A stretch of 64,000 bases of DNA from a virus: positions 1 to 64,000 of the IMG/VR virus record IMGVR_UViG_3300030090_003378, one strand, 5' to 3'. Positions 1 to 64,000 of the stretch are shown here, in pieces. The notes beneath the pieces are model-generated. The model ran no database searches and was not told where the DNA came from. It was given only the letters and a program-made list of their open reading frames with translations. The translations under genes were made by a program, and so were the position numbers. Within the stretch, counting starts at the first letter, position 1. Each line of letters begins with the position of its first letter.

Positions 1-1396
1 ACTTAAAAAGTCCTAATGCTACTGACTTAAAATCTTTTTTACCATCAGTAAATTGCTTCAAGAACCAATCTGTCAAATTACCCGCTAAACCACCTAAGAA
101 AGTTTCTGCTACTTTAAGACCAAATGTCCATATTGTACCAAGGAATACAAGTGCTTTATTTATTAAGTCTTTAGCAGCCACCCATGCTTCACCATTTGTG
201 CCTGTAAATAACGCTTGGAAAAATGTAATAAGAGAAGTAACAAGTTCACTACCTGCCGTCAAAACTGCACCACCAAATTCCATAATTGTTTGTAGTGTAT
301 CATAAAGTGTTCCTGCAATACCTTTCATTAGGTCAACAATTCCTATTTGTTTTAACATTAATAGAGTAAACATAAGAGTTGCAAAAAGCATCATACCTTT
401 AATTAAGAATGAACCCATCATTTTTGCATTCTTACCAATTGAAACCCACATATCCTTATTCATAACAACTGATTTTACTTTGTCAAACATTTTAAATACT
501 GTTGTATTTTTCAAAAATTTCATTATAGGGTCATCTTTACTATCTGCTGGGCCTAATACTTTTTCTCCAAATGCAGCGAACCTTTCGCGCATTGTCATTT
601 TACCTTTTAGCCCTGTAATTTCATTTCCTGATACAAATTTACCACCTTCTCTTTTTTGTTGTATTTTAATACCACTTTCTTCTGTTATTGCTTCCATTCT
701 TTCTTTTATTCTCGCAATCTCTTCAGTATCATTAACTTTTTTAGCCATAGCAAGTTTTTCTTCTAAATTAATTAATGCTACAATTGCTATTTTTTCTTCC
801 TTTCTTGCATCATTTAATTGTTGCATTGTAATTGATGTAACTTTATCTTGTTCAACTCTTTTTTTTAATGAACGTAATTGTTCCTTAAATATACTTGATT
901 CAGTTTTGGCAATAGTGTCCAAAACACCTTGCGACCTTTCTTCAAGCAATACTAATGCTTCTTTTGTCCCATGTATTCTTTCTAAATACAGAAATTGTTC
1001 TTCTTGAAGAATTTTTTTTGCTTCTTCGTCAGTTACTGAATCTTTACCTAACTCACCAATTTTTTCTATAATTGCCTGAAGTGCTTTTTGGTGCTTCATT
1101 TGTTTAGCCAATTGCTCAACATTTTCTTTTTCTTTCTTTAATGCTTCAGTTTGCATCTTTGCCCTAAAATTCAACAAGTTAGAATATGCCTTAATCTTAT
1201 TCTGAATTCGCCAAAATGCACCACCGGAGAAGAAACGTGCCAAGGCCACCCATAATTGACCGGATGATTTGCTTGTTTTAGTAATTTCTAATAGGAATGT
1301 ATTTGCCCTATTAAATTGAATTTCGTTGACTTCCTGCATGGCTTTGGATAATTGTCCAAAACTATCTACAATACTTTCAACGGATTCATCAGCCAT
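1..1396 (-). CDS. Tail tape measure protein, N-terminal part (cut by left edge)
   Basis: The frame opens at ATG 1396 and stays open to the left edge, so the gene is truncated by the window. The visible ~465 residues start MADESVESIVDSF, are rich in long charged helices (about residues 60-230) and then become strongly hydrophobic (about 320-420, with segments such as GMMLFATLMFTLLML), the usual make-up of a tape measure that sets tail length. It lies directly downstream of the tail-tube gene and the frameshifting chaperone pair, the standard tape-measure position. Identification rests on position and composition, not on a conserved motif. The full length is unknown. Confidence 0.8.
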   Translation of the reverse strand, partial: MADESVESIVDSFGQLSKAMQEVNEIQFNRANTFLLEITKTSKSSGQLWVALARFFSGGAFWRIQNKIKAYSNLLNFRAKMQTEALKKEKENVEQLAKQMKHQKALQAIIEKIGELGKDSVTDEEAKKILQEEQFLYLERIHGTKEALVLLEERSQGVLDTIAKTESSIFKEQLRSLKKRVEQDKVTSITMQQLNDARKEEKIAIVALINLEEKLAMAKKVNDTEEIARIKERMEAITEESGIKIQQKREGGKFVSGNEITGLKGKMTMRERFAAFGEKVLGPADSKDDPIMKFLKNTTVFKMFDKVKSVVMNKDMWVSIGKNAKMMGSFLIKGMMLFATLMFTLLMLKQIGIVDLMKGIAGTLYDTLQTIMEFGGAVLTAGSELVTSLITFFQALFTGTNGEAWVAAKDLINKALVFLGTIWTFGLKVAETFLGGLAGNLTDWFLKQFTDGKKDFKSVALGLFK

Positions 1397-1400
1397 TTAA

Positions 1401-1622
1401 TCATCCCAATTTATTTTGATGTTTTTGCATTTCCTCTAATTTGTATGCCTCCACTTGCATATGAACTTCTAATAATTCCATTACTAAACTTGCTGGTAAT
1501 TTATATGCTTCCATTGGGCTGATATTAAGTTCTTTTGCTAAAGTGTATAATACTAACCTCGATGCGATTTGGGGATTGCCTACTTTGCCGCTCCTAACTG
1601 CGTTCTTTATTCCACTTTTAAA
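1401..1622 (-). CDS. Tail assembly chaperone, -1 frameshift extension (T part of GT)
   Basis: This 73-codon frame has no start of its own and overlaps the end of the upstream chaperone gene. It is entered by a -1 slip at T TTA AAA (1616-1622), which joins FKSGIKNAV and the following residues to the upstream protein, giving a fusion of about 190 residues. It ends in a charged helix (EAYKLEEMQKHQNKLG) just before the tape measure start. This matches the lambda G/GT arrangement, in which the GT form binds the tape measure during tail assembly. Confidence 0.75.
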   Translation of the reverse strand, partial: FKSGIKNAVRSGKVGNPQIASRLVLYTLAKELNISPMEAYKLPASLVMELLEVHMQVEAYKLEEMQKHQNKLG

Positions 1623-1972
1623 TCCTCATTCACCTGTCCTAAACTAAATGGGTCAGGTAATAATGCTTTAATTTGTGCGCCCACATACGGGTTTAATCGC
1701 ATCATATCTAAAGCACCCAAAGCAGGTTCAGTTTTTTCAACAAAAGCATCCCATAAGAATTGGTATACTTCTTTCATATCAAAAGACAAGTCCCTTTCAT
1801 CCATGTTAATATTAAAAAGTTTCATCTGCGCCTGTTCTAATTGAAGGAATGTTGGTTCTTTCAACCAAACCTTCAAGTGTTCATCCGAATCAGGGGCCAC
1901 TTTAACATAGTGGACTTTACTATTTTTGTTTGCTAATATTTTACTCACGTCATTCAAAATTTGTTTTTCCAT
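1607..1972 (-). CDS. Tail assembly chaperone (G-like)
   Basis: A 121-residue protein placed between tail tube and tape measure, the position of the lambda gpG chaperone. The ATG has a clear GGTGTTATAA site in front. The middle carries PTFLQLEQAQMKLF, typical of small helical tail chaperones, and the protein ends NEDLKVE. The last codons GAT TTA AAA contain a canonical X XXY YYZ slippery heptamer, so a minor share of ribosomes should continue into the overlapping frame. It probably folds and recruits the tape measure and is absent from the mature virion. Function is from position and frameshift architecture. Confidence 0.8.
   Translation of the reverse strand: MEKQILNDVSKILANKNSKVHYVKVAPDSDEHLKVWLKEPTFLQLEQAQMKLFNINMDERDLSFDMKEVYQFLWDAFVEKTEPALGALDMMRLNPYVGAQIKALLPDPFSLGQVNEDLKVE
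1616..1622 (-). promoter_or_regulatory. Programmed -1 ribosomal frameshift site T_TTA_AAA
   Basis: On the minus strand the heptamer reads T TTA AAA in the zero frame of the chaperone gene, 9 nt before its stop. Slipping back one base gives TTT AAA AGT, exactly the frame of the overlapping 73-codon extension. The sequence pattern, the overlap and the position before a tape measure all agree. Confidence 0.8.
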
Positions 1973-2002
1973 TTATAACACCTTTTTTCATAATAATTTC
2001 TC

Positions 2003-2590
2003 CTATTCAGTATCATCATCTTCGACGAATTGTATATCTTGGCCGGGTTCCACATAAAAATCTTGGTCTTTTGTACGTCTTTCTCTTACTCTATCTCTAA
2101 TACTTGTGCCGCTAAGATTTCTATGACTACCACTTGTGGGCCGTGGGTTAAATGCTTCTTCCCAAGAACCATCATCTGTTGTATCACCCTCTCTTAAAGT
2201 GATAGTAATGCTTTGATTATCTCCTTCCACAAAATCACCTTCTTGTTTAAAATAATCTTTTAACGTATCAAAGAAATAATCAGGACCGCCATGTTTCATA
2301 AAAATACTATGGTTAATTAAAATTGTTCCTTTGATACCATTTGTTTCTACCTCAGGTCTATATGATACTGCATTAAACCCACCCATAGCAGGTATACCTT
2401 TATTCATTAAAGCAATAGGAATTTTTGAAATACCTCTTTTATTGTATGTTTTTTCAACTAATTTATCCAATGCTTGTAGCCATTTTAGATTTTGTGAATT
2501 GGAAAGAATTTCCTGAGCCGCTTCTTTTTTGGCTTGCATCATAGATGCACCGCCTTGAAACTTCAGAATATCAAACCATTGTTCAGTCAA
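2003..2590 (-). CDS. Tail-region protein with W-x-D-I-L-K N-terminal tag
   Basis: 195 residues, starting at a TTG codon with AAAGGAG upstream. The N terminus EQWFDILKFQGG is a variant of the tag found on many late proteins here. The rest is mixed alpha/beta with a Gln/Arg-rich tail and an acidic end (FVEDDDTE). The segment around residues 90-135 (GTILINHSIF... TITLREGD) may be a small beta domain. It sits between the tail tube and the chaperones. No family recognised. Confidence 0.85.
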   Translation of the reverse strand: MTEQWFDILKFQGGASMMQAKKEAAQEILSNSQNLKWLQALDKLVEKTYNKRGISKIPIALMNKGIPAMGGFNAVSYRPEVETNGIKGTILINHSIFMKHGGPDYFFDTLKDYFKQEGDFVEGDNQSITITLREGDTTDDGSWEEAFNPRPTSGSHRNLSGTSIRDRVRERRTKDQDFYVEPGQDIQFVEDDDTE

Positions 2591-2615
2591 TTAAATCATT
2601 ACTCCTTTTTCTCTT

Positions 2616-3008
2616 TTATTCAGGTTGCTTAAGCAATATTGCACTATGTTTGTTAAAAGTGTATGTATCATCAACAGTATATCCTTCAGCCTTGTATAAA
2701 TCTCCAATTACCTTAAGAATATATTGTCGATTATTACCAAGTTTTTCTATTACATCAGTTCCAATAGTATAATAGTTATAACCATTTTTATTTCTACCTA
2801 CTTTATCGCCTCCATCATCATTAAAACCAATGAATATAGACCTTCGTTCTGTCGCAGGACGTGAGCGTATATGCGCTGTTAATTTAGGTTCAATTACTGA
2901 TTTCTCATATTCAATAATTGCTTGTTTATATTCTTCATCTCTATTAACCCTAGTATCTAAGGGCATAGGCATTTTCTCTAATTTACTTTTTAATATATCT
3001 TTCCACAT
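2616..3008 (-). CDS. Tagged late protein (MWKDILK) of unknown function
   Basis: 130 residues from ATG 3008, which has GGTGATTAAA directly upstream; a GTG at 3017 is possible but less well placed. It opens with MWKDILKSKLEKMP, the shared late-protein tag. The body has an Arg-rich stretch (HIRSRPATERRS) followed by a predicted alpha/beta region with Tyr-rich strands (NYYTIGTDVIEKLG). It lies immediately after the tail-tube gene. No family recognised. Confidence 0.85.
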   Translation of the reverse strand: MWKDILKSKLEKMPMPLDTRVNRDEEYKQAIIEYEKSVIEPKLTAHIRSRPATERRSIFIGFNDDGGDKVGRNKNGYNYYTIGTDVIEKLGNNRQYILKVIGDLYKAEGYTVDDTYTFNKHSAILLKQPE

Positions 3009-3013
3009 TTTAA

Positions 3014-5341
3014 TCACCCTGTTAATACCGAACTGCTAGTCGCATTCAATGTCCCTGTTTTTAGAGGAATAATAGTGAAGTCCACATAAATTGGACCTCT
3101 ATCTTCACCCATAGGCCAAGTATTTGTGCTAACCATGAAGTCATCAAATTGTAGTTTGATTGATTCTCCGTCGCTCTTTGTCAAATGTAGTTCAACTACT
3201 GAATCAGAAGTCAATACACTTCTTGTGCTTGATTCCTTACGCAATTCATCAAAGATTCTGCGGTCTGTAACTAATGCTGTCATAGTAACCTCATATGTTC
3301 TTTGTCCTGAAACACTCATTTTAATCTGCTTGTTATAGTTACCCAAATATCTCTTATCCGTAACACCGTTATTCAATGTTAAACTAAAGGAAGAAACCTT
3401 TAGGAAGTTTTGACCAAATAGGCTAACTGTTCCATCACTGAAAAAGAATGGTGTAACAAACTCTTGTTTAATTGTTCCTGCGGCACTTGTTCCTCCATTA
3501 CCTGTAAGTTGCCCAAAGTTATACAGGTTGCGGAAATCATTTGTTGGGTTATCAAGAATATCTGTTCCGCCTGTTTCAGTAGCACTGTAACAACGTCCCA
3601 TGTAACCATCAGGTGCTTCAAAGACACGCTTAACGTTAAGACCCATTGAAGCCTTAACTTCTTCATTTTCATTGGCAGTTAGAGTAAATGAATTCATTAC
3701 ACAGCCGGGATATACCTGCACGTAACATTCCTCATTATATGTATTTCTATCAACCATTGGTGCGTTTGCTAACTTGGTTCCTTTTTGGTTAACAAACTCA
3801 AGAGCAAATGATGGAAGTTCTGAATCGTTTCTTTCAGTAAATGTGTAGGTGAAAGTATTCTGTGCTACACCACTACTAACTGACGGTAGATTAGCAAGTT
3901 GTTTTGATGATTTTCCGGGCATAACAGGAGGACATATTGTTGTTCCACCCCTTAATACTCTATGGAAGAATGGCCCTGAATTAACACCTGCTACACCACT
4001 ACTACCATCCATAGCAACCCATGTTTCATGTGCTGTTGCCGCCGTTGATGCTCTTGCCGTAAATGGGCTATTATTTGCACTACCTGTTACTGATGGCAAA
4101 GTAAGAGCAGTTTGTCCGAAAGCATAATGAAGCCATGTTCCATTTGTCATATTCAAATCAATACTTGCTTCACTTGCAGTTTCCATTCCTCGGTATTGAT
4201 AGGTCATATTTCTTGACCCACCAAAACTCATAGGAATTGCTTTTGTTTCAATATCCACATTTGGCACTGTAACTGAATTAGTTAGTCCTAACCATTCATC
4301 TGAAAGGATTCTTGGTCGAACTGTATAGTAACTAGTTTTTGTTGCGGAAGAAGAACTGATTCTTGCACCTGCATTTCTTCCCCAAAAGATATGATGTGTT
4401 GCGGCAAGAGTTTGTAAACCTGAAGCATGAATGTAAGTGACTTCTGTTCCTGCGCTATCAATAGTTAGAACTTTACCCAAAATATCTCCCACGTTATTAC
4501 CTGCGCCGGTATGTGATGTTATCCAATCACCTGCGGTTAATGTTCCGGCCATTGATGTAGGCATAACAAATGAACCTATTCCGTTAGCAACGGCAGTAAT
4601 AGAATCAACCGCACCTAAACTTGTTGATACAAAGTGGAAATATTTATCATCAGCATCTCTTGTTGTTGATGGTTCCGTGTGTGGGGCAACATATGTTGCA
4701 CTATCTGTGATAGAACAAACTTGTCCAATTTCTGTTCCATCTGAAAGATAAAGAGTATCACCTAATTGGATATTTTCTACTGTTCCATCTGTGCCTGTGT
4801 TAAAGGCCATTAAGCCATCTCCGGCAGTTGCAGCACCAGCAGCAACAGAATTTCTTAATTCTAAATCCATTGGCGCAGGGACAATTGCCCCTTGCTTTGA
4901 TAAAGTAATATATCCTTTTGGACGCGCCGCCGATGGTGTAGTTTCTGTCCAAAGAGTAGGGAAATCACTAATGTTTCCATGAAAGTAAATTGCATCGGCA
5001 TCATTACCTGCTACAATTGCTGTAAATTGAAGTGAATATGGTGCGGTAGTATCAGCACTACTATCGCTATAATAGAACTTAGCAATACAACCTGTGTATA
5101 AGTCCGGCACTAAATGGTAATATTCAGTAAAATGCTTTGCAGCAGCATTACCTTCCCCATTTCCATTTTCTATTGTCGCTGATTCAGTAGCATAGCCTAA
5201 ACTATATTTGATTAAACTTGCTTTATCTGTATTTTCTCTACCTAATGTCGGGCCACAGGGACCATATCCTAAAAACAATTCACTCTCCGGTGCCATTGTT
5301 ACGGATAATCCTGAACCCATCCATGCTTCGCTTGATACCAT
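3014..5341 (-). CDS. Major tail tube protein
   Basis: A 775-residue beta-rich protein, rich in Ser, Thr, Gly and Ala with few charges, as expected of a tail tube subunit carrying extra surface domains. The C-terminal ~250 residues (SFTLTANENEEVKASMGLNV, then QRTYEVTMTALV and a VDFTIIPLKTG end) resemble the tube fold, in which a strand-rich core is followed by polymer-forming strands. It lies between a tail-terminator-like gene and the chaperone/tape measure genes. The ATG follows a good AGGTGATAAA site. It is larger than most siphovirus tube proteins (150-400 residues), probably because of inserted immunoglobulin-like domains. Naming rests on position and composition. Confidence 0.7.
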   Translation of the reverse strand: MVSSEAWMGSGLSVTMAPESELFLGYGPCGPTLGRENTDKASLIKYSLGYATESATIENGNGEGNAAAKHFTEYYHLVPDLYTGCIAKFYYSDSSADTTAPYSLQFTAIVAGNDADAIYFHGNISDFPTLWTETTPSAARPKGYITLSKQGAIVPAPMDLELRNSVAAGAATAGDGLMAFNTGTDGTVENIQLGDTLYLSDGTEIGQVCSITDSATYVAPHTEPSTTRDADDKYFHFVSTSLGAVDSITAVANGIGSFVMPTSMAGTLTAGDWITSHTGAGNNVGDILGKVLTIDSAGTEVTYIHASGLQTLAATHHIFWGRNAGARISSSSATKTSYYTVRPRILSDEWLGLTNSVTVPNVDIETKAIPMSFGGSRNMTYQYRGMETASEASIDLNMTNGTWLHYAFGQTALTLPSVTGSANNSPFTARASTAATAHETWVAMDGSSGVAGVNSGPFFHRVLRGGTTICPPVMPGKSSKQLANLPSVSSGVAQNTFTYTFTERNDSELPSFALEFVNQKGTKLANAPMVDRNTYNEECYVQVYPGCVMNSFTLTANENEEVKASMGLNVKRVFEAPDGYMGRCYSATETGGTDILDNPTNDFRNLYNFGQLTGNGGTSAAGTIKQEFVTPFFFSDGTVSLFGQNFLKVSSFSLTLNNGVTDKRYLGNYNKQIKMSVSGQRTYEVTMTALVTDRRIFDELRKESSTRSVLTSDSVVELHLTKSDGESIKLQFDDFMVSTNTWPMGEDRGPIYVDFTIIPLKTGTLNATSSSVLTG

Positions 5342-5363
5342 TTTATCACCTATTTACATACTG

Positions 5364-5999
5364 TTAGACCACTTGGGCCAATCGCTTCATAACAACGCTT
5401 ATTTTATATCCAAAAATTCTATTTTTTTTATCATTACTTTCTGTTCTTTCTCCGAAAAAAAGTTGGTTCATATTTTCTTGAAGGACGCCGTTTTTAATCC
5501 AGCCCCGCCTCTTTGATTCGATTATGTATCTTACTATTAAATAAAGGCTTCGTATACGGTCTTTACCAAAAGTATCACCTGAAGGCTTAATTCGCGTAGT
5601 TCCATCGTTTAGAATACGGTCATCTTGTCTTGTTCTAATGCTAACACTCATGTTATATGTTTCATCACGGGTGTCCCAAAATAAAGTCGGATAAGTAACT
5701 GAATTACCTGTTTCCATAATAACAAGAATATCGTTAGAATAGGTAATTCTATGCCCATCATCATTGGCACTATTTCTAACTTCTTTCTTTCTTGCAGTAT
5801 TAATTTTACTACCTCCTTTAGCGCGATTCTGTGCATCAGTAGCACGACCTGAATTCATACTTCTAATGTCCATAATAATAGGATGAACTGCGTGTATATC
5901 TGCAATTGACCCATTACCGTTAGTAGTTTCTAATGCGTGACATGCAGCATCCCAATTCTCTTCTAAGAGATTGACTAAATATGTAACTTCATCCACCAA
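5364..5999 (-). CDS. Probable tail terminator / tail completion protein
   Basis: About 211 residues. The start is uncertain: GTG 6008, TTG 5999 and GTG 5996 all lie in frame, and AGGTGAG sits best before 5999. The middle shows a strand pattern typical of gpU-like tail terminators: ITYSNDILVIMETG, then a tyrosine strand and TYNMSVSIRTRQDD, followed by a helix RIRSLYLIVRYIIESKR. These proteins cap the tail tube at the head end. It lies just before the tail tube gene and overlaps the upstream small gene. Role inferred from fold-like pattern and position. Confidence 0.6.
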   Translation of the reverse strand: MVDEVTYLVNLLEENWDAACHALETTNGNGSIADIHAVHPIIMDIRSMNSGRATDAQNRAKGGSKINTARKKEVRNSANDDGHRITYSNDILVIMETGNSVTYPTLFWDTRDETYNMSVSIRTRQDDRILNDGTTRIKPSGDTFGKDRIRSLYLIVRYIIESKRRGWIKNGVLQENMNQLFFGERTESNDKKNRIFGYKISVVMKRLAQVV

Positions 6000-6222
6000 A
6001 AATCTCACCTAACCTTTGCATTAATTCTTTCTTTTGTTCTTGCATAATAATTTTTTCTTTGTATTCGCTTGATGATTCTACCCCATAATGAGCATCAATT
6101 AAGTCAAATAAATCTTCATTTTGTTTTCTAACATTATTAGCAATATCTGTTGCCATACCTGCAAGTGCATTTAGGTCATTAATTTTTGATTGAGGAAATG
6201 GATTTTTAATAATTTTTTTCAT
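5989..6222 (-). CDS. Small helical connector-region protein
   Basis: 77 residues, mostly helical and charged (ANNVRKQNEDLFDLIDAHYG), ending GEIFGG. It overlaps its neighbours by a few bases on both sides, which indicates translational coupling within the connector block. No family recognised. The terminal Gly-Gly is not taken as a ubiquitin-like end because the body is helical. Confidence 0.75.
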   Translation of the reverse strand: MKKIIKNPFPQSKINDLNALAGMATDIANNVRKQNEDLFDLIDAHYGVESSSEYKEKIIMQEQKKELMQRLGEIFGG

Positions 6223-6467
6223 TTTAACTTCCCCTCAATTTCATCTATCTGTCTTTTAAGTTCAGCCATTTCTTTTTCTCTTTGTTTACCATACCTTTTG
6301 TAGTCGAAATTTTTTCTTTTTTTAGTATATTGGTGGACACTTTTAATCCTATTATATTCTTTTTGAAGGCGTTCTAACTCTCTCATTAATGGAGTACGTT
6401 TAGCAGACTCTATTATTTCTCTAGCCCTAACGTCATAATCACGTTTAAGAATATTTTCCCAACTCAC
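6219..6467 (-). CDS. Small tagged coiled-coil protein (MSWENILK)
   Basis: 82 residues if started at GTG 6467, which puts the tag exactly at the N terminus (MSWENILKRDYDV) with a GTGATT site 5 nt upstream; GTG 6476 is the longer alternative. The remainder is a basic coiled coil (KRYGKQREKEMAELKRQIDEIEG). It lies between the connector protein and the tail terminator. No family recognised. Confidence 0.8.
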   Translation of the reverse strand: MSWENILKRDYDVRAREIIESAKRTPLMRELERLQKEYNRIKSVHQYTKKRKNFDYKRYGKQREKEMAELKRQIDEIEGKLK

Positions 6468-6468
6468 A

Positions 6469-7569
6469 TTAATCACTATCCATAAAATATACTAAGCGTT
6501 TCTTCATATTTAGAATCTTCTCAATATCCATTCGGTATGCATCATATTTTGTTTTTAAGTCTACACCTGATTCCTGATTCTCTCCCAATAGTAAATTATG
6601 GTCATCTGCTTGCATCAATTCACACGCTACTAATTTTGTAGCCGCTTCTGTAATAATTGCCGGAACTCTACTGTTACCTGCTGAATATGTAATTCGTAGT
6701 GAATGTTTCATTTGATATGGGTAAGCACTACGGAAGAAGATTGAGCCTTCTTCACCAATAGTCCACCAATCACTATTTCTTCCACTACTTTCTGTATCTG
6801 CAAAATCAGTAACTGTATTGCTACCACCATTAACTACTAACGTACAAGCATCTCCGTCATCTCCGGGAAGTAAAGAAGAAATAATAATTGTATCATCTTC
6901 TTCATCAAGAGTAGCATAGAAATAATTACTAATACTACCACCTGCCGTTCCAGAAAATGATTTAGCACCTGTTGACCGTGTAATACTTTGTGTATTAAGA
7001 GGCATTTGTTCATTAATTAAATACACAATTTCTTGAGCAGTAGTGTTATTACCATATGAAACATTGAAACAACCTTCATTAGTAGGGTGTGTTAGTAGCG
7101 TGAATGTTTCACCACCACAAGTAAGAACAATATTTGTAATATTAGCATAATCAGTCATCTTAATTTTAGCAGTAGCACCACCTAATTCTTCCCAATGATT
7201 ACCACGCCAAACAGCCAGTCTAATAATCTTGCGAATATGCTCATGGTGTAAGCGAATCATTCCGACATAATCTCTAAATCTGTATTGGGCTGACATACGA
7301 TACATCTTCCATAGGTCAAAATCAAAATCATGAATTTCGTTCTCAATAACTAACGGCCTCCATGTTTCTCTTGTATATTCATCAATATAATCTTCAGCCC
7401 TTTTAATTAATTCCCCAACATCAGATAATGCGGGAAGAGTAGTAGTATTATCGAATGGTGTAATACCTAACAAATTTGTAACTAATTCTGATGAGGTATA
7501 ATAACCTATCCCGTTAGTGTAATTAGCACTTGCTAATTTGGTATCTGAAGGTCTACTTGATACAGGCAT
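6469..7569 (-). CDS. Head-tail connector / adaptor protein
   Basis: 366 residues. The N-terminal part around residues 25-75 (LLGITPF... LSDVGELIKRAEDYIDEYTRETW) has the pattern of gp6/gp15-type head-tail adaptors, which form a helical ring under the portal. The middle third (about 125-260) is a strand-rich insert with many Thr, Gly and Asp. A C-terminal helical region (AIITEAATKLVACELMQADDHN) resumes the adaptor fold. It is encoded between the capsid block and tail completion genes, consistent with a neck role. It would act in the virion at the portal exit. Confidence 0.6.
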   Translation of the reverse strand: MPVSSRPSDTKLASANYTNGIGYYTSSELVTNLLGITPFDNTTTLPALSDVGELIKRAEDYIDEYTRETWRPLVIENEIHDFDFDLWKMYRMSAQYRFRDYVGMIRLHHEHIRKIIRLAVWRGNHWEELGGATAKIKMTDYANITNIVLTCGGETFTLLTHPTNEGCFNVSYGNNTTAQEIVYLINEQMPLNTQSITRSTGAKSFSGTAGGSISNYFYATLDEEDDTIIISSLLPGDDGDACTLVVNGGSNTVTDFADTESSGRNSDWWTIGEEGSIFFRSAYPYQMKHSLRITYSAGNSRVPAIITEAATKLVACELMQADDHNLLLGENQESGVDLKTKYDAYRMDIEKILNMKKRLVYFMDSD

Positions 7570-10502
7570 TATACATTCACCGCCTGATTCAATCTTCTAT
7601 AATTTTCCACTAAAATTTTAACAAAATCGTGGCGAGGTTTATTTACAGAACTTTTCTTTTCTTCTCCTAAAGTTTGACCATACATTGTTAATGATGGTTC
7701 TTGAACTTGCCCTGTTTGTAGTAATCTTTCACCAAAGAAGTTTTTCAAACGTGTTTTATCTTTTGATGTAAGACCGAGGCCCATCAACCTTTGAGTAATG
7801 TGAGGGTCTTGTCTTACGACAGGTTTGTATTCTCCTTTAATCTCATAATCTATATTACCTGTAATACTAACAGAACCTTCTAAGAAATTTAGACTAATTA
7901 CTACATTTTCCAAACTTACTTCAATAGCCGCATTGTAAATATTATTAAACACTCTATCTTTGTATAAGTTATTGGCTAAAATTTCTTTAAAGTTTAATGT
8001 ATTTAAAAGAAGTTCAAATCTACCTATACTTTTCATTCTTCTTGCACCCTCTTTATCTGATGTATCATCACCTAAAGTTAGAATTTCTTCTTTTTTATTG
8101 CGCCAAGTAGAATTAATAGTATTAAACATCGCTTCCACGTCAGTTCTTAATGACGCTTTATCATCTTCTTCCATAGCATCAACATTTCCTGTTTTCCTCA
8201 TTAAGTTTAACATGAAATTTGACCTTTTTTCATCTATGTCTAATACCTTAAATAACTTCTTTGCTTTCTTTGTCATATCACCACTGTTTAGAGAGTATTT
8301 TTTTCTCTTTACAACAACAATTAATGTATCTATTAATGTATCTAAATCATCAATCAAGGAACTAATGTAATCTTTATCAATACTTTCATCGGTAGCATCT
8401 AACGAAGCCTTCAATTGGGTAATATCGAGTAATTCTTCGTCCTCTTCTTCCTCTTCTTCCTCTTCTTCATCAACAAGTAAGTCACCTTCTCTTGTTAATG
8501 CTACTGCTTGAGCACCTTCACCTGCAATAACTTCTTCCTCTTCATCTCCGGTTTGTTCTACTTCTTTTAATCTAAGCATTTCAACCTCTTGTCTTAATTC
8601 AGAAATAGATTTGTTTCTAACGCCTTTAATTCCATATGCCCTTGCTAAATCTTTTACTTCTTTATCAGACATATCATCCATTTCAGTAGAATCTTCAACA
8701 TCTTCCTCATCATCATCTTCTAAATCATCTATTTTTTCTAAATATTTCCAAAGTGAATTGATTCCTTCTTGCATATTTTTTAATTGGTCTAATAATTTTC
8801 TTTCGCCTGAACCGGCAACAGCAAGACCTAAGACATATCTTTTAAAGGAATTTAAGTTATCGTATCTATCCCAAAAATCTTTGTCATATCCTGTTAAATC
8901 TATATGGTTTTCAACATTATCAATAAGGCTTAAACTATCAAGAATTTCAGCCGATGTATCTAACGATTTCCAATAAAGATTCAAAGTATCTGAAACCTTA
9001 TTATCTATTGATTGTTCTAAAGTGGTCTGACTTCTTCTTCCAAAGTCTTTTATATTTCTAATTAAATGGTCAAAAGTTTGTTTATGTTCAATACCCGGAA
9101 ATAATTCTTTTATTTCACTATCAAGTAATTTATCCTCTCTAATTCGTATTCGTCCACGGGTAGGATTTTGTTTTCTAAGTTGGGTAATTGCTTCTGTGGT
9201 TTTTGCACCAATTTTATCAGCAAATTGTTGAAGCCAATTAACAGTCATTGTTGATGTAACAAACACTTTGTAAACATTATCCTTGAGTGATGACTTTTTT
9301 CTTGGAGATGCAGAAATAACTTGTTCTTGTAAAGCAGCCAATAATTCTTTCTGACTAAAAGGTGTAGATTTTTGTAAAAATTCTTCTCCCCCTTCATCAA
9401 GTTTAGTTTTTCTCGCTCTTGGCTCATCAAGTTTTTCTTCAATAATTTCAGGGGTAGCGAGAGTAGTCCCTTCAGGTAATTCCTCATCAATCTTACTTTT
9501 GTATTTAGTTGTAAGTCGAGTAAAATAATCATTCCATTCTTCATCGTCAATTTCTTGAAGATATGCTGAAAAATCAGTATCTGTTGGAAACTCTTCCTTA
9601 TCACGGTGTTCAAATGCCACTTCCATAGTCCTTCTACTAACATCTTGTAATCTTTTCTTTTGAAATGACTCTAAATCGTAGATACCTTGGACGGCTTTTG
9701 CTTTAGCCTCTTTAAAATCTCTATATGGGACACCATATAATTCTTCAAATTTATCGGGAGCATCCTCAAATTTAATTTTCTCAACATCAGTAACTATTGC
9801 TAATGCTTTAGCGGCATCTGATTTTGCTTCAGGACTTAATGATAAAATTGTAAAAAAACCTTCTGCGTCATTTAAGTTTGTTACTGCTTGATTTAAAGTT
9901 ATGTCGTTATCGTAATTTTTTTCTCTTAAAGCAGTAAGAGTTTGTTGTAATTTTCCAATCGCTTTTTCTTGTCTTTTAATTTTTTTGTCGACTTTATCTT
10001 CAAGGTCTTTATTGCCCTTTGCTTGCTTTTTTTCTTTTTTTAATTTAGCAAGTGAATTTTGACCTTTTTGTATATTTTTCTGATATTCAAGAACTGTGTC
10101 AATATCTACTTCTTTAATATCTTCATCTTCTTCTCCTCTTAGATTAGTCCATTTCCAACCAAAAGGTAAGTCCTTTCCTGTATCTTTAGAAGCAATTCCT
10201 TCAGCACCGTATTTAGTTTCATTAACTGCCAAATCTTTAAGAGTAGAATTACCTAATTTTTGTAGAGCCATTTGATTAATTTTATTAAATTCTGCCATGT
10301 TAAAATCTATTTCATCATCATCTTCCATATCTTCTTTATCCATAAGCCAACCCACAAGGGCTGACTTAACATTTCTTTGTTCCTTATCCTTAACTGAAGG
10401 ATGAATAAATTTGTAGAATAAACGAGTCGCCTTTTCTATATCCCAATTACTTTTATTTTGGACCGCCGCTACGTTAGGCATTTCGGCCACTTCTGTTGGC
10501 AC
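7569..10502 (-). CDS. Large structural-region protein of unknown function with HeH/SAP-like segment
   Basis: 977 residues beginning at GTG 10502 behind a GAGGTG site. It is highly charged, with long coiled-coil-like stretches (about 130-200 and 640-730), a run of 11 acidic residues followed by EDEE around 690, and a short SAP/HeH-like helix-extension-helix near 620-660 (MSDKEVKDLARAYGIKG). HeH/SAP modules usually bind nucleic acid. It sits between capsid accessory genes and the adaptor. Size and composition suggest a virion protein or ejected internal protein rather than an enzyme. No catalytic motif seen. Confidence 0.85.
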   Translation of the reverse strand: MPTEVAEMPNVAAVQNKSNWDIEKATRLFYKFIHPSVKDKEQRNVKSALVGWLMDKEDMEDDDEIDFNMAEFNKINQMALQKLGNSTLKDLAVNETKYGAEGIASKDTGKDLPFGWKWTNLRGEEDEDIKEVDIDTVLEYQKNIQKGQNSLAKLKKEKKQAKGNKDLEDKVDKKIKRQEKAIGKLQQTLTALREKNYDNDITLNQAVTNLNDAEGFFTILSLSPEAKSDAAKALAIVTDVEKIKFEDAPDKFEELYGVPYRDFKEAKAKAVQGIYDLESFQKKRLQDVSRRTMEVAFEHRDKEEFPTDTDFSAYLQEIDDEEWNDYFTRLTTKYKSKIDEELPEGTTLATPEIIEEKLDEPRARKTKLDEGGEEFLQKSTPFSQKELLAALQEQVISASPRKKSSLKDNVYKVFVTSTMTVNWLQQFADKIGAKTTEAITQLRKQNPTRGRIRIREDKLLDSEIKELFPGIEHKQTFDHLIRNIKDFGRRSQTTLEQSIDNKVSDTLNLYWKSLDTSAEILDSLSLIDNVENHIDLTGYDKDFWDRYDNLNSFKRYVLGLAVAGSGERKLLDQLKNMQEGINSLWKYLEKIDDLEDDDEEDVEDSTEMDDMSDKEVKDLARAYGIKGVRNKSISELRQEVEMLRLKEVEQTGDEEEEVIAGEGAQAVALTREGDLLVDEEEEEEEEEDEELLDITQLKASLDATDESIDKDYISSLIDDLDTLIDTLIVVVKRKKYSLNSGDMTKKAKKLFKVLDIDEKRSNFMLNLMRKTGNVDAMEEDDKASLRTDVEAMFNTINSTWRNKKEEILTLGDDTSDKEGARRMKSIGRFELLLNTLNFKEILANNLYKDRVFNNIYNAAIEVSLENVVISLNFLEGSVSITGNIDYEIKGEYKPVVRQDPHITQRLMGLGLTSKDKTRLKNFFGERLLQTGQVQEPSLTMYGQTLGEEKKSSVNKPRHDFVKILVENYRRLNQAVNV

Positions 10503-10512
10503 TTAAAACACC

Positions 10513-10896
10513 TCAAGAGTATAGGACAAATACTTCTAAGTTAGCCGCAGTTAATCGGTCTATTTCAATACGCAAACCTGATTTACAATAAATACCATCA
10601 TCAAATGATTGACTAAAATAAGATTCATCGGCACCATCTGTTGTATCGGGGTTGCCGTCAAAAGCCGCCATATAGGTAAAATCTTTACGCCAAATTAAAT
10701 TTGTTGTCCCTGTTCCTGTTGTATCTTCATATGCTCTAACTTCAAATGGGACACCACCATGCCCCATAACACCCGTTGCTTTATCAATAACACTAACAAT
10801 AATCTGATGCAATACTGCACCTTGATTTGTCAATATATCTGTATCAACACCACCACTGGCTAAACCTGCGATTCTCATACTTCTTACTCTACCCAT
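10513..10896 (-). CDS. Small capsid-accessory protein, beta-rich
   Basis: 127 residues from ATG 10896, preceded by GAGGCG; an in-frame GTG at 10932 would add 12 residues. The sequence is beta-rich with Gly, Thr and Asp turns (GGVPFEVRAYEDTTG, then LRIEIDRLTAANLEVFVLYS), as in head decoration or fibre-like proteins. It lies in a block of three small genes right after the capsid gene. Probably a capsid decoration or vertex protein; not proven. Confidence 0.6.
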   Translation of the reverse strand: MGRVRSMRIAGLASGGVDTDILTNQGAVLHQIIVSVIDKATGVMGHGGVPFEVRAYEDTTGTGTTNLIWRKDFTYMAAFDGNPDTTDGADESYFSQSFDDGIYCKSGLRIEIDRLTAANLEVFVLYS

Positions 10897-10953
10897 AATA
10901 ACGCCTCTAATATGTTCTAAACCTATCGCCACTAATAAAAGTAGCGGTTAGAT

Positions 10954-11310
10954 TTATTCTTCTTCATCAAGTGAATTTGCTAATGCAAGTAATTTTGATT
11001 TAGTTAGTGATGAATCGTATTCCACACCTGCTTCATCAAGATAAGCCTTTAATTCAGACTTATTCATTGAATCAAGAGAAGGGGTTGAAGAGGCATCATC
11101 GTTATCCTCCGCCTCAACAACTTCCTCAACGACTTCATCAACAGTTTCTTCTACTGTTTCAGCCGTAGTTTCACCTTCTACTTCCCAATCAGGTGCGTTA
11201 CGCACTTTGAGATACATATTCTCATCTACTTCATACCATCCCATAGACGTTCTAAATTCCTGTCCATATAGACGGCAAAAGCCTCCCAAATACTTAACGC
11301 GATGTGTCAT
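10954..11310 (-). CDS. HeH/LEM-domain protein of the capsid block
   Basis: 118 residues. The N-terminal part (KYLGGFCRLYGQEFRTSMGW) is a short beta region; a Glu/Val-rich acidic linker follows (about 50-75); the C-terminal 40 residues form a HeH/LEM-type helix-extension-helix (SMNKSELKAYLDEAGVEYD ... TKSKLLALA). Similar proteins with an acidic linker and HeH end occur beside capsid genes of many tailed viruses. It may contact DNA inside the head or the portal vertex. Domain call is moderately certain, role is inference. Confidence 0.7.
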   Translation of the reverse strand: MTHRVKYLGGFCRLYGQEFRTSMGWYEVDENMYLKVRNAPDWEVEGETTAETVEETVDEVVEEVVEAEDNDDASSTPSLDSMNKSELKAYLDEAGVEYDSSLTKSKLLALANSLDEEE

Positions 11311-11321
11311 CCTGATTCACC

Positions 11322-11681
11322 TCAAAGGTTGCCCCAAACTCTCACTCGGATTTCACCAATATTATCAGTGTTACTTGCTTCTTTAGCATGGATTTGGAAC
11401 CTATCACTTTGACTATGATATTTTCCACCATTTGTCGCACCGGACATTACTTCAGGTGCAATCATCCTTGCTTCATAGCCGCCTGTAAGGGTATCAACGG
11501 AAATACCCGATACAACCACACAATTAATTGTGCTTAATCCGAAGGAAGTAGCAAGAACCTCTTCGCCGTTAGCAGTATAAGATGTAATATCTACTACTGC
11601 ATCAACGCAATATTCATTTCCTGCAACTCGTGGTTTATCTGACCCTAAATGGTCTGCTAATAATGTTACTGTATGTGCCAT
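11322..11681 (-). CDS. Putative head decoration protein
   Basis: 119 residues, beta-rich, low in charge, beginning MAHTVTLLADHLG behind a clear AGGTGATATAA site. It directly follows the major capsid gene, the usual place for a decoration (lambda gpD-like) or capsid-stabilising protein. Ends in a strand, GEIRVRVWGNL. No sequence family recognised; role inferred from position, size and composition. Confidence 0.6.
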   Translation of the reverse strand: MAHTVTLLADHLGSDKPRVAGNEYCVDAVVDITSYTANGEEVLATSFGLSTINCVVVSGISVDTLTGGYEARMIAPEVMSGATNGGKYHSQSDRFQIHAKEASNTDNIGEIRVRVWGNL

Positions 11682-11713
11682 TTTATATCACCTATGTAAA
11701 TTATTAAACAAAC

Positions 11714-13006
11714 TCACTGAAGGTTTGTAATTTTTCCTTGTCCCTTGAAGAATGTACAAACTGTTTCTCCGATAGTCCGATAAAGACCTCGGTTTCCGAG
11801 TTTGTTAACACCGAATGGGTCGCCCGAATCAATTCCACCTTCAAAGTATTCTGTTGGCTTCAATGTAGCAAAGTGCAAATGGTCTGTATCAAGGATAAGA
11901 ATATCGCTCAATCCTGAACCACTACCTGTTGATGGCATCTCTTTGCATGGGATTAGGGGAATGTCGTGATAGGTAGCAACCTTGAATCCGACTTCTCGAC
12001 CCTTTACACCCTTTACACCGTTAGCAGTTGGCATAATTTCTGCACGTCCCATATATCGCTCTTGAGATTGTAGCAATTCGCCCAATGCTTGAATTGTGTC
12101 ATATCCTGTTAGCATAACCTTTGGAGAACCACCGCGAATCTGTAACTCACGTAGAGCAGTATTCAAAGTGTTCAAAGTTAGGTTTCGGCGTGAAGCATAA
12201 GATGTTCCGTAGTCCACATAAGCATCTAACCATGCATCAGTAGCACCTGTAACACGAGTTTGTCCGTATAGAGTAACTAATGTTGCGTTACCTGTCTGTG
12301 TTCCTGCCATTAGCACACCGCCATCCATAGCATCTACTTCAGCATAACTTGAAACGATTTTGTATAGCGAAGTAATGTTGTTACCGATACCTGATACCGA
12401 TGAACCACTATCAATGTGTGACTCAAGAGGCATAAGTAGCATATGATTCATAGCCTCAGCGTGGGAAACACCAATTTCCTCACGGTAAGCCGACATAATA
12501 TCACCAATGCCATCATCAATCTTTGCCATAGCAGCAGCCAACTCGGAAATCTCGAATTGATGTGCAATAGTCTTTGGACTTGCATATAGTGTATCGAATA
12601 CAGGCTTTAGTGGACTCAAAACATCAGCCGCCGCAGTAGTAAATGATGCGTTTTCTGCAACACCACCAATTTGTGCTTCTGTTAGTGAACCATGACCTGT
12701 TCCACCTGTTGTAGACCAAGTATCTCCTGAACCACCTAATGCACGCTCTTTGAGAACTCGCCATCCACTTGAGGACCACGGCTTTTTAGGTAGCATAGCC
12801 AAAGCGTTAATTTCACGGTTTAGCATAGACCATACTTTCTGACCATAGATAAGGTTGTAAAGTGCATTTGCTGAAAATGCGCCTGAATCGTGAGCGGTGT
12901 GAATACCACTCTCAATACCTGCACTCTTCAAAATGCTACTGTTAAAGTTACCATATGTTGCTCTTTCTAAATCTTCGATTGTTCTAATTGTATTAATTCC
13001 TGACAT
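11714..13006 (-). CDS. Major capsid protein, HK97 fold
   Basis: 430 residues from ATG 13006, behind ATGGTGATTATT; a start 4 codons upstream is possible. The N-terminal ~40 residues are helical and probably removed or remodelled at maturation. Then come the typical long spine-helix region and P-domain (ALRELQIRGGSPKVMLTGYD) and an A-domain with SDILILDTDHLHFATL, ending with a strand (GLYRTIGETVCTFFKGQG). It follows the protease/scaffold gene, the invariant order in HK97-type viruses. Codon use is more GC-rich than its neighbours, consistent with high expression. Forms the head shell. Confidence 0.85.
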   Translation of the reverse strand: MSGINTIRTIEDLERATYGNFNSSILKSAGIESGIHTAHDSGAFSANALYNLIYGQKVWSMLNREINALAMLPKKPWSSSGWRVLKERALGGSGDTWSTTGGTGHGSLTEAQIGGVAENASFTTAAADVLSPLKPVFDTLYASPKTIAHQFEISELAAAMAKIDDGIGDIMSAYREEIGVSHAEAMNHMLLMPLESHIDSGSSVSGIGNNITSLYKIVSSYAEVDAMDGGVLMAGTQTGNATLVTLYGQTRVTGATDAWLDAYVDYGTSYASRRNLTLNTLNTALRELQIRGGSPKVMLTGYDTIQALGELLQSQERYMGRAEIMPTANGVKGVKGREVGFKVATYHDIPLIPCKEMPSTGSGSGLSDILILDTDHLHFATLKPTEYFEGGIDSGDPFGVNKLGNRGLYRTIGETVCTFFKGQGKITNLQ

Positions 13007-13040
13007 AATAATCACCATTTAATTTAAATTCCGAACCTAA

Positions 13041-13781
13041 TTAAAGGCCACGGACCTCCCTTGCCAAATCGTTAACTTGTTCCCAAGATAATTCGTGGAG
13101 ATTCTGCATCTTTAGTAGAACATCTTCAGGAACCGCATTTGCAGCGTTAACTGATTCAACCTGCTTTGCGATAACTGTGTTGTTATTCTCAAGAGATTTT
13201 CGTAGTTCTGAAAATTCGTTCTTTAGAGATGCGATTTCTGCGGAAGCATCATACTTTGACTTTGCTACTGCATCAGATTCACTCTTAAGTTCTGCCTGAT
13301 AGCGAGCCTCAAACTCTTGCTTAATAACTTCGTATGCGCGAGCCTCTTCTTGCTCTGCCTTAAACTGTGCATATGCTTTAGCGAGATTCTCATGGCTTAG
13401 GTCAAGAGTGGTAATGCTCTCAGACTTTCGCTTGATATACTCGTTATATTCACTGTCTGCATGGGTAGCAACGGTTCCCTCAATTGAGTTACCTGTTGCA
13501 TTGTGACCATATACAACTGAATCAGCCTTCATTTCATGCATTTCTTTACCATACCCTGCATCTTTGTCAGAATACATGGCATCTTTGTCAGAATACATTG
13601 CTTTGTCGTCTGCGCCATCATCAGCATCTTCGTCTTTTGCGACTTCTGCTTTTGTTGCTTCTTCAGAATCGGTCATTTCCATATCCTCTTCTTCTTCCTT
13701 GCTAATTACACTTACTTGATTTCGGAGTTCTGATACAATATCATTAAACTCGTTCAATGCTTTTTCTATTTCGTCTGTCAT
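13041..13781 (-). CDS. Scaffold protein from internal in-frame start
   Basis: An in-frame ATG at 13781 (MTDEIEKALNEFND) is preceded by AAAAAGGTGAATAAA, a better ribosome-binding site than many start codons in this operon. It would make a 246-residue scaffold without the protease, the same nested layout as lambda C/Nu3. Composition: acidic N-terminal part, coiled coil of about 130 residues, and a C-terminal capsid-docking-like helix with one Trp. The internal start is visible in the sequence; its use is inference. Confidence 0.6.
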   Translation of the reverse strand: MTDEIEKALNEFNDIVSELRNQVSVISKEEEEDMEMTDSEEATKAEVAKDEDADDGADDKAMYSDKDAMYSDKDAGYGKEMHEMKADSVVYGHNATGNSIEGTVATHADSEYNEYIKRKSESITTLDLSHENLAKAYAQFKAEQEEARAYEVIKQEFEARYQAELKSESDAVAKSKYDASAEIASLKNEFSELRKSLENNNTVIAKQVESVNAANAVPEDVLLKMQNLHELSWEQVNDLAREVRGL

Positions 13782-14339
13782 TTTATTCACCTTTTTGTCT
13801 TGTTTTACAATGTTGAATTTTGCTTCGGGGTTAATCCCTTCCTCGCATATTGTGATTTCGTGTAGTTCTAATTTGTCTATTTCTTTATATGTGCCAATTT
13901 CGGGGTCATATCTGTTTGCTTTATGTAACGCTTGACCTCCAATACTGAATGAACGTAATTTTCCTCTCCTAATATCTCTTGCTACTTCTTTAGCCTTTTC
14001 AATATCACTTCTCATCTTAATAACTACAAAAAATCCTGTATCATCTACACCTGTTTTTAATACATTACCTTTAGAATCTCTCCAATTATCTACTACTTCT
14101 CCTACTTGAACATTGGAATGGGTAATCATAACGTTTTTGTAATCCCCCTTCATGAATTTTGATGATGCATCCCGTAGTGCTTCTAATGTGATTAAGTCAT
14201 TCTGTTTATCTACTACATCTACTGAAGCATAACCGGCAATAACCAAATCATTTGATTTTCCTTTTAGAATAACTAATTCGCTTCCGGCCCCTAAATGCTT
14301 ACCCATCATGCTTGGCTCGATAGCAATTGCGCTACTCAT
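13041..14339 (-). CDS. Prohead protease fused to scaffold
   Basis: 432 residues. Residues ~20-180 are a herpesvirus/HK97-type serine protease (S78/U35 clan): beta strand VIAGYASVDVVDKQNDLI, candidate His74 in MITHSNVQVG, and candidate Ser130/132 in LRSFSIGG. Residues ~187-432 are a highly charged scaffold with acidic repeats (AMYSDKDAMYSDKDAG) and long coiled coil, ending in a Trp-containing helix LSWEQVNDLAREV. The scaffold fills the procapsid and the protease digests it before DNA packaging. An internal start makes the scaffold on its own as well. Directly upstream of the capsid gene. Confidence 0.85.
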   Translation of the reverse strand: MSSAIAIEPSMMGKHLGAGSELVILKGKSNDLVIAGYASVDVVDKQNDLITLEALRDASSKFMKGDYKNVMITHSNVQVGEVVDNWRDSKGNVLKTGVDDTGFFVVIKMRSDIEKAKEVARDIRRGKLRSFSIGGQALHKANRYDPEIGTYKEIDKLELHEITICEEGINPEAKFNIVKQDKKVNKMTDEIEKALNEFNDIVSELRNQVSVISKEEEEDMEMTDSEEATKAEVAKDEDADDGADDKAMYSDKDAMYSDKDAGYGKEMHEMKADSVVYGHNATGNSIEGTVATHADSEYNEYIKRKSESITTLDLSHENLAKAYAQFKAEQEEARAYEVIKQEFEARYQAELKSESDAVAKSKYDASAEIASLKNEFSELRKSLENNNTVIAKQVESVNAANAVPEDVLLKMQNLHELSWEQVNDLAREVRGL

Positions 14340-14381
14340 GTTATCACCCTTTGTATCTTTGACTATTTAAATATAGCGTAG

Positions 14382-17144
14382 TTATTCAGTATATTTTATA
14401 CTTTTATATCTATCTACGTCAATATCCCATACACCTTTATCGCTTTCTTTATCAGTAGGGGTCTGTTCATATCCTGTCCACGCTAACCATCTTTCTTCAC
14501 CATCAACGGGTATTACTCTAAAGTGCATTTTCCCATTATGTAAATCACCACTTAAGAAGTATTCATGGTAGCCATCTCTTTGTGAACCTAATTTAATTCC
14601 ACCTTCATCTAATAATTTATATCTATCTGCAACCTTATCTACTTGTGCTTCAAACTTATCTGCTTTTCCAAATAGTGAAAAAATGTCATCAACGTTATTT
14701 TGTTGAATACGCCAAATTAACTTTCGGTCATCCAAGTCAATAACAAGGTTTAAATCTTCATCTTCTCTTCTCCAAATTTTATAATCTCCTTTAGAATAGT
14801 CTGCTTTTAATTCAATATCATCTTGAGCATCAGGAACCTTGATTAAAGTTTCACCATCATGGCTAAATTCTTTGGTATCTTTGTTATACTCAATACCATA
14901 CAATCCATTTTGAGATACTTCTTGTAGACGATTATTAATTTCTTCTTCTAATTCTTCACCTTTTTTGTTTGGTATTAATCTACCTAAAACTTCATCCATA
15001 TCGTCAGGTAATTCATCTATAATTTCTTTTAGTGTTGCTGGCTTTCTGTTAAGAATCTTTGAAACTTCAGAATAGAACAAACCACTATCCTTACCATATA
15101 AAGTTTTTAATTCATCTTTCCACAAGTCAATATCAAGTAGTGCATTCTTAGCCATTAATGTTCCATCAATGCCGGTCAATACAAAACCTTCTGAATGCAG
15201 TTCAGTATTTAGTTTTGCTATACCGTGTATATTATCTGTAATAACGTATGATTTCTTAAGTGCTTCGATATTATAATCACTTGCTGATTTCTTATTATCT
15301 TTAGATAGGAACTCTAATGTAATAATTTTTTCTGCTTCAGTAACTTCAGGAATTTCAATCACTTTAGCACTGTATAGTGTATAGCCCTTTTTGGTTTTCT
15401 TTACTTCATCTACTTTAACACGGATAATCTTGCCAACATTATTAACAGTGATTTTTGTATTCAGTGCTTTACCGACCTTCAAGTATGTTTTATTTCCAAT
15501 ATCCTGTGTATCAGTAAAACGTTCTTTATCTTCATCTGATAGTGGACCTGCACCTAATGTATAACTAAATGTGCCATTCTTATTTTTCCGCTTATCAAGC
15601 ACAATCAAATCAAGGTCAACAAACTTTTTCCATTTAATCCACTTAGGATTTTTCTTTTTACCGATGACATAGGATGATTTTGCATCCTTAATAATCACAC
15701 CTTCTGATGTTGGGTTTTCCATAATTTCCTTAGCATAATCTTCAATCTCTTCTAATGAATCTGCAAATCGAGTATCACGCTTGTTAGGGAATTGTAAAAA
15801 TTCGTGAGAATGAGCGGAGAATGTATTCATTAATTTTTGTAGCCTTTCTTCAAGTTTGGTGGCTACAATACTTTCTTCTTCGTATTTTAATATGTCAAAT
15901 ACATGGACTTTCAAATCATAGTCTTTCTTTTCTTCTTTTGAATTAACATAGGCCAAAGTATCGGCTCTATGCAGAGGTTCATCATTCATGTATAATACTG
16001 CTTCAGCATCTAAAATACAATTTGGAAACTTGTCATCATTTAGTAATTGGATTTGTTTTTCAAACTTATCGGTAATATCATTACCATTAAATGAATAAAC
16101 TTTGATGGAACTATCTTTGTGTAATTGAACACGCATTCCATCGTATTTCTCTTGGACTACCCATTCTCCTGTAAAACCTCTAAGTTCTTTCATATCGTCA
16201 ATCTCAAAGATTCGATACATTGGCTTATTGGGTTGAATAAATACAGGGTCTTTATCTTCTTTATTGAAGTCTGATTTTTGAATGTTATTCCATCTATATC
16301 TATTTACTTTATTTGAATACATTCCTTCAGTAGTATGAGGTTGGGTTATCGCTTCTTTTTCATAATTTTTATTATAGGCTAAATATGCCGCTACTGTTCT
16401 TGAAGCCGGTGCGAGTTTAGTTTGGGTAATTAACCACTCATAAACCTGCCTCATATTTCTCCAATCTCCGACTTCTTGCATATATTTATCTATTTTATCC
16501 ATCCATCGTTTTCTTTTACCTTTTAATAATTCTGATTTAGCCAACCTCTTAGATTCAACTAATTCTCCCCATGCTTTGTTACTCAAAGATTCACTAAATA
16601 CTTGATAAAGATGTTGTCTTGCACCATCAAGTTTAGTTTCTAATCTTTCAATGGCTTCATCTTCACCGTAGTTTGATACTAACCAATCAAAGATTTCATC
16701 ATCAGTTAAATCTAATCCTTGATAACCTGATGTGAAATTATCTATCTCTTTACCATGCATTTCCCAATGCTCAATAGGTAGTGCTTTCTTATGGTCACGA
16801 TATGCCCAATGGAGGAACATAGCAAATAATTCTTTGCTCTTAATTAATTCATCTACTAATTTATCACCATACTTTTTTCTAAATGGGTCTTGAGTAATAT
16901 CAGCATCATTACGCATATCCTTAATTAATTGATAGATTCTTTTTGCTTTTCCGCCTCCGGCGTCTTTTGCTTTTTCTGAAAATAATAAATTCTCATCCAT
17001 TCTATCTCTCATTAAATCTCCAAGTTTTCCTGTTCCATCCCATTTTTGTCTTAGTTTATCTATGAGATTTCCCCATTCATCTTCGTATTCTTTTGGACGT
17101 TCACGCGCACTTAGATAAGCAATTCTAACTTCGTCATATATCAT
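14382..17144 (-). CDS. Large ATP-dependent DNA ligase within the structural operon
   Basis: 920 residues. The nucleotidyltransferase core lies at about 320-600: motif I E-KYDGMR with catalytic Lys near 332, motif III DLKVHVFDILKYE, motif IV EGVIIKD, motif V WIKWKKF; an OB-fold follows (TLGAGPL... KTYLKVG). The first ~310 residues and last ~300 are unfamiliar extensions with charged helices; the end carries a strand-rich segment (KMHFRVIPVDGEERWLAWTG). Placement between scaffold and portal-side genes rather than with replication genes suggests a virion-carried ligase that seals nicks after entry, or a packaging-linked repair role. A second ligase lies at 61764-63281. Confidence 0.85.
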   Translation of the reverse strand: MIYDEVRIAYLSARERPKEYEDEWGNLIDKLRQKWDGTGKLGDLMRDRMDENLLFSEKAKDAGGGKAKRIYQLIKDMRNDADITQDPFRKKYGDKLVDELIKSKELFAMFLHWAYRDHKKALPIEHWEMHGKEIDNFTSGYQGLDLTDDEIFDWLVSNYGEDEAIERLETKLDGARQHLYQVFSESLSNKAWGELVESKRLAKSELLKGKRKRWMDKIDKYMQEVGDWRNMRQVYEWLITQTKLAPASRTVAAYLAYNKNYEKEAITQPHTTEGMYSNKVNRYRWNNIQKSDFNKEDKDPVFIQPNKPMYRIFEIDDMKELRGFTGEWVVQEKYDGMRVQLHKDSSIKVYSFNGNDITDKFEKQIQLLNDDKFPNCILDAEAVLYMNDEPLHRADTLAYVNSKEEKKDYDLKVHVFDILKYEEESIVATKLEERLQKLMNTFSAHSHEFLQFPNKRDTRFADSLEEIEDYAKEIMENPTSEGVIIKDAKSSYVIGKKKNPKWIKWKKFVDLDLIVLDKRKNKNGTFSYTLGAGPLSDEDKERFTDTQDIGNKTYLKVGKALNTKITVNNVGKIIRVKVDEVKKTKKGYTLYSAKVIEIPEVTEAEKIITLEFLSKDNKKSASDYNIEALKKSYVITDNIHGIAKLNTELHSEGFVLTGIDGTLMAKNALLDIDLWKDELKTLYGKDSGLFYSEVSKILNRKPATLKEIIDELPDDMDEVLGRLIPNKKGEELEEEINNRLQEVSQNGLYGIEYNKDTKEFSHDGETLIKVPDAQDDIELKADYSKGDYKIWRREDEDLNLVIDLDDRKLIWRIQQNNVDDIFSLFGKADKFEAQVDKVADRYKLLDEGGIKLGSQRDGYHEYFLSGDLHNGKMHFRVIPVDGEERWLAWTGYEQTPTDKESDKGVWDIDVDRYKSIKYTE

Positions 17145-17205
17145 GCGAAGTGACCGTGACAGAGGGTCTAACCTCTCAGACTTTAAGATGATGTTAAATC
17201 ACCAC

Positions 17206-17997
17206 CTAAATATTATCTCTAAGTTGATTACTAATTCCGGGGCTTGAACCTTTAGGCATTCCGCCTCTTCGGTCTTGTGGGTTCATAACTTTACTTGCAG
17301 GTGTTTTAGTTGTTCGCATATCCTTTTCTTTTGCTGCTACTAAACCGCCAAGTTCTTTGTCTACTTCCCCGAGAGTTCTACCCATAGCCTTAATTTTAGT
17401 AATTGATTGTTTAAGTGCCATCAAAAGATTATGTTCTTGAGGACTCATTTTCCTTTCATCATCTACTGCTTTTGCACCAGCCGCTACTAATGGTAGTAGT
17501 TTATCCATATCAGTCTTGTAATAATCTCCTCCATCTGTGGGGTCGTAATCTGACTCATCATCAGCAGGTGGTTCATCAGCATCATCCATTGGGTCATAAT
17601 CCGATTCAGGTTCTACTTCATCTTCCCAATCTTCAGGTGTTGGTTTTGGTTCTTCTTTATTCAATGAAGAACCTGTATAGTCCCGACTCTTTTTTACTGC
17701 GGGTTTCTTAACTGTATTTGGCTTGCTTGGTTTAGCCGCGAATCGTGGTAATTGTTTGTTACCGAGGCTTGAATCATCTGTAACTTGAGTCCCACCCATA
17801 ACGTCTACTTTTTGACCTGATTGCTTTTTTGGTTTTACAATTTCAGCATCACCGACACCACTACCCAACGCATTGTTAATATGGTATTCTAATTCATCTA
17901 ATTGAGAAAGCATTAATGTTAACATTCTTTCTCCGTCGCTCAAGTCTTTTTTTCGGGCAACATGACCCAAATCAATATCATCATAATTTAAACTCAT
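17206..17997 (-). CDS. Acidic structural-region protein of unknown function
   Basis: 263 residues from ATG 17997, overlapping the stop of the upstream gene (ATGA). A short helical N terminus (MSLNYDDIDLGHVARKKD and a helix with LSQLDELEYHIN) is followed by a low-complexity Pro/Asp/Glu linker (about 60-155) with repeats of SDYDP and a helical C-terminal region ending PGISNQLRDNI. Composition resembles a scaffold-associated or linker protein. It lies between the 80-residue Trp-motif protein and the large ligase. No family recognised. Confidence 0.8.
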   Translation of the reverse strand: MSLNYDDIDLGHVARKKDLSDGERMLTLMLSQLDELEYHINNALGSGVGDAEIVKPKKQSGQKVDVMGGTQVTDDSSLGNKQLPRFAAKPSKPNTVKKPAVKKSRDYTGSSLNKEEPKPTPEDWEDEVEPESDYDPMDDADEPPADDESDYDPTDGGDYYKTDMDKLLPLVAAGAKAVDDERKMSPQEHNLLMALKQSITKIKAMGRTLGEVDKELGGLVAAKEKDMRTTKTPASKVMNPQDRRGGMPKGSSPGISNQLRDNI

Positions 17998-18239
17998 CAA
18001 ATATCACCTGTTAATTTTCTTACTAAGTCATCTACTTCGGTCCATTCCATTTTAGCCAAAGTGTCTGCATTTGGAACACCGTTTGTATTTGTGTTAATTG
18101 ATGGGGTCGGAGAATTTGTAACCACCAACCCTGATTTCATCAACACATTATCTGCGCTAAATACTGTGTATTCTAATTGCTTTACTCTATCTACTAATTC
18201 TTTTAATAGTAACGTTAATTCATTGTTTTCTTCTGTCAT
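17997..18239 (-). CDS. Small protein with scaffold-like C-terminal Trp motif
   Basis: 80 residues: an N-terminal coiled coil (LLLKELVDRVKQLEYTVF), a Ser/Thr/Asn-rich linker, and a C terminus MEWTEVDDLVRKLTGDI. The last stretch lines up with the scaffold C terminus (LSWEQVNDLAREVRGL) at Trp, Val, Asp-Leu and Arg, so both may dock on the same capsid surface. Start and stop overlap both neighbours. No family recognised. Confidence 0.8.
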   Translation of the reverse strand: MTEENNELTLLLKELVDRVKQLEYTVFSADNVLMKSGLVVTNSPTPSINTNTNGVPNADTLAKMEWTEVDDLVRKLTGDI

Positions 18240-21200
18240 CTTGTTCCGCCTCCGGATTTAGGGTATACCATTTCGCGTAAGTCCCGATACAGTTGTTCGT
18301 ATTCCTTACGCAATCTGCTTGCTAATTTCACTACTTTAATGTTTTCATCCTCATATCGAATAATTTTCTTCTTTAATTTAGCATCTCCCTTCATTAAACC
18401 TAACTTTTTGAGAGTGTCAATTAACTCACCTAACTTCAAAAAATCTTGTCCAAAATATTCTGTTGGGTCTGCTTGTGATAACAACATTTTAATTTGTTTT
18501 TTCTTTTTCTTATCTACTGATTCTAAAACTTTACCATCATCAGCCTTTGTAATATCTGATTTGTATAATTGGTCGCCCAATTTCTTTTTACGCTTTGTCC
18601 ACATTTGTAATTCAGACTCTATTTCTTCTCCTTTAGAGTTACGTCTTGGTTCATCTGAAAGTTTTGCCGTTCCATCTTTGTGTTCTTTTATTTTTTTCTG
18701 TGCTTCTTTGTAGCGATTAAAAAGGTCTTGACGCATAAATTCTTCAGCACTACCTCTCTTTGGTCGCCTTCGTTTAATATCTTCTAAATCTTTTTTGCCC
18801 CTTCGCCAATTATATTTTTTTGCGGCTTCAGCATATTCTTCATTAGTCATATCTTTTCTTCTTGCCCATGCTTCTTCTGCTTCCGCATCTTCTTCTTCAG
18901 GGGGAAGTTTAAATGGATTTCTTACTTCTTCAGATTCCAATTTAACTTTAGGTTTTTCACCGCGTTTACCTCTCATTTCTTCAAGTTGTGCAAGTGGTAA
19001 TCCCGTTTCAGGGTCATGTGTTTTTGCACGTTCTTCTGCTTCACGTTTAAATTCGGCTTCAGTTTTAAATCGCTTTGAGTCTATTTCTTTTTTCCATGAA
19101 GGTATATCAGGTTTAGGTTTCTTAGACGGTTTAACAAATTGACCACTCTTCGGGGGCCATTCTACTTCTATTTCACCTTCCTTTTCTTCTACTTCTTCAA
19201 GGGACATTGTTAGTGGATGAAGCATTCCGGAAAATTCACGCTTACCTTTAGGTTTCTTTTGGTCAGCCTCAAAAACTTCAATATGAGTAGATAATATGTA
19301 ATGGTATAATGAGAAATCTTTTCCGGGAACACCTGTTGCTATTTTTTGTTGCAAAAGGTCTGCCGCTTTATTTTCAATAGCACGTAATTCCTTGACACCT
19401 TTAATGCCTACGAATTTATCAGCAATACTTTTACCATCTATTGCTAATGCTATCATCAATCGAATAATATAATTTTTATCATCATACGGTCTAATTAGAT
19501 TTTTATATTCTCTTACAAAATTACTTGTAACACGGCCTCTCTTCCTATCAACCGTTAAACCACTTTTTACCATAGTTACTAATTCAGGTAAAGTGTCTTG
19601 AATAAATTCCAATAATTCTTGCACTGTGTTTAGGTCATCTCTTCCTACATCTTCACCTGATAATTTTCGATTCATCGTTTCAACAAAACTTTCAAGGAAA
19701 CTTGGGAACCCTTCAGCATTTGCATTCTTTACTTGAGTATTAAATGCGTTCCACATTCTCATTAAGTTTCTTGTTGGAATTGGATAATTAGGTGGCTTCA
19801 AAGCATAAATTTTTGCTAATACGTTAGACTTTCTTTTATCTGTTAAAGCCTCAAAATCTGATGCTTCCTTTTTGAACCCAACCTTGTTTAACCAATATTC
19901 TAAAATCCCACTACCATAGGTATACCAACCATCTTCATTATTTAACGTGTAAGGTATAGTGCTTTTTGTTGCAGTAATTAACGGAACAACCACAGTTAAA
20001 TCTTCTCCAATTGAATCTAAAGGAATATTATTTTTATCTCCACCCTTTCTACCAATTCTAATAACAGGGTTTCTTCTTTGAGTCCTTGCTTCTGATTGTT
20101 CTGCTAATCTTTTACCTTCAGAAGACATTTCAATTTGACCTGCTTTACCTGCACTTAATGGTTTAATAACTTCTGCTTCTGCTTCTGTTTCTTCTCTTAT
20201 AATTTCAATAAAGTAATCAAGTGTATCTAAATGTTCTTGTTTAAAATCTTTTGTTCTAGCCTCTTGTAGTAGTTTTAATCTTTCATTTTTATCTTCCTCA
20301 AGTAGTGCTTCTTGTAATAACCCATGTAGTTTGAATTCTTCGATTTGTTTTATCTGCTCTTGAATTTCCTCACGGGGAATCTTAAGTTTTTTTCCTTGAC
20401 TTACTACTTCTTCACGCGAAGCCAATTGACTTTGCCAACCTCTTAAACCGGCTTTAGAACCTGCGCCCGTCATAGGTGAAGTGGGACCAACAGGCTTTAG
20501 TTTTTCTGCCGCTTGTCTTCGAGCCTCTAATGCTGCTTCTGATTCTTCCTTTAGTTTTTCCTTAATTCTTTTCTCTTGACCGTAGCCATATTCTTCTTGC
20601 ATATCGTTACGATAATCTCGTAACACATCTCTAATGAGTTCTTGATTTTTTCCCCATACTGGCAATTCAGGTAATCTTTCTCTAATTGCTTCGTATATTC
20701 TTTTTTGGAATGAATCACCTGACAAATCTGCTTTGGGAAATTCCTTGTAATATTCATCCGTGACTTCATCTATAATTTTACTTCTTGCTTCTCTAATTTC
20801 ATCGAGATGTTCTGAAGTGTCCCACTTGCCTTCTTCAGTTTTATATTTCTCCATTACTTCTTTCATTTTTTCTTCATACATACGTCCGTATTTAGCACCC
20901 ATTAATTTTGCACCTGTTTCATACAGGTTTGAATCAGTTAACACTTGCGTTCTACCCATTAAGGCTGATTCAGGTATAAGATTTAATTGCCACATAACAG
21001 GTAAATCATAATCTACTTCTTTAGTCCTTTGAAGTGACCTTTCCCACCTTTCTTTTTGTTCCTTCCTACTCTCTTTGCTACCTTGAAACTTAGGAACTTT
21101 TGTGTAGAATTTTGGAAGTTTTTGGTCGCCTTGAAATTTTATTGGTCCGTGTTCTTCATCAAGTCCGGTATTTCTCCATATTTTTTCCCAATCTTCTCTT

Positions 21201-21424
21201 GACCTACTTACATTCAATGGTCGGCCCATCTTAGGAATAACAACGGGTCTTTTACTTTCCATAAAATCTTTTGACCATTCCTGCCCTATCTTTGCATCAA
21301 TGCGAGCGTATGTTTCTTGTGGTAAAAACTCTCCTTTAAGTAACTCATCACTATCCGCTATTTGATAGTAAATAGAACCTGCTAACTTTAGCAGGTAGCC
21401 CTTTATTAGAGTTTCTGATTTCAT
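18236..21424 (-). CDS. Very large charged structural-region protein, function unknown
   Basis: 1062 residues with an AGGTGATTAA site before the ATG. It is extremely rich in Lys, Arg, Glu and Asp, with predicted long helices and several basic runs (KRRRPKRG, KKKKKQIKML). A segment near 490-640 looks globular (RKSNVLAKIYALKPPNYPIP) with a helical repeat pattern. It lies between the portal-side genes and the ligase. Size and basic charge fit a protein packed with DNA or ejected into the cell. No catalytic motif or family recognised. Confidence 0.85.
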   Translation of the reverse strand: MKSETLIKGYLLKLAGSIYYQIADSDELLKGEFLPQETYARIDAKIGQEWSKDFMESKRPVVIPKMGRPLNVSRSREDWEKIWRNTGLDEEHGPIKFQGDQKLPKFYTKVPKFQGSKESRKEQKERWERSLQRTKEVDYDLPVMWQLNLIPESALMGRTQVLTDSNLYETGAKLMGAKYGRMYEEKMKEVMEKYKTEEGKWDTSEHLDEIREARSKIIDEVTDEYYKEFPKADLSGDSFQKRIYEAIRERLPELPVWGKNQELIRDVLRDYRNDMQEEYGYGQEKRIKEKLKEESEAALEARRQAAEKLKPVGPTSPMTGAGSKAGLRGWQSQLASREEVVSQGKKLKIPREEIQEQIKQIEEFKLHGLLQEALLEEDKNERLKLLQEARTKDFKQEHLDTLDYFIEIIREETEAEAEVIKPLSAGKAGQIEMSSEGKRLAEQSEARTQRRNPVIRIGRKGGDKNNIPLDSIGEDLTVVVPLITATKSTIPYTLNNEDGWYTYGSGILEYWLNKVGFKKEASDFEALTDKRKSNVLAKIYALKPPNYPIPTRNLMRMWNAFNTQVKNANAEGFPSFLESFVETMNRKLSGEDVGRDDLNTVQELLEFIQDTLPELVTMVKSGLTVDRKRGRVTSNFVREYKNLIRPYDDKNYIIRLMIALAIDGKSIADKFVGIKGVKELRAIENKAADLLQQKIATGVPGKDFSLYHYILSTHIEVFEADQKKPKGKREFSGMLHPLTMSLEEVEEKEGEIEVEWPPKSGQFVKPSKKPKPDIPSWKKEIDSKRFKTEAEFKREAEERAKTHDPETGLPLAQLEEMRGKRGEKPKVKLESEEVRNPFKLPPEEEDAEAEEAWARRKDMTNEEYAEAAKKYNWRRGKKDLEDIKRRRPKRGSAEEFMRQDLFNRYKEAQKKIKEHKDGTAKLSDEPRRNSKGEEIESELQMWTKRKKKLGDQLYKSDITKADDGKVLESVDKKKKKQIKMLLSQADPTEYFGQDFLKLGELIDTLKKLGLMKGDAKLKKKIIRYEDENIKVVKLASRLRKEYEQLYRDLREMVYPKSGGGTR

Positions 21425-21432
21425 TTAATCAC

Positions 21433-21648
21433 CTAAACTTGTTTAAATTTATTTGAACGTTTTGGACCCCCTGTAATAACACCGGGAACATTAGGTTCAT
21501 TAACACCCTTATTGTCCGGCGCTTCAGGGATAGGTGGACACATATTTTTTGTGACCCTTTCCTGTGGCTTTGGTTTATTCAAATCACTATGTAGTTTCTC
21601 AATTTTTGCTTTTGCGTCTGCTAATTTTCTATTAATTATATCTGTCAT
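21433..21648 (-). CDS. Small Pro-rich portal-side protein
   Basis: 71 residues: a short coiled coil (RKLADAKAKIEKLHSDL) then a Pro/Asn-rich tail (PPIPEAPDNKGVNEPNVPG). A GGGTGATATT site precedes the ATG. Placed directly after the portal gene with a 4-nt gap. No family recognised; size and position would fit a minor head factor. Confidence 0.75.
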   Translation of the reverse strand: MTDIINRKLADAKAKIEKLHSDLNKPKPQERVTKNMCPPIPEAPDNKGVNEPNVPGVITGGPKRSNKFKQV

Positions 21649-21652
21649 AATA

Positions 21653-23296
21653 TCACCCTACTCTTCTTTCTGTTCTTTTATCAACATTCTGATTACCTGC
21701 ACCTCTTGGTAGTCCTGTGTTTCTTTTATCAGGCCCAACACTCATTGAAGGTTTATTTCTTGTTTTTGCTACTGGTGTGCCTCCACCTTTATTTCCACCC
21801 ATCATCATCTGCTCTTGCATTTGACCTAATTGACTTGCATCAATATCTGTTCCCGCATATGGGTCAGTTTCTAATGGCTTATCTCCACCATCTTCAGACT
21901 TCTTTCCTTCAATTTCTTTTTGTTCTTTCTTGAATATAAAGTTTCCTTCTTCATCCATATCTACTTCAAATCCTAAATTCTTAATTTGTGTAGCGAGGTT
22001 AATTTCAATTTCTCGGCGTCGTAAGTGTGCCACATCATCCTCTTCTTCTGAACGTAATAGTTTTAATGACCAATCTGTAATACCAAACTCTCTCATTAAG
22101 TATGGGAATAGATATTGATTGTAAACATTTTGTGACATTTCAACCGCTCGATTTGTAACAAGAATTTGCATACTTTCGTTATTCAATCCACCACTCGTTG
22201 ATGTATCTGCTTGGAATGCTTTTGATACACCATAGAAAGCCCCTATGCGGTCCCTTAAGTCATCCTTAACAGGTATGTAGTCCATCTCCTTTAGTGTGTT
22301 CATAAATTGAATCCACTCAACACTACCTCGATTGTTACCTTCTGTTTCAATTCCCATGATAGGAATGTAGTGTGGGTCTTTTTCTAACTTCTCCTTTACA
22401 CCCTTCCAATATCGAACTAATGATTCCATATTGTTTGTTTGAACTGCAAGAATACCTCTTGGTGTTCGTGCCTTAGTATATGAAGTATTAACATAGTTTT
22501 CCATAGCAATAAGGGTAGTAATATGATTCCATAATGTAATAATAGGTGGCCGACCATATAGCCGACTTGGATTATACTTGCTAAAGTGAATAACTTCCCC
22601 TTCAATAAAATATTGGTCCTCACCATGAACTCTATTAACGAAGGTAATAGGGTGAAGTTTGGAATTGCATTCAGGACACCTTTCATGTTTATCTTGAGTA
22701 ATAAAATCTCTATGTGTTACACAGGTGTAATTAGAATTATTTCTGTCACCTTCTTCATCTACTTCTAAATACATTGTTAGTGGGTCGCCTCTGTATAATT
22801 CCTTAATCTTATGCATCACAATATTTCCTAAATTATCTAAGTAATATTCTTTGACCAAAATTAAATAGGCGTCATCAGCAATATTTAAATCGGTTTCTAA
22901 TTCCTTTAATACATCAATAAATAATTGGTCAGACTTATTAACATAGCCTTCAAAGAACTTTTCAGCGTATTGCTTTTGTGCATAATCAGGTTTTACCAAA
23001 TTAGTAGAACCACAAGAAACACATTGGTCTGTATGTTCTGCCATTGTAACATTACAATCCGCACACTTACTATAAAATGCCTTTTCCCATTCATAGCCTC
23101 GTCGGAAAATTTCAGTCTTTAATTTACTAATACAAGTTCTCACAATAACAGATTGATTTGCTACTTCGTAAAGATACGGACCCACCATATGTTGTGGGTG
23201 TCGTCTTTCCTGAATACCTAAATTATACACCTCTTTATCTTTAGGTGTAGGCGTTCTACGTTTAACAAATTTTCCTATGTAATCTTTTAATCCCAT
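21653..23296 (-). CDS. Portal protein with inserted zinc fingers
   Basis: 547 residues. Portal features: an N-terminal VANQSVIVRTCISKLKTEI helix region, the clip/stem region GEVIHFSKYNPSRLYGRPPI, and the wing/crown part near 320-400 (FYGVSKAFQADTSTSGG, then a helix with ILVTNRAVEMSQ), followed by a disordered Gly/Lys-rich tail. Two Cys clusters, CADC...CVSC (about 78-95) and a second ending CPEC (about 190-220), look like zinc-binding inserts in the wing. The portal forms the 12-fold DNA channel. It sits after TerL with a LAGLIDADG-bearing gene in between. Confidence 0.85.
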   Translation of the reverse strand: MGLKDYIGKFVKRRTPTPKDKEVYNLGIQERRHPQHMVGPYLYEVANQSVIVRTCISKLKTEIFRRGYEWEKAFYSKCADCNVTMAEHTDQCVSCGSTNLVKPDYAQKQYAEKFFEGYVNKSDQLFIDVLKELETDLNIADDAYLILVKEYYLDNLGNIVMHKIKELYRGDPLTMYLEVDEEGDRNNSNYTCVTHRDFITQDKHERCPECNSKLHPITFVNRVHGEDQYFIEGEVIHFSKYNPSRLYGRPPIITLWNHITTLIAMENYVNTSYTKARTPRGILAVQTNNMESLVRYWKGVKEKLEKDPHYIPIMGIETEGNNRGSVEWIQFMNTLKEMDYIPVKDDLRDRIGAFYGVSKAFQADTSTSGGLNNESMQILVTNRAVEMSQNVYNQYLFPYLMREFGITDWSLKLLRSEEEDDVAHLRRREIEINLATQIKNLGFEVDMDEEGNFIFKKEQKEIEGKKSEDGGDKPLETDPYAGTDIDASQLGQMQEQMMMGGNKGGGTPVAKTRNKPSMSVGPDKRNTGLPRGAGNQNVDKRTERRVG

Positions 23297-24843
23297 TATT
23301 CCACCCCGCTTTCTAATTCATCCATAAGACTCATTTTATTATTATCGTGATACTTTACTACAACTTCAGGGTCAATGCCATATTTAACAAACTCAGTTTT
23401 GTTTCTTGCATCTTTCCAATTCTCGTATTTAATTAACTTAAAGATTTCTTCTAATCTTGGTTTAGCCCAATCTTGTTTCTTAAAACCTTGCTTAATTCTA
23501 ATTGCTTCTAATACTAATTCTGCTTGGGCCTTTTTCATTCTGAAGTGAGGCAGACATTTTTCTAAAATTACCCCAATATCATTTTGACTGTAAAAGTTTA
23601 AACGATGTTGACTGCGATTATTCTCCCCTACCTTTTGGTCAAGATGAAGTCTGCCACATTTTAATTCCTTTTCAAGTTCTTGGAAAAAGCCTCTACCTCT
23701 ATCTCCCGTAGCAATCATTCCTACTCTTGGTGAAGTTTTTGAATCCATTGTAATGTAACCATCTGAATCAATAAATCCTGCAACATATGAATATAGGTCT
23801 TTTTTGATTTCCTTTGGCAGTAGATAATAACCATCATCCACCTTAGTAGTATTAATTTTCTTTACCATTTTTGAAATAGATTGCGGACTTGTAATTTTAT
23901 GGAATGATAGGGGAAGTTTATTGTGAATTTGATTTGATGTAATTCCCGGATGACCACAAATAATATCTGTAACCGTATCTTGTATTATTTGCTTTTTTGA
24001 TTTCCTAATTGATTGGTGTGAAATTTCCTTAAGTTTAGAATTGAATAGTTTGCGGCTATCTTTAATTGATTTAGTTAAGTCTGCAAAATCATGCCCAAAA
24101 TCTAAATCTTTTTTATCCAAAGAATCTTCCCACATTTTACACAATAATTCTACAAACTCTCCGCGAGTTTTACCATCCTTAATATAGTATAATTTAGCCA
24201 ACTTTTCTTCTTTCAAAGCCAACGTTTTCATAATAGATTGATATGGTCTTAACCAGTAAATTGAATCCATTGTTTTCTGAATGTATTCTTCATAGGCAGT
24301 AATTAAATGGTCTGAAGCCTTAGTAACTTTATCCCTATGTTCTCCTTTTAATTCACGTCGAATCATTTTTAATTCTTTGATTAAATCAGGAATACACTTT
24401 CCTCCCACAATTGGTGCTGATGGATATTCGGGAATATAACTCATCGCTTCAGTTAGATTAGTTCCTTTCATACGTGAGATAGTTTTGACAATATCTGCTT
24501 CATTCCCATACTGATTAGACAGCCATTTGTCAAATGATTTAGTTTCGTCTTTAGCACTACCTTCCATACCTGTTGGTGCATCTAAATCCGCAGTAGCGAA
24601 ACCTTCTATTGAAGTCTCCAATACATCTTGTAAAGTTGGTGAACCTTTTTTACCATCAGTTCCTGTTTGTCGCAAATAATTTTCAGCCCCTGTTTGAACG
24701 GATGGAGGAACATCTAATTTGTTTAAATTTTCTGAAAGGCGTTCCTTAATCGGTGCTTCTTCTTCTTTAATCCGTTCTAATTCTTGAAGGTCACGTTTAG
24801 CATCTTCAATGTTTATTTCCTCAGCCTTCTTAATTAATACCAT
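23296..24843 (-). CDS. Fusion protein with winged-helix and LAGLIDADG endonuclease-like domain
   Basis: 515 residues from ATG 24843, which has GGAGGTGG 6 nt upstream (a GTG lies 3 codons earlier). The first ~300 residues are helical and charged, of unknown type. Residues ~285-335 look like a winged helix (GHPGITSNQIHNKLPLSFHK). From about 335 comes a LAGLIDADG homing-endonuclease signature, YVAGFIDSDGYI, with the following strands and helices (VGMIATGDRGRGFFQELE). Such domains cut DNA at long sites and occur as free-standing mobile genes or in introns/inteins. Here it is the C-terminal half of a gene wedged between terminase and portal. It may be a captured homing enzyme or a structure-specific nuclease used in packaging. 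Confidence 0.75.
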   Translation of the reverse strand: MVLIKKAEEINIEDAKRDLQELERIKEEEAPIKERLSENLNKLDVPPSVQTGAENYLRQTGTDGKKGSPTLQDVLETSIEGFATADLDAPTGMEGSAKDETKSFDKWLSNQYGNEADIVKTISRMKGTNLTEAMSYIPEYPSAPIVGGKCIPDLIKELKMIRRELKGEHRDKVTKASDHLITAYEEYIQKTMDSIYWLRPYQSIMKTLALKEEKLAKLYYIKDGKTRGEFVELLCKMWEDSLDKKDLDFGHDFADLTKSIKDSRKLFNSKLKEISHQSIRKSKKQIIQDTVTDIICGHPGITSNQIHNKLPLSFHKITSPQSISKMVKKINTTKVDDGYYLLPKEIKKDLYSYVAGFIDSDGYITMDSKTSPRVGMIATGDRGRGFFQELEKELKCGRLHLDQKVGENNRSQHRLNFYSQNDIGVILEKCLPHFRMKKAQAELVLEAIRIKQGFKKQDWAKPRLEEIFKLIKYENWKDARNKTEFVKYGIDPEVVVKYHDNNKMSLMDELESGVE

Positions 24844-26251
24844 ATATTCCACCTCCTAAGAAATTTTGCATTGGGTCGGGTTCTTGATTCAGGAATCCCT
24901 CATCATCTATGTCTATGAATGCGTCATTAAAAGTCTTTGTGGCGTAATTTGCTAATGCAAGAGCAATCACTATGTCGTCGTGAGCGCCCACTCCCTCTAT
25001 CTTACCATTCACGTTGATACCGAATGCACTCATCTCCTGTATAATACTTTTGGTCACATTCTTAGATTCTGCGTTACGCATAGGGAAAATAATTTTGTGA
25101 TTTTCTACATTCATCTGCAAATTGACAATGATTTCTTCTTTCTTTTTTCTACTCATAGTAAACTCTCTCACGGGGAAGTCTGAAATACTTTTTAATTCCA
25201 TAGCAAAAGCCTTTGCAAATGTATTAGTTTCAATCATCACAATTTCAGGTTGGAACCTACGGCATAAGTCCATGATATGTTGAATGTGTTCTCTAAAGTC
25301 TAAACCTTTGGCTCTAAACATATGAACAACCTGTTTATTCATATCTTCATCTACTTCAAGAACTAACATCACTGTGTAGTCACCATCGGCTGATATAGCA
25401 GGGTCATACCCAATGTAATATCTGTAACCATCTCTTTTACTACTACGCAACATAGCGTGTTTATCTTGACAGGCTTTAATGTGTTCAGGGTCAAATAGCA
25501 TTGTATCGGTGCTTATGGGTATACAAAGATATTCGCGGGTAAATTTCATGGAACCAATTTCACGCTTACGTTGTTCTAATTTTTCAGCGTTCCATCTTTC
25601 AGGCCATAATGCATCACCCGCTTGATTGATTGCTGGATAACGTAGAACATGATACTCAGGGTTTTCATCTAACTCAGCAAATATGTCAGTATAGGTAAAC
25701 GGTGTGCCAACCATTCTAAGTTTTGCTGTGTGGTGTAGGGTAGGCATCATATCGCCCCAAAACCAATCACTTACTCGCTTAATAGCATTCATGCTAAACT
25801 CTTTCAAAGGGTCGTCAATGATAATTTCATTTGGGTGCAAACCTCGAATCTGTGAACCGACTGAGCGTTCTTTGATATTGTTGCCATTTGTTAATGTCAT
25901 GTTACCAACGGCCCAACCTTCTCTCGGTTTGAATTGTTTTAAACAGGGTGTGTTAATAAATATTCTTTCAATATCTTTCATATGAACCATTGTCTGTTTA
26001 TGGTTAGAAGAAATGTATACAATCTCATAACCTGAAGGTTGAAATACTAACTGAAATACACACCATGCGTGAAAGAAAACAGATTTTCCGTGGTCACGAG
26101 AACAGATAATAACTGTGCTGTTTGTATTGCGAACTTCTTCTAACCATTCAGCGTGAAATTCTGTTAACTGATAGCCTAAAACTTTAGTGAAGAAATACTC
26201 AAAGTTTCCATCGGACATTTTCAAGTCCATCTCTTGTAACAGGTTATCCAT
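24830..26251 (-). CDS. terL: Terminase large subunit (packaging ATPase and nuclease)
   Basis: 473 residues from ATG 26251 (GGGAGAGAG upstream and TAATG overlap with the preceding gene; ATG 26266 is the alternative). Walker A CSRDHGKS at ~50-57, Walker B EIIIDD at ~142-147 and coupling motif VGTPFTY at ~181 form the ATPase. The RNase H-like nuclease has GYDPAISADGD (Asp283), IETN (Glu341) and GAHDD (Asp425/426). It pumps DNA through the portal into procapsids and cuts concatemers. A TerS-like gene lies 8 kb upstream. All key residues present. Confidence 0.95.
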   Translation of the reverse strand: MDNLLQEMDLKMSDGNFEYFFTKVLGYQLTEFHAEWLEEVRNTNSTVIICSRDHGKSVFFHAWCVFQLVFQPSGYEIVYISSNHKQTMVHMKDIERIFINTPCLKQFKPREGWAVGNMTLTNGNNIKERSVGSQIRGLHPNEIIIDDPLKEFSMNAIKRVSDWFWGDMMPTLHHTAKLRMVGTPFTYTDIFAELDENPEYHVLRYPAINQAGDALWPERWNAEKLEQRKREIGSMKFTREYLCIPISTDTMLFDPEHIKACQDKHAMLRSSKRDGYRYYIGYDPAISADGDYTVMLVLEVDEDMNKQVVHMFRAKGLDFREHIQHIMDLCRRFQPEIVMIETNTFAKAFAMELKSISDFPVREFTMSRKKKEEIIVNLQMNVENHKIIFPMRNAESKNVTKSIIQEMSAFGINVNGKIEGVGAHDDIVIALALANYATKTFNDAFIDIDDEGFLNQEPDPMQNFLGGGIYGIN

Positions 26252-26910
26252 TATACTCTCTCCCATTCTCCGTGAAATTTATGTGCTTCTTCTACCGGTT
26301 CCTTAGTATACCAATTTTTGTTATCGACAACATTCTGCAAATATCTTTTGTGACCTCGCTTTAATTTTCTATGAGCAATAACTTTAGCATTGGTAATTGC
26401 AGACTTATTCCAAATACAACCACTATCTACATCTAAGGATGAAAGGTAATATGGTTCATCCAAATGATGAGTTCTTGCTTTCCAATGGTCATAAAACTCT
26501 ATTCCATCATAGTCATTAGCAACGGCAATCCAATTAATATACGGGCGGTGGTATGTAGGAAAGCGACTTTTATCAGAATCTCTATCATACATTACTAGAT
26601 ACTTTTCATGGAAATTAACATAATCTTCTTTTGTTCTTAATTGTAAAACATTACCTGTAATATCGAAGGTATAGATGTAATCATAATTAAAGTCCCAATC
26701 AGGTTGATTACCTTTTAACCACTGTGACCAATTATATTCATCTCCTGCAAAAGAATACCAAACGCCCGAAGGTTTCATTGATTGGTCACGTTGCTCAACA
26801 TTATTTGCTAATTCTACATCAGGGTGAGTTCCTAACCTAACCCTTTTATCTTTAGGTAAATCTGTTAAATCTACATTCCATGTAGGCATTTTTAGAACAT
26901 CCCACCACAT
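26251..26910 (-). CDS. Tagged protein resembling phage ADP-ribosyltransferase-like family
   Basis: 219 residues from ATG 26910 behind GGAGGTAAATA. It starts MWWDVLKMP, a variant of the late tag. The body carries a pattern known from a family of viral hypothetical proteins: GVWYSFAGDEYNWSQW (about 70-85), a YTFDITGNVLQL strand, ANDYDGIEFYD and SLDVDSGCIWN. The arrangement of a first strand with Arg, a YS strand and a C-terminal W/C motif is reminiscent of ADP-ribosyltransferases, but I cannot place the catalytic Glu with certainty. If packaged, it could be an ejected host-modifying enzyme. Overlaps TerL by one TAATG. Confidence 0.6.
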   Translation of the reverse strand: MWWDVLKMPTWNVDLTDLPKDKRVRLGTHPDVELANNVEQRDQSMKPSGVWYSFAGDEYNWSQWLKGNQPDWDFNYDYIYTFDITGNVLQLRTKEDYVNFHEKYLVMYDRDSDKSRFPTYHRPYINWIAVANDYDGIEFYDHWKARTHHLDEPYYLSSLDVDSGCIWNKSAITNAKVIAHRKLKRGHKRYLQNVVDNKNWYTKEPVEEAHKFHGEWERV

Positions 26911-26911
26911 A

Positions 26912-27781
26912 TTATTTACCTCCAAATAGCCGTTTAATAAAATTTCTATATTCTTCAGTATTTATCTCAGGGTGGGTTCCATATCTTGCTAGAGCCTGTT
27001 TTAAATTTTGGGGAAAGTTTTTCTTCACAAACCTATTTTTACCTTTGGCCCAAGACACTTCCATTCTTAACAGTTTTTCTCTATCCCCTTTAGTTTTAGC
27101 CCATTTTTCTACATATGATATTCTACTTCTAATTAATGCTAATCTTTCTGTATCTTTGTATGTCGTAACAGGAAAAATACTACTACCCTTCCCCTGATAT
27201 TGCCTCCATGTTTCGTTATCAACTTCTATGTTTAAATTGACATGGGTAAGCATATCTTTATACGCATCATAAATTGATTCAGGGTATTCTGAAATAAATG
27301 CCGCATATTCAAGGTGGTGCATATCAAACTCACCGGGATTTTCTCCGAAAAACTTTTTGTCTTCTGCTACATGATGTGCTGAATGTCCTGCTTCGTGCAT
27401 TACTACTCTCTTAAATGCTTTAGCCGTTAATTCTTCTAATAACGGGGTGGGCAAATATTTTTCATTTCCTTTTGCATCATATTCGCGTTTGATTTGTCCA
27501 TTTTCATCCTGTTCAAAAAACAAATATTTACCTTTTCTTTTAGAAAAAATGCCCATACCCTTTTCTTTTAATTTATTTCTGACCAACTGAAAAACTTTAT
27601 TAGGATTTATCTTAATCGTGCCTTGTTTAAGTTCCAATACTACATTATCATCTTCATCTCTTTTTAACTCATAAGACAAACCTAATTGGCGAGAAAATTG
27701 TGGTGGAATATACTGCCCAATTGGTCCCATACCAAAGTCCCAAACTACTTCAGTTGCTTTTAAAATATTTTGCCAACTCAT
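26912..27781 (-). CDS. Tagged zinc metallopeptidase-like protein (HEAGH)
   Basis: 289 residues starting MSWQNILKA, a full match to the late tag. The helix VVMHEAGHSAHH (His129, Glu130, His133) is the HExxH zinc-binding motif of zincin peptidases, and EYAAFISEYPESIYDAY about 30 residues later may supply the third ligand. The rest is basic with many Lys/Arg. A packaged peptidase could process virion proteins or act on the host after entry. Motif is clear; substrate unknown. It overlaps its neighbours by one or a few bases. Confidence 0.7.
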   Translation of the reverse strand: MSWQNILKATEVVWDFGMGPIGQYIPPQFSRQLGLSYELKRDEDDNVVLELKQGTIKINPNKVFQLVRNKLKEKGMGIFSKRKGKYLFFEQDENGQIKREYDAKGNEKYLPTPLLEELTAKAFKRVVMHEAGHSAHHVAEDKKFFGENPGEFDMHHLEYAAFISEYPESIYDAYKDMLTHVNLNIEVDNETWRQYQGKGSSIFPVTTYKDTERLALIRSRISYVEKWAKTKGDREKLLRMEVSWAKGKNRFVKKNFPQNLKQALARYGTHPEINTEEYRNFIKRLFGGK

Positions 27782-28023
27782 TATCCCACTTCAATTTTAA
27801 CTCTATGATACCCTTCTCTTTCACCAACACTTAGTATTTTGAATGCTCTCCTTTGGTCCAATAATAATCCCTTAATATCTTTAATATAATTTCTTGCATT
27901 ATCGTCATTCATAAAATCAACAATTATAACATTATTTTTAAATGTGCCTAACCCGCCATATTTTTTTGCTAATTCAGCGTAGTCTTTAGGTAGTGCTAAT
28001 TTTAGAATACTTTCCCAAGTCAT
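27781..28023 (-). CDS. Small tagged alpha/beta protein (MTWESILK)
   Basis: 80 residues: MTWESILKLALPKDYAEL tag, then a compact alpha/beta body with NNVIIVDFMNDDNARNYIKD and a final strand YHRVKIEVG. The pattern suggests a small ferredoxin-like or beta-alpha-beta fold. Start and stop are coupled to both neighbours. No family recognised. Confidence 0.85.
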   Translation of the reverse strand: MTWESILKLALPKDYAELAKKYGGLGTFKNNVIIVDFMNDDNARNYIKDIKGLLLDQRRAFKILSVGEREGYHRVKIEVG

Positions 28024-30614
28024 CTAAACATCCCCTTGACTTTGTAAATAATATCTTCATGTAGCCCCATATCAGTAGCCACTGTATTAAACGCACCTTC
28101 ATGTTTTACAATCTTTTCAATATCTGTTGCATACAAGTCAATTTTGTTTTCTTTCTGTATCAAATCAATTATGAAAGAGATGTTATCTACATCATGTATA
28201 TCCATAGTTCCTTTATACACTTTGTTACCCTGCATCTTTAGCAATAAATCTTTTGCTGCTAACATGGCCCTCGTGATACTTGTTATTTTTAGGGTATTAT
28301 TTCTTGTAATAGTTCCCTTTAACCTTTTATATTGTGAAGTTAAGTTTTCATCGTCTATTCTTTCGATGAATTTTTGGAAGCCTCTTGAAACTAATAGACC
28401 GATAATTCGTTCTAATTCTATATTGCTATCTTCCTGCTTATCCTTCCAATAGGTTAATTTCCTACCCATAAATTTTTCTTTTTGTAGTTCTTCTTGTGTA
28501 AATGTATTTAGTCCAATATCATATAACAAGGAACCTACTACTGCCTTAACATTCCTTCTCATTTCCATATATTTTTCCGGCTTACGCCCAACGCCTTGGA
28601 ATAGATTAATGTAACCGTTACAAAATCTTGCCCAATCTTTTTTCGTATCTGTATCTAAAGTTTGCATCGACCCTTCGTTAATTCCCGCAATTGCTATTGA
28701 CATATTTTCTAAATCTTCACCTTTAATGGGAGGGTCGCCACGCATCGGGTCTAAAATACTCTTTAGTGATAAGTAAACAGCATCTTCCTCAAGAGCAAGT
28801 CTTAAATCTTCAAATACTTTGTCTGTGTAAAAATCAGGTGGGTCTTCATTAAAAACATATCTGCTTTCAAAAGGTTCAATGTAATACTTTCTCATCATAT
28901 CCCATGTTTCTTCCAAATCTTGCATAATTTCTTCATCTACTTCAGGTAATCGTGGGTCTGAACCTCCCACTTGACCACCAATATCCGCACGTTCACTAAA
29001 TCCTGAACCAACGCCCTTAACCTTCTTTTTCTTAGCCATTCCTGATACAGCATAAATTGAAGGAACTAATTTTAAAGTTTTGGCTAACACTTTAACAAAT
29101 TTCTTTACATTTGTATTAACAAACTTAACTGCTTCTGAATATTTCATGGGCTCAGTTTCATTAGATGTTCCTGTCCAATCAATATATTCTACAACAAAGC
29201 CACCTTTAACATTTAATGATTCAATGATATTCATGTTGGTAGATTCGTCCATGATAGGTAAATAAAACGAATTGCCTTCTTCATTAATAATTTGTTGTGC
29301 CTGTTTGTAATTATTTAAGAATTTATCAATATGTTGCTCATAAACAGACCAAAGAGTTTCAATTAAGTCCGGCCTTCCTTGAGCCATGTGTAATTTAATT
29401 GATTCCTTTGCTTGTGCAAGGACTTCATCAGTGTATAGGTAGTCTAATTTACTATTATCAGATTTTACAACCATAGCAAATAATGGGTCAACATGAATTT
29501 CGTCATATCTTTTCAATGTTTCTTGAATTTCTGCTTGCTCTTGGGTGTATTCACCTGCGGCGGGAATAGAAGTTCTTTCTTGTTGCGTTTGTTGTTTATC
29601 TTCAGCAAGTTGTGGGTGGACTACTTTATCATCGTCTGCTTTTGCTCTTTCAGCAACCCTAATACTTGAAGGAAGAGGCGCACCGATTGTTTTTAGGTAT
29701 TTTCTGACTAATTCAGTAACAAGAGAATCATCTTTTAATTGTTTCATAGAGATACTTCTAAACTCTATCAGATAATTAGGAATAACTATATCCTTAATAT
29801 CCTTTCTAAACTGCTGAACAGTGGTTAGTATTTCCGCATCTTCTAATTTTTCCTTATCTTTTTCTGCCATCATATCTGAAGCCATAAGTTCGTCTAATAG
29901 ACTTTGAGAAATTTTGACGCTTTCTATATCTTTTGCTACACCTTCTAAACCAAAAACAGTTCTTGCGAATGTTTTGTATAGCGCGTTTTTTTGTTCCCAA
30001 TAATCATAAAATGCTTTTCTTTCACTTGATGATACCATATCAAAATTTGATAACGCTTTAGCAGTTTGAGTAATAAAATTTGTGTCCCACACTTCAATAG
30101 ATTCATCGTTATCATCATCTAACAATGCTATCATAGAATGAAATAAGTCAAAATCTTTTTGCTCGAAAGGTTTTTCAAAAGCATATTTACCTGTTTCTTC
30201 TTGTGGGTTTTTCAAAAAATGTTCTAATTGGGTAACTATTTCAGCCGCGCTTTCAATGGCTAATTGTGTAGGAACAACAATTTCGTGTCTGATACTTTCT
30301 CTAATATCATCTACACTTCTTCCTAAGTATTTAACTCTCATTAGTTCTCGCCCTTCACTAAAATGTCTAATGATACCTTTTTCGGCGTCATAGACTTCAG
30401 CACGAATTTTTTCATTATCTGCTCTATTTCTGAAATAGATAGACATTCCCTTTTCATCTACATTGTAGCCCTCGTCATTTAATTCAGTAATAACATCTTG
30501 GAAATCATCTTGAACTTCCTGTGTGTTTTTATTATTTTTAACAAAAGCGGTTGTAATGTCCTCAATTGCCATTTGAGTTGGCCTGTCTAAATCTTCAAAG
30601 TCCCATTCTTTCAT
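28020..30614 (-). CDS. Large helical late protein, function unknown
   Basis: 864 residues, mostly charged helices, without the N-terminal tag (it begins MKEWDFEDLDRPTQ). Regions of low complexity (about 340-365, Gln/Glu-rich) separate three helical blocks. An internal MAKKKKVKGVGSG run (about 525-540) is basic. It is the first of two adjacent large genes upstream of the tagged peptidase and overlaps the next gene by 4 bases (ATGA). Composition fits a virion or ejected protein. No family recognised. Confidence 0.85.
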   Translation of the reverse strand: MKEWDFEDLDRPTQMAIEDITTAFVKNNKNTQEVQDDFQDVITELNDEGYNVDEKGMSIYFRNRADNEKIRAEVYDAEKGIIRHFSEGRELMRVKYLGRSVDDIRESIRHEIVVPTQLAIESAAEIVTQLEHFLKNPQEETGKYAFEKPFEQKDFDLFHSMIALLDDDNDESIEVWDTNFITQTAKALSNFDMVSSSERKAFYDYWEQKNALYKTFARTVFGLEGVAKDIESVKISQSLLDELMASDMMAEKDKEKLEDAEILTTVQQFRKDIKDIVIPNYLIEFRSISMKQLKDDSLVTELVRKYLKTIGAPLPSSIRVAERAKADDDKVVHPQLAEDKQQTQQERTSIPAAGEYTQEQAEIQETLKRYDEIHVDPLFAMVVKSDNSKLDYLYTDEVLAQAKESIKLHMAQGRPDLIETLWSVYEQHIDKFLNNYKQAQQIINEEGNSFYLPIMDESTNMNIIESLNVKGGFVVEYIDWTGTSNETEPMKYSEAVKFVNTNVKKFVKVLAKTLKLVPSIYAVSGMAKKKKVKGVGSGFSERADIGGQVGGSDPRLPEVDEEIMQDLEETWDMMRKYYIEPFESRYVFNEDPPDFYTDKVFEDLRLALEEDAVYLSLKSILDPMRGDPPIKGEDLENMSIAIAGINEGSMQTLDTDTKKDWARFCNGYINLFQGVGRKPEKYMEMRRNVKAVVGSLLYDIGLNTFTQEELQKEKFMGRKLTYWKDKQEDSNIELERIIGLLVSRGFQKFIERIDDENLTSQYKRLKGTITRNNTLKITSITRAMLAAKDLLLKMQGNKVYKGTMDIHDVDNISFIIDLIQKENKIDLYATDIEKIVKHEGAFNTVATDMGLHEDIIYKVKGMFR

Positions 30615-32875
30615 TCTTCCTCATCCCCCTCGATTAAAATATCCATATTAATTAGTTTTTCTTTTAGAGATTGTGATTGCCCCTTTAGTTTAGCAGTTCC
30701 TGTAATTTCATCTGTTGATATTTTTTCCAATATGTCATTAAAGTGAGAATTGATTAACTTGGGTATTTTTCCTAATGCGCTGTCCAATTTATTTTCCATA
30801 TCCATTAAATTATCTTTTATCCCCATGCAAGAATCGTATTGTTGAGATAAGTTAGGGTGTAGTTCCAAAATTTGTTGTTTTCCATTTAAGCCCTTTTTAT
30901 TTGTTTTCTCTTCAACCATCCAAGCCACGTTTCTTTTTTTGTTTTTTTCACTAATCATACCTTTTTTCTTTGATAAGGTCATAACAGTTTTATCCATATT
31001 TACTATGAATTCATTCATCATTTTTTGCATAGAGTTACTGTATCTTTGCATTGTGCCTGTTCCTGAAAATGCTTGAATAATAGTTAGTAACGCTTTGAAT
31101 GATTGGGGAAATGTATTACTATCAACATTTTGGAAAATTCGACCTGTGGGCCAATAACCTGTCCAACCTGATGTTGAAGGAACCCATTTATTAATTTGTC
31201 TATCCCATTCTGTGCCTTCTAATTCCCAATATTTGAAATACATTGTCACAAAAATTCCTTTTGCAAATCTTGTATCTAGTAAATTAAACGCCTCTTCAAT
31301 TTCTTTTGATTTTAATACGCCATCAGTAATTCCGAATAAAGCATAATCAGGTCTTTCTTCTAAATCCATCTTGCTGTAAATATTTCTAATTTTATCACGT
31401 ATTGCAGGGGCTTGTGCTTCCGATGCTTCTCTAAGTTCTTCCATTAATTCCTTTGCATCTGCATCAGCGTTGGCTTTTTGTCTAACATAATGTTGCCATG
31501 CCTTTCTAAACATTGTATCTCCTGTGTTCAATTCCTTTCTAATTTTATCGAACAGTGTTTCAACTGCATCAAAGTGGTTTTCTAATCTTTTTTCCTGTGG
31601 GCCAGTTAGTGAATTAGGGGCTTCTCTCCTTTTAGTCATTAGTTTGTTAAATGTATTTTCACCCAAAAGTTTATCCACGTCTAAGAACTCAAACACCGTT
31701 TTGTCTTTATTCTTACGCATTTCATTTTTAATATATGTGTAAATAAAATTAGATTGTTGTCCACGTTTTTCTGTTCTGTGAGTAATACCTTTTCTAATTT
31801 CATCAATACGCATTACTAACTCGCTTACTTTATTTTCATCGAGTGTAATAATTTGATGTAAAATTCTTAAGCCTCTATCTTTAAAATGCATTAAAGGTGT
31901 ATCTTTCAATGCGTTGGCTTTATGTAATGAATTCATAAAAATAGTAAATTCGCGGTAAGGTAAATCTTGAATTTTATTATAGGCTGAAGGCGAAACTCTT
32001 GTAGGAATAGATTCATCTTTTCCGTAAATAACACGACCACCTCTCACCTTTCTTTTCTTTTCCTTGTATTTGGTTTGCTTCTCTTGTTCAGCCGCTCTTT
32101 TTCTTTGCTTCTTGGTTTTCTTTTTACCTTCTTTGAAAGCCTCTTCCAATTTTGGTGATTGGGCGGCTTGACCTGTTTCTAATTCTACGCGAGTTTTAAC
32201 AGGTCTTTCTGATACATCTTCTGTTTTTCCTGCTGTAATATCAAATTGGTTTCTAATATCTTCAAATATTCCCGTAGGAATTCTTTTATCAATTGAAAAT
32301 TTGTTTAGTCCTCTTGTAAACTCTTCTTTTGTATCAGGTGAGGGTTTCCAATTTTGAAATAGATTTTCCGGCCTTCTTTTCTTACCACCTTTTGCATCTA
32401 ATGTTTTTAGTCTTGTCAAAAATTGACCCAATACTGTTAATTTAGCAAGAGTCGGATTACCAGCAAAGTCTTGATACAATGTATTAGTTGTATCTTGAAC
32501 CCATTCAACCCATGATTCATCCCCTCTTGGGAATGCGTTTTTGAATGCTTTATTTTTGAATTTAAGTGAAGCAATATTTTCAGGCATAGGTTCCTTTAAT
32601 AAATTCTTATGCTCTATAAGTTTCTTAATCATGGCATTAATTTTAGCGGGCTTGTAGCCCACCCTGCCTCTAAGTTCATTTGTAGTAGTAATTTGTTTGT
32701 AAAAATCACTTTGTTTATTACGCATTTCAGAAATCAATTGTTCTAATTTATTGTGCGCCGTGTTAATCTCATTGTTTGAAAATTGCTCTAAGTTTAACTT
32801 ATCAGGAATATTATCATCCTTGACAGCCTGTTTCCAATTAGGCATCCCTGCCTTTAAGAGCGATTGCCAATTCAA
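30611..32875 (-). CDS. Large tagged late protein (NWQSLLK), function unknown
   Basis: 754 residues if translated from TTG 32875, which follows GTGATT and places the tag exactly at the N terminus (MNWQSLLKAGMPNW); ATG 32890 would add five residues. The body is helical and basic, with a KKTKKQRKRAAEQ stretch near 245-275. The segment near 540-570 (FAKGIFVTMYFKYWEL) looks globular. It could be a head-internal or ejection protein. No family recognised. The start placement is supported by the same spacing in the other tagged genes. Confidence 0.8.
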   Translation of the reverse strand: MNWQSLLKAGMPNWKQAVKDDNIPDKLNLEQFSNNEINTAHNKLEQLISEMRNKQSDFYKQITTTNELRGRVGYKPAKINAMIKKLIEHKNLLKEPMPENIASLKFKNKAFKNAFPRGDESWVEWVQDTTNTLYQDFAGNPTLAKLTVLGQFLTRLKTLDAKGGKKRRPENLFQNWKPSPDTKEEFTRGLNKFSIDKRIPTGIFEDIRNQFDITAGKTEDVSERPVKTRVELETGQAAQSPKLEEAFKEGKKKTKKQRKRAAEQEKQTKYKEKKRKVRGGRVIYGKDESIPTRVSPSAYNKIQDLPYREFTIFMNSLHKANALKDTPLMHFKDRGLRILHQIITLDENKVSELVMRIDEIRKGITHRTEKRGQQSNFIYTYIKNEMRKNKDKTVFEFLDVDKLLGENTFNKLMTKRREAPNSLTGPQEKRLENHFDAVETLFDKIRKELNTGDTMFRKAWQHYVRQKANADADAKELMEELREASEAQAPAIRDKIRNIYSKMDLEERPDYALFGITDGVLKSKEIEEAFNLLDTRFAKGIFVTMYFKYWELEGTEWDRQINKWVPSTSGWTGYWPTGRIFQNVDSNTFPQSFKALLTIIQAFSGTGTMQRYSNSMQKMMNEFIVNMDKTVMTLSKKKGMISEKNKKRNVAWMVEEKTNKKGLNGKQQILELHPNLSQQYDSCMGIKDNLMDMENKLDSALGKIPKLINSHFNDILEKISTDEITGTAKLKGQSQSLKEKLINMDILIEGDEEE

Positions 32876-32886
32876 ATGAATCACAC

Positions 32887-33102
32887 TCATAGAGATTGAA
32901 TCATTACTACTACTGCTACTGCTACGGGTATTGCAAGAAGAATGTATTTCTTGTATAGTTTAACCTTGGATAAAATCAATTGAGCCTTCGACTCACTAAT
33001 TAATCCCAAGTCCTCTAATTCATCAATAACATCCTCTACAATATCATCTGCTTTCTCTACTTTGCCTTTGAGTTCTTGTTCTTTATCTTTTTTTGTTGCC
33101 AT
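32887..33102 (-). CDS. Small protein with C-terminal membrane segment
   Basis: 71 residues from ATG 33102. An acidic/basic helical N-terminal half (KVEKADDIVEDVIDELEDLG) precedes one hydrophobic segment at the very C terminus (YILLAIPVAVAVVVMI), so it is tail-anchored in a membrane. In a late operon this could be a holin-like or spanin-like lysis factor, or a membrane protein of the virion; neither can be shown here. Confidence 0.75.
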   Translation of the reverse strand: MATKKDKEQELKGKVEKADDIVEDVIDELEDLGLISESKAQLILSKVKLYKKYILLAIPVAVAVVVMIQSL

Positions 33103-33103
33103 T

Positions 33104-33385
33104 TTAATCACCTAAATTATGTGGGGATTTTACCCCATGTTTTTGTTCATACATAGCCCTTCTTGCTCTTTCAATTTGAGATTGTTGGCCGGGAGAACGC
33201 TCACCTTGTATATTACGTTGTAATTGTTTTAGGTATTTTAATCTTTTCTCCACCGCTTTAATTTCAACATCTATTTCTTCTTCAGTCATAATGACTTCTT
33301 TATCAGGTCTATACCCTGCTTCTTCCATACGTTCCTCGAATGTTGTTTTAGTAATGTTAAAGTTTTTAGTTTCTTTCCAAGTCAT
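33104..33385 (-). CDS. Small tagged coiled-coil protein (degenerate tag)
   Basis: 93 residues from ATG 33385 (MTWKETKNFN), a diverged form of the late tag with Trp kept. A helical coiled coil follows (EEEIDVEIKAVEKRLKYLKQ) and an Arg/Gln-rich tail. Tight spacing to both neighbours. No family recognised. Confidence 0.8.
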   Translation of the reverse strand: MTWKETKNFNITKTTFEERMEEAGYRPDKEVIMTEEEIDVEIKAVEKRLKYLKQLQRNIQGERSPGQQSQIERARRAMYEQKHGVKSPHNLGD

Positions 33386-33396
33386 ATTAAATCGCC

Positions 33397-33579
33397 TCAC
33401 TTGTTATGTTGATAATCTTGTTGTGTAGTTCCTGTTCGTGAAAGGTGCATTCTTACTACGGCCAATATTTGCATAAGAGTATTTTTAGGGTTAGTGCTTG
33501 ATTCAATTGCTTGTCTAACTTGCGCTAACACTTGCTCATCTGTAACTTCGTATTTTTTAATTGTGTTTTCCCAATTCAT
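33397..33579 (-). CDS. Small tagged helical protein (MNWENTIKK)
   Basis: 60 residues from ATG 33579, preceded by GTGATTAAA. Tag MNWENTIKKYEV, then a compact helical body (EQVLAQVRQAIESSTNPK and MQILAVVRMHLSR). Overlaps the upstream gene. No family recognised. Confidence 0.8.
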   Translation of the reverse strand: MNWENTIKKYEVTDEQVLAQVRQAIESSTNPKNTLMQILAVVRMHLSRTGTTQQDYQHNK

Positions 33580-33584
33580 TTTAA

Positions 33585-33905
33585 TCACTGTTCCTCATCA
33601 TATTCAAGTAGGGCGCGTTCTCCTTCTAGTGCTTCATCATAAGATAAATAATGGCGTGATTCACGAGGGTTAATATCTCTCACATCAGTTCCAAATCTAT
33701 CTTTGTCTAATTTTTGTTCTGTGTAAATACCTTGATTACCCAACTTAGTCATTAGATTTAGAATCATACCCTTATGTCCTACCTTTTCAGGAAAATCATA
33801 TTCCTTAATGTCGCCCTCTTCATCCATTCTTTCTGTTTGTAAATGTTTTCGCCAAGGTTTCATTTCATCGTGAATATTACCCTTACTAATTTTTTCTTCC
33901 CACAT
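33585..33905 (-). CDS. Small late protein with weak Trp tag (MWEEKISK)
   Basis: 106 residues; N terminus MWEEKISKGNIHDE is a loose version of the tag. The rest is charged with a central GHKGMILNLMTKLGNQGIYT that could be a winged-helix recognition region. Ends acidic (LLEYDEEQ). Start follows GGGGTGAAGAATA. No family recognised. Confidence 0.8.
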   Translation of the reverse strand: MWEEKISKGNIHDEMKPWRKHLQTERMDEEGDIKEYDFPEKVGHKGMILNLMTKLGNQGIYTEQKLDKDRFGTDVRDINPRESRHYLSYDEALEGERALLEYDEEQ

Positions 33906-34141
33906 TATTCTTCACCCCTTAATAAATCTTCAACGTATTCTCGCAGTTTATCAATATTCTCTTCGGCTTCTGCTACTGCGTCTACAACTTTTGCGGGTAA
34001 TGATGCCCCAAGATTCATTGTTTCTAAACTCTCCTGATATTCTAATACTAATTGGATTGCGTGTTCTATTTGCCTAAATAGACTATCTCCTTCTTCTTCG
34101 CCAAATTCATCAGCAATTTTAATTATGTCAGCCCAATTCAT
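33905..34141 (-). CDS. Small tagged acidic helical protein (MNWADIIK)
   Basis: 78 residues: MNWADIIKIADEF tag, then helices rich in Glu and Ala (LPAKVVDAVAEAEENIDKLREY). Shares single-base stop/start overlaps with both neighbours. No family recognised. Confidence 0.8.
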   Translation of the reverse strand: MNWADIIKIADEFGEEEGDSLFRQIEHAIQLVLEYQESLETMNLGASLPAKVVDAVAEAEENIDKLREYVEDLLRGEE

Positions 34142-34527
34142 TGTTCTCGCCTCATTTGATTTTCTTTAGATGTTTTATCATCATCAATTGGGCCACCCTT
34201 AGCCCATGTGTAGCAGGTTCTATCTTTATGACATTTAAAATCATGCATCCAACAGTAACCTAAATCTCCTTCAAGTGGCATACATTCACTCATTCTTGGA
34301 GATATGTCAAATGCGACACAATTAGAACATCTTGATTTCTTAGCAACTTCAGGTGATGTGTTCCAATGTTCTGCTGCATCTACCCAATATTGGTCATCTG
34401 ATAAATTAAGGGGGCCATATCGAATATCTTCATCTTTAATTGCAGCATCTCTATTTTTAGTATTAACTTTTAAATCTTGAGTAGCGCGTGGGCAACTCAA
34501 TTCCTTTAGTAAAATTTCCCAACTCAT
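34138..34527 (-). CDS. Tagged Cys-rich protein (MSWEILLK)
   Basis: 129 residues from ATG 34527, which has the operon-typical GTGATACA in front; an upstream ATG at 34563 overlaps the previous gene. After the tag, Cys residues occur as CSNC (about 82-85), C (about 95), GYCWMHDFKCH and TCYTWAKG, a spacing seen in a family of small viral Cys-rich proteins and reminiscent of high-potential iron-sulfur proteins. It may hold a metal cluster. Function unknown. Confidence 0.8.
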   Translation of the reverse strand: MSWEILLKELSCPRATQDLKVNTKNRDAAIKDEDIRYGPLNLSDDQYWVDAAEHWNTSPEVAKKSRCSNCVAFDISPRMSECMPLEGDLGYCWMHDFKCHKDRTCYTWAKGGPIDDDKTSKENQMRREQ

Positions 34528-34531
34528 TGTA

Positions 34532-34735
34532 TCACTTCGGTTTATGTGTGTAAATATCTCCATCCTTATGCATAAAGATTTTACCTTCCTTTTCTAACTT
34601 AGATAAGACTCTTTTAATTTCAGATTCTTTTCCGAATTGCTTTAGGTTTTTCATGCCTAATGCCCCACCTTCTTTTTTAATTTCAGCAAGTATTTTTTCT
34701 TCAATATCTGCCTTTAGTATATTTTCCCAACTCAT
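34532..34735 (-). CDS. Small tagged winged-helix protein (MSWENILK)
   Basis: 67 residues. Tag MSWENILKADIEEK leads directly into a winged-helix-like domain: helix ILAEIKKEGG, recognition helix SEIKRVLSKLEKEG and a wing KIFMHKDGDIYTHK. A DNA-binding cargo protein is a reasonable guess. Coupled to the TerS-like gene upstream. Confidence 0.85.
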   Translation of the reverse strand: MSWENILKADIEEKILAEIKKEGGALGMKNLKQFGKESEIKRVLSKLEKEGKIFMHKDGDIYTHKPK

Positions 34736-35394
34736 TCTAACATCTCCGCAACATTATCTCTAATTTCTGTCCAAATCTCAGGGTATTGTTCAATTAAAAC
34801 TCGCTGAATAACTTCAACCTGTTTAACGATTACAGTTTCCTCCTTCTTGTGGATTAATTCACCCTTGAATGATAGTAAGTATTTCAATGATTCCCGTATC
34901 TCTTTTGCTAATTTTGTAAGGCTATCAATTTGCTTATTGGATAACTCGGTGTCCTCTAATAGTTCTCCCACTTTATCTTGCAGTATTTTAACGTTATTAC
35001 TCAAAAGGTCTATTTCATTTAAGTCCATTCTTGCTATATCAATTGCGGCATGTTGTTGCACAATTGGTTTTAAGTGATTCTTAAGATGTAATTGTATAAC
35101 ATCGACGGAACAACCTAAATGTTTTGCTGCTTCTGAAGGGGTCATTGTACCTTCTCTAATTTGAACTTCTAAATCGGCTCTATTAGGATGAGTGCATAAT
35201 GCACAGGATGGATTACTGCCTTTATTGTAGTTATCAATATGATTCTGCATATGTTTCTTTGCTGTACCTGCCCACCAACCTTCTTGTTTATCTAATTCGT
35301 CGCAAGTTAAATTACCTGCTAAAATATCTGCTTCTAAACCATCACGCTCAGGGTGTTGGCAAAACTTACAGGACTTTCTAACTTTACGACTCAT
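34732..35394 (-). CDS. Probable terminase small subunit (two zinc-HTH modules)
   Basis: 220 residues. Two repeats of a Cys/His module with helix-turn-helix: CKFCQHPERDGLEADILAGN with a following HMQNHIDNY, then CALCTHPNRADLEVQIREGT followed by AAKHLGCSVDVIQLHLKNHL. This module is typical of viral small terminase and related DNA-recognition proteins. The second half is a coiled coil (about 130-220) suited to oligomer formation. TerS selects viral DNA and hands it to TerL, encoded 8 kb downstream. It lacks the late tag, in line with an assembly rather than cargo role. Confidence 0.65.
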   Translation of the reverse strand: MSRKVRKSCKFCQHPERDGLEADILAGNLTCDELDKQEGWWAGTAKKHMQNHIDNYNKGSNPSCALCTHPNRADLEVQIREGTMTPSEAAKHLGCSVDVIQLHLKNHLKPIVQQHAAIDIARMDLNEIDLLSNNVKILQDKVGELLEDTELSNKQIDSLTKLAKEIRESLKYLLSFKGELIHKKEETVIVKQVEVIQRVLIEQYPEIWTEIRDNVAEMLE

Positions 35395-36475
35395 TTCGTA
35401 ATATTCCCTCCCATGATATAGGTTGCATTTTTTGTAAGTTAATTCCCGGAGGTGCTTGCTCAGGCGTTGTTCCGGGTTTTTGGAAAGTGCTTAATTCATC
35501 CCCCATAACTTCTCTAATTAGTTTGTTAATAGCCACATTTGATTTAGGCCATTTGAGTTTGTATTGTTTTAAATTTTTACTTCCGGGCATATCCTTAAAC
35601 CCAATCATCATTTCTTCAAGAATAGCAATATCATTTGGTGTTGCTGTGAAAACCTTGTTACTGAAAGCGTCATTTAATCTTGTAGGCATAGGTGTAGTTC
35701 TGCGCCCTTTAGGGTAAATATTTGGGTCATTTAAAATCTCAAGAACGTGCTGTTTCATGGTGCTAATATCCTTTAATCTTCCGGGGGTCCGCTTAACATT
35801 AAACAAGGCAACGGTGCCACGCTTTTGTTTTACTTTTTCTCCCTTTTTACCAATGCTTTTCTTTGCAGTTTTAACAACCTTCATAATGCCATCTTTATTG
35901 TTAGCAATACATTCTAACAGGGGTGGTTTAGCCTTACCTTCGTTTTTATTCCACCATTTATCATCTGCCGCTACAATTTTATGGTTTTCACCATTTACTT
36001 CATTATCCCACTCAAGGTATTTGTTATATGCTGTTGTGCGATAGTGACCATGAACTTCTGCCCTAACTATTTCGGGCTTTTTTGGGTCATCGGTTTCAGC
36101 AAAATATACAACAGTTCTGAACGGGATGTTTTGCGGGTTCTTTTTTGGGTCTTTTAAAACTGCTTCCATTTCATCTACTGCTTTATTAAATAGTTCAATT
36201 TCTTTAGCAGTAATAGTTCCTGATAATAGATTTTGAATTGCTTTGACTAACTCACCTAAACCATCGAAAGAAGCAGTTCCACTTCTTGATTGTTCGGGTT
36301 CACCGTGACGTTCTGCTTGACCTAATACTGTATCGGGTGTTTTACCTTTTCTATTACCATGACCACCAACGATTCCCCAATTAGCACCGTCAGACCATTT
36401 ATTAACCCATTCTTCTAATCTTTGTTGAACACCACGTTCATTCCACTCTTGGTCAAAACTTATTACATCACTCAT
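35384..36475 (-). CDS. Late protein carrying the tag at its C terminus (ISWEGILRNES)
   Basis: 363 residues. It lacks the N-terminal tag but ends QPISWEGILRNES, the same peptide at the other end. An N-terminal region with GIVGGHGNRKGKTPD (about 33-48) is followed by a mixed alpha/beta body; VYFAETDD and AEVHGHYRTTAYNKYLEWD lie near 115-150. The basic middle (KKSIGKKGEKVKQKRG) could bind nucleic acid. No family recognised. The C-terminal copy shows that the tag works as a short motif, not as part of a fold. Confidence 0.85.
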   Translation of the reverse strand: MSDVISFDQEWNERGVQQRLEEWVNKWSDGANWGIVGGHGNRKGKTPDTVLGQAERHGEPEQSRSGTASFDGLGELVKAIQNLLSGTITAKEIELFNKAVDEMEAVLKDPKKNPQNIPFRTVVYFAETDDPKKPEIVRAEVHGHYRTTAYNKYLEWDNEVNGENHKIVAADDKWWNKNEGKAKPPLLECIANNKDGIMKVVKTAKKSIGKKGEKVKQKRGTVALFNVKRTPGRLKDISTMKQHVLEILNDPNIYPKGRRTTPMPTRLNDAFSNKVFTATPNDIAILEEMMIGFKDMPGSKNLKQYKLKWPKSNVAINKLIREVMGDELSTFQKPGTTPEQAPPGINLQKMQPISWEGILRNES

Positions 36476-36783
36476 TCATTACACCTACACTTTGTTTTTT
36501 TATCGTCGCATTTTGGGCAACTACCATAAGTTATATTATGTATATTAGGTTGAAAGCCGGTATTAGTAGTTAAACCTATCCCTGCTTCTTTTTTTGCTTC
36601 ATCATACTGTTGTTCTCTATCTTCAATATTGTGCTGTTCATCTTTAATCACTTCCCTTAGTATATCCATTGTTGATAATGGAACGCCTAATTCCTTTCCT
36701 TTTCTAATGAATTCTTTTACTGCGATTTCCCAATTAGTAATATCTTTATCTGTTGTCTTTTTTAAATAATCTTCCCAAGTCAT
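36472..36783 (-). CDS. Small tagged protein with Cys cluster (MTWEDYLKK)
   Basis: 103 residues: MTWEDYLKKTTDKD tag, a helical middle (FIRKGKELGVPLSTMDILRE) and a C-terminal zinc-like cluster CPKCDDKKTKCRC. ATGA-type overlaps with both neighbours. No family recognised. Confidence 0.85.
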   Translation of the reverse strand: MTWEDYLKKTTDKDITNWEIAVKEFIRKGKELGVPLSTMDILREVIKDEQHNIEDREQQYDEAKKEAGIGLTTNTGFQPNIHNITYGSCPKCDDKKTKCRCNE

Positions 36784-37631
36784 TCATCTTCCTCCTTTAT
36801 ACGTTGTTCTAATCTTGTAAATTTTGGTTCTCTTTTAATACCCATTTCTTTAGCCCGTTCTCTTTTTCCTCTTTCTACTGCTAAGGTTTTTTTCCAACTG
36901 TGTAAGTTTTGTTTTCTTTTTTGTTCTGCTTCCTTTTCCTCTTTCTCTTTCTTTTCTCGCTCTATTTCACTCAAAAGTTTTCTTGATGCTGTCCTATATC
37001 CCCAACTATCCCATTTGGGATTACCATAAAGTTTTACATAATCTTCCCAACTATTAATTTCAGGTTCTGCTGTCCAAATCATAGTTGCTCTAACATATGC
37101 CTCATTCCCGTAAGGTTGGAAACCTCTAACAAAAAATTTCTTGACTAAATTTTGACTAACTAAGTTATCTAATATTACCTGTGCGAATTTCCAAGTAAGT
37201 GCATTATAATCCTGTATTGCTCTAGTCATTCTTAGTGGGTCAGACCCGTAATCTATTACTACAATACTACCATCATCTCCCCGAACTTGAACAGGTTGCT
37301 TGAAATCACTCATCGCCTCTCTTTGTTCTTCTTCTATATCTTTGATTTCTTGTTCACTTATTAATGTAAAAAACTCATCTCTATAACCTAATATGTCTAT
37401 TAATTCTTGATTTCCCTTCTTAATTATTTGACCTACTTTGCCACTTCCAATATCATCATTACCTTGTATTATCTTAACTTTTTTAAGGTAATTTAACACA
37501 TCGTTTTGAGATTTGCTTAAATTCTCACGCTTAGTTTGTTCGTATTCTTGTCTTGCTTCTTCAACAATTTCAGGTGCATAACGTTCTGCCTCCTCTTGAG
37601 GGGTGACTTTTAATATATTTTCCCAAGTCAT
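36780..37631 (-). CDS. Tagged late protein with charged coiled coil (MTWENILK)
   Basis: 283 residues: tag MTWENILKVTPQEE, helical region to ~70, a globular middle (residues ~85-205, with VRGDDGSIVVIDYGSDPLRM and FFVRGFQPYGNEAY), and a C-terminal Lys/Glu/Arg coiled coil (about 225-283). The middle part has an alpha/beta pattern without a recognisable active site. Overlaps the next gene by 4 bases. Confidence 0.85.
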   Translation of the reverse strand: MTWENILKVTPQEEAERYAPEIVEEARQEYEQTKRENLSKSQNDVLNYLKKVKIIQGNDDIGSGKVGQIIKKGNQELIDILGYRDEFFTLISEQEIKDIEEEQREAMSDFKQPVQVRGDDGSIVVIDYGSDPLRMTRAIQDYNALTWKFAQVILDNLVSQNLVKKFFVRGFQPYGNEAYVRATMIWTAEPEINSWEDYVKLYGNPKWDSWGYRTASRKLLSEIEREKKEKEEKEAEQKRKQNLHSWKKTLAVERGKRERAKEMGIKREPKFTRLEQRIKEEDE

Positions 37632-38068
37632 CTGTTATACCCCATGTATCTTTCTATATCTGCTGTGCTATAAAGCCAAAATGGAATTCCTTCTTTCAAT
37701 CCTCTGTCGAATAATTCTAATTGTTCTATTAATTTATCAGGTGCATCACTTTCTACTGCTAAATCATACCACACATCAAAGTATTCCTCATATTCTTTGG
37801 TTGGGGATTCATCCCAAATACCTATCATTGCTAATGACTCTTGACGCATTTTATCTACATAAATGTTTAGGTCATCTAAATTAGTAAACTCGATAGGTTT
37901 ATCTACATCAATAATTGAACCTGCAAAAGCGTGTCTAAAATCTATGGGCATTTTATCTAAATTTCTAATATGTGTTGTAACATCTTGAATTAAACCCATA
38001 AAATATTGTCGCCATTCACCGTCAGGGACTTCTGTGGGAATTTCTCTTTTAATAATATTAAACCACAT
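37628..38068 (-). CDS. Tagged late protein (MWFNIIKRE)
   Basis: 146 residues with tag variant MWFNIIKREIP. The rest is acidic and helical (TNLDDLNIYVDKMRQESLAM; YEEYFDVWYDLAVESDAP) and ends IERYMGYNR. No family recognised. Part of the same gap-free tagged cluster. Confidence 0.8.
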   Translation of the reverse strand: MWFNIIKREIPTEVPDGEWRQYFMGLIQDVTTHIRNLDKMPIDFRHAFAGSIIDVDKPIEFTNLDDLNIYVDKMRQESLAMIGIWDESPTKEYEEYFDVWYDLAVESDAPDKLIEQLELFDRGLKEGIPFWLYSTADIERYMGYNR

Positions 38069-38072
38069 AATA

Positions 38073-38414
38073 TCACTTCTTTTTTGGCACTAATGTTTTC
38101 AACGGTCGCTTTAGGTGCATTCTCTTCAAATCATCTTCTGTTTTTGATATTCGTCGCATAGCCTCAACACGTTCTTCTTGTTCTGCATTCCATCTATCGA
38201 AGAATCGAGAAATAGCCATGTAGGATGGACCGGAAAGAATACCTAATACTGCAATATATGATTCAATATCTTCTCTAACTTGGTCGTTAACAAATGCTTG
38301 ATTAATTAACTGATATGATAAAATAAAGAAAATGAAAACCATAGGTAGTGAAACTACTGCAACAAAAATATCATTGAGTGTAATTCTTACATCCCAATTG
38401 CCGTTATCCTTCAT
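38073..38414 (-). CDS. Small membrane protein, holin-like
   Basis: 113 residues from ATG 38414, just past the upstream stop; an ATG at 38468 is the longer alternative. Two hydrophobic segments, one with VAVVSLPMVFIFFILSYQ (about 15-36) and a second with YIAVLGILSGPSYMAI (about 50-70), are followed by a basic tail (LKRPLKTLVPKKK). Two membrane helices and a charged end match the outline of small holins, which permeabilise the host membrane at lysis. A virion membrane role cannot be excluded. Confidence 0.65.
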   Translation of the reverse strand: MKDNGNWDVRITLNDIFVAVVSLPMVFIFFILSYQLINQAFVNDQVREDIESYIAVLGILSGPSYMAISRFFDRWNAEQEERVEAMRRISKTEDDLKRMHLKRPLKTLVPKKK

Positions 38415-38416
38415 GC

Positions 38417-38683
38417 TTACCAATCCCTGCAAGCCATACATCTTGCTGAATAATCTCCCCTTTTGCAAGTTTTACAATTATGTCTTGCTCTAAAAGATTT
38501 CTTACGTTTTGTATTGCCTTTCTTACCTGTTACTGAAACACCTCTTTGGCCCCAATGAACTCTTTTATAACCACCTTTTCCATTAGGAACACAAGCCATC
38601 CATTTCTTACCTTTACGGTCAGAACTTGTTTTACCTGTGCGCTTAGTGCATTGACCCGCTTTTAATAAATCAAACCAACTCAT
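38417..38683 (-). CDS. Tagged, highly basic Cys-containing protein (MSWFDLLK)
   Basis: 88 residues: MSWFDLLKAGQ tag followed by a very basic body with KKWMACVPNGKGGYKRVHWG, then KKSFRARHNCKTCKRGD and CMACRDW at the end. The KVHWG...KSFRARHNC...CRDW pattern recurs in small viral proteins of many tailed and giant viruses. Basic charge plus tag suggests a DNA-associated protein packed in the head. Related in style to the products at 40708 and 40992. Confidence 0.85.
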   Translation of the reverse strand: MSWFDLLKAGQCTKRTGKTSSDRKGKKWMACVPNGKGGYKRVHWGQRGVSVTGKKGNTKRKKSFRARHNCKTCKRGDYSARCMACRDW

Positions 38684-38754
38684 TCTTTTACCTCCTTAAA
38701 AATTTCTTCCATACAACTAATAAACATTTTACATTTTGAATACGGCCTTGTCAT
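38680..38754 (-). CDS. Very small ORF in the late operon
   Basis: 24 codons (MTRPYSKCKMFISCMEEIFKEV...), starting at an ATG that overlaps the upstream stop (TAATG) and ending on the ATG of the next gene. Its last codons contain the AAGGAGG site of that gene, so it may serve mainly to couple translation. Existence of the peptide is uncertain. Confidence 0.4.
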   Translation of the reverse strand: MTRPYSKCKMFISCMEEIFKEVKE

Positions 38755-38954
38755 TAATTATCCCCCCTGCTATCTCCTTCAAATTTCTCATAACCTTTTT
38801 CATCTTGAATATCTGCTAAATCATTTGAAAGTGATGCTATTACTGATTGTAGTTTATCAAACTCTGCACCACCAAATACTTTTGCCGCTAACAACCTGTT
38901 AAATTTTTGTGTTGCTATGCGTATTGCCTGTTCTACCCTCTCCTGTTTATCCAC
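38754..38954 (-). CDS. Small charged helical protein
   Basis: 66 residues, one or two helices (ERVEQAIRIATQKFNRLLAA; KLQSVIASLSNDLADIQ) and an acidic end. No tag. It directly follows the membrane-anchored Cys-repeat protein, with one-base coupling, and may be its partner. No family recognised. Confidence 0.8.
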   Translation of the reverse strand: MDKQERVEQAIRIATQKFNRLLAAKVFGGAEFDKLQSVIASLSNDLADIQDEKGYEKFEGDSRGDN

Positions 38955-40099
38955 TACTCATCCCTCGCTACTAATTCAACATTTCTCCAAATAAGTTCTT
39001 TAATCATCTGTCCATCATCGTTAATTAAGTATGCATAAATGTCATATGTATCATTTTCAAAATTACTAAGGTAAACTGTTCGGCTATCCCAATCTTGATA
39101 TGTTGTATTGTAAGTATCTACTGTGTAATTATATGGTGCTTCACCATGCCCACTACCATTAACGTAAGCAAGGAATTGAATTGTAACTTCTTGTTCTTCA
39201 TTACATGAAATATCTACATCATAAGTAAATTGTAGGGTGGTATTGTTATTATCTGTATAACTAACATAGTAATCATAATATTCAGGTTCACAAGGTTCCG
39301 GTTCAGGATATTCACATGAACCATCATCTTCTTCTGCCTCTTCATTATAGTTTGTTGCGCTATCATCTGTGCATCCTTGAACGGGTTCTTCTTCAATAAC
39401 AATACCGTTAGTTGTTTCTTCATCCCATATATCATTCATCCACTTAACTTCAATTCTTGCGTGATAATTACCTTCTCCCATATCAGACCAATATTGTTCA
39501 AGGTCAATGTAGCCTTCTTCATCATATGAATGTAGTGTAACTCGTCTAAGACCATCATCATAAAAACCATTAACTTCAATCTCCCACGCAATTTCAATAT
39601 CATCGCAACAGAAATCGCCATCGACTTCAAGACCAAACTCAACCTTTAGTTCATTATCACCAACAAGTGATAATTCGTGATTTTGAATATCTAACAGTTT
39701 TTCATCCTCATGGTAGTTACAAGTCCCATCATCTTCTTCAGCGTATTCATCGTAATTCTCAGCATTACTATCTATACATCCGTAGCGAACAGGTTCAGGA
39801 TAATAATGTCCATTATCTTGCCAAGCCCATTCATCATCACCATCACCTGCGGGCGTAAGGTCAATAACACCACCTAATTCTAATCCACTACCTGCAATTA
39901 GAACAAGAATAGGAATAACAGCAGTAATTAATTTTTGTAGTTTTTCTGCTGTAACTGTGGCTTTATCTATGGCTGATGTGTTTTCCTGAATAGAGTTATT
40001 CAATACACCATCGTCAAGAATATCTGCAATAACATCTTTTGTAGACCTGCCAGTTAATTCCGCAATTTCTTTTGCATTCTCTAATGCTTTATCTACCAT
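38954..40099 (-). CDS. Membrane-anchored surface protein with GC-D-DDGxC repeats
   Basis: 381 residues. Residues ~50-77 form a hydrophobic segment (KLITAVIPILVLIAG) after a short cytoplasmic-type N terminus. Then come two copies of a Cys motif, YGCIDSNAENYDEYAEEDDG-TC and QGCTDDSATNYNEEAEEDDG-SC, a pattern widespread in secreted proteins of marine bacteria and archaea, each followed by strand-rich domains with Tyr, Thr and Asp. The likely place is the outer face of the host membrane or the virion surface. Very acidic. Function could be adhesion or receptor binding; this is inference. Confidence 0.75.
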   Translation of the reverse strand: MVDKALENAKEIAELTGRSTKDVIADILDDGVLNNSIQENTSAIDKATVTAEKLQKLITAVIPILVLIAGSGLELGGVIDLTPAGDGDDEWAWQDNGHYYPEPVRYGCIDSNAENYDEYAEEDDGTCNYHEDEKLLDIQNHELSLVGDNELKVEFGLEVDGDFCCDDIEIAWEIEVNGFYDDGLRRVTLHSYDEEGYIDLEQYWSDMGEGNYHARIEVKWMNDIWDEETTNGIVIEEEPVQGCTDDSATNYNEEAEEDDGSCEYPEPEPCEPEYYDYYVSYTDNNNTTLQFTYDVDISCNEEQEVTIQFLAYVNGSGHGEAPYNYTVDTYNTTYQDWDSRTVYLSNFENDTYDIYAYLINDDGQMIKELIWRNVELVARDE

Positions 40100-40100
40100 A

Positions 40101-40370
40101 TTAATCTCTCCAATAATATAATGTTTTCACGTTGCCGGTGGTTCCCACTGGATTTCTTTGCACATGTATATTAGGATGATTTTGTAAAAATTTTCTTACT
40201 CTTTTATTTGACCAATTTCCTAAATCTAAACTTGTTAGGGCTTTTAATTTAAGACCTGAAGGATTTCTTTTCAATACTTCAATAATTCTGTCTTCCATTT
40301 TTGGCTTTGGGACGTGTGGTTTTCTAACCCAATCATCTTTTTTAGCCTTAAGTGTATCTTCCCAACTCAT
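40101..40370 (-). CDS. Small tagged winged-helix protein (MSWEDTLK)
   Basis: 89 residues. Tag MSWEDTLKAKKDD, then a basic linker, then a winged helix: MEDRIIEVLKRNPSGLKLKA, a recognition helix SNKRVRKFLQNHP and a wing ending VKTLYYWRD. Probably binds DNA. Overlaps the neighbour by 4 bases. Confidence 0.85.
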   Translation of the reverse strand: MSWEDTLKAKKDDWVRKPHVPKPKMEDRIIEVLKRNPSGLKLKALTSLDLGNWSNKRVRKFLQNHPNIHVQRNPVGTTGNVKTLYYWRD

Positions 40371-40672
40371 TTAACTTCCCCCTTTAATTTACTAATAACA
40401 TCTTCTAAATCCATAATAACTTCTCTCATTTGATTTCTATACCTAATGCCTGTTTGGTTATCTAAACCTGCCATCTCAAATTTATCTATTAGTGTGGTAA
40501 ATTGCTTACCCAAGTGAATAACTTTTTGATTGTATTCGCGCATATTATGTTCTGATTGTAGTTCAGGGCGATTTTCCATTAAATCATCTACTACCGCTTC
40601 ATCTTCAAAACCACGCTTAACTCTTACTTTGGTTTTGTGAGGAACTTCTTGTAAAGTATCTGCCCATCCCAT
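40367..40672 (-). CDS. Small tagged helical protein (MGWADTLQE)
   Basis: 101 residues from ATG 40672, preceded by GGTGGTTATATT; the longer reading frame upstream overlaps the previous gene. Tag variant MGWADTLQEVP, then charged helices ending with a short coiled coil (MEDVISKLKGEVK-like). No family recognised. Confidence 0.8.
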   Translation of the reverse strand: MGWADTLQEVPHKTKVRVKRGFEDEAVVDDLMENRPELQSEHNMREYNQKVIHLGKQFTTLIDKFEMAGLDNQTGIRYRNQMREVIMDLEDVISKLKGEVK

Positions 40673-40707
40673 AATATAACCACCGTCTATTTTCAATATA
40701 AAGGTTA

Positions 40708-40986
40708 CTATTTTTTCTTTCCCCATTTTTTACCTTTACCTTTTTGTCCACAGGCAGAAGGTGTAGGTCTACAAGAAGGATATTTAGAGCGTTTATCTCC
40801 TTTAGAACGACCACAGGCACTACAAGTTTTACGTCCTGTTTTCTTATCTTTACGACAAGTATTACAATCTACCCAGCCGCCTTTACTTCCTTTAGCCCCT
40901 TTACGACCAAACCAATCTCTAAGACTTGTTTCAGAAGAAGGCTTTGCAGTTAATTTGCGTTTTTTTAATACTTCTTCCCAAGTCAT
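40708..40986 (-). CDS. Tagged basic Cys-rich protein (MTWEEVLKK)
   Basis: 92 residues from ATG 40986 behind GTGATTATT. After the tag MTWEEVLKKRK come Cys pairs CNTC and CSAC, and a SKYPSCRPTPSACG element, embedded in Lys/Gly-rich sequence that ends GKGKKWGKKK. The K-x-YPxCRP element is shared by small viral and bacterial basic proteins of unknown role. Likely zinc- and DNA-binding head cargo. Confidence 0.85.
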   Translation of the reverse strand: MTWEEVLKKRKLTAKPSSETSLRDWFGRKGAKGSKGGWVDCNTCRKDKKTGRKTCSACGRSKGDKRSKYPSCRPTPSACGQKGKGKKWGKKK

Positions 40987-40991
40987 AATAA

Positions 40992-41153
40992 TCACTTCTT
41001 AGATTTGCCGTAATTAGCACAACCCTTTTTTCTACATTGTACTACTCTACCTGAAGCATATGCTGAAGGCCAAACTTTTGCTGTTGCTTTGACCTTTCTA
41101 GCACAACAGTCTAGTTTCTTTTTTTTCTTCTTCTTCAAAATATCTTCCCACAT
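40992..41153 (-). CDS. Short tagged basic Cys protein (MWEDILK)
   Basis: 53 residues, found by reading the gap between the neighbours. It starts MWEDILK followed by a run of Lys, then LDCCARKVKATAKVWPSAYA and VVQCRKKGCANYGKSKK. Start follows GGTGATACT. It resembles a miniature of the 40708 product: tag, polybasic stretch, Cys pairs. Likely DNA-associated head cargo. Confidence 0.75.
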   Translation of the reverse strand: MWEDILKKKKKKKLDCCARKVKATAKVWPSAYASGRVVQCRKKGCANYGKSKK

Positions 41154-41157
41154 AGTA

Positions 41158-41577
41158 TCACCTGTAAATATACATTGGTAGTTCTGCTAAATCTGCATAT
41201 ACGCCTTCAGACATAATATCGGAAACTTGAGTGTAACAATACACGGGTTTTCCGCCTTGTTTATTCACTTGTTCTCTTAGTATATTAATGTCAGTATCAT
41301 TCATTGGATTTACAAGTGCTACTTTAGGTTTATCGTATAAGTGATTATTGCGGTCTGCAAGTAATTGAGAATAATGACCTTCTCCTCTGTATTCAGGTGC
41401 AATATATGTATTTCCTACAAAGTAAAAATCTCCCATATCTGCGAATGAAGTGTAGCCTACAATATCGGGATATATTGCACCTACAAAATAAGTAACAGGT
41501 TCAACAATAGCGGGATAACCTTTGTCTGTTGGGTTAAGAGTGTCTGTAAAGTTAGTGTCTGAGGAAAAAGTAATCAT
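41158..41577 (-). CDS. GNAT-like acetyltransferase
   Basis: 139 residues without the tag. The strand-loop-helix FYFVGNTYIAPEYRGEGHYSQLL (residues ~50-72) has the R-G-x-G acetyl-CoA-binding signature of GNAT enzymes, with the usual preceding beta strand and following Asn. Shorter than typical GNATs (150-180) and with a divergent N terminus. Substrate unknown; could modify a virion or host protein. Sits inside the tagged cluster but lacks the tag itself. Confidence 0.65.
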   Translation of the reverse strand: MITFSSDTNFTDTLNPTDKGYPAIVEPVTYFVGAIYPDIVGYTSFADMGDFYFVGNTYIAPEYRGEGHYSQLLADRNNHLYDKPKVALVNPMNDTDINILREQVNKQGGKPVYCYTQVSDIMSEGVYADLAELPMYIYR

Positions 41578-41578
41578 A

Positions 41579-41986
41579 TCAAACCACCTCTTTGTCGCAC
41601 TCCTTCCATTCCTCGTATATTTTTCTCCACTCTAAATATTCAGGATTAATTTTCATACCTTTAGGTGGTTTTTCATGTGAAATATCATGCATTCGCTTGA
41701 CTATACTGAGCAATTCACCGCAATCGTACTGTTCCAGAGGTGGGATAGCAATTTCTATTCCTTTTGCTTCTTCCTCTCTTCCTTCTTTTTCATATCTCCT
41801 TTGTACATTTCCCATTAATTCTATTACATGATTTCTTGCCACTTCACAACAACTATCTGTAACATCCATTTCACCTGCTAACTCAAAATCTATCACTTTA
41901 GAATTAGGGGCTTGTAATTCTCTATCAGGTTTCCTCTCCATCATGGGTTCAGCACCAAGTCTTTTAAGAATATCAAACCAAGTCAT
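41579..41986 (-). CDS. Tagged late protein (MTWFDILK)
   Basis: 135 residues: MTWFDILKRLGAEP tag, then a helical body with a CCEVARNHVIELMGNVQRR segment (about 46-64) and YDCGELLSIVKRMHDI. Ends acidic. No family recognised. Confidence 0.85.
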   Translation of the reverse strand: MTWFDILKRLGAEPMMERKPDRELQAPNSKVIDFELAGEMDVTDSCCEVARNHVIELMGNVQRRYEKEGREEEAKGIEIAIPPLEQYDCGELLSIVKRMHDISHEKPPKGMKINPEYLEWRKIYEEWKECDKEVV

Positions 41987-42510
41987 CGTTGACCACCTTC
42001 AATTATGTCTAACATTTCTCTAAGGTATTTATGAATTTTAAGTGCTTTACGTCTATGCCGTGGATGTTCATGTAACTTAGATGCCACTTCCATTGAATTT
42101 AATAATGACTGGCGTAAATCTTTATTTATTTGTTTTGCTTCTTCTACTTCTTCAGGGGTTCTTTGACCTACAACATATCTGTCTAACACTTCTTTAATAT
42201 AGCCAATTCTAATATGTTGTTGTAGTGTGCCTACTGATAATCTTTTAAATTCCCCTCTATTGTATTGGTCCCAAACATAATCCAATAAATGTTCCCTGTC
42301 AATTTCAGGATTAAGAATCTTGACGCCCCAATCATATTTTGAAGCAGTTTCTCTATTCATTCTATCTTTATCATCATATTTTACTTTAGGTCTACCTACG
42401 GTATAATCTTCACCACGGGCTTGAAGCCAAAAATCAGCATTGGGCATATTTGATTTAACGTAAAAATTATCTGTTTTGAAAGGCGCTTTCAATGTATTCT
42501 CCCAATTCAT
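41983..42510 (-). CDS. Tagged late protein (MNWENTLK)
   Basis: 175 residues from ATG 42510 with GGAAGGAG immediately upstream. Tag MNWENTLKAPFK, a beta-containing N-terminal half (NADFWLQARGEDYTVG) and a helical C-terminal half (TPEEVEEAKQINKDLRQSLL). Ends with LDIIEGGQR. No family recognised. Confidence 0.85.
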   Translation of the reverse strand: MNWENTLKAPFKTDNFYVKSNMPNADFWLQARGEDYTVGRPKVKYDDKDRMNRETASKYDWGVKILNPEIDREHLLDYVWDQYNRGEFKRLSVGTLQQHIRIGYIKEVLDRYVVGQRTPEEVEEAKQINKDLRQSLLNSMEVASKLHEHPRHRRKALKIHKYLREMLDIIEGGQR

Positions 42511-42920
42511 CTCCTTCCTCTCCCATCTCCCCAATTATATGAACCTCTAACTAAATTTGGCAACCACTTATTAGCGTTGTTAATTATCAGGTCTATTGCA
42601 GGGGCCACATTAACTACGACCTGTTCCCAATTAACTTCATTTAAGTCCTCTTTGGGCATAGCAGCAAAATCAACATTTGTTTTAATTTCTTGAAATGTTA
42701 TTTGTTTAAAGGCTTCAGGTAAACTGCCCCAAAATTCATTAAGAGCATCCTTCTTAATTTCATATCTCTTTACTTCACCTGTTTGTTTATCGTGAATTAC
42801 GTGCCACGCTCCTAAATGCATAAGTAAATCTTGAATGTGTTGCACAAATTTACTGTCCTTTCTAAGAGCAGTAGAAATGTATCGTTCCAAGTCGAATTTT
42901 AGAATTTTTTTCCAAGTCAT
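42507..42920 (-). CDS. Tagged late protein (MTWKKILK)
   Basis: 137 residues: MTWKKILKFDLERY tag, then an alpha/beta body (FVQHIQDLLMHLGAWHVIHD) and a helical segment ending in a Gly/Arg-rich tail (GDGRGRR). The first 14 bases of the next gene overlap its end. No family recognised. Confidence 0.85.
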   Translation of the reverse strand: MTWKKILKFDLERYISTALRKDSKFVQHIQDLLMHLGAWHVIHDKQTGEVKRYEIKKDALNEFWGSLPEAFKQITFQEIKTNVDFAAMPKEDLNEVNWEQVVVNVAPAIDLIINNANKWLPNLVRGSYNWGDGRGRR

Positions 42921-43240
42921 GTTAAATCCCTCCGTTGTTTATCTTCAGGGGATATTCCTGCTTTTTCTAATATTAGGTTAATTTGGGCAAGAATAAATTC
43001 AGGAGTCATAAATGACACAATATTTTCATCATCAAATGTTTCAATTGCACGTTCAATTAAATCAGCCCATTGTAAAACGTCTTTTTCTGCTTGTCCTCTT
43101 AACTTTGGTAAGAAATCAAATCTAATTCTTCTTTTGGCTTGTATTAAATCATCCTTAGACAACGTTCCTTCAGGAAACCATCTTTTTGTAGAATCTCCAA
43201 CATTAGGAAATTCGTATTTTAGAATTTTTTTCCAAGACAT
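42917..43240 (-). CDS. Tagged late protein (MSWKKILK)
   Basis: 107 residues from ATG 43240, whose GGTGAAATA site lies in the end of the previous gene. Tag MSWKKILKYEFPN, then helices (RFDFLPKLRGQAEKDVLQWA) and an end rich in Arg. Shares KKILK(F/Y) with the following gene product, so the two tags may be a recent duplication. No family recognised. Confidence 0.85.
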   Translation of the reverse strand: MSWKKILKYEFPNVGDSTKRWFPEGTLSKDDLIQAKRRIRFDFLPKLRGQAEKDVLQWADLIERAIETFDDENIVSFMTPEFILAQINLILEKAGISPEDKQRRDLT

Positions 43241-43644
43241 TATTTCACCCACTGTAATTTAACAGCCCCTGTTGCTTCATCTTGACCTACCAAATTATAT
43301 TGAATTCCTGCTATCTGTCTAAGTGCATCATTAGCATTATTAAGGATTGTTGTTATCATTATTTGATATTGATTACCTAAATCATCACTTAATTGCTGTA
43401 ACTCTTTTTTATCTTCAAGATTTTCTGAACCCTCATCCCACAACTTCTGCATAATTTCGTTTAAGTCAGTAATTTGGGTATTAAAGTGTTTTTCTATCTG
43501 CCAAATCGGAAAACCCCTTTTATATTCTACAATTTTTTCCCAATCTAAATCTTTAAGCCATTTTTTGTGTTTATCAGACCAAGAAAATATATCTGCATTC
43601 CAAATAAAGCGAGTATTTTCTTTTTTCAGAATTTTTTCCCACAT
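43240..43644 (-). CDS. Tagged late protein (MWEKILKK), first of the tagged series
   Basis: 134 residues beginning MWEKILKKENTRFIW. Helical and Trp-rich (DIFSWSDKHKKWLKDLDWEK), with a coiled region (LQQLSDDLGNQYQIMITTIL). It is the most upstream gene of the tagged cluster and is preceded by an AT-rich promoter-like region. No family recognised. Confidence 0.85.
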   Translation of the reverse strand: MWEKILKKENTRFIWNADIFSWSDKHKKWLKDLDWEKIVEYKRGFPIWQIEKHFNTQITDLNEIMQKLWDEGSENLEDKKELQQLSDDLGNQYQIMITTILNNANDALRQIAGIQYNLVGQDEATGAVKLQWVK

Positions 43645-43764
43645 AATTTTTTCACAACCTGCAAAACGGCTTTTTCAAAAAATTGGCCGGAGATTTTTGT
43701 GGCATTAGCAAAATTTTTTATATTAAATTAAATCCATTTCCAGAATAAGCATCATAAAATGGCA
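43645..43764 (-). promoter_or_regulatory. Promoter-like intergenic region before the tagged cluster
   Basis: A 120-bp gap, the longest within the leftward operon below 43.8 kb. Read on the minus strand it holds ATTTAATTTAATATAAAAAATTTT about 90 nt before the first tagged gene (TATA-like), then a GC-containing imperfect stem (CCGGCC...GGCTTT-type) and GTTGTGAAAAAATT before the ATG. Probably a late promoter. Judged by eye only. Confidence 0.45.
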
Positions 43765-44163
43765 TCACATATAACTAACGTCATCATCCTCTTGTTTATT
43801 TGAAGATTTCTCTTTCTTATTAAGGTTTTGTTGCCCGTACATTAGTGAAAACTCACCAAAGTTTGTATTAATAGCCCGCCGAAGTGTTTTATTATACCTT
43901 TTTATGCATTTTTGATGCTGTTGACGCAGTTCTTTGAACCATTGTTGTATTTGTTCTTGTTCTGTATTAGGTGGCGGCGCGTGTATCATGTAGAGTTTGA
44001 AAAAATTGTCCCAATCTTGAAGTAGATTGTCTAACTCATGTAATAATTCAGTTGCATCATTTTGCTGTGGAAAGCATTTGTATATTTCATGTAGGTAGTC
44101 CCAATCCATGTATTTCACCGGCTGAGGATTCTTAGTATATGTTATAAGAGTTTGCATGAGCAT
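43765..44163 (-). CDS. Helical protein of unknown function
   Basis: 132 residues, no tag. Gln/Asn-rich helices (TEQEQIQQWFKELRQQHQKC) and an acidic, Ser-rich end with EDDDVSYM. It stands alone between two intergenic regions; its ribosome-binding site is weak, and an internal ATG two codons in is possible. No family recognised. Confidence 0.7.
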   Translation of the reverse strand: MLMQTLITYTKNPQPVKYMDWDYLHEIYKCFPQQNDATELLHELDNLLQDWDNFFKLYMIHAPPPNTEQEQIQQWFKELRQQHQKCIKRYNKTLRRAINTNFGEFSLMYGQQNLNKKEKSSNKQEDDDVSYM

Positions 44164-44336
44164 ATAATAGAGGTTAGATTACCCTGCAAAGATATTTTTC
44201 CCTTCTAAAACATAACATTCGCGGGTTAGAGTATAACGGTGGGTAAAAGGCATGTTCTAATAACTTTTGAAGGTCTATTTTGCGCCATAAGGCCATTTAG
44301 TAACTAACTTTTGTTTTTATCTCAATAAAAAATTGA

Positions 44337-44359
44337 TTCCGCAAAGTGGAACCATATGG
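44337..44359 (+). promoter_or_regulatory. CCATATGG element 1
   Basis: A short hairpin TTCC-GCAAAGT-GGAA directly precedes the palindrome at 44352-44359. The loop carries CAAAG like other left arms. No gene follows at once on the plus strand; a short acidic frame starts about 40 nt later. Confidence 0.55.
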
Positions 44360-44432
44360 GTGTAAGTATACGATAATAAATAATAAAAACCTCGCCGATA
44401 ATGGAGATGACGACGATGACGCATAAATACAA

Positions 44433-44466
44433 CCATATGGTATGCTTTGCATTACCTTAAGATATT
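44433..44466 (-). promoter_or_regulatory. CCATATGG element 2 (inverted)
   Basis: On the minus strand this reads TTAATATCTTAAGGTAATGCAAAGCATACC-ATATGG: the same AAGGT-n-CAAAG-n-ACC hairpin plus palindrome found at 45811, 47530, 48144 and 49138 on the plus strand. It is the only copy facing left. Confidence 0.6.
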
Positions 44467-44587
44467 AAACTAGAAGAGTATAATATCATTCAAGGGGGAA
44501 AGACAAGGAGGAAATATGCTAACCCCCTTTCTCCGTTAAGCCCGAAGTTGTTTAGTCCTTATTACTGGATAAACCCCTTGAATCTAT

Positions 44588-44875
44588 TTAATCTTCTTCT
44601 TCATTTCTCATTTGGTCGCGTAGAACAATATAGTTCCTGAAGTTTTGAGAGCAGTATTCTGCGTTATCATCCCACTCTTCTTGTGCGCCTGTTGTTAAAT
44701 CATACTTTCCTAATACTTGATTACAACATACACAGTTATGCCATATAACCCTAATACGTGGATAATTTGCATCACCCACATAATATTGGTCTTCACGGCT
44801 AACTTTAACCTCAACTTCTTCATTACACTTCTTACAGTATAATTTTTTCCATAACATACCTAACGATTTACTCAT
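44588..44875 (-). CDS. Zinc-ribbon-like protein
   Basis: 95 residues with a four-Cys ribbon: YCKKCNEEVEV (about 14-24) and HNCVCCNQVLG (about 47-57). A helix follows (NFRNYIVLRDQMRNEEE). The ribbon resembles those of transcription-associated or ribosomal-type zinc proteins. Overlaps the previous gene by 4 bases. Function unknown. Confidence 0.85.
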   Translation of the reverse strand: MSKSLGMLWKKLYCKKCNEEVEVKVSREDQYYVGDANYPRIRVIWHNCVCCNQVLGKYDLTTGAQEEWDDNAEYCSQNFRNYIVLRDQMRNEEED

Positions 44876-45153
44876 TCTTCTTCCTCCCTACCTTGACCGA
44901 CTATATCTTGAGCAACATCATAAGGCATATGTTGTCCTTTGATTGCAAAAGCAGCAACTACTGTGCGATTTACCTCAAGGCTACTTCTAGTCATAGCAAT
45001 TAAGCCATTAAGATAGTCAAGAATTGCCTCATTATCCCAATCACTCTCAATAACGGTAATATGATTAGGGAAGTGAGTCATCAATTTCATCAAAACACAT
45101 CTAACTTCTTCCCGTATTACTGTGTTTAGTATAGCATCTAATTTTTCTTCCAT
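44872..45153 (-). CDS. Small helical protein of unknown function
   Basis: 93 residues. A helix (ILNTVIREEVRCVLMKLMTHF) then a mixed body (NHITVIESDWDNEAILDYLN) and an acidic end GQGREEEE. Coupled to both neighbours. The opening HITVIESDWD could be a beta strand-loop of an enzyme fold, but no motif is clear. Confidence 0.8.
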   Translation of the reverse strand: MEEKLDAILNTVIREEVRCVLMKLMTHFPNHITVIESDWDNEAILDYLNGLIAMTRSSLEVNRTVVAAFAIKGQHMPYDVAQDIVGQGREEEE

Positions 45154-45249
45154 TCAAATCACCATATATTCTTGATATGTCCAAATAGGAATACCTGTTT
45201 CTTCATCTATCGGGCCTTCTAATTCAGTTTTCAATTTCAATTGTTTCAT
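45154..45249 (-). CDS. Very small ORF coupled to its neighbours
   Basis: 31 codons, MKQLKLKTELEGPIDEETG and onward to a stop 1 nt before the next ATG. Its start overlaps the stop of the upstream Cys-containing ORF (ATGA). Codon pattern is like its neighbours. No family recognised. Confidence 0.55.
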   Translation of the reverse strand: MKQLKLKTELEGPIDEETGIPIWTYQEYMVI

Positions 45250-45362
45250 TTCATCACCACTGTCATACACTTATTGTAATAATGACTATAATTTCTCCAT
45301 TCAGGTAGAGGTTTATTACAACATGGACAAATATCTCCTGTAATTACTCTATCTTTGCTCAT
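45246..45362 (-). CDS. Very small CPCC zinc-type protein
   Basis: 38 residues, MSKDRVITGDICPCCNKPLP and a final Cys in YNKCMTVVMK. The CPCC turn followed by a later Cys suggests a half zinc ribbon. Starts on the stop of the upstream gene (ATGA) and runs into the next. Confidence 0.65.
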   Translation of the reverse strand: MSKDRVITGDICPCCNKPLPEWRNYSHYYNKCMTVVMK

Positions 45363-45559
45363 TCTTCTTCACCTCGGAATAAACTGTTGCTTAGTATTCC
45401 TCGCTTAAGTTCGTTAAGTTCTACTTTTTGGTCTTCAAGCATCTTAAGGCATAGGTCACTTAACAAGCATCTGACTGTTTCAACCCTAAGCCATTCTCCT
45501 GCGTGGACTTTCTTATCAGCACCATCTAATAAACTTTCAATATATTCTGCGTATACCAT
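45359..45559 (-). CDS. Small helical protein of unknown function
   Basis: 66 residues from ATG 45559, chosen because CGGAGAGTGA lies just upstream; ATG 45586 is the longer alternative. Helical (AEYIESLLDGADKKVHAGEW, then VETVRCLLSDLCLKMLEDQK) with an acidic end. No family recognised. Confidence 0.75.
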   Translation of the reverse strand: MVYAEYIESLLDGADKKVHAGEWLRVETVRCLLSDLCLKMLEDQKVELNELKRGILSNSLFRGEEE

Positions 45560-45575
45560 TATTTCACTCTCCGGT

Positions 45576-45773
45576 TTATGACTCATCTAGATTTCTACGT
45601 AGAGTTTCAGCAGTTACTATGTCAAGGGCATCCTTAATCATATCCTGTGCTTCTGAAGTATTATCCGCTTGGACTCTTACTTCAGCAAGCCAAACACCCT
45701 TAGCGTTCTGCTTCATTTTCATTACAACATCTTTCATCACTATCACATTATTGTCTTTATCTTCATTAGGCAT
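45576..45773 (-). CDS. Small protein, first gene of the leftward operon
   Basis: 65 residues: charged N terminus, beta strands (NVIVMKDVVMKMKQNAKGVW; LAEVRVQADNTSEAQDMIK) and a helix. The strand-strand-helix outline suggests a small single-domain fold. It opens the leftward operon beside the divergent start of the rightward genes. No family recognised. Confidence 0.75.
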   Translation of the reverse strand: MPNEDKDNNVIVMKDVVMKMKQNAKGVWLAEVRVQADNTSEAQDMIKDALDIVTAETLRRNLDES

Positions 45774-45810
45774 CTTATCACCTATGCTAATATGTAACCT
45801 AGTACAAGTT

Positions 45811-45858
45811 AAGGTGTGTGCAAAGCCACACCATATGGAACGTAACTTTGTGGCTTCC
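45811..45858 (+). promoter_or_regulatory. CCATATGG element 3, two-armed hairpin leader
   Basis: Left hairpin GGTGTG-tgCAAAGc-CACACC, then ATAT, then right hairpin GGAA-cgtaaCTTTGtggc-TTCC; the palindrome is at 45831-45838. Further downstream come CTTACTAATGCCC and a small GCCC/GGGC stem around the AGGAGG site of the gene at 45908. Best example of the full element. Confidence 0.65.
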
Positions 45859-45907
45859 TTACACCTACCGACCTTAACTTACTAATGCCCAATAGGAGGA
45901 CGGGCTA

Positions 45908-46486
45908 ATGAAAGAAATGAAATGGACAGCAGAAAAGATAGCAACTTTTCTTGCACCCTTCGTTGCTTGGCTAAAGGCCAACAAGAAGAAGCAAGAGAAA
46001 TGGGATATGGGTTTGAAGTGGGCCTATGAGGACGTTGAAAAATACGTTCGACAAATGCCTACTTGTCAAACCGACGATGATGTGAAGCAGATACAGCGGA
46101 AGTTGAGAACAGCAGGGCAAACCACCGGCATTGAATCAACAGGTTATCCGGTTGTGAAAGCAAATTCAAAATGGGTTCCACCGGCTCACGCGAAGCCCGC
46201 ATGGGATTTGATTGAGAAAGGACTCAAGCGTGAATTGAGGCCTCAGAAGAAAGGATTTGAAGCACTTCTGACACATCGCAACACCCATGCCAAGAAAGAC
46301 AAGGATGGAAAAATCATCAAGAAAGGTGAAAGATTCTTCCAAAGTCGTGATGATATTCGCGACACTCGATTGGCAACATTCATGGGTAGACTCAAGGCTG
46401 ACCTAATCTCAGGAGATTGGGATGGCACAATTGAAGGACTCAAGAAGATTGCAGACCTACCTGACGGGGTGAATTTGGATGATTGA
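45908..46486 (+). CDS. Leader-preceded paralog family member A (GDWDGT motif)
   Basis: 192 residues, first gene of the rightward set, with AGGAGG 8 nt before the ATG and a CCATATGG leader. Helical and basic N-terminal half (WLKANKKKQEKWD), and a C-terminal motif FMGRLKADLISGDWDGTIEGL. The same end (F-x-n-L-x-x-G-x-W-D-G) occurs in the products at 46733 and 48370, so the three are diverged paralogs. Codon use is more GC-rich than the later genes, consistent with strong early expression. Followed by a strong terminator-like hairpin. Function unknown; a small DNA-binding or host-takeover role is possible. Confidence 0.85.
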   Translation: MKEMKWTAEKIATFLAPFVAWLKANKKKQEKWDMGLKWAYEDVEKYVRQMPTCQTDDDVKQIQRKLRTAGQTTGIESTGYPVVKANSKWVPPAHAKPAWDLIEKGLKRELRPQKKGFEALLTHRNTHAKKDKDGKIIKKGERFFQSRDDIRDTRLATFMGRLKADLISGDWDGTIEGLKKIADLPDGVNLDD

Positions 46487-46512
46487 TGACAACGAAGATT
46501 GATTAAAATGAC

Positions 46513-46542
46513 GGGTGGGGGGTTGGTTTGAACCCCCTGCCC
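46513..46542 (+). terminator. Strong GC hairpin after paralog A
   Basis: GGG-t-GGGGGTT-ggtttg-AACCCCC-tg-CCC, 27 bases after the stop codon of the gene at 45908. Unusually stable for this AT-rich genome. Likely ends or stabilises the transcript. Confidence 0.6.
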
Positions 46543-46647
46543 TGAATTTAGGGTGTGTATTTTATAGATTGGTCATTTGCTACAAAGTTCTCATTCCCTA
46601 TCGAACTAACACAGAATTAGAAATTCTGCGTTATTAAAATATTCACA

Positions 46648-46675
46648 CCATATGGTAAGCACTTTGTGGCGAACC
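46648..46675 (+). promoter_or_regulatory. CCATATGG element 4, leader of paralog B
   Basis: Preceded by TTCACA, the palindrome (46648-46655) runs into a right hairpin GGTAAGCA-CTTTG-TGGCGAACC, and CTAGTAATGCTTCGTAATGAAGTAGGAG with a GCTTC/GAAGT stem leads to the start at 46733. No clear left arm. Confidence 0.6.
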
Positions 46676-46732
46676 CTAACAGTGTAATCGGCCACCTAGT
46701 AATGCTTCGTAATGAAGTAGGAGAGATATGAA

Positions 46733-47311
46733 ATGTCAGACGACAAAGATATGAGCATGACAGATGAACAATGGGCAAAGGTAATTGCGCCAGTAGAGCA
46801 GCATTACAAAGACCACCAAAAGGAACTGAAAGCCAACAAGGAACACGGTGAAGATTGGGGAGAGTCACTAACCATTATTCGTAGTCAGATTAAGAGAGGA
46901 AATAAGAACGCAAGCAACCGTGTAAAATACTACACGTTAATCAAAGATGAAGGTCGTGACCTTCCTCATTGGCCTATCAAGAAGGGACAGCAATCTAAAT
47001 TGCCACAAGCCCTTCAAGATAGTTTGAATGTTATGGGCGATGAACTCGCAGAAGCCTACACCGCTTTTTGGGAGGCTAACCCAATCGTTCAAGCAACAAG
47101 TATCATCAGCGACCGTAACAAGGAATTGGGCGGTTCGCAATATAATGATGGTGCAGAGTTTGCGGCAAGTAGAGTATTGGCTATGCGACAGCGCTTCATT
47201 AAGCACTTCAATACTGGCCGATGGGATGGTGAATATAATGCTGAAGGCATGACAATTTCACCACCGCCTCAAGATGATGATGCAGGAGATGATTCTTCTG
47301 ATGAGTCTTGA
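46733..47311 (+). CDS. Leader-preceded paralog family member B (GRWDG motif)
   Basis: 192 residues. It begins MSDDKDMSMTDEQWAKVIAP and has the family C-terminal motif MRQRFIKHFNTGRWDGEYN, then a very acidic, Ser-rich end (QDDDAGDDSSDES). The central region is helical. Same size as paralog A. Start follows AGGAGAGATATGAA. Higher GC than neighbours. Function unknown. Confidence 0.85.
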   Translation: MSDDKDMSMTDEQWAKVIAPVEQHYKDHQKELKANKEHGEDWGESLTIIRSQIKRGNKNASNRVKYYTLIKDEGRDLPHWPIKKGQQSKLPQALQDSLNVMGDELAEAYTAFWEANPIVQATSIISDRNKELGGSQYNDGAEFAASRVLAMRQRFIKHFNTGRWDGEYNAEGMTISPPPQDDDAGDDSSDES

Positions 47312-47342
47312 GCAAATTTTCCTTGATGAAGAGGAAGATTAA
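47301..47342 (+). CDS. Overlapping acidic micro-ORF
   Basis: ATG 47301 opens a 13-codon frame MSLEQIFLDEEED inside the last codons of paralog B. Similar short acidic frames overlap or follow the ends of other genes here (MIDDNED at 46479; MRRDEDSDEGADE at 52681). It could be a leader peptide or chance. Confidence 0.25.
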   Translation: MSLEQIFLDEEED

Positions 47343-47344
47343 AT

Positions 47345-47423
47345 CTGTTCTCAAGAACAGTAGGAACTATCTGATTCAGTGATGAAGATAGGGCTAACCG
47401 CACGGCCCCTTAATAATGTGCGG
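47345..47423 (+). terminator. Two hairpins after paralog B
   Basis: CTGTTCT-ca-AGAACAG (47345-47360, perfect) and CCGCAC-ggccccttaataat-GTGCGG (47398-47423) follow the gene at 46733. They are a likely terminator region. Confidence 0.5.
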
Positions 47424-47529
47424 TAACACAATCCCCTTTAATATAATAATTAGTATAGGGGCGGCTGTTTCAGGATAGCGTCGACATAATAAATCCTAAC
47501 CTTTAATATTATTTTGATTTTTTAATATT

Positions 47530-47580
47530 AAGGTATGGCGCAAAGCACCTTACCATATGGAACAAAACTTTGTTATTTCC
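47530..47580 (+). promoter_or_regulatory. CCATATGG element 5, two-armed, before the gene-free stretch
   Basis: TTAATATTAAGGTATGG-cgCAAAGca-CCTTACC, ATAT, then GGAA-caaaaCTTTGttat-TTCC; palindrome at 47553-47560. CTACTAATGTTCGGGGCGTGAA follows as in the leaders of the coding copies, but no paralog gene comes next. Confidence 0.6.
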
Positions 47581-47589
47581 CCATGACTA

Positions 47590-48140
47590 CAATAGCCCAT
47601 CTACTAATGTTCGGGGCGTGAAAGAGAGGCATCTCTTAAGCAACCTGAATGGGATAGTGGCTGAAATCGAAAGACCGCAGATTGAGAAGCGGGAACAGCA
47701 TACACATTGAGATAGACTCGTGATAGTAATATCGTGGTAGAGTCAAAAGCAATTAACGAATGGTTGTAATACCCTTCGCTGACATAATAATCAAAAGTCA
47801 TTTTGCGGGCATGAAAAAAGGCAACTGTATAACCAGCAGTCAGATGATAACAATGGGAGGTACAGCCCATTGGTGTAGTTAGAGTAAGTGTCATTCGGAA
47901 AAACGCGTTTACTAATCAATAGTAATAAACGAACGACTCACACTGAAATTTGTAGTGTAAACCTTAATCGGGGTTATCCTACCTATCCACCTTTCACATT
48001 CCTCTAGGGGATGACGGAAGTTAGGCAATAAGAAACCCGACAAACAATATACGTTGTCGAATCCGGATAGTAACGGTGAAGTTTCTCGCTTAGTATTGTT
48101 GCAAACCTTCCCGAATCCTCTTGAGGTGATTTTTTTAATA
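47590..48140 (+). ncRNA. Candidate structured non-coding RNA or decayed gene
   Basis: About 550 nt with no convincing reading frame on either strand, though it lies behind a complete leader element (47530) and before another (48144). Base composition is closer to 45% GC than the flanks. Short stems are visible, such as GACTC...GAGTC (47714-47745) and CCCATT...AATGGG-type pairs near 47850. It does not match tRNA, rRNA, RNase P or SRP RNA by eye. Either a virus-specific RNA expressed by its leader or the remnant of a fourth paralog. Confidence 0.35.
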
Positions 48141-48143
48141 TCA

Positions 48144-48192
48144 GGGTTCTGTTTTTCAAAGAAAAGAACCATATGGTTCAATTAATTTGACC
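48144..48192 (+). promoter_or_regulatory. CCATATGG element 6, hairpins then ribosome-binding site
   Basis: GGTTCT-gtttttCAAAGaaa-AGAACC, ATAT, GGTTCA-attaat-TTGACC, directly followed by GGAGGTG. A GTG-started acidic frame (GTG CGT GAC GAC GAT ACT GAT GAA GAT GCT TAA, 48206-48238) comes next and ends in a perfect stem AGATGCTTA-aa-TAAGCATCT. Confidence 0.6.
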
Positions 48193-48296
48193 GGAGGTGT
48201 ATAAAGTGCGTGACGACGATACTGATGAAGATGCTTAAATAAGCATCTAGACCTGAACAAGTCGTTAAACTGTTCACGCCCTTTCACACCATATGG
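48169..48296 (+). repeat. Diverged repeat unit between two CCATATGG sites, copy 1
   Basis: Shares order and pieces with 49168-49309: CCATATGGTTCA, GACCGGAGGTG, an acidic Asp-rich frame ending in ...A-stop, a perfect short stem at that stop, GACCTGAACAAGTC-like text, AAACTG, TTCACACC and a closing CCATATGGTAA. The two copies are about 60% alike by eye. Confidence 0.5.
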
Positions 48297-48317
48297 TAAG
48301 AAACTTTGTTTCATTAC
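48289..48317 (+). promoter_or_regulatory. CCATATGG element 7, leader of paralog C
   Basis: TTTCACACC-ATAT-GGTAAgaaaCTTTGtttcaTTACC. Downstream GTTAGTGATGCCCTAAAAGGGTAGGAG has a GCCCT/GGGT stem touching the ribosome-binding site of 48370, the same layout as in elements 3 and 4. Confidence 0.6.
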
Positions 48318-48369
48318 CTTACACGTATTCGTTATATGTTAGTGATGCCCTAAAAGGGTAGGAGATAAT

Positions 48370-48972
48370 ATGATGAGACATATAGATGATGAAAGATGGA
48401 ATGAGATGTGGTCAGAAAAGATTTTGACTTCACAGCAAGTTCTTTTGAATGAAGGTGATAAGGATATGGCAAAGATATTCGGTTGGATGCACGAAATGGG
48501 AAGTCGGAGAGGAAGTGAAGGAATCCGACATTCTCTCATTAAGTCAATGCGAGATATGGTTAGGCATAATGCCCGATATGGAAACGAAGTTTGTTACACA
48601 TTGGGTGGTCGGTATAGACTACCTTATCAAGTGCGTGAAGTAATTTGGCATGCCGCCGATGTTTTGGCTACACAGGTTATACAAGAAAGACATAATCAAT
48701 CGCAATACCAAGCATTGATTAACTTTAGAACAAGAAAACAATGGATTCACGATAAGAGAGGTAATGACTACAAAATTAAGCAATCTTATGAAGATGACGC
48801 TTATGCCGCAGGAAATCGTGCCGCAAAGAAATTGATGCGAACCTTAACCCATTGGTTTAAGATTGGTATTTGGGATGGCACAAAGGATATGCTTGACCAG
48901 TTTTTAGCAGAACCACAATATGCTATCGAGGCATTGAATCAGATACAAGGACGTGAGGTGGGAGATTGTTAA
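48370..48972 (+). CDS. Leader-preceded paralog family member C (GIWDGT motif)
   Basis: 200 residues starting MMRHIDDERWNEMW. Helical; C-terminal part MRTLTHWFKIGIWDGTKDMLDQFL matches the family motif of paralogs A and B at the Trp-Asp-Gly. A central segment (HNARYGNEVCYTLGGRYRLPY) differs from the others. Leader element 7 and TAGGAGATAAT precede the start. Function unknown. Family members are spaced as separate leader-gene-hairpin cassettes, unlike the packed genes elsewhere. Confidence 0.85.
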   Translation: MMRHIDDERWNEMWSEKILTSQQVLLNEGDKDMAKIFGWMHEMGSRRGSEGIRHSLIKSMRDMVRHNARYGNEVCYTLGGRYRLPYQVREVIWHAADVLATQVIQERHNQSQYQALINFRTRKQWIHDKRGNDYKIKQSYEDDAYAAGNRAAKKLMRTLTHWFKIGIWDGTKDMLDQFLAEPQYAIEALNQIQGREVGDC

Positions 48973-49073
48973 ATATTCCATCCAACCTTGACAAAAACGG
49001 TAATATCGTAAAATTGTATAATAGGTATGAACATTCAGTGTTCACCGTATACAATGACGATATGGAAGAATGA
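48966..49073 (+). CDS. Possible TTG-started short ORF after paralog C
   Basis: 35 codons from TTG 48966, overlapping the stop of paralog C, with GGAGGTGGGAGA-like bases upstream inside that gene. Product MLNIPSNLDKNGNIVKLYNR and an acidic end NDDMEE. A weak case; it may be untranslated spacer. Confidence 0.25.
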   Translation: MLNIPSNLDKNGNIVKLYNRYEHSVFTVYNDDMEE

Positions 49074-49099
49074 CTAATCATCATTTCAATTCAGCAGTA

Positions 49100-49131
49100 G
49101 GGGTCTGCTTTATCAAAACCCCGACCTTTTT
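49100..49131 (+). terminator. GGGGTCTGCTT hairpin, type 1
   Basis: GGGGT-CTGCTTTATCAAA-ACCCC followed by CGACCTTTTT. The loop text recurs after the ubiquitin-like gene (52270), where the stem is GCGGT/ACCGC: paired changes that keep the stem. Likely a terminator or transcript-end element of early cassettes. Confidence 0.55.
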
Positions 49132-49137
49132 AATCTT

Positions 49138-49191
49138 AAGGTAATATTCCCCTCAAAGAGTCTATTACCATATGGTTCATTTTATATGACC
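49138..49191 (+). promoter_or_regulatory. CCATATGG element 8, hairpins then ribosome-binding site
   Basis: AAGGTAAT-attcccctCAAAGagtct-ATTACC, ATAT, GGTTCAT-tttat-ATGACC, directly followed by GGAGGTG. An Asp-rich frame follows (GAC GAA GAC CCA GCA GAC GAC GAC GCG TAA, ending 49243) with the stem GCGTAATT-c-AATTACGC at its stop; no good start codon is visible for it. Confidence 0.6.
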
Positions 49192-49309
49192 GGAGGTGAT
49201 TGCATAGTTCTTGACGAAGACCCAGCAGACGACGACGCGTAATTCAATTACGCAGAGTCCTGAGTAAGACTTCAAACTGCTCGCCTTCAAACTATTCCAC
49301 ACCATATGG
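49168..49309 (+). repeat. Diverged repeat unit between two CCATATGG sites, copy 2
   Basis: Second copy of the unit at 48169-48296, with the same succession of palindrome, ribosome-binding site, acidic frame, stop-codon stem and closing palindrome. After the closing site (49302) no CTTTG hairpin and no paralog gene are found. Confidence 0.5.
49302..49309 (+). promoter_or_regulatory. CCATATGG element 9
   Basis: Palindrome preceded by TTCCACA and followed by GGTAATATATCC; the right arm with CTTTG seen elsewhere is missing, so this looks like a decayed or one-armed copy. Confidence 0.45.
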
Positions 49310-49640
49310 TAATATATCCATTTAAAAAGATATTTTTTGAAATAAAAAAATAACGCCAAATCGAGCGATGGGCCTTATAAGTGGATTCGCCCACCCTGTA
49401 TTGCGTTACCCGAGATGCGACAATAAGCATACCGATGGCTAATACTTCTCAAGTATTTGTTATCCTTTTGTCTAAGTTACACCAATTACTCTTATTATAT
49501 GTGACTAATCAGAATAATTAATATATTTATTATTGTTTACACTTTTAGCCAAAAGGACGTGCAAGTTATAGAACTATGCATGAACTAATGAACTACTAAC
49601 TATCAATGTTTTTCTTAATAATTTTTTTCTTGTTCATTTT
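49310..49640. other. Gene-free spacer
   Basis: AT-rich; no gene seen. GATGGGC...GCCCAC can pair around 49360-49402. It leads into the G-tract repeat region. Confidence 0.4.
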
Positions 49641-49649
49641 GTCCGAGAT

Positions 49650-49925
49650 AATTTTCCACGATGGGAATTCCCACGTTTTCTCATTGGTATGGGAAAACAT
49701 TATGAAGGACTTATGGTATATATCTAACACATTTTGTATTAATACCTTTATTTTCCCATTTTCCCATTCCTTACTTACTTATTCTCCCTTTCTCTCTCTC
49801 TCTATGTGTATATGTGTAGGGGGGATAGGTGGGAAAAGTGGGAAAAGTGGGAACTTTGACAAATTGTTCGAGAACATGGCGTTTTCTCAAGCATTTTGTT
49901 GTCCCAACGATGGGAAAATGGGAAT
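49650..49925. other. Origin-like region with TGGGAAAA repeats
   Basis: About ten copies of TGGGAAA or its complement TTTCCCA lie within 275 bp: a palindromic GATGGGAATTCCCACG (49660-49675), TATGGGAAAAC (49688), TTTTCCCATTTTCCCATTCC (49751-49770), GTGGGAAAAGTGGGAAAAGTGGGAA (49829-49853) and GATGGGAAAATGGGA (49909-49923), around a pyrimidine-rich TCTCTCTC tract and GGGGGG. Direct and inverted short repeats in a gene-free AT-rich stretch near the strand switch fit a replication origin with initiator-binding repeats. It could instead be a regulatory cluster. Confidence 0.5.
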
Positions 49926-49992
49926 CTCCTACAAAATGACCGAGTAATTATATGACATAAATGCTGCTATTGCTGCGAATTGAGGTGTTAAA

Positions 49993-50259
49993 ATGGAAAC
50001 AAAACAAAAAATTAGAGAAGTTATGATGGAATTAGAGGAACTATTAGTGAAAAAGAATGAACAATATGGCGACTCAGTAATGGAACCAATTGGTATATTC
50101 GCTGAGGGTAATTCACAAGACTTGATACGGGTGAGAATTGATGATAAACTATCTCGACTTGTGCGAGGGAACGATAACATTGAGTCAGATGAAGACATAG
50201 TTTTAGATTTAATAGGTTACTTAGTGCTACTACTTATTACTATGAGGGATGGGCATTGA
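49993..50259 (+). CDS. DUF1599 / nucleotide-modification-associated domain 1 protein
   Basis: 88 residues. The pattern KKNEQYGDSVMEPIGIF, RVRIDDKLSRLVRG and EDIVLDLIGYLVLL is that of the small phage domain once called DUF1599 (Nmad1), found with DNA-modification and nucleotide-metabolism genes. All helical, full length. Probably acts on or senses nucleotides; biochemical role unproven. Starts at ATG behind GAGGTG and opens a run of overlapping small genes. Confidence 0.75.
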   Translation: METKQKIREVMMELEELLVKKNEQYGDSVMEPIGIFAEGNSQDLIRVRIDDKLSRLVRGNDNIESDEDIVLDLIGYLVLLLITMRDGH

Positions 50260-50417
50260 CCTTTGAATATGAATGGGCCCACTTGAGAAGTATAGTTAGA
50301 GTGGCTGTTGGAATTCTTAAAGATTATGTTGATTTAGAAGAAGTTTCTAAAGATGATGTAAAAGAAATAGTAAAGGATATTAAAAGAGTAATAAATTTGT
50401 TGGAGATGAACTTATGA
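50256..50417 (+). CDS. Small ORF with TTG start, unknown
   Basis: 53 residues (MTFEYEWAHLRSIVRVAV and onward), with TTG at 50256 overlapping the previous stop and its own stop overlapping the next ATG. Helical, acidic. Coding seems likely because it exactly fills the gap in a run of overlapping genes. Confidence 0.6.
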   Translation: MTFEYEWAHLRSIVRVAVGILKDYVDLEEVSKDDVKEIVKDIKRVINLLEMNL

Positions 50418-50662
50418 ATAAACTAGAAATGGCGATGTTAAGAGAAATGATGATTGATACGTTAATAAAAAACTGGCCCTACATGGAAAACCATGAGCCT
50501 CACAATTGGTCACTTGGTGAAGTTTGGTATGAACTTAGAGATTTAATTGAAAATGATAGAAAAAATTTGAAACTTACAAGAAATATTGTGAAGGCATACG
50601 GTGTAAAATATCGCTATATCATGTTTGAACCTGAAGCATTAGAAATATTGGAGGAAGAATAA
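50414..50662 (+). CDS. Small helical protein of unknown function
   Basis: 82 residues: MNKLEMAMLREMMIDTLIKN, a Trp/Tyr-rich middle (WSLGEVWYELRDLIE), and an acidic end. A winged-helix outline is possible. Overlaps both neighbours by a few bases. Confidence 0.75.
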   Translation: MNKLEMAMLREMMIDTLIKNWPYMENHEPHNWSLGEVWYELRDLIENDRKNLKLTRNIVKAYGVKYRYIMFEPEALEILEEE

Positions 50663-50772
50663 TGAGTTATGACCACGGAAACCCTCTTGATAGAGAAATG
50701 ATGGATGGAAAAGAAGAACAATGTGATGATTGTTGGGAAATGGGTTCAGATTGTAAATGTGAGGAAGAATAA
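50662..50772 (+). CDS. Very small Cys-containing protein
   Basis: 36 residues, MSYDHGNPLDREMMDG then CDDCWEMGSDCKC and EEE. The CxxC...CxC set may bind zinc. Overlaps start and stop codons of both neighbours (TAATG on each side). Confidence 0.65.
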   Translation: MSYDHGNPLDREMMDGKEEQCDDCWEMGSDCKCEEE

Positions 50773-50960
50773 TGGGTGAGATGAAAAAGATATGGGCGAT
50801 GTTCAATGGTGGTTCAACAACAGATAATGTTGCTTGGCACTTAATGTTGAACACAAAAATAGCAACTTGGGTTGAGGCCAAAGAAGTTGCTCAAAAATTA
50901 AGAAAAGAATATGAATTAACTATAAATAGTGGTGTTGATATAGATGGAGATAACAAGTAA
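50772..50960 (+). CDS. Small protein of unknown function
   Basis: 62 residues: MKKIWAMFNGGSTTDNVAWH then a helix VEAKEVAQKLRKEYELT. The next gene starts inside its end (ATG 50944). No family recognised. Confidence 0.7.
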   Translation: MGEMKKIWAMFNGGSTTDNVAWHLMLNTKIATWVEAKEVAQKLRKEYELTINSGVDIDGDNK

Positions 50961-51246
50961 GAAATTAAATTTATTATACAAATTAGATATGCACGAGTAT
51001 AAATCAGGACTTGTGATAGGAACTGCAAGTAAAGTAGTATTGGATAATCCCAATTGGTATGAACCATTAGACCAAATATGGTTTCCTTCTGTAACAGACA
51101 AGGGGTCAATGGAACAAAAATTCATTGATTGGGCACATAATGATATTGCCACTGAATTACAAGGTGTCATTGATGACGATGATATAATGATGGAAATTAG
51201 AATTTGGAACAGGGGAGATTTTAGGAATGGGAAAAAGAAGAATTAA
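50944..51246 (+). CDS. Small protein of unknown function
   Basis: 100 residues, mixed alpha/beta with a Trp-rich centre (NPNWYEPLDQIWFPSV) and an acidic strand (DDDDIMMEIRIWNRG), ending in Lys/Asn. Its start overlaps the upstream gene and the next gene starts within its end. No family recognised. Confidence 0.75.
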   Translation: MEITSKKLNLLYKLDMHEYKSGLVIGTASKVVLDNPNWYEPLDQIWFPSVTDKGSMEQKFIDWAHNDIATELQGVIDDDDIMMEIRIWNRGDFRNGKKKN

Positions 51247-51469
51247 GAGCCACATTTGGGGATATTTAATGGAACATGGTAAAGGTAATACAGTTCAAAT
51301 ATGTGAGTATTTGAATAAAGTAACAAGAGATGGTACATGTGTAAAACAAATTGGACCAATCTTAAGTCAAGAACCTGCATTTGAATGTGTAGGTAAAGAA
51401 AAAATTAAATCTTTAATGGGTGGTTCTTACAACGTTAAGATATGGAAATTGAGGGATAATAATGAATGA
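51227..51469 (+). CDS. Winged-helix-like DNA-binding protein
   Basis: 80 residues. SHIWGYLMEHGKGNTVQICE followed by YLNKVTRDGTCVKQIGPILS and a strand pair with FECVGKEK...YNVKIWKLRD outlines a winged helix of the kind used in viral regulators. Basic N terminus (MGKRRIK). Target unknown. Confidence 0.7.
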   Translation: MGKRRIKSHIWGYLMEHGKGNTVQICEYLNKVTRDGTCVKQIGPILSQEPAFECVGKEKIKSLMGGSYNVKIWKLRDNNE

Positions 51470-51569
51470 AGAAGAACATTATTTATATGAGATGAGGGAA
51501 AGACGAAAGTTGAAATCCGAATCTTATGATAAACCTGCAAAGGTAGAAAGTAAAGAAGAAGAAGAGTAA
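51462..51569 (+). CDS. Very small charged ORF
   Basis: 35 residues, MNEEEHYLYEMRERRKLKSE and an acidic tail of EEEE. The start overlaps the previous gene's last codons; a hairpin and the leader of the next gene follow. Likely real but functionless by sequence. Confidence 0.5.
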   Translation: MNEEEHYLYEMRERRKLKSESYDKPAKVESKEEEE

Positions 51570-51657
51570 AATAACACTTTTCTTCTACAATATGATTGTG
51601 AAATGATAAATTGAAGAAGTTTTATATGGCTTCTCGTATTAGGAACATATAGCAAAA

Positions 51658-51681
51658 GTGGGTCGGCTTCATAGACCCCAC
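51658..51681 (+). promoter_or_regulatory. GTGGG-GGCTT hairpin before the 51706 gene
   Basis: GTGGG-tcggcttcatagac-CCCAC, with GGTCGGCTT in the loop as in the hairpins at 49100 and 52270. It lies 25 nt before the gene at 51706, behind another stem GAAG...CTTC (51614-51634), so it may be a leader structure rather than a terminator. Confidence 0.4.
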
Positions 51682-51705
51682 ATTGAAAAAAAAGGTGAAA
51701 AAGAA

Positions 51706-52029
51706 ATGGATGTAACAGCATTGGAAAATACATTGAAAGAGCAAATGACAGCAGGAATTGTGACCGAAACAGAAATGCGTCGAATTATGGCGAGAGCCAC
51801 TGGCGGCGTTTATCTAAATGAGGCACAAAAGGAACAATATGAAGCCGCAAGTGACTTCATTAACGGCACTCTTGAGGTTCTAAACAAACTTCAAATTGTT
51901 GGCCCTGCGCGAGAAGATAGCACACGACGAAAGTTAGAAGCGGCAGTTGTAAAGCATATCGTAAATAATGGTGAATTTAACGCAGATGGTTCGCCTAACG
52001 TAAGTGACCTTGAGTCATATTGGGCGTGA
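51706..52029 (+). CDS. Protein of unknown function encoded with the ubiquitin-like gene
   Basis: 107 residues from ATG 51706 (AAAAGGTGAAAAAGAA in front; the longer upstream frame is unlikely). Mainly helical: ALENTLKEQMTAGIVTETEM, EAQKEQYEAASDFINGTLEV, and an end with NVSDLESYWA. Higher GC and Asp/Glu/Ala content than neighbours, like the 45.9-49 kb genes. Only five bases separate it from the ubiquitin-like gene, so the two are co-transcribed; it may be a partner or substrate. No family recognised. Confidence 0.8.
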   Translation: MDVTALENTLKEQMTAGIVTETEMRRIMARATGGVYLNEAQKEQYEAASDFINGTLEVLNKLQIVGPAREDSTRRKLEAAVVKHIVNNGEFNADGSPNVSDLESYWA

Positions 52030-52034
52030 TTTGA

Positions 52035-52241
52035 ATGGTTAAGGTAACTATTCTAAACGAAACAGGACATACTGAACTAATGCTAAGTGGAAGCGAAGCA
52101 TTGGAACAGATTCTTGACCACCCTACCCATTGGGCATATATTGATGGGGAATTGGTTAGTCGAGAAAACATCAATACAGTTAACTTTGATGAGGTTAATG
52201 ATGTTGTGCTAACACACGCCATTGTCGGCGGTAATTACTGA
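52035..52241 (+). CDS. Ubiquitin-like (beta-grasp) protein ending in Gly-Gly-Asn-Tyr
   Basis: 68 residues. The order strand (VKVTILN), strand (HTELMLS), helix (SGSEALEQILDH), strand (WAYIDGELVS), loop, and final strand (NDVVLTHAIVGG) matches ThiS/MoaD/SAMP-type beta-grasp proteins, with the characteristic D-G-E-V-like turn and a last strand running into Gly-Gly. The Gly-Gly is followed by Asn-Tyr, so the end must be trimmed before activation by an E1-like enzyme. Both an E1-like gene (59176) and a JAMM protease gene (60590) lie on the same strand. Fold is inferred from pattern; it could be a sulfur carrier, a protein modifier or a mimic of a host modifier. Confidence 0.6.
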   Translation: MVKVTILNETGHTELMLSGSEALEQILDHPTHWAYIDGELVSRENINTVNFDEVNDVVLTHAIVGGNY

Positions 52242-52269
52242 GTAGTTACCTAAGACTTGACAGCAGTTT

Positions 52270-52300
52270 GCGGTCTGCTTGAACAAAACCGCAATTTTAA
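52270..52300 (+). terminator. GCGGTCTGCTT hairpin, type 2, after the ubiquitin-like gene
   Basis: GCGGT-CTGCTTGAACAAA-ACCGC then AATTTTAAA. Same loop as the hairpin at 49100 with a compensated stem change. Lies 30 nt after the ubiquitin-like stop codon. Confidence 0.55.
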
Positions 52301-52316
52301 ATTAGAGATGATTATT

Positions 52317-52694
52317 ATGTGGAGAAAGAAAAAAGATTTTAATGAGTTCTTAAGTATTGTAAAAGATATGCCATTCCTTCATGCAGGTAGAACACATAGA
52401 GGTTATAGAAGGTGGAATCATAGGACTCGAAGTTACGATGGTCCTGCATATGAACCTTTAAATGTAGAAACATTAATGAATTATGTTAATACTCTTGAAG
52501 ATTCGTATAAGACTTCATATCAGGTGAATGCAGAAGGTTATAATTATGACACTATTCCCACTTTAGAGGAATATAAAATAACTTGCCTAACCCAATGGAT
52601 TAGAACAAGAAACTACAATGCAACAAAAGAATTTAGAGAAACAAGAAAAACAACAGAATATTTTAAAAGGTTGGAGAATTATGAGAAGAGATGA
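52317..52694 (+). CDS. Protein of unknown function
   Basis: 125 residues from ATG 52317, just after GAGATGATTATT; the longer frame upstream overlaps the hairpin and is unlikely. Basic and aromatic (MWRKKKDFNEFLSIVKD; RGYRRWNHRTRSYDG), with a Tyr-rich middle. No family recognised. Confidence 0.75.
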   Translation: MWRKKKDFNEFLSIVKDMPFLHAGRTHRGYRRWNHRTRSYDGPAYEPLNVETLMNYVNTLEDSYKTSYQVNAEGYNYDTIPTLEEYKITCLTQWIRTRNYNATKEFRETRKTTEYFKRLENYEKR

Positions 52695-52722
52695 AGATAG
52701 TGATGAAGGTGCTGATGAATGA
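52681..52722 (+). CDS. Overlapping acidic micro-ORF
   Basis: MRRDEDSDEGADE, 13 codons, starting inside the last codons of the gene at 52317 and ending on the ATG of the next gene. May only link termination and restart. Confidence 0.25.
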   Translation: MRRDEDSDEGADE

Positions 52723-53039
52723 TTAAGTTAATTAAAGATTTATGGTTATTTATCAGACACGTTTTATGGCAAGCATGGAAGACACATAGACAAATTATGA
52801 AAAGTCAGCGAGCGATAAAGAAAATGGAAGATAAAGATGGTGTGTGCAATACATTTTTACTTTTCTTAGAAGAAGCAATTGCACATAACGTACACGAGGA
52901 AGAAATCAAATGGATGATTGGAACATTCCTTGATTGTTCTGATGATAAAGTTAGAGCAGAGGAATCTTGGGAAGATGTTATATCTTATGTAAAGAAGTAT
53001 AACGTTAACCCATTAGATTTAGATTACAAGTCGGGTTAG
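52719..53039 (+). CDS. Protein of unknown function running into tRNA-Leu
   Basis: 106 residues. Hydrophobic/aromatic N-terminal helix (MIKLIKDLWLFIRHVLWQAW), a Lys/Arg middle and a helical acidic end (HEEEIKWMIGTFLD). Its last codons and stop overlap the first ten bases of tRNA-Leu. A membrane-associated N-terminus is possible. No family recognised. Confidence 0.75.
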   Translation: MIKLIKDLWLFIRHVLWQAWKTHRQIMKSQRAIKKMEDKDGVCNTFLLFLEEAIAHNVHEEEIKWMIGTFLDCSDDKVRAEESWEDVISYVKKYNVNPLDLDYKSG

Positions 53040-53111
53040 TCAAGTGGTCAAAGACGGAAGGCTTAAGACCTTCTCCAAAATGGTTCGCAGGTTCAAATCC
53101 TGCACCCGACA
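53030..53111 (+). tRNA. tRNA-Leu (anticodon TAA)
   Basis: Acceptor stem GTCGGGT pairs fully with ACCCGAC (53104-53110), discriminator A. Anticodon stem GAAGG/CCTTC around loop CTTAAGA gives TAA, reading UUA. A long variable arm (TCCAAAATGGTTC) and T-loop GTTCAAATC mark a class II tRNA. CCA is not encoded. UUA is a frequent codon in this AT-rich virus. Confidence 0.9.
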
Positions 53112-53203
53112 CTTATATTATTGAGATTAGTATACAAATTGTCATGCTTCTCTCCCTCTCAATAATATATTTCCTAAGCAAGAATAAAAACTGCTTAAAT
53201 TAT

Positions 53204-53277
53204 GGGTCATTGGCGCAGTTAGGTAGCGCACCGGGCTTTTAACCCGATGGTCAGGGGTTCAAATCCCCTATGACCCT
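53204..53277 (+). tRNA. tRNA-Lys (anticodon TTT)
   Basis: Acceptor GGGTCAT pairs with ATGACCC (53270-53276). Anticodon stem CCGGG/CCCGA flanks CTTTTAA, giving TTT, reading AAA/AAG. D-arm GGCGCAGTTAGGTAGCGC and T-loop GTTCAAATC are normal. CCA is not encoded. Serves Lys-rich proteins of the virus. Confidence 0.9.
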
Positions 53278-53296
53278 CTTATTCAAAGGTGATAAA

Positions 53297-53740
53297 ATGA
53301 ATTATGAAGAAATTATAGAAGATTTAGAGCAACCGTATAATGAGTGGTTCTTACACGAAAAAGTGTTTAAAGGTGAATTAAAAATTGGAGGATGGAAACT
53401 ACTTCATCCTAAACCAATAAATGAACTTCATCATGAGTTTAACAAAAGTAAATTTGTTATAACTAACCCTAACTTTTATGAAGACGGTTGGATATTAGCA
53501 GAATCACGACGTTCAGTAATAATGGCATCAGGTATTAAAACAGAATTTGTATGGGACGGAAAGGTATGGACAAGTTTTTACCAACTGTTTAAAGAGTATG
53601 GACCTGAAATGTTAAATTTGTTCCCTGAATTAAATTGGAACGAAACTAAAGAATGGATTATTGTAGATAAAAAGTCGAACAAACTGTTGGCTCAATTTGA
53701 TTATTGGGACGACGCACCTACTAGAAAGGATGTGGAATGA
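53297..53740 (+). CDS. Protein of unknown function before the ribonucleotide reductase
   Basis: 147 residues from ATG 53297 behind AGGTGATAAA; an earlier ATG (53270) lies inside tRNA-Lys and is rejected. Mixed alpha/beta with Trp/Tyr-rich motifs (KIGGWKLLHPKPINELHHEF; FVWDGKVWTSFYQL; NETKEWIIVDKKSNKLLAQF). Overlaps the reductase start by four bases, so it may aid it. No family recognised. Confidence 0.8.
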   Translation: MNYEEIIEDLEQPYNEWFLHEKVFKGELKIGGWKLLHPKPINELHHEFNKSKFVITNPNFYEDGWILAESRRSVIMASGIKTEFVWDGKVWTSFYQLFKEYGPEMLNLFPELNWNETKEWIIVDKKSNKLLAQFDYWDDAPTRKDVE

Positions 53741-55599
53741 TGTTAGCAAATGAAATATTAAGTGATATTACAGTGTATATGAAATATGCACGATTTATTA
53801 AAAAAGAGAACCGAAGAGAAACATGGGCTGAAATATGTATGCGTAATATGAAAATGCATATTAAAAAATACCCTCAACTCAGAGAAAAGATTGAGGATGT
53901 GTATTCTAATTTCGTAGAACCAAAGAAGGTTTTACCTTCGATGAGGTCAATGCAATTTGGTGGAAAGCCAATTGAAATTAGCCCAAACAGGATTTACAAT
54001 TGTGCATACCTGCCCATTGATAGTTACGAATCATTTCATGAATCAATGTTTTTATTATTAGGTGGAACAGGTGTAGGTTATAGTGTGCAGAAGCATCACG
54101 TTAATCAATTACCTGATATTCAAAAACCTAATCCTACAAATCGTAGGCGACATTTGGTTGGAGATTCAATTGAAGGTTGGGCTGATGCTCTTAAAGTCTT
54201 GATGAAGTCATACTTCGGCATTAACAAAACAACACCGTGGTTTGATTATTCAGATATTAGACCACAAGGAACACCACTAAAAACATCAGGTGGAAAAGCA
54301 CCCGGACCTGCACCATTAAGAGAGTGTTTAGTTAAGGTTCAGAATATGCTTGAGAACAAAATCAATGGGACTAAACTTAAACCCATTGAAGTTCACGATA
54401 TTATGTGCCATATTGCTGATGCAGTATTAGCAGGTGGAATTAGAAGGGCCGCACTCATTAGTTTGTTTAGTGCAGATGATGAAGAAATGCTTGCTTGTAA
54501 ATCAGGTTCATGGTGGGAACTAAATCCTCAACGTGGACGGGCTAATAACAGTGCAGTATTGTTGCGACATAGAATTACAAAGAAGTTCTTCATGGGTCTT
54601 TGGGAGAAGATTAAGAATAGTGGTTCAGGTGAGCCGGGTATTTACTTCTCAAATGACAAAGATTGGGGAACTAACCCTTGTTGTGAAATTGCACTAAGAC
54701 CTTATCAGTTTTGTAACTTAGTCGAGGTCAATGTTAGTGATGTGGAAAATCAAAAAGATTTGAATTCAAGAGTCGCCGCCGCATCAATGTTGGCAACGTT
54801 ACAAGCAGGTTACACAGATTTTCATTATTTACGTGAAGTTTGGAAAGAAACAACAGAAAAGGATGCATTAATTGGTGTTAGCATGACAGGTATTGCTTCA
54901 GGAAAAATATTAAAGTTAAACTTAGAAAAGGCTGCTAACTTAGTCAAAGATGTTAATGAATTAGTATCTAATGAAATAGGAATTAATAAAGCAGCAAGAA
55001 CTACTTGTGTTAAACCTGCGGGAACAACATCTTGTGTGTTAGGAACAAGTAGTGGAATTCATGCTTGGCATGATAAATACTACATTAGACGTATTAGAGT
55101 AGGTAAAGGTGAAGCAATTTACCATTATCTAAAAAATAATCATCCTGATTTAGTAGAAGATGACTACTTTTCACCACATAACACAGCAGTTATTTCTGTT
55201 CCTCAAAAAGCACCACATAGTTCTATTCTTAGAGATGAATCTGTATTCGATTTATTAAAAAGAATTAAATTTATGAATACTATGTGGGTTTCTAATGGAC
55301 ATATTGATGGACAGAACTCTCATAACGTTTCAGCGACTGTTTCTATTAAAGAACCAGAGTGGCCCGAAGTAGGTAATTGGTTGTGGGGGAACAATGAAGT
55401 GTATAATGGGATTAGTGTATTGCCCTATGACGGTGGAAGTTACAAGCAACCACCATTTGAAAGTATTAGTAAATATAAGTATGACAAAATGATAGAGAAA
55501 TTGAAGAAAATAGATTTAACAGAAGTTTTTGAAACAGATGACAACACCGATTTACAAGGTGAGTTAGCCTGTTCTGGTGGAAGTTGTGAATTAAAGTGA
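53737..55599 (+). CDS. nrdJ: Class II (adenosylcobalamin-dependent) ribonucleotide reductase
   Basis: 620 residues, the monomeric RTPR-like form. Landmarks: Cys89 in RIYNCAYLPI (redox partner), the LLGGTGVGYSVQ loop (about 108-119), the N-x-C-x-E catalytic triad Asn313-Cys315-Glu317 in GTNPCCEIAL, the second redox Cys region KAARTTCVKPAGTTSC, and a C-terminal redox pair CSGGSC (612-617). It makes deoxynucleotides for viral DNA and needs vitamin B12 coenzyme but no oxygen or radical-activating partner. It is shorter than cellular NrdJ (700+), lacking the long ATP-cone. Neighbours are small overlapping genes. Confidence 0.92.
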   Translation: MMLANEILSDITVYMKYARFIKKENRRETWAEICMRNMKMHIKKYPQLREKIEDVYSNFVEPKKVLPSMRSMQFGGKPIEISPNRIYNCAYLPIDSYESFHESMFLLLGGTGVGYSVQKHHVNQLPDIQKPNPTNRRRHLVGDSIEGWADALKVLMKSYFGINKTTPWFDYSDIRPQGTPLKTSGGKAPGPAPLRECLVKVQNMLENKINGTKLKPIEVHDIMCHIADAVLAGGIRRAALISLFSADDEEMLACKSGSWWELNPQRGRANNSAVLLRHRITKKFFMGLWEKIKNSGSGEPGIYFSNDKDWGTNPCCEIALRPYQFCNLVEVNVSDVENQKDLNSRVAAASMLATLQAGYTDFHYLREVWKETTEKDALIGVSMTGIASGKILKLNLEKAANLVKDVNELVSNEIGINKAARTTCVKPAGTTSCVLGTSSGIHAWHDKYYIRRIRVGKGEAIYHYLKNNHPDLVEDDYFSPHNTAVISVPQKAPHSSILRDESVFDLLKRIKFMNTMWVSNGHIDGQNSHNVSATVSIKEPEWPEVGNWLWGNNEVYNGISVLPYDGGSYKQPPFESISKYKYDKMIEKLKKIDLTEVFETDDNTDLQGELACSGGSCELK

Positions 55600-55604
55600 T
55601 TGAA

Positions 55605-55832
55605 ATGGAAGATATAGAAAAAGAAGTATTGGGTTTAACTCAACCACAGTATGTAGTATTTAGAGTAACAAGTTTGAAAAGTAATGGTTCGGTTTGGACC
55701 AAGCAGTATGAAAGTTTAGAACAGTTAGGGGAAGTAATTACTGTTTTATTAGAAAAATTCCCCCATGTGGTTATCTCAAGGCAAGTCCTTAAGAAATCAC
55801 CTTTAGAACATTTGAAAGGAATGAGTGATTGA
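55605..55832 (+). CDS. Small alpha/beta protein downstream of the reductase
   Basis: 75 residues from ATG 55605 (AAGTGATTGAA upstream). LGLTQPQYVVFRVTSL, a SLEQLGEVITVLLEKFP helix and a short strand VVISRQVLK outline a small domain. No family recognised. Directly follows the reductase; a thioredoxin-like partner is not supported since Cys is absent. Confidence 0.7.
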   Translation: MEDIEKEVLGLTQPQYVVFRVTSLKSNGSVWTKQYESLEQLGEVITVLLEKFPHVVISRQVLKKSPLEHLKGMSD

Positions 55833-56084
55833 ATGATGAGTAAACAAGAAAAAAGAGTAGAATTTAGAATAGTAGAAGATGAAGAATTGCCCGCAATTAT
55901 TATCAAGCGGGATGGTGGTTTAGAGCCAGTAATTGTGATTAACACATATCATAAAATATGGTTGTCACTACAACGCGCTACTATTCCCGGAATAACAAAC
56001 AGTTTGGCTGAAAAGTTAACCTTACTGTGCGATGGTTTCTTAGAGGAACAACTTCAATATGAAGATATGGATAGGATGGATTGA
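55833..56084 (+). CDS. Small protein of unknown function
   Basis: 83 residues beginning MMSKQEKRVEFRIVEDEE. Strand-rich first half (LPAIIIKRDGGLEPVIVI), helical second half (GITNSLAEKLTLLCDGFLEE). No family recognised. Closely spaced with neighbours. Confidence 0.7.
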   Translation: MMSKQEKRVEFRIVEDEELPAIIIKRDGGLEPVIVINTYHKIWLSLQRATIPGITNSLAEKLTLLCDGFLEEQLQYEDMDRMD

Positions 56085-56085
56085 A

Positions 56086-57312
56086 ATGGTAGATTACGAT
56101 GAAGCGATGGCGAATGTAGGAGAATATATGGCTATTGGTGAACACTTAGAAGGTGATAACATTGGTGGTATGAATCCTCACGGGCCTTACAATAAAGCAC
56201 TAATGACAAGAATGACAGAATTATCAGTAGCAGATGAATGGGATGAGGCTAAGAAAGAGTGGAGGATTACAGGTAACGTTTGGTATATTCCTTTTCATCA
56301 AACACATGGGCATGAAAGATTACCTCAAGTTCATCAAGATAAACACCCAAGAGAATGTCTATGTGGTCATCGTATTGCATGGCACTTTGAAGTAGAGAAT
56401 ACTCTCAATGGTGAGTTAGAAGTATTGGGTAGTGAACACGTTACTAATTGGATGATTATTCGCCACATGATTGAAGAATGTGGAATCCCTGCTGATGCTA
56501 TCACTGAAGAAAAGATTGCTGAGTGGGTTAAACAAGCAGTTAAGTCTATGAAGGCTGATTGGTGGTGGAATGAATATGGTGAAGAGTTTGAAGAACTATT
56601 CAATGAAGTTAAGGAACTTGACCTCCGAGTTAATGTAAGAAAGAAGGGTCGTTATTGGGATAGTAAAACCCGTGGGTATGAAGATAAGTGGGTTATTGCT
56701 AAAACAAAGAAAGGTTCACTTGGAAGAATGGCTTCTATTGTTTGGCGTTGGAATCATCCTGATAATGCTAATGCTCAAATTAAAACACGAGGCTACCCTA
56801 ATGATAAACTTTGGCGAGATGTTCAACTTCTTTATGCTCTCTACGAGGAAAAGAAAGAACTCATTGATGAAGTAGATAATGCGTATGCAGAACGTGTAGA
56901 ACGTAGTGGACAACGATTTGCTGAACAACAACGTCGAGCAGAAATTCAAAGAATTGCTACGGATGAACGTAATACTCAAATGAAGATTCAAGATGATGAA
57001 GCAGTAACAGCCGCCTGTGAATATTATGACCTTCCTTTCTTGGAAGAGGCAAATGCAAATAATGACTGGGAAAGAAAGTTTATTAGGGATGTGCGACTTA
57101 AGTTGATTAATCAAGTCACACTGACACCTAACCAAATTACTCGATGGATTCAGATTTCTAATCCAGAAGTAGTTCAAGTAATCCCAGCAACATATAAACA
57201 GGTTCGATATATTAAAAAGTTAGGTGGAGAACCACAAGAAGGAATTACAAAACAACAAGCAAGTGATATGATTGGAAAATTATTGGAGGCAAAAAGAAAT
57301 GGGAACGTATAG
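56086..57312 (+). CDS. Protein of unknown function with CxCGH motif and C-terminal KQ-YIKKLGG module
   Basis: 408 residues from ATG 56086. An N-terminal domain with CLCGHRIAWHFEV (about 90-105), a helical middle including EWVKQAVKSMKADWWWNEYG, a coiled coil (about 230-300), and a C-terminal module ATYKQVRYIKKLGGEPQEG with a following QASDMIGKLLE, which recurs at the end of many bacterial and viral proteins and probably binds nucleic acid or protein. No enzyme signature. Replication- or transcription-linked by context. Confidence 0.75.
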   Translation: MVDYDEAMANVGEYMAIGEHLEGDNIGGMNPHGPYNKALMTRMTELSVADEWDEAKKEWRITGNVWYIPFHQTHGHERLPQVHQDKHPRECLCGHRIAWHFEVENTLNGELEVLGSEHVTNWMIIRHMIEECGIPADAITEEKIAEWVKQAVKSMKADWWWNEYGEEFEELFNEVKELDLRVNVRKKGRYWDSKTRGYEDKWVIAKTKKGSLGRMASIVWRWNHPDNANAQIKTRGYPNDKLWRDVQLLYALYEEKKELIDEVDNAYAERVERSGQRFAEQQRRAEIQRIATDERNTQMKIQDDEAVTAACEYYDLPFLEEANANNDWERKFIRDVRLKLINQVTLTPNQITRWIQISNPEVVQVIPATYKQVRYIKKLGGEPQEGITKQQASDMIGKLLEAKRNGNV

Positions 57313-58558
57313 AATAGATATAATGGCATCAGATGACACAAGAGGAATACAAGCGTCTACTCATATATCAAGTCGAAGATTATTAGGTGGACGAACTATT
57401 CAAATTAGAGCAGGTCGCGGCCATATCTCAGGTAAAGAACCTACGATTATGGCTATCGTCGATGCTCTAACTAAAAGGATGGGAATAAAAAAGATTGTTA
57501 ATGATACCAATAATGCTAAACAAAGTATTCTACTAACTATTGGTAAACCTGAGTTTGAAGTAGTATTTAGAAAGAATGGTAATAGATATAGTTTAAATGG
57601 ACAACAAGCAACTTTAGATATTTTAGAAAAAGCATTAGCACGATGTATCTTAAGGTCTTGTTATCTTGATGATTCAGAAGAGTCATATGACCAATTAGAA
57701 GAATATCTATACAGATGTATTACATTGCCTGAGAATATAACATACGTAATTGAAAATAAATTACCATATATCTTTTACGAAAGGAATGAAACGAATATTA
57801 CGAAGCATGAGTGCAGGATGAATGTGAAACAAATTGCTGATTTTGAATTTGCCATAGAGGTAAGTGGTGGTATTTGGGGAACAATTGGTCTGAAGGACTT
57901 GAACACATTTGTCGATACATACCTATACAATAAACGAAGAGGTCAATGGGTTCAAATTTCCCCTCAAGAATTATATTTCAAGACTGTTGGAACAAGACCA
58001 AGTGAAGCACAAGTTAAGGTAATGAAGGAATTTCTGAAACAGAATCGAAAGCAAGACATTGTTGAGAAGAGGGCTATGGAATTGTTTGACGATATGGTTA
58101 GAGATTATGAAACTATCAAAACAGGTATGCGGTTAAGACCCGGAACTACTACTGGCGATAAAATCAAAGTTATGTATGTCCGAGGTAAAGTTGCAGATTG
58201 GATGATTGTAGATAATTGTTCAAAGTCGGGAACACAAGATGTATCAACGTATATTTTAAAAGATGGTGATAATGATGGCCGTGGGGGTTCAGGTTGGAAT
58301 TCAAATATGGCTACTGAAGAGAAAACTATGTCGAAGAAATTGTATTGGTCCGGCCCAATTTGTATTGATAATATGCAAAGTGGAGCAAGTGTAGGTGACC
58401 AATTCGCTTCAAGAGCATTTGCTTGCATGAACGATGAAATGACAATTGGTTTGGTATCAACAATTAGAAACTATGTATCTCCGACAATTTGGAACCATCC
58501 GGAAAGCAAGAAAATTGAAGGACATAAGGTAAGGTTAGATTGGGATGCCATGCCTTAA
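57299..58558 (+). CDS. Protein of unknown function
   Basis: 419 residues from ATG 57299 behind GGAGGCAAAAAGAA, starting within the end of the previous gene. First ~230 residues: strands and helices (GRTIQIRAGRGHISG; LLTIGKPEFEVVFR). Residues ~230-419 are Cys- and Asp-containing with CSKSGTQDV and SGPICIDNMQSGASVGDQFA. Ends in a basic helix. Not recognised as polymerase, primase or nuclease. Overlaps the TFB-like gene by 14 bases. Confidence 0.8.
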   Translation: MGTYRIDIMASDDTRGIQASTHISSRRLLGGRTIQIRAGRGHISGKEPTIMAIVDALTKRMGIKKIVNDTNNAKQSILLTIGKPEFEVVFRKNGNRYSLNGQQATLDILEKALARCILRSCYLDDSEESYDQLEEYLYRCITLPENITYVIENKLPYIFYERNETNITKHECRMNVKQIADFEFAIEVSGGIWGTIGLKDLNTFVDTYLYNKRRGQWVQISPQELYFKTVGTRPSEAQVKVMKEFLKQNRKQDIVEKRAMELFDDMVRDYETIKTGMRLRPGTTTGDKIKVMYVRGKVADWMIVDNCSKSGTQDVSTYILKDGDNDGRGGSGWNSNMATEEKTMSKKLYWSGPICIDNMQSGASVGDQFASRAFACMNDEMTIGLVSTIRNYVSPTIWNHPESKKIEGHKVRLDWDAMP

Positions 58559-59174
58559 TTGCCAAAGTAAGGACTTAAAGATGGATAGGAAATTATCCCT
58601 GCCAATTTGTATGAGTTGTGGTTATATTAACGCTTCTCGCATTCGAGAAACGCAAAATAGTTCCTACATTTCAATGCATTCGAGTGATTTTGTATCGCTT
58701 GATATACTGTTAAGTGAATTTAAGATAGTAGACTATAAGGAGAATGTTCTTAGTAACTTTAAAACATTGAAAAAAGATAGAGTGTTTGAAGGTTATAGTA
58801 TAGATGAACAAATAGTGTCCACAACGTATTATACGTTACAAGCGAATAATGAATTAGTATATGTTAGAGCCTATTGTAAGTTTATGGGCGTCAATGTTAA
58901 AAGAGTATTTAATTTAAGTAAGAAGGTTGCTAAGTATTTCCTTAAACATGGTGTTTTTATTATGAGTGATGTATCTAAATATTTAGATAAAGTAGATAAC
59001 AAAAATGTGGTCCAGAAAGAAATAGAGAACTTTGAAGGAACTCTCACAAGAGCAATAACAGCAGGAATATTTTATGAGAACAGCGAACTCACACAAAAGA
59101 AAACGTGTGAACTATTTGGTATCTCGCTACCAAGACTAAAGCGAGCATTGAAAATAATAAGAAAAGGTGAATAA
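58545..59174 (+). CDS. tfb: TFB-like transcription factor
   Basis: 209 residues. N-terminal zinc ribbon CLNCQSKD...CMSCGY (Cys3, 6, 22, 25), a B-finger-like linker, then a cyclin-like repeat region (EQIVSTTYYTLQANNELVYV; VKRVFNLSKKVAKYFLKHGV; ELTQKKTCELFGISLPRLKRAL). TFB recruits RNA polymerase to TATA/BRE promoters; a viral copy can switch promoters to viral genes. It is shorter than host TFB (~300), mainly because the first cyclin repeat is reduced. Its product could act on the CCATATGG leaders or the late promoter; this is inference. Confidence 0.8.
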   Translation: MPCLNCQSKDLKMDRKLSLPICMSCGYINASRIRETQNSSYISMHSSDFVSLDILLSEFKIVDYKENVLSNFKTLKKDRVFEGYSIDEQIVSTTYYTLQANNELVYVRAYCKFMGVNVKRVFNLSKKVAKYFLKHGVFIMSDVSKYLDKVDNKNVVQKEIENFEGTLTRAITAGIFYENSELTQKKTCELFGISLPRLKRALKIIRKGE

Positions 59175-59175
59175 A

Positions 59176-59739
59176 ATGAAAAAGAGAAAAATAATGATAA
59201 TCGGAACGGGTGGAATTGGGTCATACCTAATCCCACTATTGAATAAGACAGGACTATATGATATTACAATCTATGACCCTGATGTTGTAGAGAGTAAGAA
59301 CATTTCATATCAGAACTTTGAAGATGCCCATGTTGGTATGTTAAAGGTTGATGCTATGGACGCACGATATGAAATCAAAAAGACATATGGTTACCCTGTA
59401 TTGACAGCAAAGCAACTTGGTGGATATGACCTTGTTGTTTGTTGTGCAGATAATTTAGATATTCGACGCACAATGTATAATGATAAAGGTTTGGCATGGT
59501 TGGATTTGAGAGCGCAGGGCCGCAATGGAATTCTTGTATCTTTCTTAGAAAACCCTGACCTTTATGGTGAATTAACAAGTGGACCCGATGGTTCTTTTTC
59601 TTGTCAAGGTGATGCATGGGATGGAGGAAATACTAATCTTCATTATATGCACGTTGCAGTAGCAGGTTTAGGTGCTGAATGGATTCAACGTTGGTTTAAC
59701 GAAGAAGAAGTATTTAAGCACCGAATGATTGCAGGGTGA
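59176..59739 (+). CDS. E1/ThiF-like adenylating enzyme
   Basis: 187 residues from ATG 59176, preceded by AAAGGTGAATAAA. Rossmann fold: IMIIGTGGIGSYLIP (Gly-x-Gly-Gly-x-Gly at 10-15), TIYDPDVVESKNISYQNF (Asp34, Asn42), a Lys in GMLKVDAM, and CCADNLDIRR. A Cys in GSFSCQGDAWDGG may be the catalytic Cys. In ThiF/MoeB/E1 an Arg near the Asn (S-N-L-x-R-Q) is usual; here the corresponding place is Tyr (N-I-S-Y-Q), and the protein is shorter than typical (240-260). So it may be a minimal or altered E1. It pairs with the beta-grasp protein (52035) and JAMM protease (60590). Confidence 0.75.
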   Translation: MKKRKIMIIGTGGIGSYLIPLLNKTGLYDITIYDPDVVESKNISYQNFEDAHVGMLKVDAMDARYEIKKTYGYPVLTAKQLGGYDLVVCCADNLDIRRTMYNDKGLAWLDLRAQGRNGILVSFLENPDLYGELTSGPDGSFSCQGDAWDGGNTNLHYMHVAVAGLGAEWIQRWFNEEEVFKHRMIAG

Positions 59740-59743
59740 TTAT

Positions 59744-60271
59744 ATGAATATATTTTACTTAGACCATGATGTGCAAAAGTGTGCAGAAATGCATTGTGAT
59801 AAACACGTTGTTAAGATGATTTTAGAATATGCACAGTTGTTATGCACAGCGCATCATGCTAAAGATACATACATATGTCAAGAAGAATTTGAAATTAAAA
59901 GGGTAAATGAAGATAAACTTGGTATGTTATACAAGTCTACTCATTTAATGCACCCTTCATCTGTTTGGGCAAGAGAATCATTACAACATTACAATTGGTT
60001 GTATAGGTTATTTGCTGCATTATGTGATGAATACACTCATCGTTATGGTAAAGTGCATAAGACAGATTCTAAACTAAGAGAACTATTATCAGTTCCACCT
60101 TCAAGGTTAGAAGATAATGGTTGGAAACAACCTACACAGGCTATGCCTATGGTTTACAAAAAGCAAGATAGTGTCGAAGCGTATAGGCATTATTATTGTA
60201 GAGATAAGTTGAGAAATATACAAGTGCGCTACACAAAAAGAGAAAAACCTAATTGGTTGGTGAAGAAATGA
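59744..60271 (+). CDS. Conserved viral protein of unknown function (CDKHVVKM family)
   Basis: 175 residues from ATG 59744, 4 nt after the E1-like gene and behind GGTGATT; a start five codons upstream lies inside that gene. MNIFYLDHDVQKCAEMHCDK and the following HVVKMILEYAQLL, then YKSTHLMHPSSVWARES, NWLYRLFAALCDEYTHRYGK and VHKT are strongly conserved in a hypothetical protein family widespread in cyanophages, pelagiphages and other marine viruses. Conserved His/Asp/Lys suggest an enzyme active site. Role unknown. Confidence 0.8.
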   Translation: MNIFYLDHDVQKCAEMHCDKHVVKMILEYAQLLCTAHHAKDTYICQEEFEIKRVNEDKLGMLYKSTHLMHPSSVWARESLQHYNWLYRLFAALCDEYTHRYGKVHKTDSKLRELLSVPPSRLEDNGWKQPTQAMPMVYKKQDSVEAYRHYYCRDKLRNIQVRYTKREKPNWLVKK

Positions 60272-60444
60272 AAGGAAAGAGAGATTATAGAGGAAATGAA
60301 GTAGGAATTCCGGGCGGTGCTTGGCAAGTCGGGAGAACAGAAAGACATAAGAAATTACAACAGTTTTATAAAACACACGAATGGAAAGGATATAAAGTAG
60401 GATGGGTTAAGAAGGAAAGTGATGCAGATGGCAAGAAGAATTGA
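60268..60444 (+). CDS. Small basic protein
   Basis: 58 residues from ATG 60268 (MKGKRDYRGNEVGIPGG), overlapping the previous gene by four bases. Lys/Gly/Trp-rich with a WQVGRTERHKKLQQFYKTHE stretch. No family recognised; likely nucleic acid-binding. Confidence 0.7.
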   Translation: MKGKRDYRGNEVGIPGGAWQVGRTERHKKLQQFYKTHEWKGYKVGWVKKESDADGKKN

Positions 60445-60589
60445 ACAAAGAAAAACAACACATAAGACAGGAAAACCGATGGTAGGTTGGTGGACCGGAA
60501 AAAAAGTATGTAAATGTAACAGTCCTAATTGTGTTAGGCATGGTGGGGCCGCTTGTGTAAGGCGAGCAAATAGAATTAAGGTGATTTAG
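60428..60589 (+). CDS. Small basic Cys-rich protein
   Basis: 53 residues (MARRIEQRKTTHKTGKP, then GWWTGKKVCKCNSPNCVRHG and ACVRR). Cys/His spacing CKC...C...H...C could bind zinc. Overlaps the previous gene and ends one base before the JAMM gene. Too short for automatic listing but exactly fills the gap. Confidence 0.65.
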   Translation: MARRIEQRKTTHKTGKPMVGWWTGKKVCKCNSPNCVRHGGAACVRRANRIKVI

Positions 60590-61066
60590 ATGGATAAAAT
60601 AGTAATGGATGCATATGCATCAGATATGAGTAATGTTAGCGATGAAGAATGGACAGGAATGAAACTGAAGATTTTCCAATCATATGAAGGAAACTTTGAC
60701 CAACAATCTTTCCTCGATACTATTTGGGATGTATCAGTAAATGATTTGCCCGGACTTGAAGTATCAGTGGTTGTTGATAGAAATGACCGACTGTTTATTA
60801 GTAAAGGAACAGGTTCATTTGTAGATTATAAGAAAGAAAGTGTTGAAGGTATGTCAATCCCTCTAAAGTGTTGGATTCATACTCACCCATTTGGTGCGGC
60901 ATATTTTAGTGGAACGGATTGGTATACAATTAACACACAACGACCCATTCTAAATCAAGCAACCGTATTGGGTAATCAACAAAACATGAAGTGGGTTAAG
61001 AAGGCTGACAATACAGAATATCTTTCCCGAACTGAATTTAGAACAATGGAAGATGAGGAAGAATGA
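60590..61066 (+). CDS. JAMM/MPN+ metalloprotease (deubiquitinase-like)
   Basis: 158 residues. HTHPFGAAYFSGTDW (His97, His99, Ser107, Asp110) is an exact H-x-H-x7-S-x2-D JAMM zinc motif; Glu57 in GLEVSVVVD is the likely catalytic Glu. JAMM enzymes cut after Gly-Gly of ubiquitin-like proteins. With the Gly-Gly-Asn-Tyr-ending beta-grasp protein and the E1-like enzyme in the same early region it may expose the Gly-Gly end or remove the modifier. It lacks the NlpC domain that accompanies JAMM in tail proteins. Overlaps the next gene by four bases. Confidence 0.8.
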   Translation: MDKIVMDAYASDMSNVSDEEWTGMKLKIFQSYEGNFDQQSFLDTIWDVSVNDLPGLEVSVVVDRNDRLFISKGTGSFVDYKKESVEGMSIPLKCWIHTHPFGAAYFSGTDWYTINTQRPILNQATVLGNQQNMKWVKKADNTEYLSRTEFRTMEDEEE

Positions 61067-61425
61067 AACACGTTAGATTTCCTGTTGTTACGCCGACACT
61101 AATTAAGTGTCCTATTTGTAATGGTAAGGGATGTAACGTATGTAATTGGACAGGTGAATATGAAATGGAAAGTGAAGCATACATAGAAGTGCAACAACCA
61201 TTGGTTGTAAAGTATTTAGTAGATAATCAATCTACACTTAGTAGTGAAATTTCAAGGTTATATGGGGCGCACCCTGAAATAACTACTGAGAAAGTAATAA
61301 AGAATTATGAGATAGTTAGAATAGATTCCTTAAGTGGTTCTGTTTGGATTGCCTATAATCTTAAAGAAGTTGAAGCCCCAAGATATTTCTATAAATTAGA
61401 GGAAGTGGAAAAGTGGTTAGCGTAA
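61063..61425 (+). CDS. Protein with DnaJ-type zinc finger
   Basis: 120 residues. IKCPICNGKGCNVCNWTGEY (about 14-33) is a DnaJ-like CxxC-x-G-x-G repeat. The rest is a mixed alpha/beta domain (YLVDNQSTLSSEISRLYG; VIKNYEIVRIDSLSG). Could be a chaperone-like or RNA-binding accessory factor. Overlaps the JAMM gene (ATGA) and the next gene starts within its end, so all three are coupled. Confidence 0.75.
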   Translation: MKHVRFPVVTPTLIKCPICNGKGCNVCNWTGEYEMESEAYIEVQQPLVVKYLVDNQSTLSSEISRLYGAHPEITTEKVIKNYEIVRIDSLSGSVWIAYNLKEVEAPRYFYKLEEVEKWLA

Positions 61426-61649
61426 GAGAAATTAGAAGAGTGTTTAAAAGTGCCGGTATTGCTCGTCAGTTACCTGATGACGCATTAGAAGCATTTCAAG
61501 ATAGAGCAGAAAAGTTATTAGTGCTGTTTGCACAACGATGTGATGAGAAAGCAGGTGATAGTAATTCACGCTTGACAAAAGAACAAGTAGCATTAGCATT
61601 TTTGCAGGTAACAGAAGATGAAGAAGAGTTTGGTGATTGGAATGAATGA
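61413..61649 (+). CDS. Histone-fold protein
   Basis: 78 residues from GTG 61413 behind GAGGAAGTGG. The succession IRRVFKSAGIARQLPDDALE, a long central helix AFQDRAEKLLVLFAQRCDEK, and loop 2 plus helix 3 (SRLTKEQVALAFL) matches the archaeal histone fold: helix 1 R-x-x-K-x-x-G, a basic residue before loop 1, and R-x-T before the last helix. It ends in an acidic tail. It may coat viral DNA, alter host chromatin or pair with the neighbour. Related proteins of TAF/NF-Y type are an alternative. Fold assigned by pattern. Confidence 0.65.
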   Translation: MVSVREIRRVFKSAGIARQLPDDALEAFQDRAEKLLVLFAQRCDEKAGDSNSRLTKEQVALAFLQVTEDEEEFGDWNE

Positions 61650-61767
61650 AAAATTAGAAACGTATGATGAGTTAATAAATTGGTTACATGGTTACTATCG
61701 TAATGTTTTCCTTGAGTGGACAAAATATTTAGAACACATGGAACCCTACATGGAGGAAGAAGAATGA
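61642..61767 (+). CDS. Very small acidic/aromatic ORF
   Basis: 41 residues: MNEKLETYDELINWLHGYYR and an end PYMEEEE. Starts on the last codons of the histone-fold gene (AATGAATGA) and ends on the start of the ligase gene. Overlap on both sides supports translation. Confidence 0.6.
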   Translation: MNEKLETYDELINWLHGYYRNVFLEWTKYLEHMEPYMEEEE

Positions 61768-63281
61768 AGTTTGAAGAGTTTGCAGAACTAAATGAGGAAC
61801 TACAACAATTGACACCAACGCAAAGTGTTGCTAAGGTATCAAGAATCATAGCAGGTATGGATGACCAAGAGCATTCATTGTTAGGACTATTGGCTAAAGA
61901 TTATCCTAATAGTGGTGTAGGGGAATCAGGATTAGCAAAACGTGTTTGTGAATTAGTAGGAATTGGAATCGAGCATTTGGAATTTATAGTAGAAGAAGAA
62001 GGAACACTACCTGATGCTTTGAAACAAATGGGTGGCCCTACTGAAGCAACAAGTGAATTAGAAATTGCTGATGTTATGGATGAACTTACTATGGGAACAG
62101 CAGAATCAATTTACGATATGTATTTTACTAATTACCGAACTTTAACACGAACCGCTCGTAAGTGGTTAACTGCGTTTTTATTAAAGAAGCCACGCAACGG
62201 TATTGGTGAATCAGAAGTAAAGAAGATTTTGTGTAAGACATATGGTTACAAGGCTAAGGAAATGAAGAAGGCGGCATCATTCTTAACAATTGAAGAACTG
62301 ATTACACAATCTGTTATGAATGGTAGACTACATTACGCACCTACCGTTGGTAAGTTTATGACACCAATGTTGGCTAAAACTATCAAGCATAGAATTACAA
62401 ACAAGTGTATCGTGGACTACAAGTATGATGGAATTAGAGCGCAGGTTCATGTTAAGAAGAACGGTGAAGTAACTATCTTTAATCGTAGAGGTGATGATGT
62501 AACTCATCGCTACCGAGATATGGCTACGTTAACTTATGAAGAACTTGACTTAGCCTCAATGGGAACAAACGTTATCCTTGATGGTGAAATTTACCCTATC
62601 AATGAAGATGGAACACCTGCTGATTTCAAACTAATGGGCAGTAGGATTCATGGCAAGGAAGATGATGTTATTTATCGTCAAGATGTAACAGTGAGATTCT
62701 TTGATTTGTTGTATTGGGATAATGAATCATATTTTAATAAACCATATCTTGAACGATTTGAAACAATGCAACAAGCATGGGGCGCGTCATATCTTATTGC
62801 AGAAAATAAGATGGTGACAACTCAAGATGAAATGTTAGAGTATTACCAACAGGCTATTGATGATGGGTTTGAAGGTGTTATTGTAAAGTCACTTGATTCT
62901 CATTATGACTTTGGCGCACGTTCATACTCATGGTCTAAATTTAAGCCACCAACAGTAGATGTTGATTGTTGGGTTACGGGTGTAACAAGAGGAAAAGGAA
63001 AGAGAGCAGGTTATTACGGTTCTTATGATATTGCCATTCTTGATGGGTTAGATGTTATTCCATTCGGTAGTGTAGGTTCAGGATTTTCAGATAGCGATTT
63101 GAAATTCCTAACTGAAATGTATGATGAGAAAGGACCGGAACAAATAATTATTGAAGTCAAGGGTGACATTATTACTCAAGACGAAAACGGAAATTATGGA
63201 CTAAGATTCCCTCGGTATGTAAAATACAGGGATGATAAAACTGAACCGACAGATATTTCGGAATTAAAAATAGGTGAATAA
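61764..63281 (+). CDS. ATP-dependent DNA ligase (replicative)
   Basis: 505 residues from ATG 61764, overlapping the previous stop. An archaeal/eukaryotic-type layout: helical DNA-binding domain (residues 1-190), motif I DYKYDGIRAQ (catalytic Lys220), RRG in the VTIFNRRGDDVTHRYRDM region, motif III RFFDLLYWD, motif IV EGVIVKS, motif V SWSKFKPP, and an OB fold (GKGKRAGYYGSYDIAIL). It seals Okazaki fragments using ATP. It is shorter than cellular ligases and unlike the 920-residue ligase at 14382-17144. Position among early genes fits DNA replication. Confidence 0.9.
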   Translation: MKFEEFAELNEELQQLTPTQSVAKVSRIIAGMDDQEHSLLGLLAKDYPNSGVGESGLAKRVCELVGIGIEHLEFIVEEEGTLPDALKQMGGPTEATSELEIADVMDELTMGTAESIYDMYFTNYRTLTRTARKWLTAFLLKKPRNGIGESEVKKILCKTYGYKAKEMKKAASFLTIEELITQSVMNGRLHYAPTVGKFMTPMLAKTIKHRITNKCIVDYKYDGIRAQVHVKKNGEVTIFNRRGDDVTHRYRDMATLTYEELDLASMGTNVILDGEIYPINEDGTPADFKLMGSRIHGKEDDVIYRQDVTVRFFDLLYWDNESYFNKPYLERFETMQQAWGASYLIAENKMVTTQDEMLEYYQQAIDDGFEGVIVKSLDSHYDFGARSYSWSKFKPPTVDVDCWVTGVTRGKGKRAGYYGSYDIAILDGLDVIPFGSVGSGFSDSDLKFLTEMYDEKGPEQIIIEVKGDIITQDENGNYGLRFPRYVKYRDDKTEPTDISELKIGE

Positions 63282-63282
63282 A

Positions 63283-63528
63283 ATGAAAATTGAGAAAGTA
63301 AAAGAAGGAATTAAATGTAATTGGTGTGGAGAAGTAAGTAATGGTTGGGAAGAAATGTTTATTGACAATGATGTTGACGGAGATGACCCAGCATATTACC
63401 ATCTACGCTGTTTAGGAAAATTGTTTGTGTTGCGTATTGAAGGTGTAATGCCTGAAAAGATTTTTAACGCGGCTGTGAAAGAATTAAATAGCAAAGTTAC
63501 TCTACAAACAAATGAGGAAGAAGAATGA
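63283..63528 (+). CDS. Small Cys/His protein downstream of the ligase
   Basis: 81 residues from ATG 63283 (AGGTGAATAAA upstream). CNWCGEVSNGW (about 12-22) and YYHLRCLGKL (about 41-50) give a C-x2-C...H-x2-C zinc site. Ends EEEE. Possible ligase accessory or DNA-binding protein. Confidence 0.75.
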   Translation: MKIEKVKEGIKCNWCGEVSNGWEEMFIDNDVDGDDPAYYHLRCLGKLFVLRIEGVMPEKIFNAAVKELNSKVTLQTNEEEE

Positions 63529-63659
63529 CGCGAGATAGTCAAATTAAAAACTATCTTATGAACTTAGAAAAAGATGCAATTGTTAATCTTATTATTCAAA
63601 GTTCAAGTGATAAATATTTGAATGAATTGAGAGGATGGATTGAAACACAATATTACTAA
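63525..63659 (+). CDS. Very small helical ORF
   Basis: 44 residues: MTRDSQIKNYLMNLEKDAIV and LNELRGWIETQYY. Its ATG overlaps the previous stop (ATGA). Helical, likely real by position. No family recognised. Confidence 0.6.
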   Translation: MTRDSQIKNYLMNLEKDAIVNLIIQSSSDKYLNELRGWIETQYY

Positions 63660-63671
63660 GGTTTCGATATA

Positions 63672-63899
63672 ATGGAATGGGATGATATAACTGCACCCTT
63701 GTTATTTAAGGAAGGCGATATGATTACATATGCTACTAATGAAGGAATCTACATAGGCGCTGAGATTGTTAAGGTTCAGTGCCAAATTTGTGGAGAAGAA
63801 TTCATAGGGAATAAAAAGAGTGCAGGTATGTTTCTCTCAGGTCATGCGGAATATCATTTGTATATTAACGATTTTGCTGAACATCATGGTGGCGCGTAA
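63672..63899 (+). CDS. C2H2-type zinc-finger-like protein
   Basis: 75 residues, strand-rich start (MEWDDITAPLLFKEGDMI) and CQICGEEFIGNKK...SGHAEYH (about 37-62), a C-x2-C-x17-H-x4-H finger. Ends EHHGGA. The next gene starts on its stop codon. Its C-terminal Gly-Gly-Ala is noted but the fold is a finger, not beta-grasp. Confidence 0.75.
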   Translation: MEWDDITAPLLFKEGDMITYATNEGIYIGAEIVKVQCQICGEEFIGNKKSAGMFLSGHAEYHLYINDFAEHHGGA

Positions 63900-64000
63900 T
63901 GTATAGTAAAGAACAACTAAAAGGTATTCTATTATCTTTGGCTGTGCCGGAGATAGTAATGTTTACAAGTAAGGACTCGAAAATGCCATATGATTGTAGG
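63899..64000 (+). CDS. Start of a gene cut by the right edge
   Basis: ATG at 63899 overlaps the previous stop (TAATG) and stays open for 34 codons to the edge (MYSKEQLKGILLSLAVPEIV...). Too little to identify. Confidence 0.55.
   Translation, partial: MYSKEQLKGILLSLAVPEIVMFTSKDSKMPYDCR

Follow-up and report, generated by a model that had tools for sequence, protein, structure and literature searches.

A short terminal peptide of viral late proteins resembles the C-terminus of the protease-scaffold and is a candidate signal for loading cargo into the prohead

The internal proteins IPI, IPII, and IPIII of phage T4 are unrelated and fast-evolving, but have about 10 N-terminal residues in common (PMC9026906; NC_000866). 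Within the T4 capsid-targeting sequence, MKTYQEFIAE, residues 4 and 7 drive targeting (PMC9026906). In phage P22, the C-terminal helix-turn-helix of the scaffold binds coat and carries fused cargo (PMC9962691), and the protease-scaffold and scaffold of herpesviruses likewise bind coat by their C-termini (PMC12474303). The packaged protein DarB of phage P1 also has an N-terminal head-targeting signal (PMC9024508).

Examination of the window, the 64,000-nucleotide stretch of viral DNA analyzed here, revealed a comparable peptide on its late proteins. An earlier note on this DNA had described a common N-terminal peptide on about 25 of them, and this was borne out, with 18 of the 26 listed genes having the strict form M-x-W-x-x-[IVL]-[LI]-K and the other 8 having weaker forms, namely five near variants and three weak ones (Table 1). 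The tag was found behind a Met within the first 30 residues of 16 ORFs in a fixed-start scan, compared to a mean of 0.05 and a maximum of 1 in 200 shuffles of the ORFs, and at the DNA level the strict pattern matched 9 times in the window versus 0.06 expected. The variants with T at the third position after the Trp are credible, since the same form recurs in relatives (28 cases). Good ribosome-binding sites back the internal starts that the note had proposed, and, in line with its claim, no N-terminal tag is present on the capsid, portal, or TerL protein. Its ADP-ribosyltransferase and winged-helix labels, on the other hand, are unproven, as Pfam returned only weak winged-helix matches for the protein at 34532 and, for the majority of tagged proteins, no match at all. 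Nothing like the tag was seen in the early region of the window, where the sole plus-strand match, a TTG start at 49684 in a hydrophobic ORF, looks spurious, and the scan of loci L002 and L003, covering 64001-94082, gave 0 matches.

Table 1. Tagged genes, tag-like C-termini, and head genes of the window. Forms are strict unless given otherwise.
Feature	Coordinates	Strand	Details
Tagged gene	43240..43644	-	MWEKILK, start 43644
Tagged gene	42917..43240	-	MSWKKILK, internal ATG 43240
Tagged gene	42507..42920	-	MTWKKILK, start 42920
Tagged gene	41983..42510	-	MNWENTLK, near variant, start 42510
Tagged gene	41579..41986	-	MTWFDILK, start 41986
Tagged small basic protein, weak DUF5872 match	40992..41153	-	MWEDILK, start 41153
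Tagged gene	40708..40986	-	MTWEEVLK, start 40986
Weakly tagged gene	40367..40672	-	MGWADTLQ, weak, start 40672
Tagged gene	40101..40370	-	MSWEDTLK, near variant, start 40370
Tagged DUF5754 basic protein	38417..38683	-	MSWFDLLK, start 38683
Tagged gene	37628..38068	-	MWFNIIK, start 38068
Tagged gene	36780..37631	-	MTWENILK, start 37631
Tagged gene	36472..36783	-	MTWEDYLK, near variant, start 36783
Conserved late protein, tag C-terminal in most homologs	35384..36475	-	terminus SWEGILRNES*
C-terminal tag SWEGILRN	35393..35416	-	residues 354-361; predicted short terminal helix 355-362
Tagged winged-helix-like protein	34532..34735	-	MSWENILK, start 34735; winged-helix Pfam match weak
Tagged Cys-rich CPRATQD protein	34138..34527	-	MSWEILLK, start 34527
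Tagged gene	33905..34141	-	MNWADIIK, start 34141
Weakly tagged gene	33585..33905	-	MWEEKISK, weak, start 33905
Tagged gene	33397..33579	-	MNWENTIK, near variant, start 33579
Weakly tagged gene	33104..33385	-	MTWKETKN, weak, start 33385
Large tagged protein, 754 aa	30611..32875	-	LNWQSLLK, TTG start 32875
Tagged gene	27781..28023	-	MTWESILK, start 28023
Tagged protein with HEAGH motif	26912..27781	-	MSWQNILK, start 27781
Tagged gene	26251..26910	-	MWWDVLK, start 26910
Terminase large subunit, untagged	24830..26266	-	
Portal protein, untagged	21653..23296	-	
Small conserved late protein, 80 aa, with scaffold C-terminal motif	17997..18239	-	
Tag-like C-terminal peptide MEWTEVDD of the 80-aa protein	18027..18050	-	
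Prohead protease (Peptidase_S78 match) fused to scaffold	13041..14339	-	acidic linker, coiled coil, C-terminal helix-turn-helix
Scaffold C-terminal tag-like peptide ELSWEQVND	13068..13094	-	residues 416-424; invariant W419 opens last helix
Major capsid protein (SU10_MCP match)	11714..13018	-	conserved ILK in variable N-arm
Tagged gene	6219..6467	-	(V)SWENILK, GTG start 6467
Tagged gene	2616..3008	-	MWKDILK, start 3008
Tagged gene	2003..2590	-	LTEQWFDILK, near variant, TTG start 2590

Related viral contigs were then scanned for the tag, a check that the earlier note had called for, and 752 distinct ORFs with the tag were recovered, their bodies falling into 362 families. Of the 292 strict matches in 27 large records, 291 were on the strand of the protease and capsid genes, and a reversed-pattern control gave 2 matches; at TerL-related loci the motif was N-terminal in 153 cases, C-terminal in 3, and internal in 8. 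The Trp and Lys are nearly invariant across body families, and the tag outlasts the divergence of the bodies to which it is attached rather than being lost from orthologs. The Lys is present in 492 of 512 unbiased cases. Information in the tag alignment drops sharply past this Lys and synonymous codons vary freely, and therefore selection acts on the peptide. No second conserved site of the kind cleaved in T4 was found downstream of the tag up to +35, and the bodies have nothing else in common that could target them. The large tagged protein at 30611-32875 gave no phage match and no Pfam family, and the tag is retained in its L007 and L111 homologs. Phage DSL-LC01 has an untagged homolog of the CPRATQD protein in its head module, and in this phage domains that are tagged in the window sit within or adjoin capsid protease genes. 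When 84,980 prokaryote genomes were scanned, 36 single, scattered matches were obtained with no clusters, revealing no host source and no proviruses; in the absence of clusters, the tag is no copy of a common host signal. The exact tag peptides were absent from 5.39 million papers, and no description of the tag appeared in the literature searched, subscription papers and preprints being outside its scope.

A C-terminal motif on the conserved late protein at 35384-36475 had been overlooked. Among the 49 members of this family, Trp lies within the last 14 residues in 40, compared to 16% elsewhere; its usual context is K-S-W-x-x-[IL]-[LW]. In others the tag is N-terminal or occupies both termini. 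The C-terminal tags often have no downstream Lys. In the AlphaFold model of the window's protein the C-terminal tag is a terminal helix; a fold search with this protein gave three significant viral matches only, and none against the PDB.

A related C-terminal motif, M-[SD]-W-x-[DE]-[IV]-[HN]-[K/x], had also escaped attention on the protease-scaffold and on the 80-aa late protein. These tag-like C-termini, which are very close to the tag, are what is new here. The Trp is present near the C-terminus in 106/107 protease-scaffold homologs and 91/91 small late proteins, and Met precedes it by two positions in 88% and 99%, respectively. Around it are S/D at -1, D/E at +2, and I/V/L at +3, near the tag's own preferences. 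The two Trp columns scored 9.2 and 8.5, compared to at most 6.9 for all other conserved-Trp columns not themselves tags. The likeness spans about six positions, because +4 of the scaffold motif is His/Asn rather than Leu and Lys at +5 is found in only 43%. AlphaFold predicted that the last scaffold helix begins at the C-terminal Trp, within the C-terminal helix-turn-helix; confidence in this model is moderate, with a mean pLDDT of 63.6 that rises to about 80 in that helix. The scaffold and the second small head-module protein are probable prohead components. Separately, a putative small terminase family has a W-x-[DE]-I stretch near its C-terminus (PEVWTEIRDD), which was left out of the count since it has no S/T/D cap.

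The same 8-residue peptide on dozens of unrelated late proteins is probably an address label for head loading. Our favored explanation, which we hold to be somewhat better than evenly supported, is that the tag is a capsid-targeting signal mimicking the coat-binding end of the scaffold, and that in a lineage of archaeal tailed viruses it brings the products of 10-26 cargo genes per genome into the prohead. The tag would form a short amphipathic helix with a Ser/Thr/Asn cap followed by Asp/Asn/Glu at the capping-box position, and its Trp, Ile, and Leu would make up a single hydrophobic face. It would thereby copy the C-terminal helix of the scaffold, ending M-[S/D]-W-x-[D/E]-I, by which the scaffold may grip the inner face of the coat shell while the prohead assembles, and late proteins with this helix at either terminus would become trapped inside the head. 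By analogy with the systems described above, the scaffold C-terminus of this lineage would bind coat; we infer that the tag does so too and that tagged proteins enter the virion, from which, again by analogy, cargo may be delivered to the host. The earlier proposal of a T4-like capsid-targeting peptide is supported in part. Targeting is the best-supported reading: two observations that the note had named as refuting it, loss of the tag from orthologs and a repeated DNA element as its source, were looked for and not found, and the scaffold likeness and the C-terminal copies add further support. The docking partner is likely to differ from the one proposed, as the tag probably borrows the helix with which the scaffold itself docks rather than simply binding the scaffold as in T4.

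A broader form of this explanation is a natural, genome-wide loading code, in which an 8-residue copy of the scaffold helix at either end makes a protein virion cargo, 10-26 rapidly exchanged proteins are carried into archaeal hosts, and the prohead protease, by virtue of the invariant Lys, can free the cargo from the shell. We put this forward tentatively, as possible but somewhat short of probable. Its most speculative element, a cut by the protease after the Lys, is suggested because FDILK-like sequences are also found where protease and scaffold join and in the N-arm of the capsid protein, whose ILK is a possible cleavage site.

The tag might instead dock as in T4 on the core of the scaffold or in a shared dimer groove, not on coat, with the terminal helix of the scaffold mediating self-association. 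T4 internal proteins do co-purify with gp22, the T4 scaffold, and their assembly takes place in the core (PMC9026906), and self-association would equally account for the sequence common to the tag and the scaffold end. We nonetheless consider this unlikely, as the scaffold C-terminus touches coat in the best-studied tailed viruses and the obvious element for self-association is the coiled coil rather than the terminal helix. More doubtful still is that the tag sends late proteins elsewhere, for instance to the tail or the outside of the capsid, or to a viral factory or host protein. The cargo is mostly without known function, and the tandem tagged paralogs of L068, L158, and L067 could belong to the surface or the tail, but the probable prohead components end in the same motif and the lack of clusters in the cellular genomes speaks against a copy of a common host signal.

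We give little credence to the tag being mainly a recognition site (x-[IL]-L-K) at which the prohead protease trims proteins targeted by other means. The Lys that ends the tag is consistent with such a site, as are F-x-[IVL]-[LVI]-K, which 107/107 homologs have at the protease/scaffold junction, and [IL]LK, which the capsid protein N-arm has in at least 60 of 97. A protease site alone, however, would need neither a Trp five residues ahead of the Lys nor a helix cap, the C-terminal tags often do without the Lys, and the bodies have no other common targeting feature. That a DNA or mRNA element, such as a translation enhancer or repeat, encodes the peptide by chance has a negligible probability despite the similar GGTGAT-type ribosome sites ahead of many tags, being already contradicted by C-terminal copies far from starts, as well as by the free codon variation and the near absence of copies outside protein termini.

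If head loading is the function of the tag, hundreds of unidentified genes in abundant environmental archaeal viruses would become one testable class, virion cargo, spotted by eight residues. Turnover of the cargo set could be fast, since a protein would need to acquire only a short helix to be packaged. The tagged set would be a place to seek early-infection or counter-defense proteins of these viruses, and the tag a minimal peptide to try for loading proteins into a capsid. Such a system would be a natural counterpart to both the P22 scaffold-fusion method and the T4 internal proteins.

The nearest named relatives for the protease domain and major capsid protein are the Druskaviridae (HVTV-1, HCTV-1). 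HVTV-1, from the one lineage without the scaffold motif that was examined, was rejected as a user of the same tag, having neither it nor the scaffold motif. The DarB signal of P1 is longer than 9 residues and, unlike the tag, has no consensus common to other Dar proteins. The T4 sequence T-Y-Q-E-F-I aligns with S-W-E-D-I-L of the tag, both placing hydrophobic residues at i, i+3, and i+4 behind a helix cap; W3 and I6 of the tag match Y4 and F7 of IPIII, an aromatic and a hydrophobic residue three apart, which is a likeness of pattern only. Both systems are tied to a prohead protease and scaffold, represented here by the Peptidase_S78 match in the same late module. The strict tag pattern is absent from T4, and the L/I-x-E motif of T4 gp21 is absent from the tag, which ends I-L-K and is followed by 30 positions without a conserved Glu. 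Unlike in T4, the tag is Trp-centered, is found on 10-26 cargo genes per genome and at C-termini too, and recurs at the end of the scaffold itself. It is best explained as working like the T4 capsid-targeting sequence, to which it would not be homologous. Herpesvirus UL26/UL26.5 also comprises a protease-scaffold fusion and a separate scaffold-type protein with a common coat-binding C-terminus, although cargo with copies of the scaffold end is not described there (PMC12474303). In P22 scaffold fusions, cargo bears the coat-binding end of the scaffold and co-assembles with coat (PMC9962691). The cargo here similarly has M-[SD]-W-x-[DE]-[IV] in common with the C-terminus of the scaffold, an end that presumably binds coat; P22 loading is man-made with a long scaffold fragment, whereas the tag system would be natural and would use about 8 residues.

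Direct translation of the 26 late genes on which the earlier note had placed a shared N-terminal peptide revealed that this tag is real, with 18 strict matches to M-x-W-x-x-[IVL]-[LI]-K, five close variants, and three weak ones. Sixteen tagged ORFs were seen in the window compared to a mean of 0.05 after shuffling, and the strict DNA pattern matched nine times versus 0.06 expected. Relatives, gathered via TerL homologs and by scanning viral contigs for the pattern, provided at least 752 distinct tagged ORFs. With the tag removed, their bodies fell by BLASTP into 362 families among the matches listed, 245 of these being single proteins, and the number of families is approximate as some larger ones were chained by low-complexity sequence. 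The logo made from one member per family reads M-[S/T/N]-W-[E/K/F/Q]-[D/N/S/E]-[I/V]-[L/I]-K, and information drops to near background directly past the Lys. ORF selection for the logo demanded Lys or Arg, and hence a separate unbiased count was made, in which 492 of 512 occurrences of M[STND]W..[IV][LI] continued with Lys, and Trp held its position in 492 of 507. No earlier description of the tag was found in the literature searched.

A repeated DNA element, the alternative raised in the earlier note, is excluded as the source of the tag by the many codons used for its Ile, Leu, and Lys. Across 27 records, 291 of the 292 strict matches shared their strand with the protease gene, and a reversed-pattern control matched twice in the same records. 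The strict tag was absent from the five viral genomes scanned (HVTV-1, archaeal virus vir335, DSL-LC01, T4, and a pelagiphage), and the cellular genomes scanned held isolated matches only.

The virus record totals 94,082 bases, of which the window is bases 1-64000, and is probably a complete genome, because its last 257 bases repeat its start. Late genes occupy the minus strand (by Pfam, the prohead protease, SU10-like major capsid protein (MCP), portal, terminase, and tail tube) and replication genes the plus strand (family B DNA polymerase, ATP-dependent DNA ligase, ERCC4 nuclease and, judged by eye, an archaeal-type RFC). The nearest MCP and protease are those of haloarchaeal druskaviruses, which points to an archaeon as the probable host.

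For most tagged proteins no relatives are known: of 120 tested, few had a Pfam match, and PHROGs matched nine families. The tagged CPRATQD protein has a homolog of 42.6% identity in the actinobacterial phage DSL-LC01, encoded directly before the capsid protease genes, one of which, by eye, holds a DUF5872-like stretch. Tagged paralogs also occur in tandem arrays with a second common motif past the tag, e.g. NIQISSQR or PLPDDDDEDC, suggesting rapid duplication or diversification. In a head-to-tail family the internal tag-like motif lies at an apparent domain boundary, giving the appearance of a fusion between two tagged proteins.

Features of the record and of related loci (L, loci from viral contigs; L003, within the rest of the same record)
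Feature	Location	Observation
Direct terminal repeat	window 1-257; L003:14827-15083	257 bases
Protease-scaffold	window 13041-14339 (-)	Peptidase_S78 fused to scaffold
Late protein, 920 aa	window 14382-17144	upstream of protease; ATP-dependent DNA ligase-like stretch EKYDGMRVQLHK (by eye), on top of the ligase at 61716-63281
Separate late protein, 77-100 aa	window 17997-18239	
Untagged protein, 1062 aa	window 18236-21424	C-terminal domain is a separate 110-aa protein in many relatives and is itself N-terminally tagged, MTWEDILKEE... or split form MTWDFYEEGEEFILK...
Late protein, 518 aa	window 23296-24852	LAGLIDADG-like segment GFIDSDGYITMD (by eye), perhaps an inserted homing endonuclease
Putative small terminase	window 34732-35394	Cys-rich N-terminus; C-terminal PEVWTEIRDD weakly tag-like in many homologs
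Conserved late protein	window 35384-36475	
tRNA genes (3)	window 53030-53278; L003:1715-1787	Leu(taa), Lys(ttt), Ala(tgc)
Tandem arrays of tagged paralogs	L068:2201-7966; L067:2794-6437; L158:424-4960; L155; L099:571-2642	
Head-to-tail family (fam66)	L014, L015, L022, L023	N-terminally tagged PAP2 phosphatase plus internal KSWEDILQ
PAP2 phosphatase		tagged protein, recognised
tRNA nucleotidyltransferase	probably L086:6432-7679	tagged protein; Pfam and PHROG matches in set; GGAVRD motif
Probable pentapeptide-repeat protein	L144:5247-6008	tagged protein
DUF5754 and DUF5872-like basic proteins		tagged proteins
SAM lyase; tRNA-ligase-type phosphodiesterase domain		tagged proteins, weak matches
Mini-domain homologs in DSL-LC01	L168:7659-12774	adjoin or, by eye, are fused to capsid maturation protease

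The conserved late protein lacks an N-terminal tag and ends in ...ISWEGILRNES, while a 28%-identity homolog ends in ...KDWRTVMKVVV. A Trp falls within the last 14 residues in 40 of 49 members of this family versus 16% of proteins in other families, the usual form being KKSWxxILx or KKSWxxxLWx, and certain members bear an N-terminal tag, either instead of the C-terminal one or in addition to it. Judged from these sequences, the tag can act at either end, and such switching among members of a single family is what characterises a targeting peptide. In the AlphaFold prediction the protein is well folded (pLDDT 87.6), and its C-terminal tag forms a short helix on a tail of low confidence that is probably flexible.

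Beyond the protease part, the gene product has an acidic linker and a coiled coil of scaffold type, and its C-terminus has an invariant Trp within M-[SD]-W-x-[DE]-[IV]-[HN] in 106 of 107 homologs. The separate late protein of 77-100 aa has a like end in 91 of 91 homologs; conservation extends to the Met at -2, though it is no start codon. When the tag profile was compared to all 106 conserved-Trp columns (116 families), the scaffold-type columns scored 9.2 and 8.5, and the best other column not itself a tag 6.9. In the scaffold model a C-terminal helix-turn-helix has the Trp as residue 1 of its last helix, with the preceding Ser as cap. The likeness is incomplete, +4 being Leu in the tag but His or Asn in the scaffold, and Lys at +5 being near-universal only in tags. 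HVTV-1 has the protease domain in common with these viruses, but the scaffold motif was not found there.

F-x-[IVL]-[LVI]-K lies between protease and scaffold in 107 of 107 homologs, at least 60 of 97 MCPs have [IL]LK in their variable N-arm, and Lys precedes 29 of 40 C-terminal tags. These counts are only suggestive that the invariant Lys might be a protease cut site.

The tag likely has a capsid-targeting function, for which the evidence so far favours scaffold mimicry as the mechanism. We infer that tagged cargo would occupy the scaffold-binding sites of the coat, be enclosed in the prohead, and be delivered; less likely, it would join the scaffold itself and then be enclosed. In P22, the scaffold C-terminal helix-turn-helix binds coat, and cargo joined to a scaffold fragment is packaged (PMC9962691). 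In herpesviruses the scaffold occurs both fused to the protease and by itself, and the two forms bind coat via a common C-terminus (PMC12474303). In T4, 10 N-terminal residues suffice to package internal proteins, residues 4 and 7 of this capsid-targeting sequence driving targeting and residues 8 and 10 affecting processing (PMC9026906). The earlier proposal of a T4-like signal failed as to the T4 cleavage motif, and the tag is not classed as a member; the proposal is likely right as to the manner of working, which would be that of the T4 sequences (as read, MKTYQEFIAE in IPII and IPIII and MKTFKEFTST in IPI), whose geometry is the same as that of the tag.
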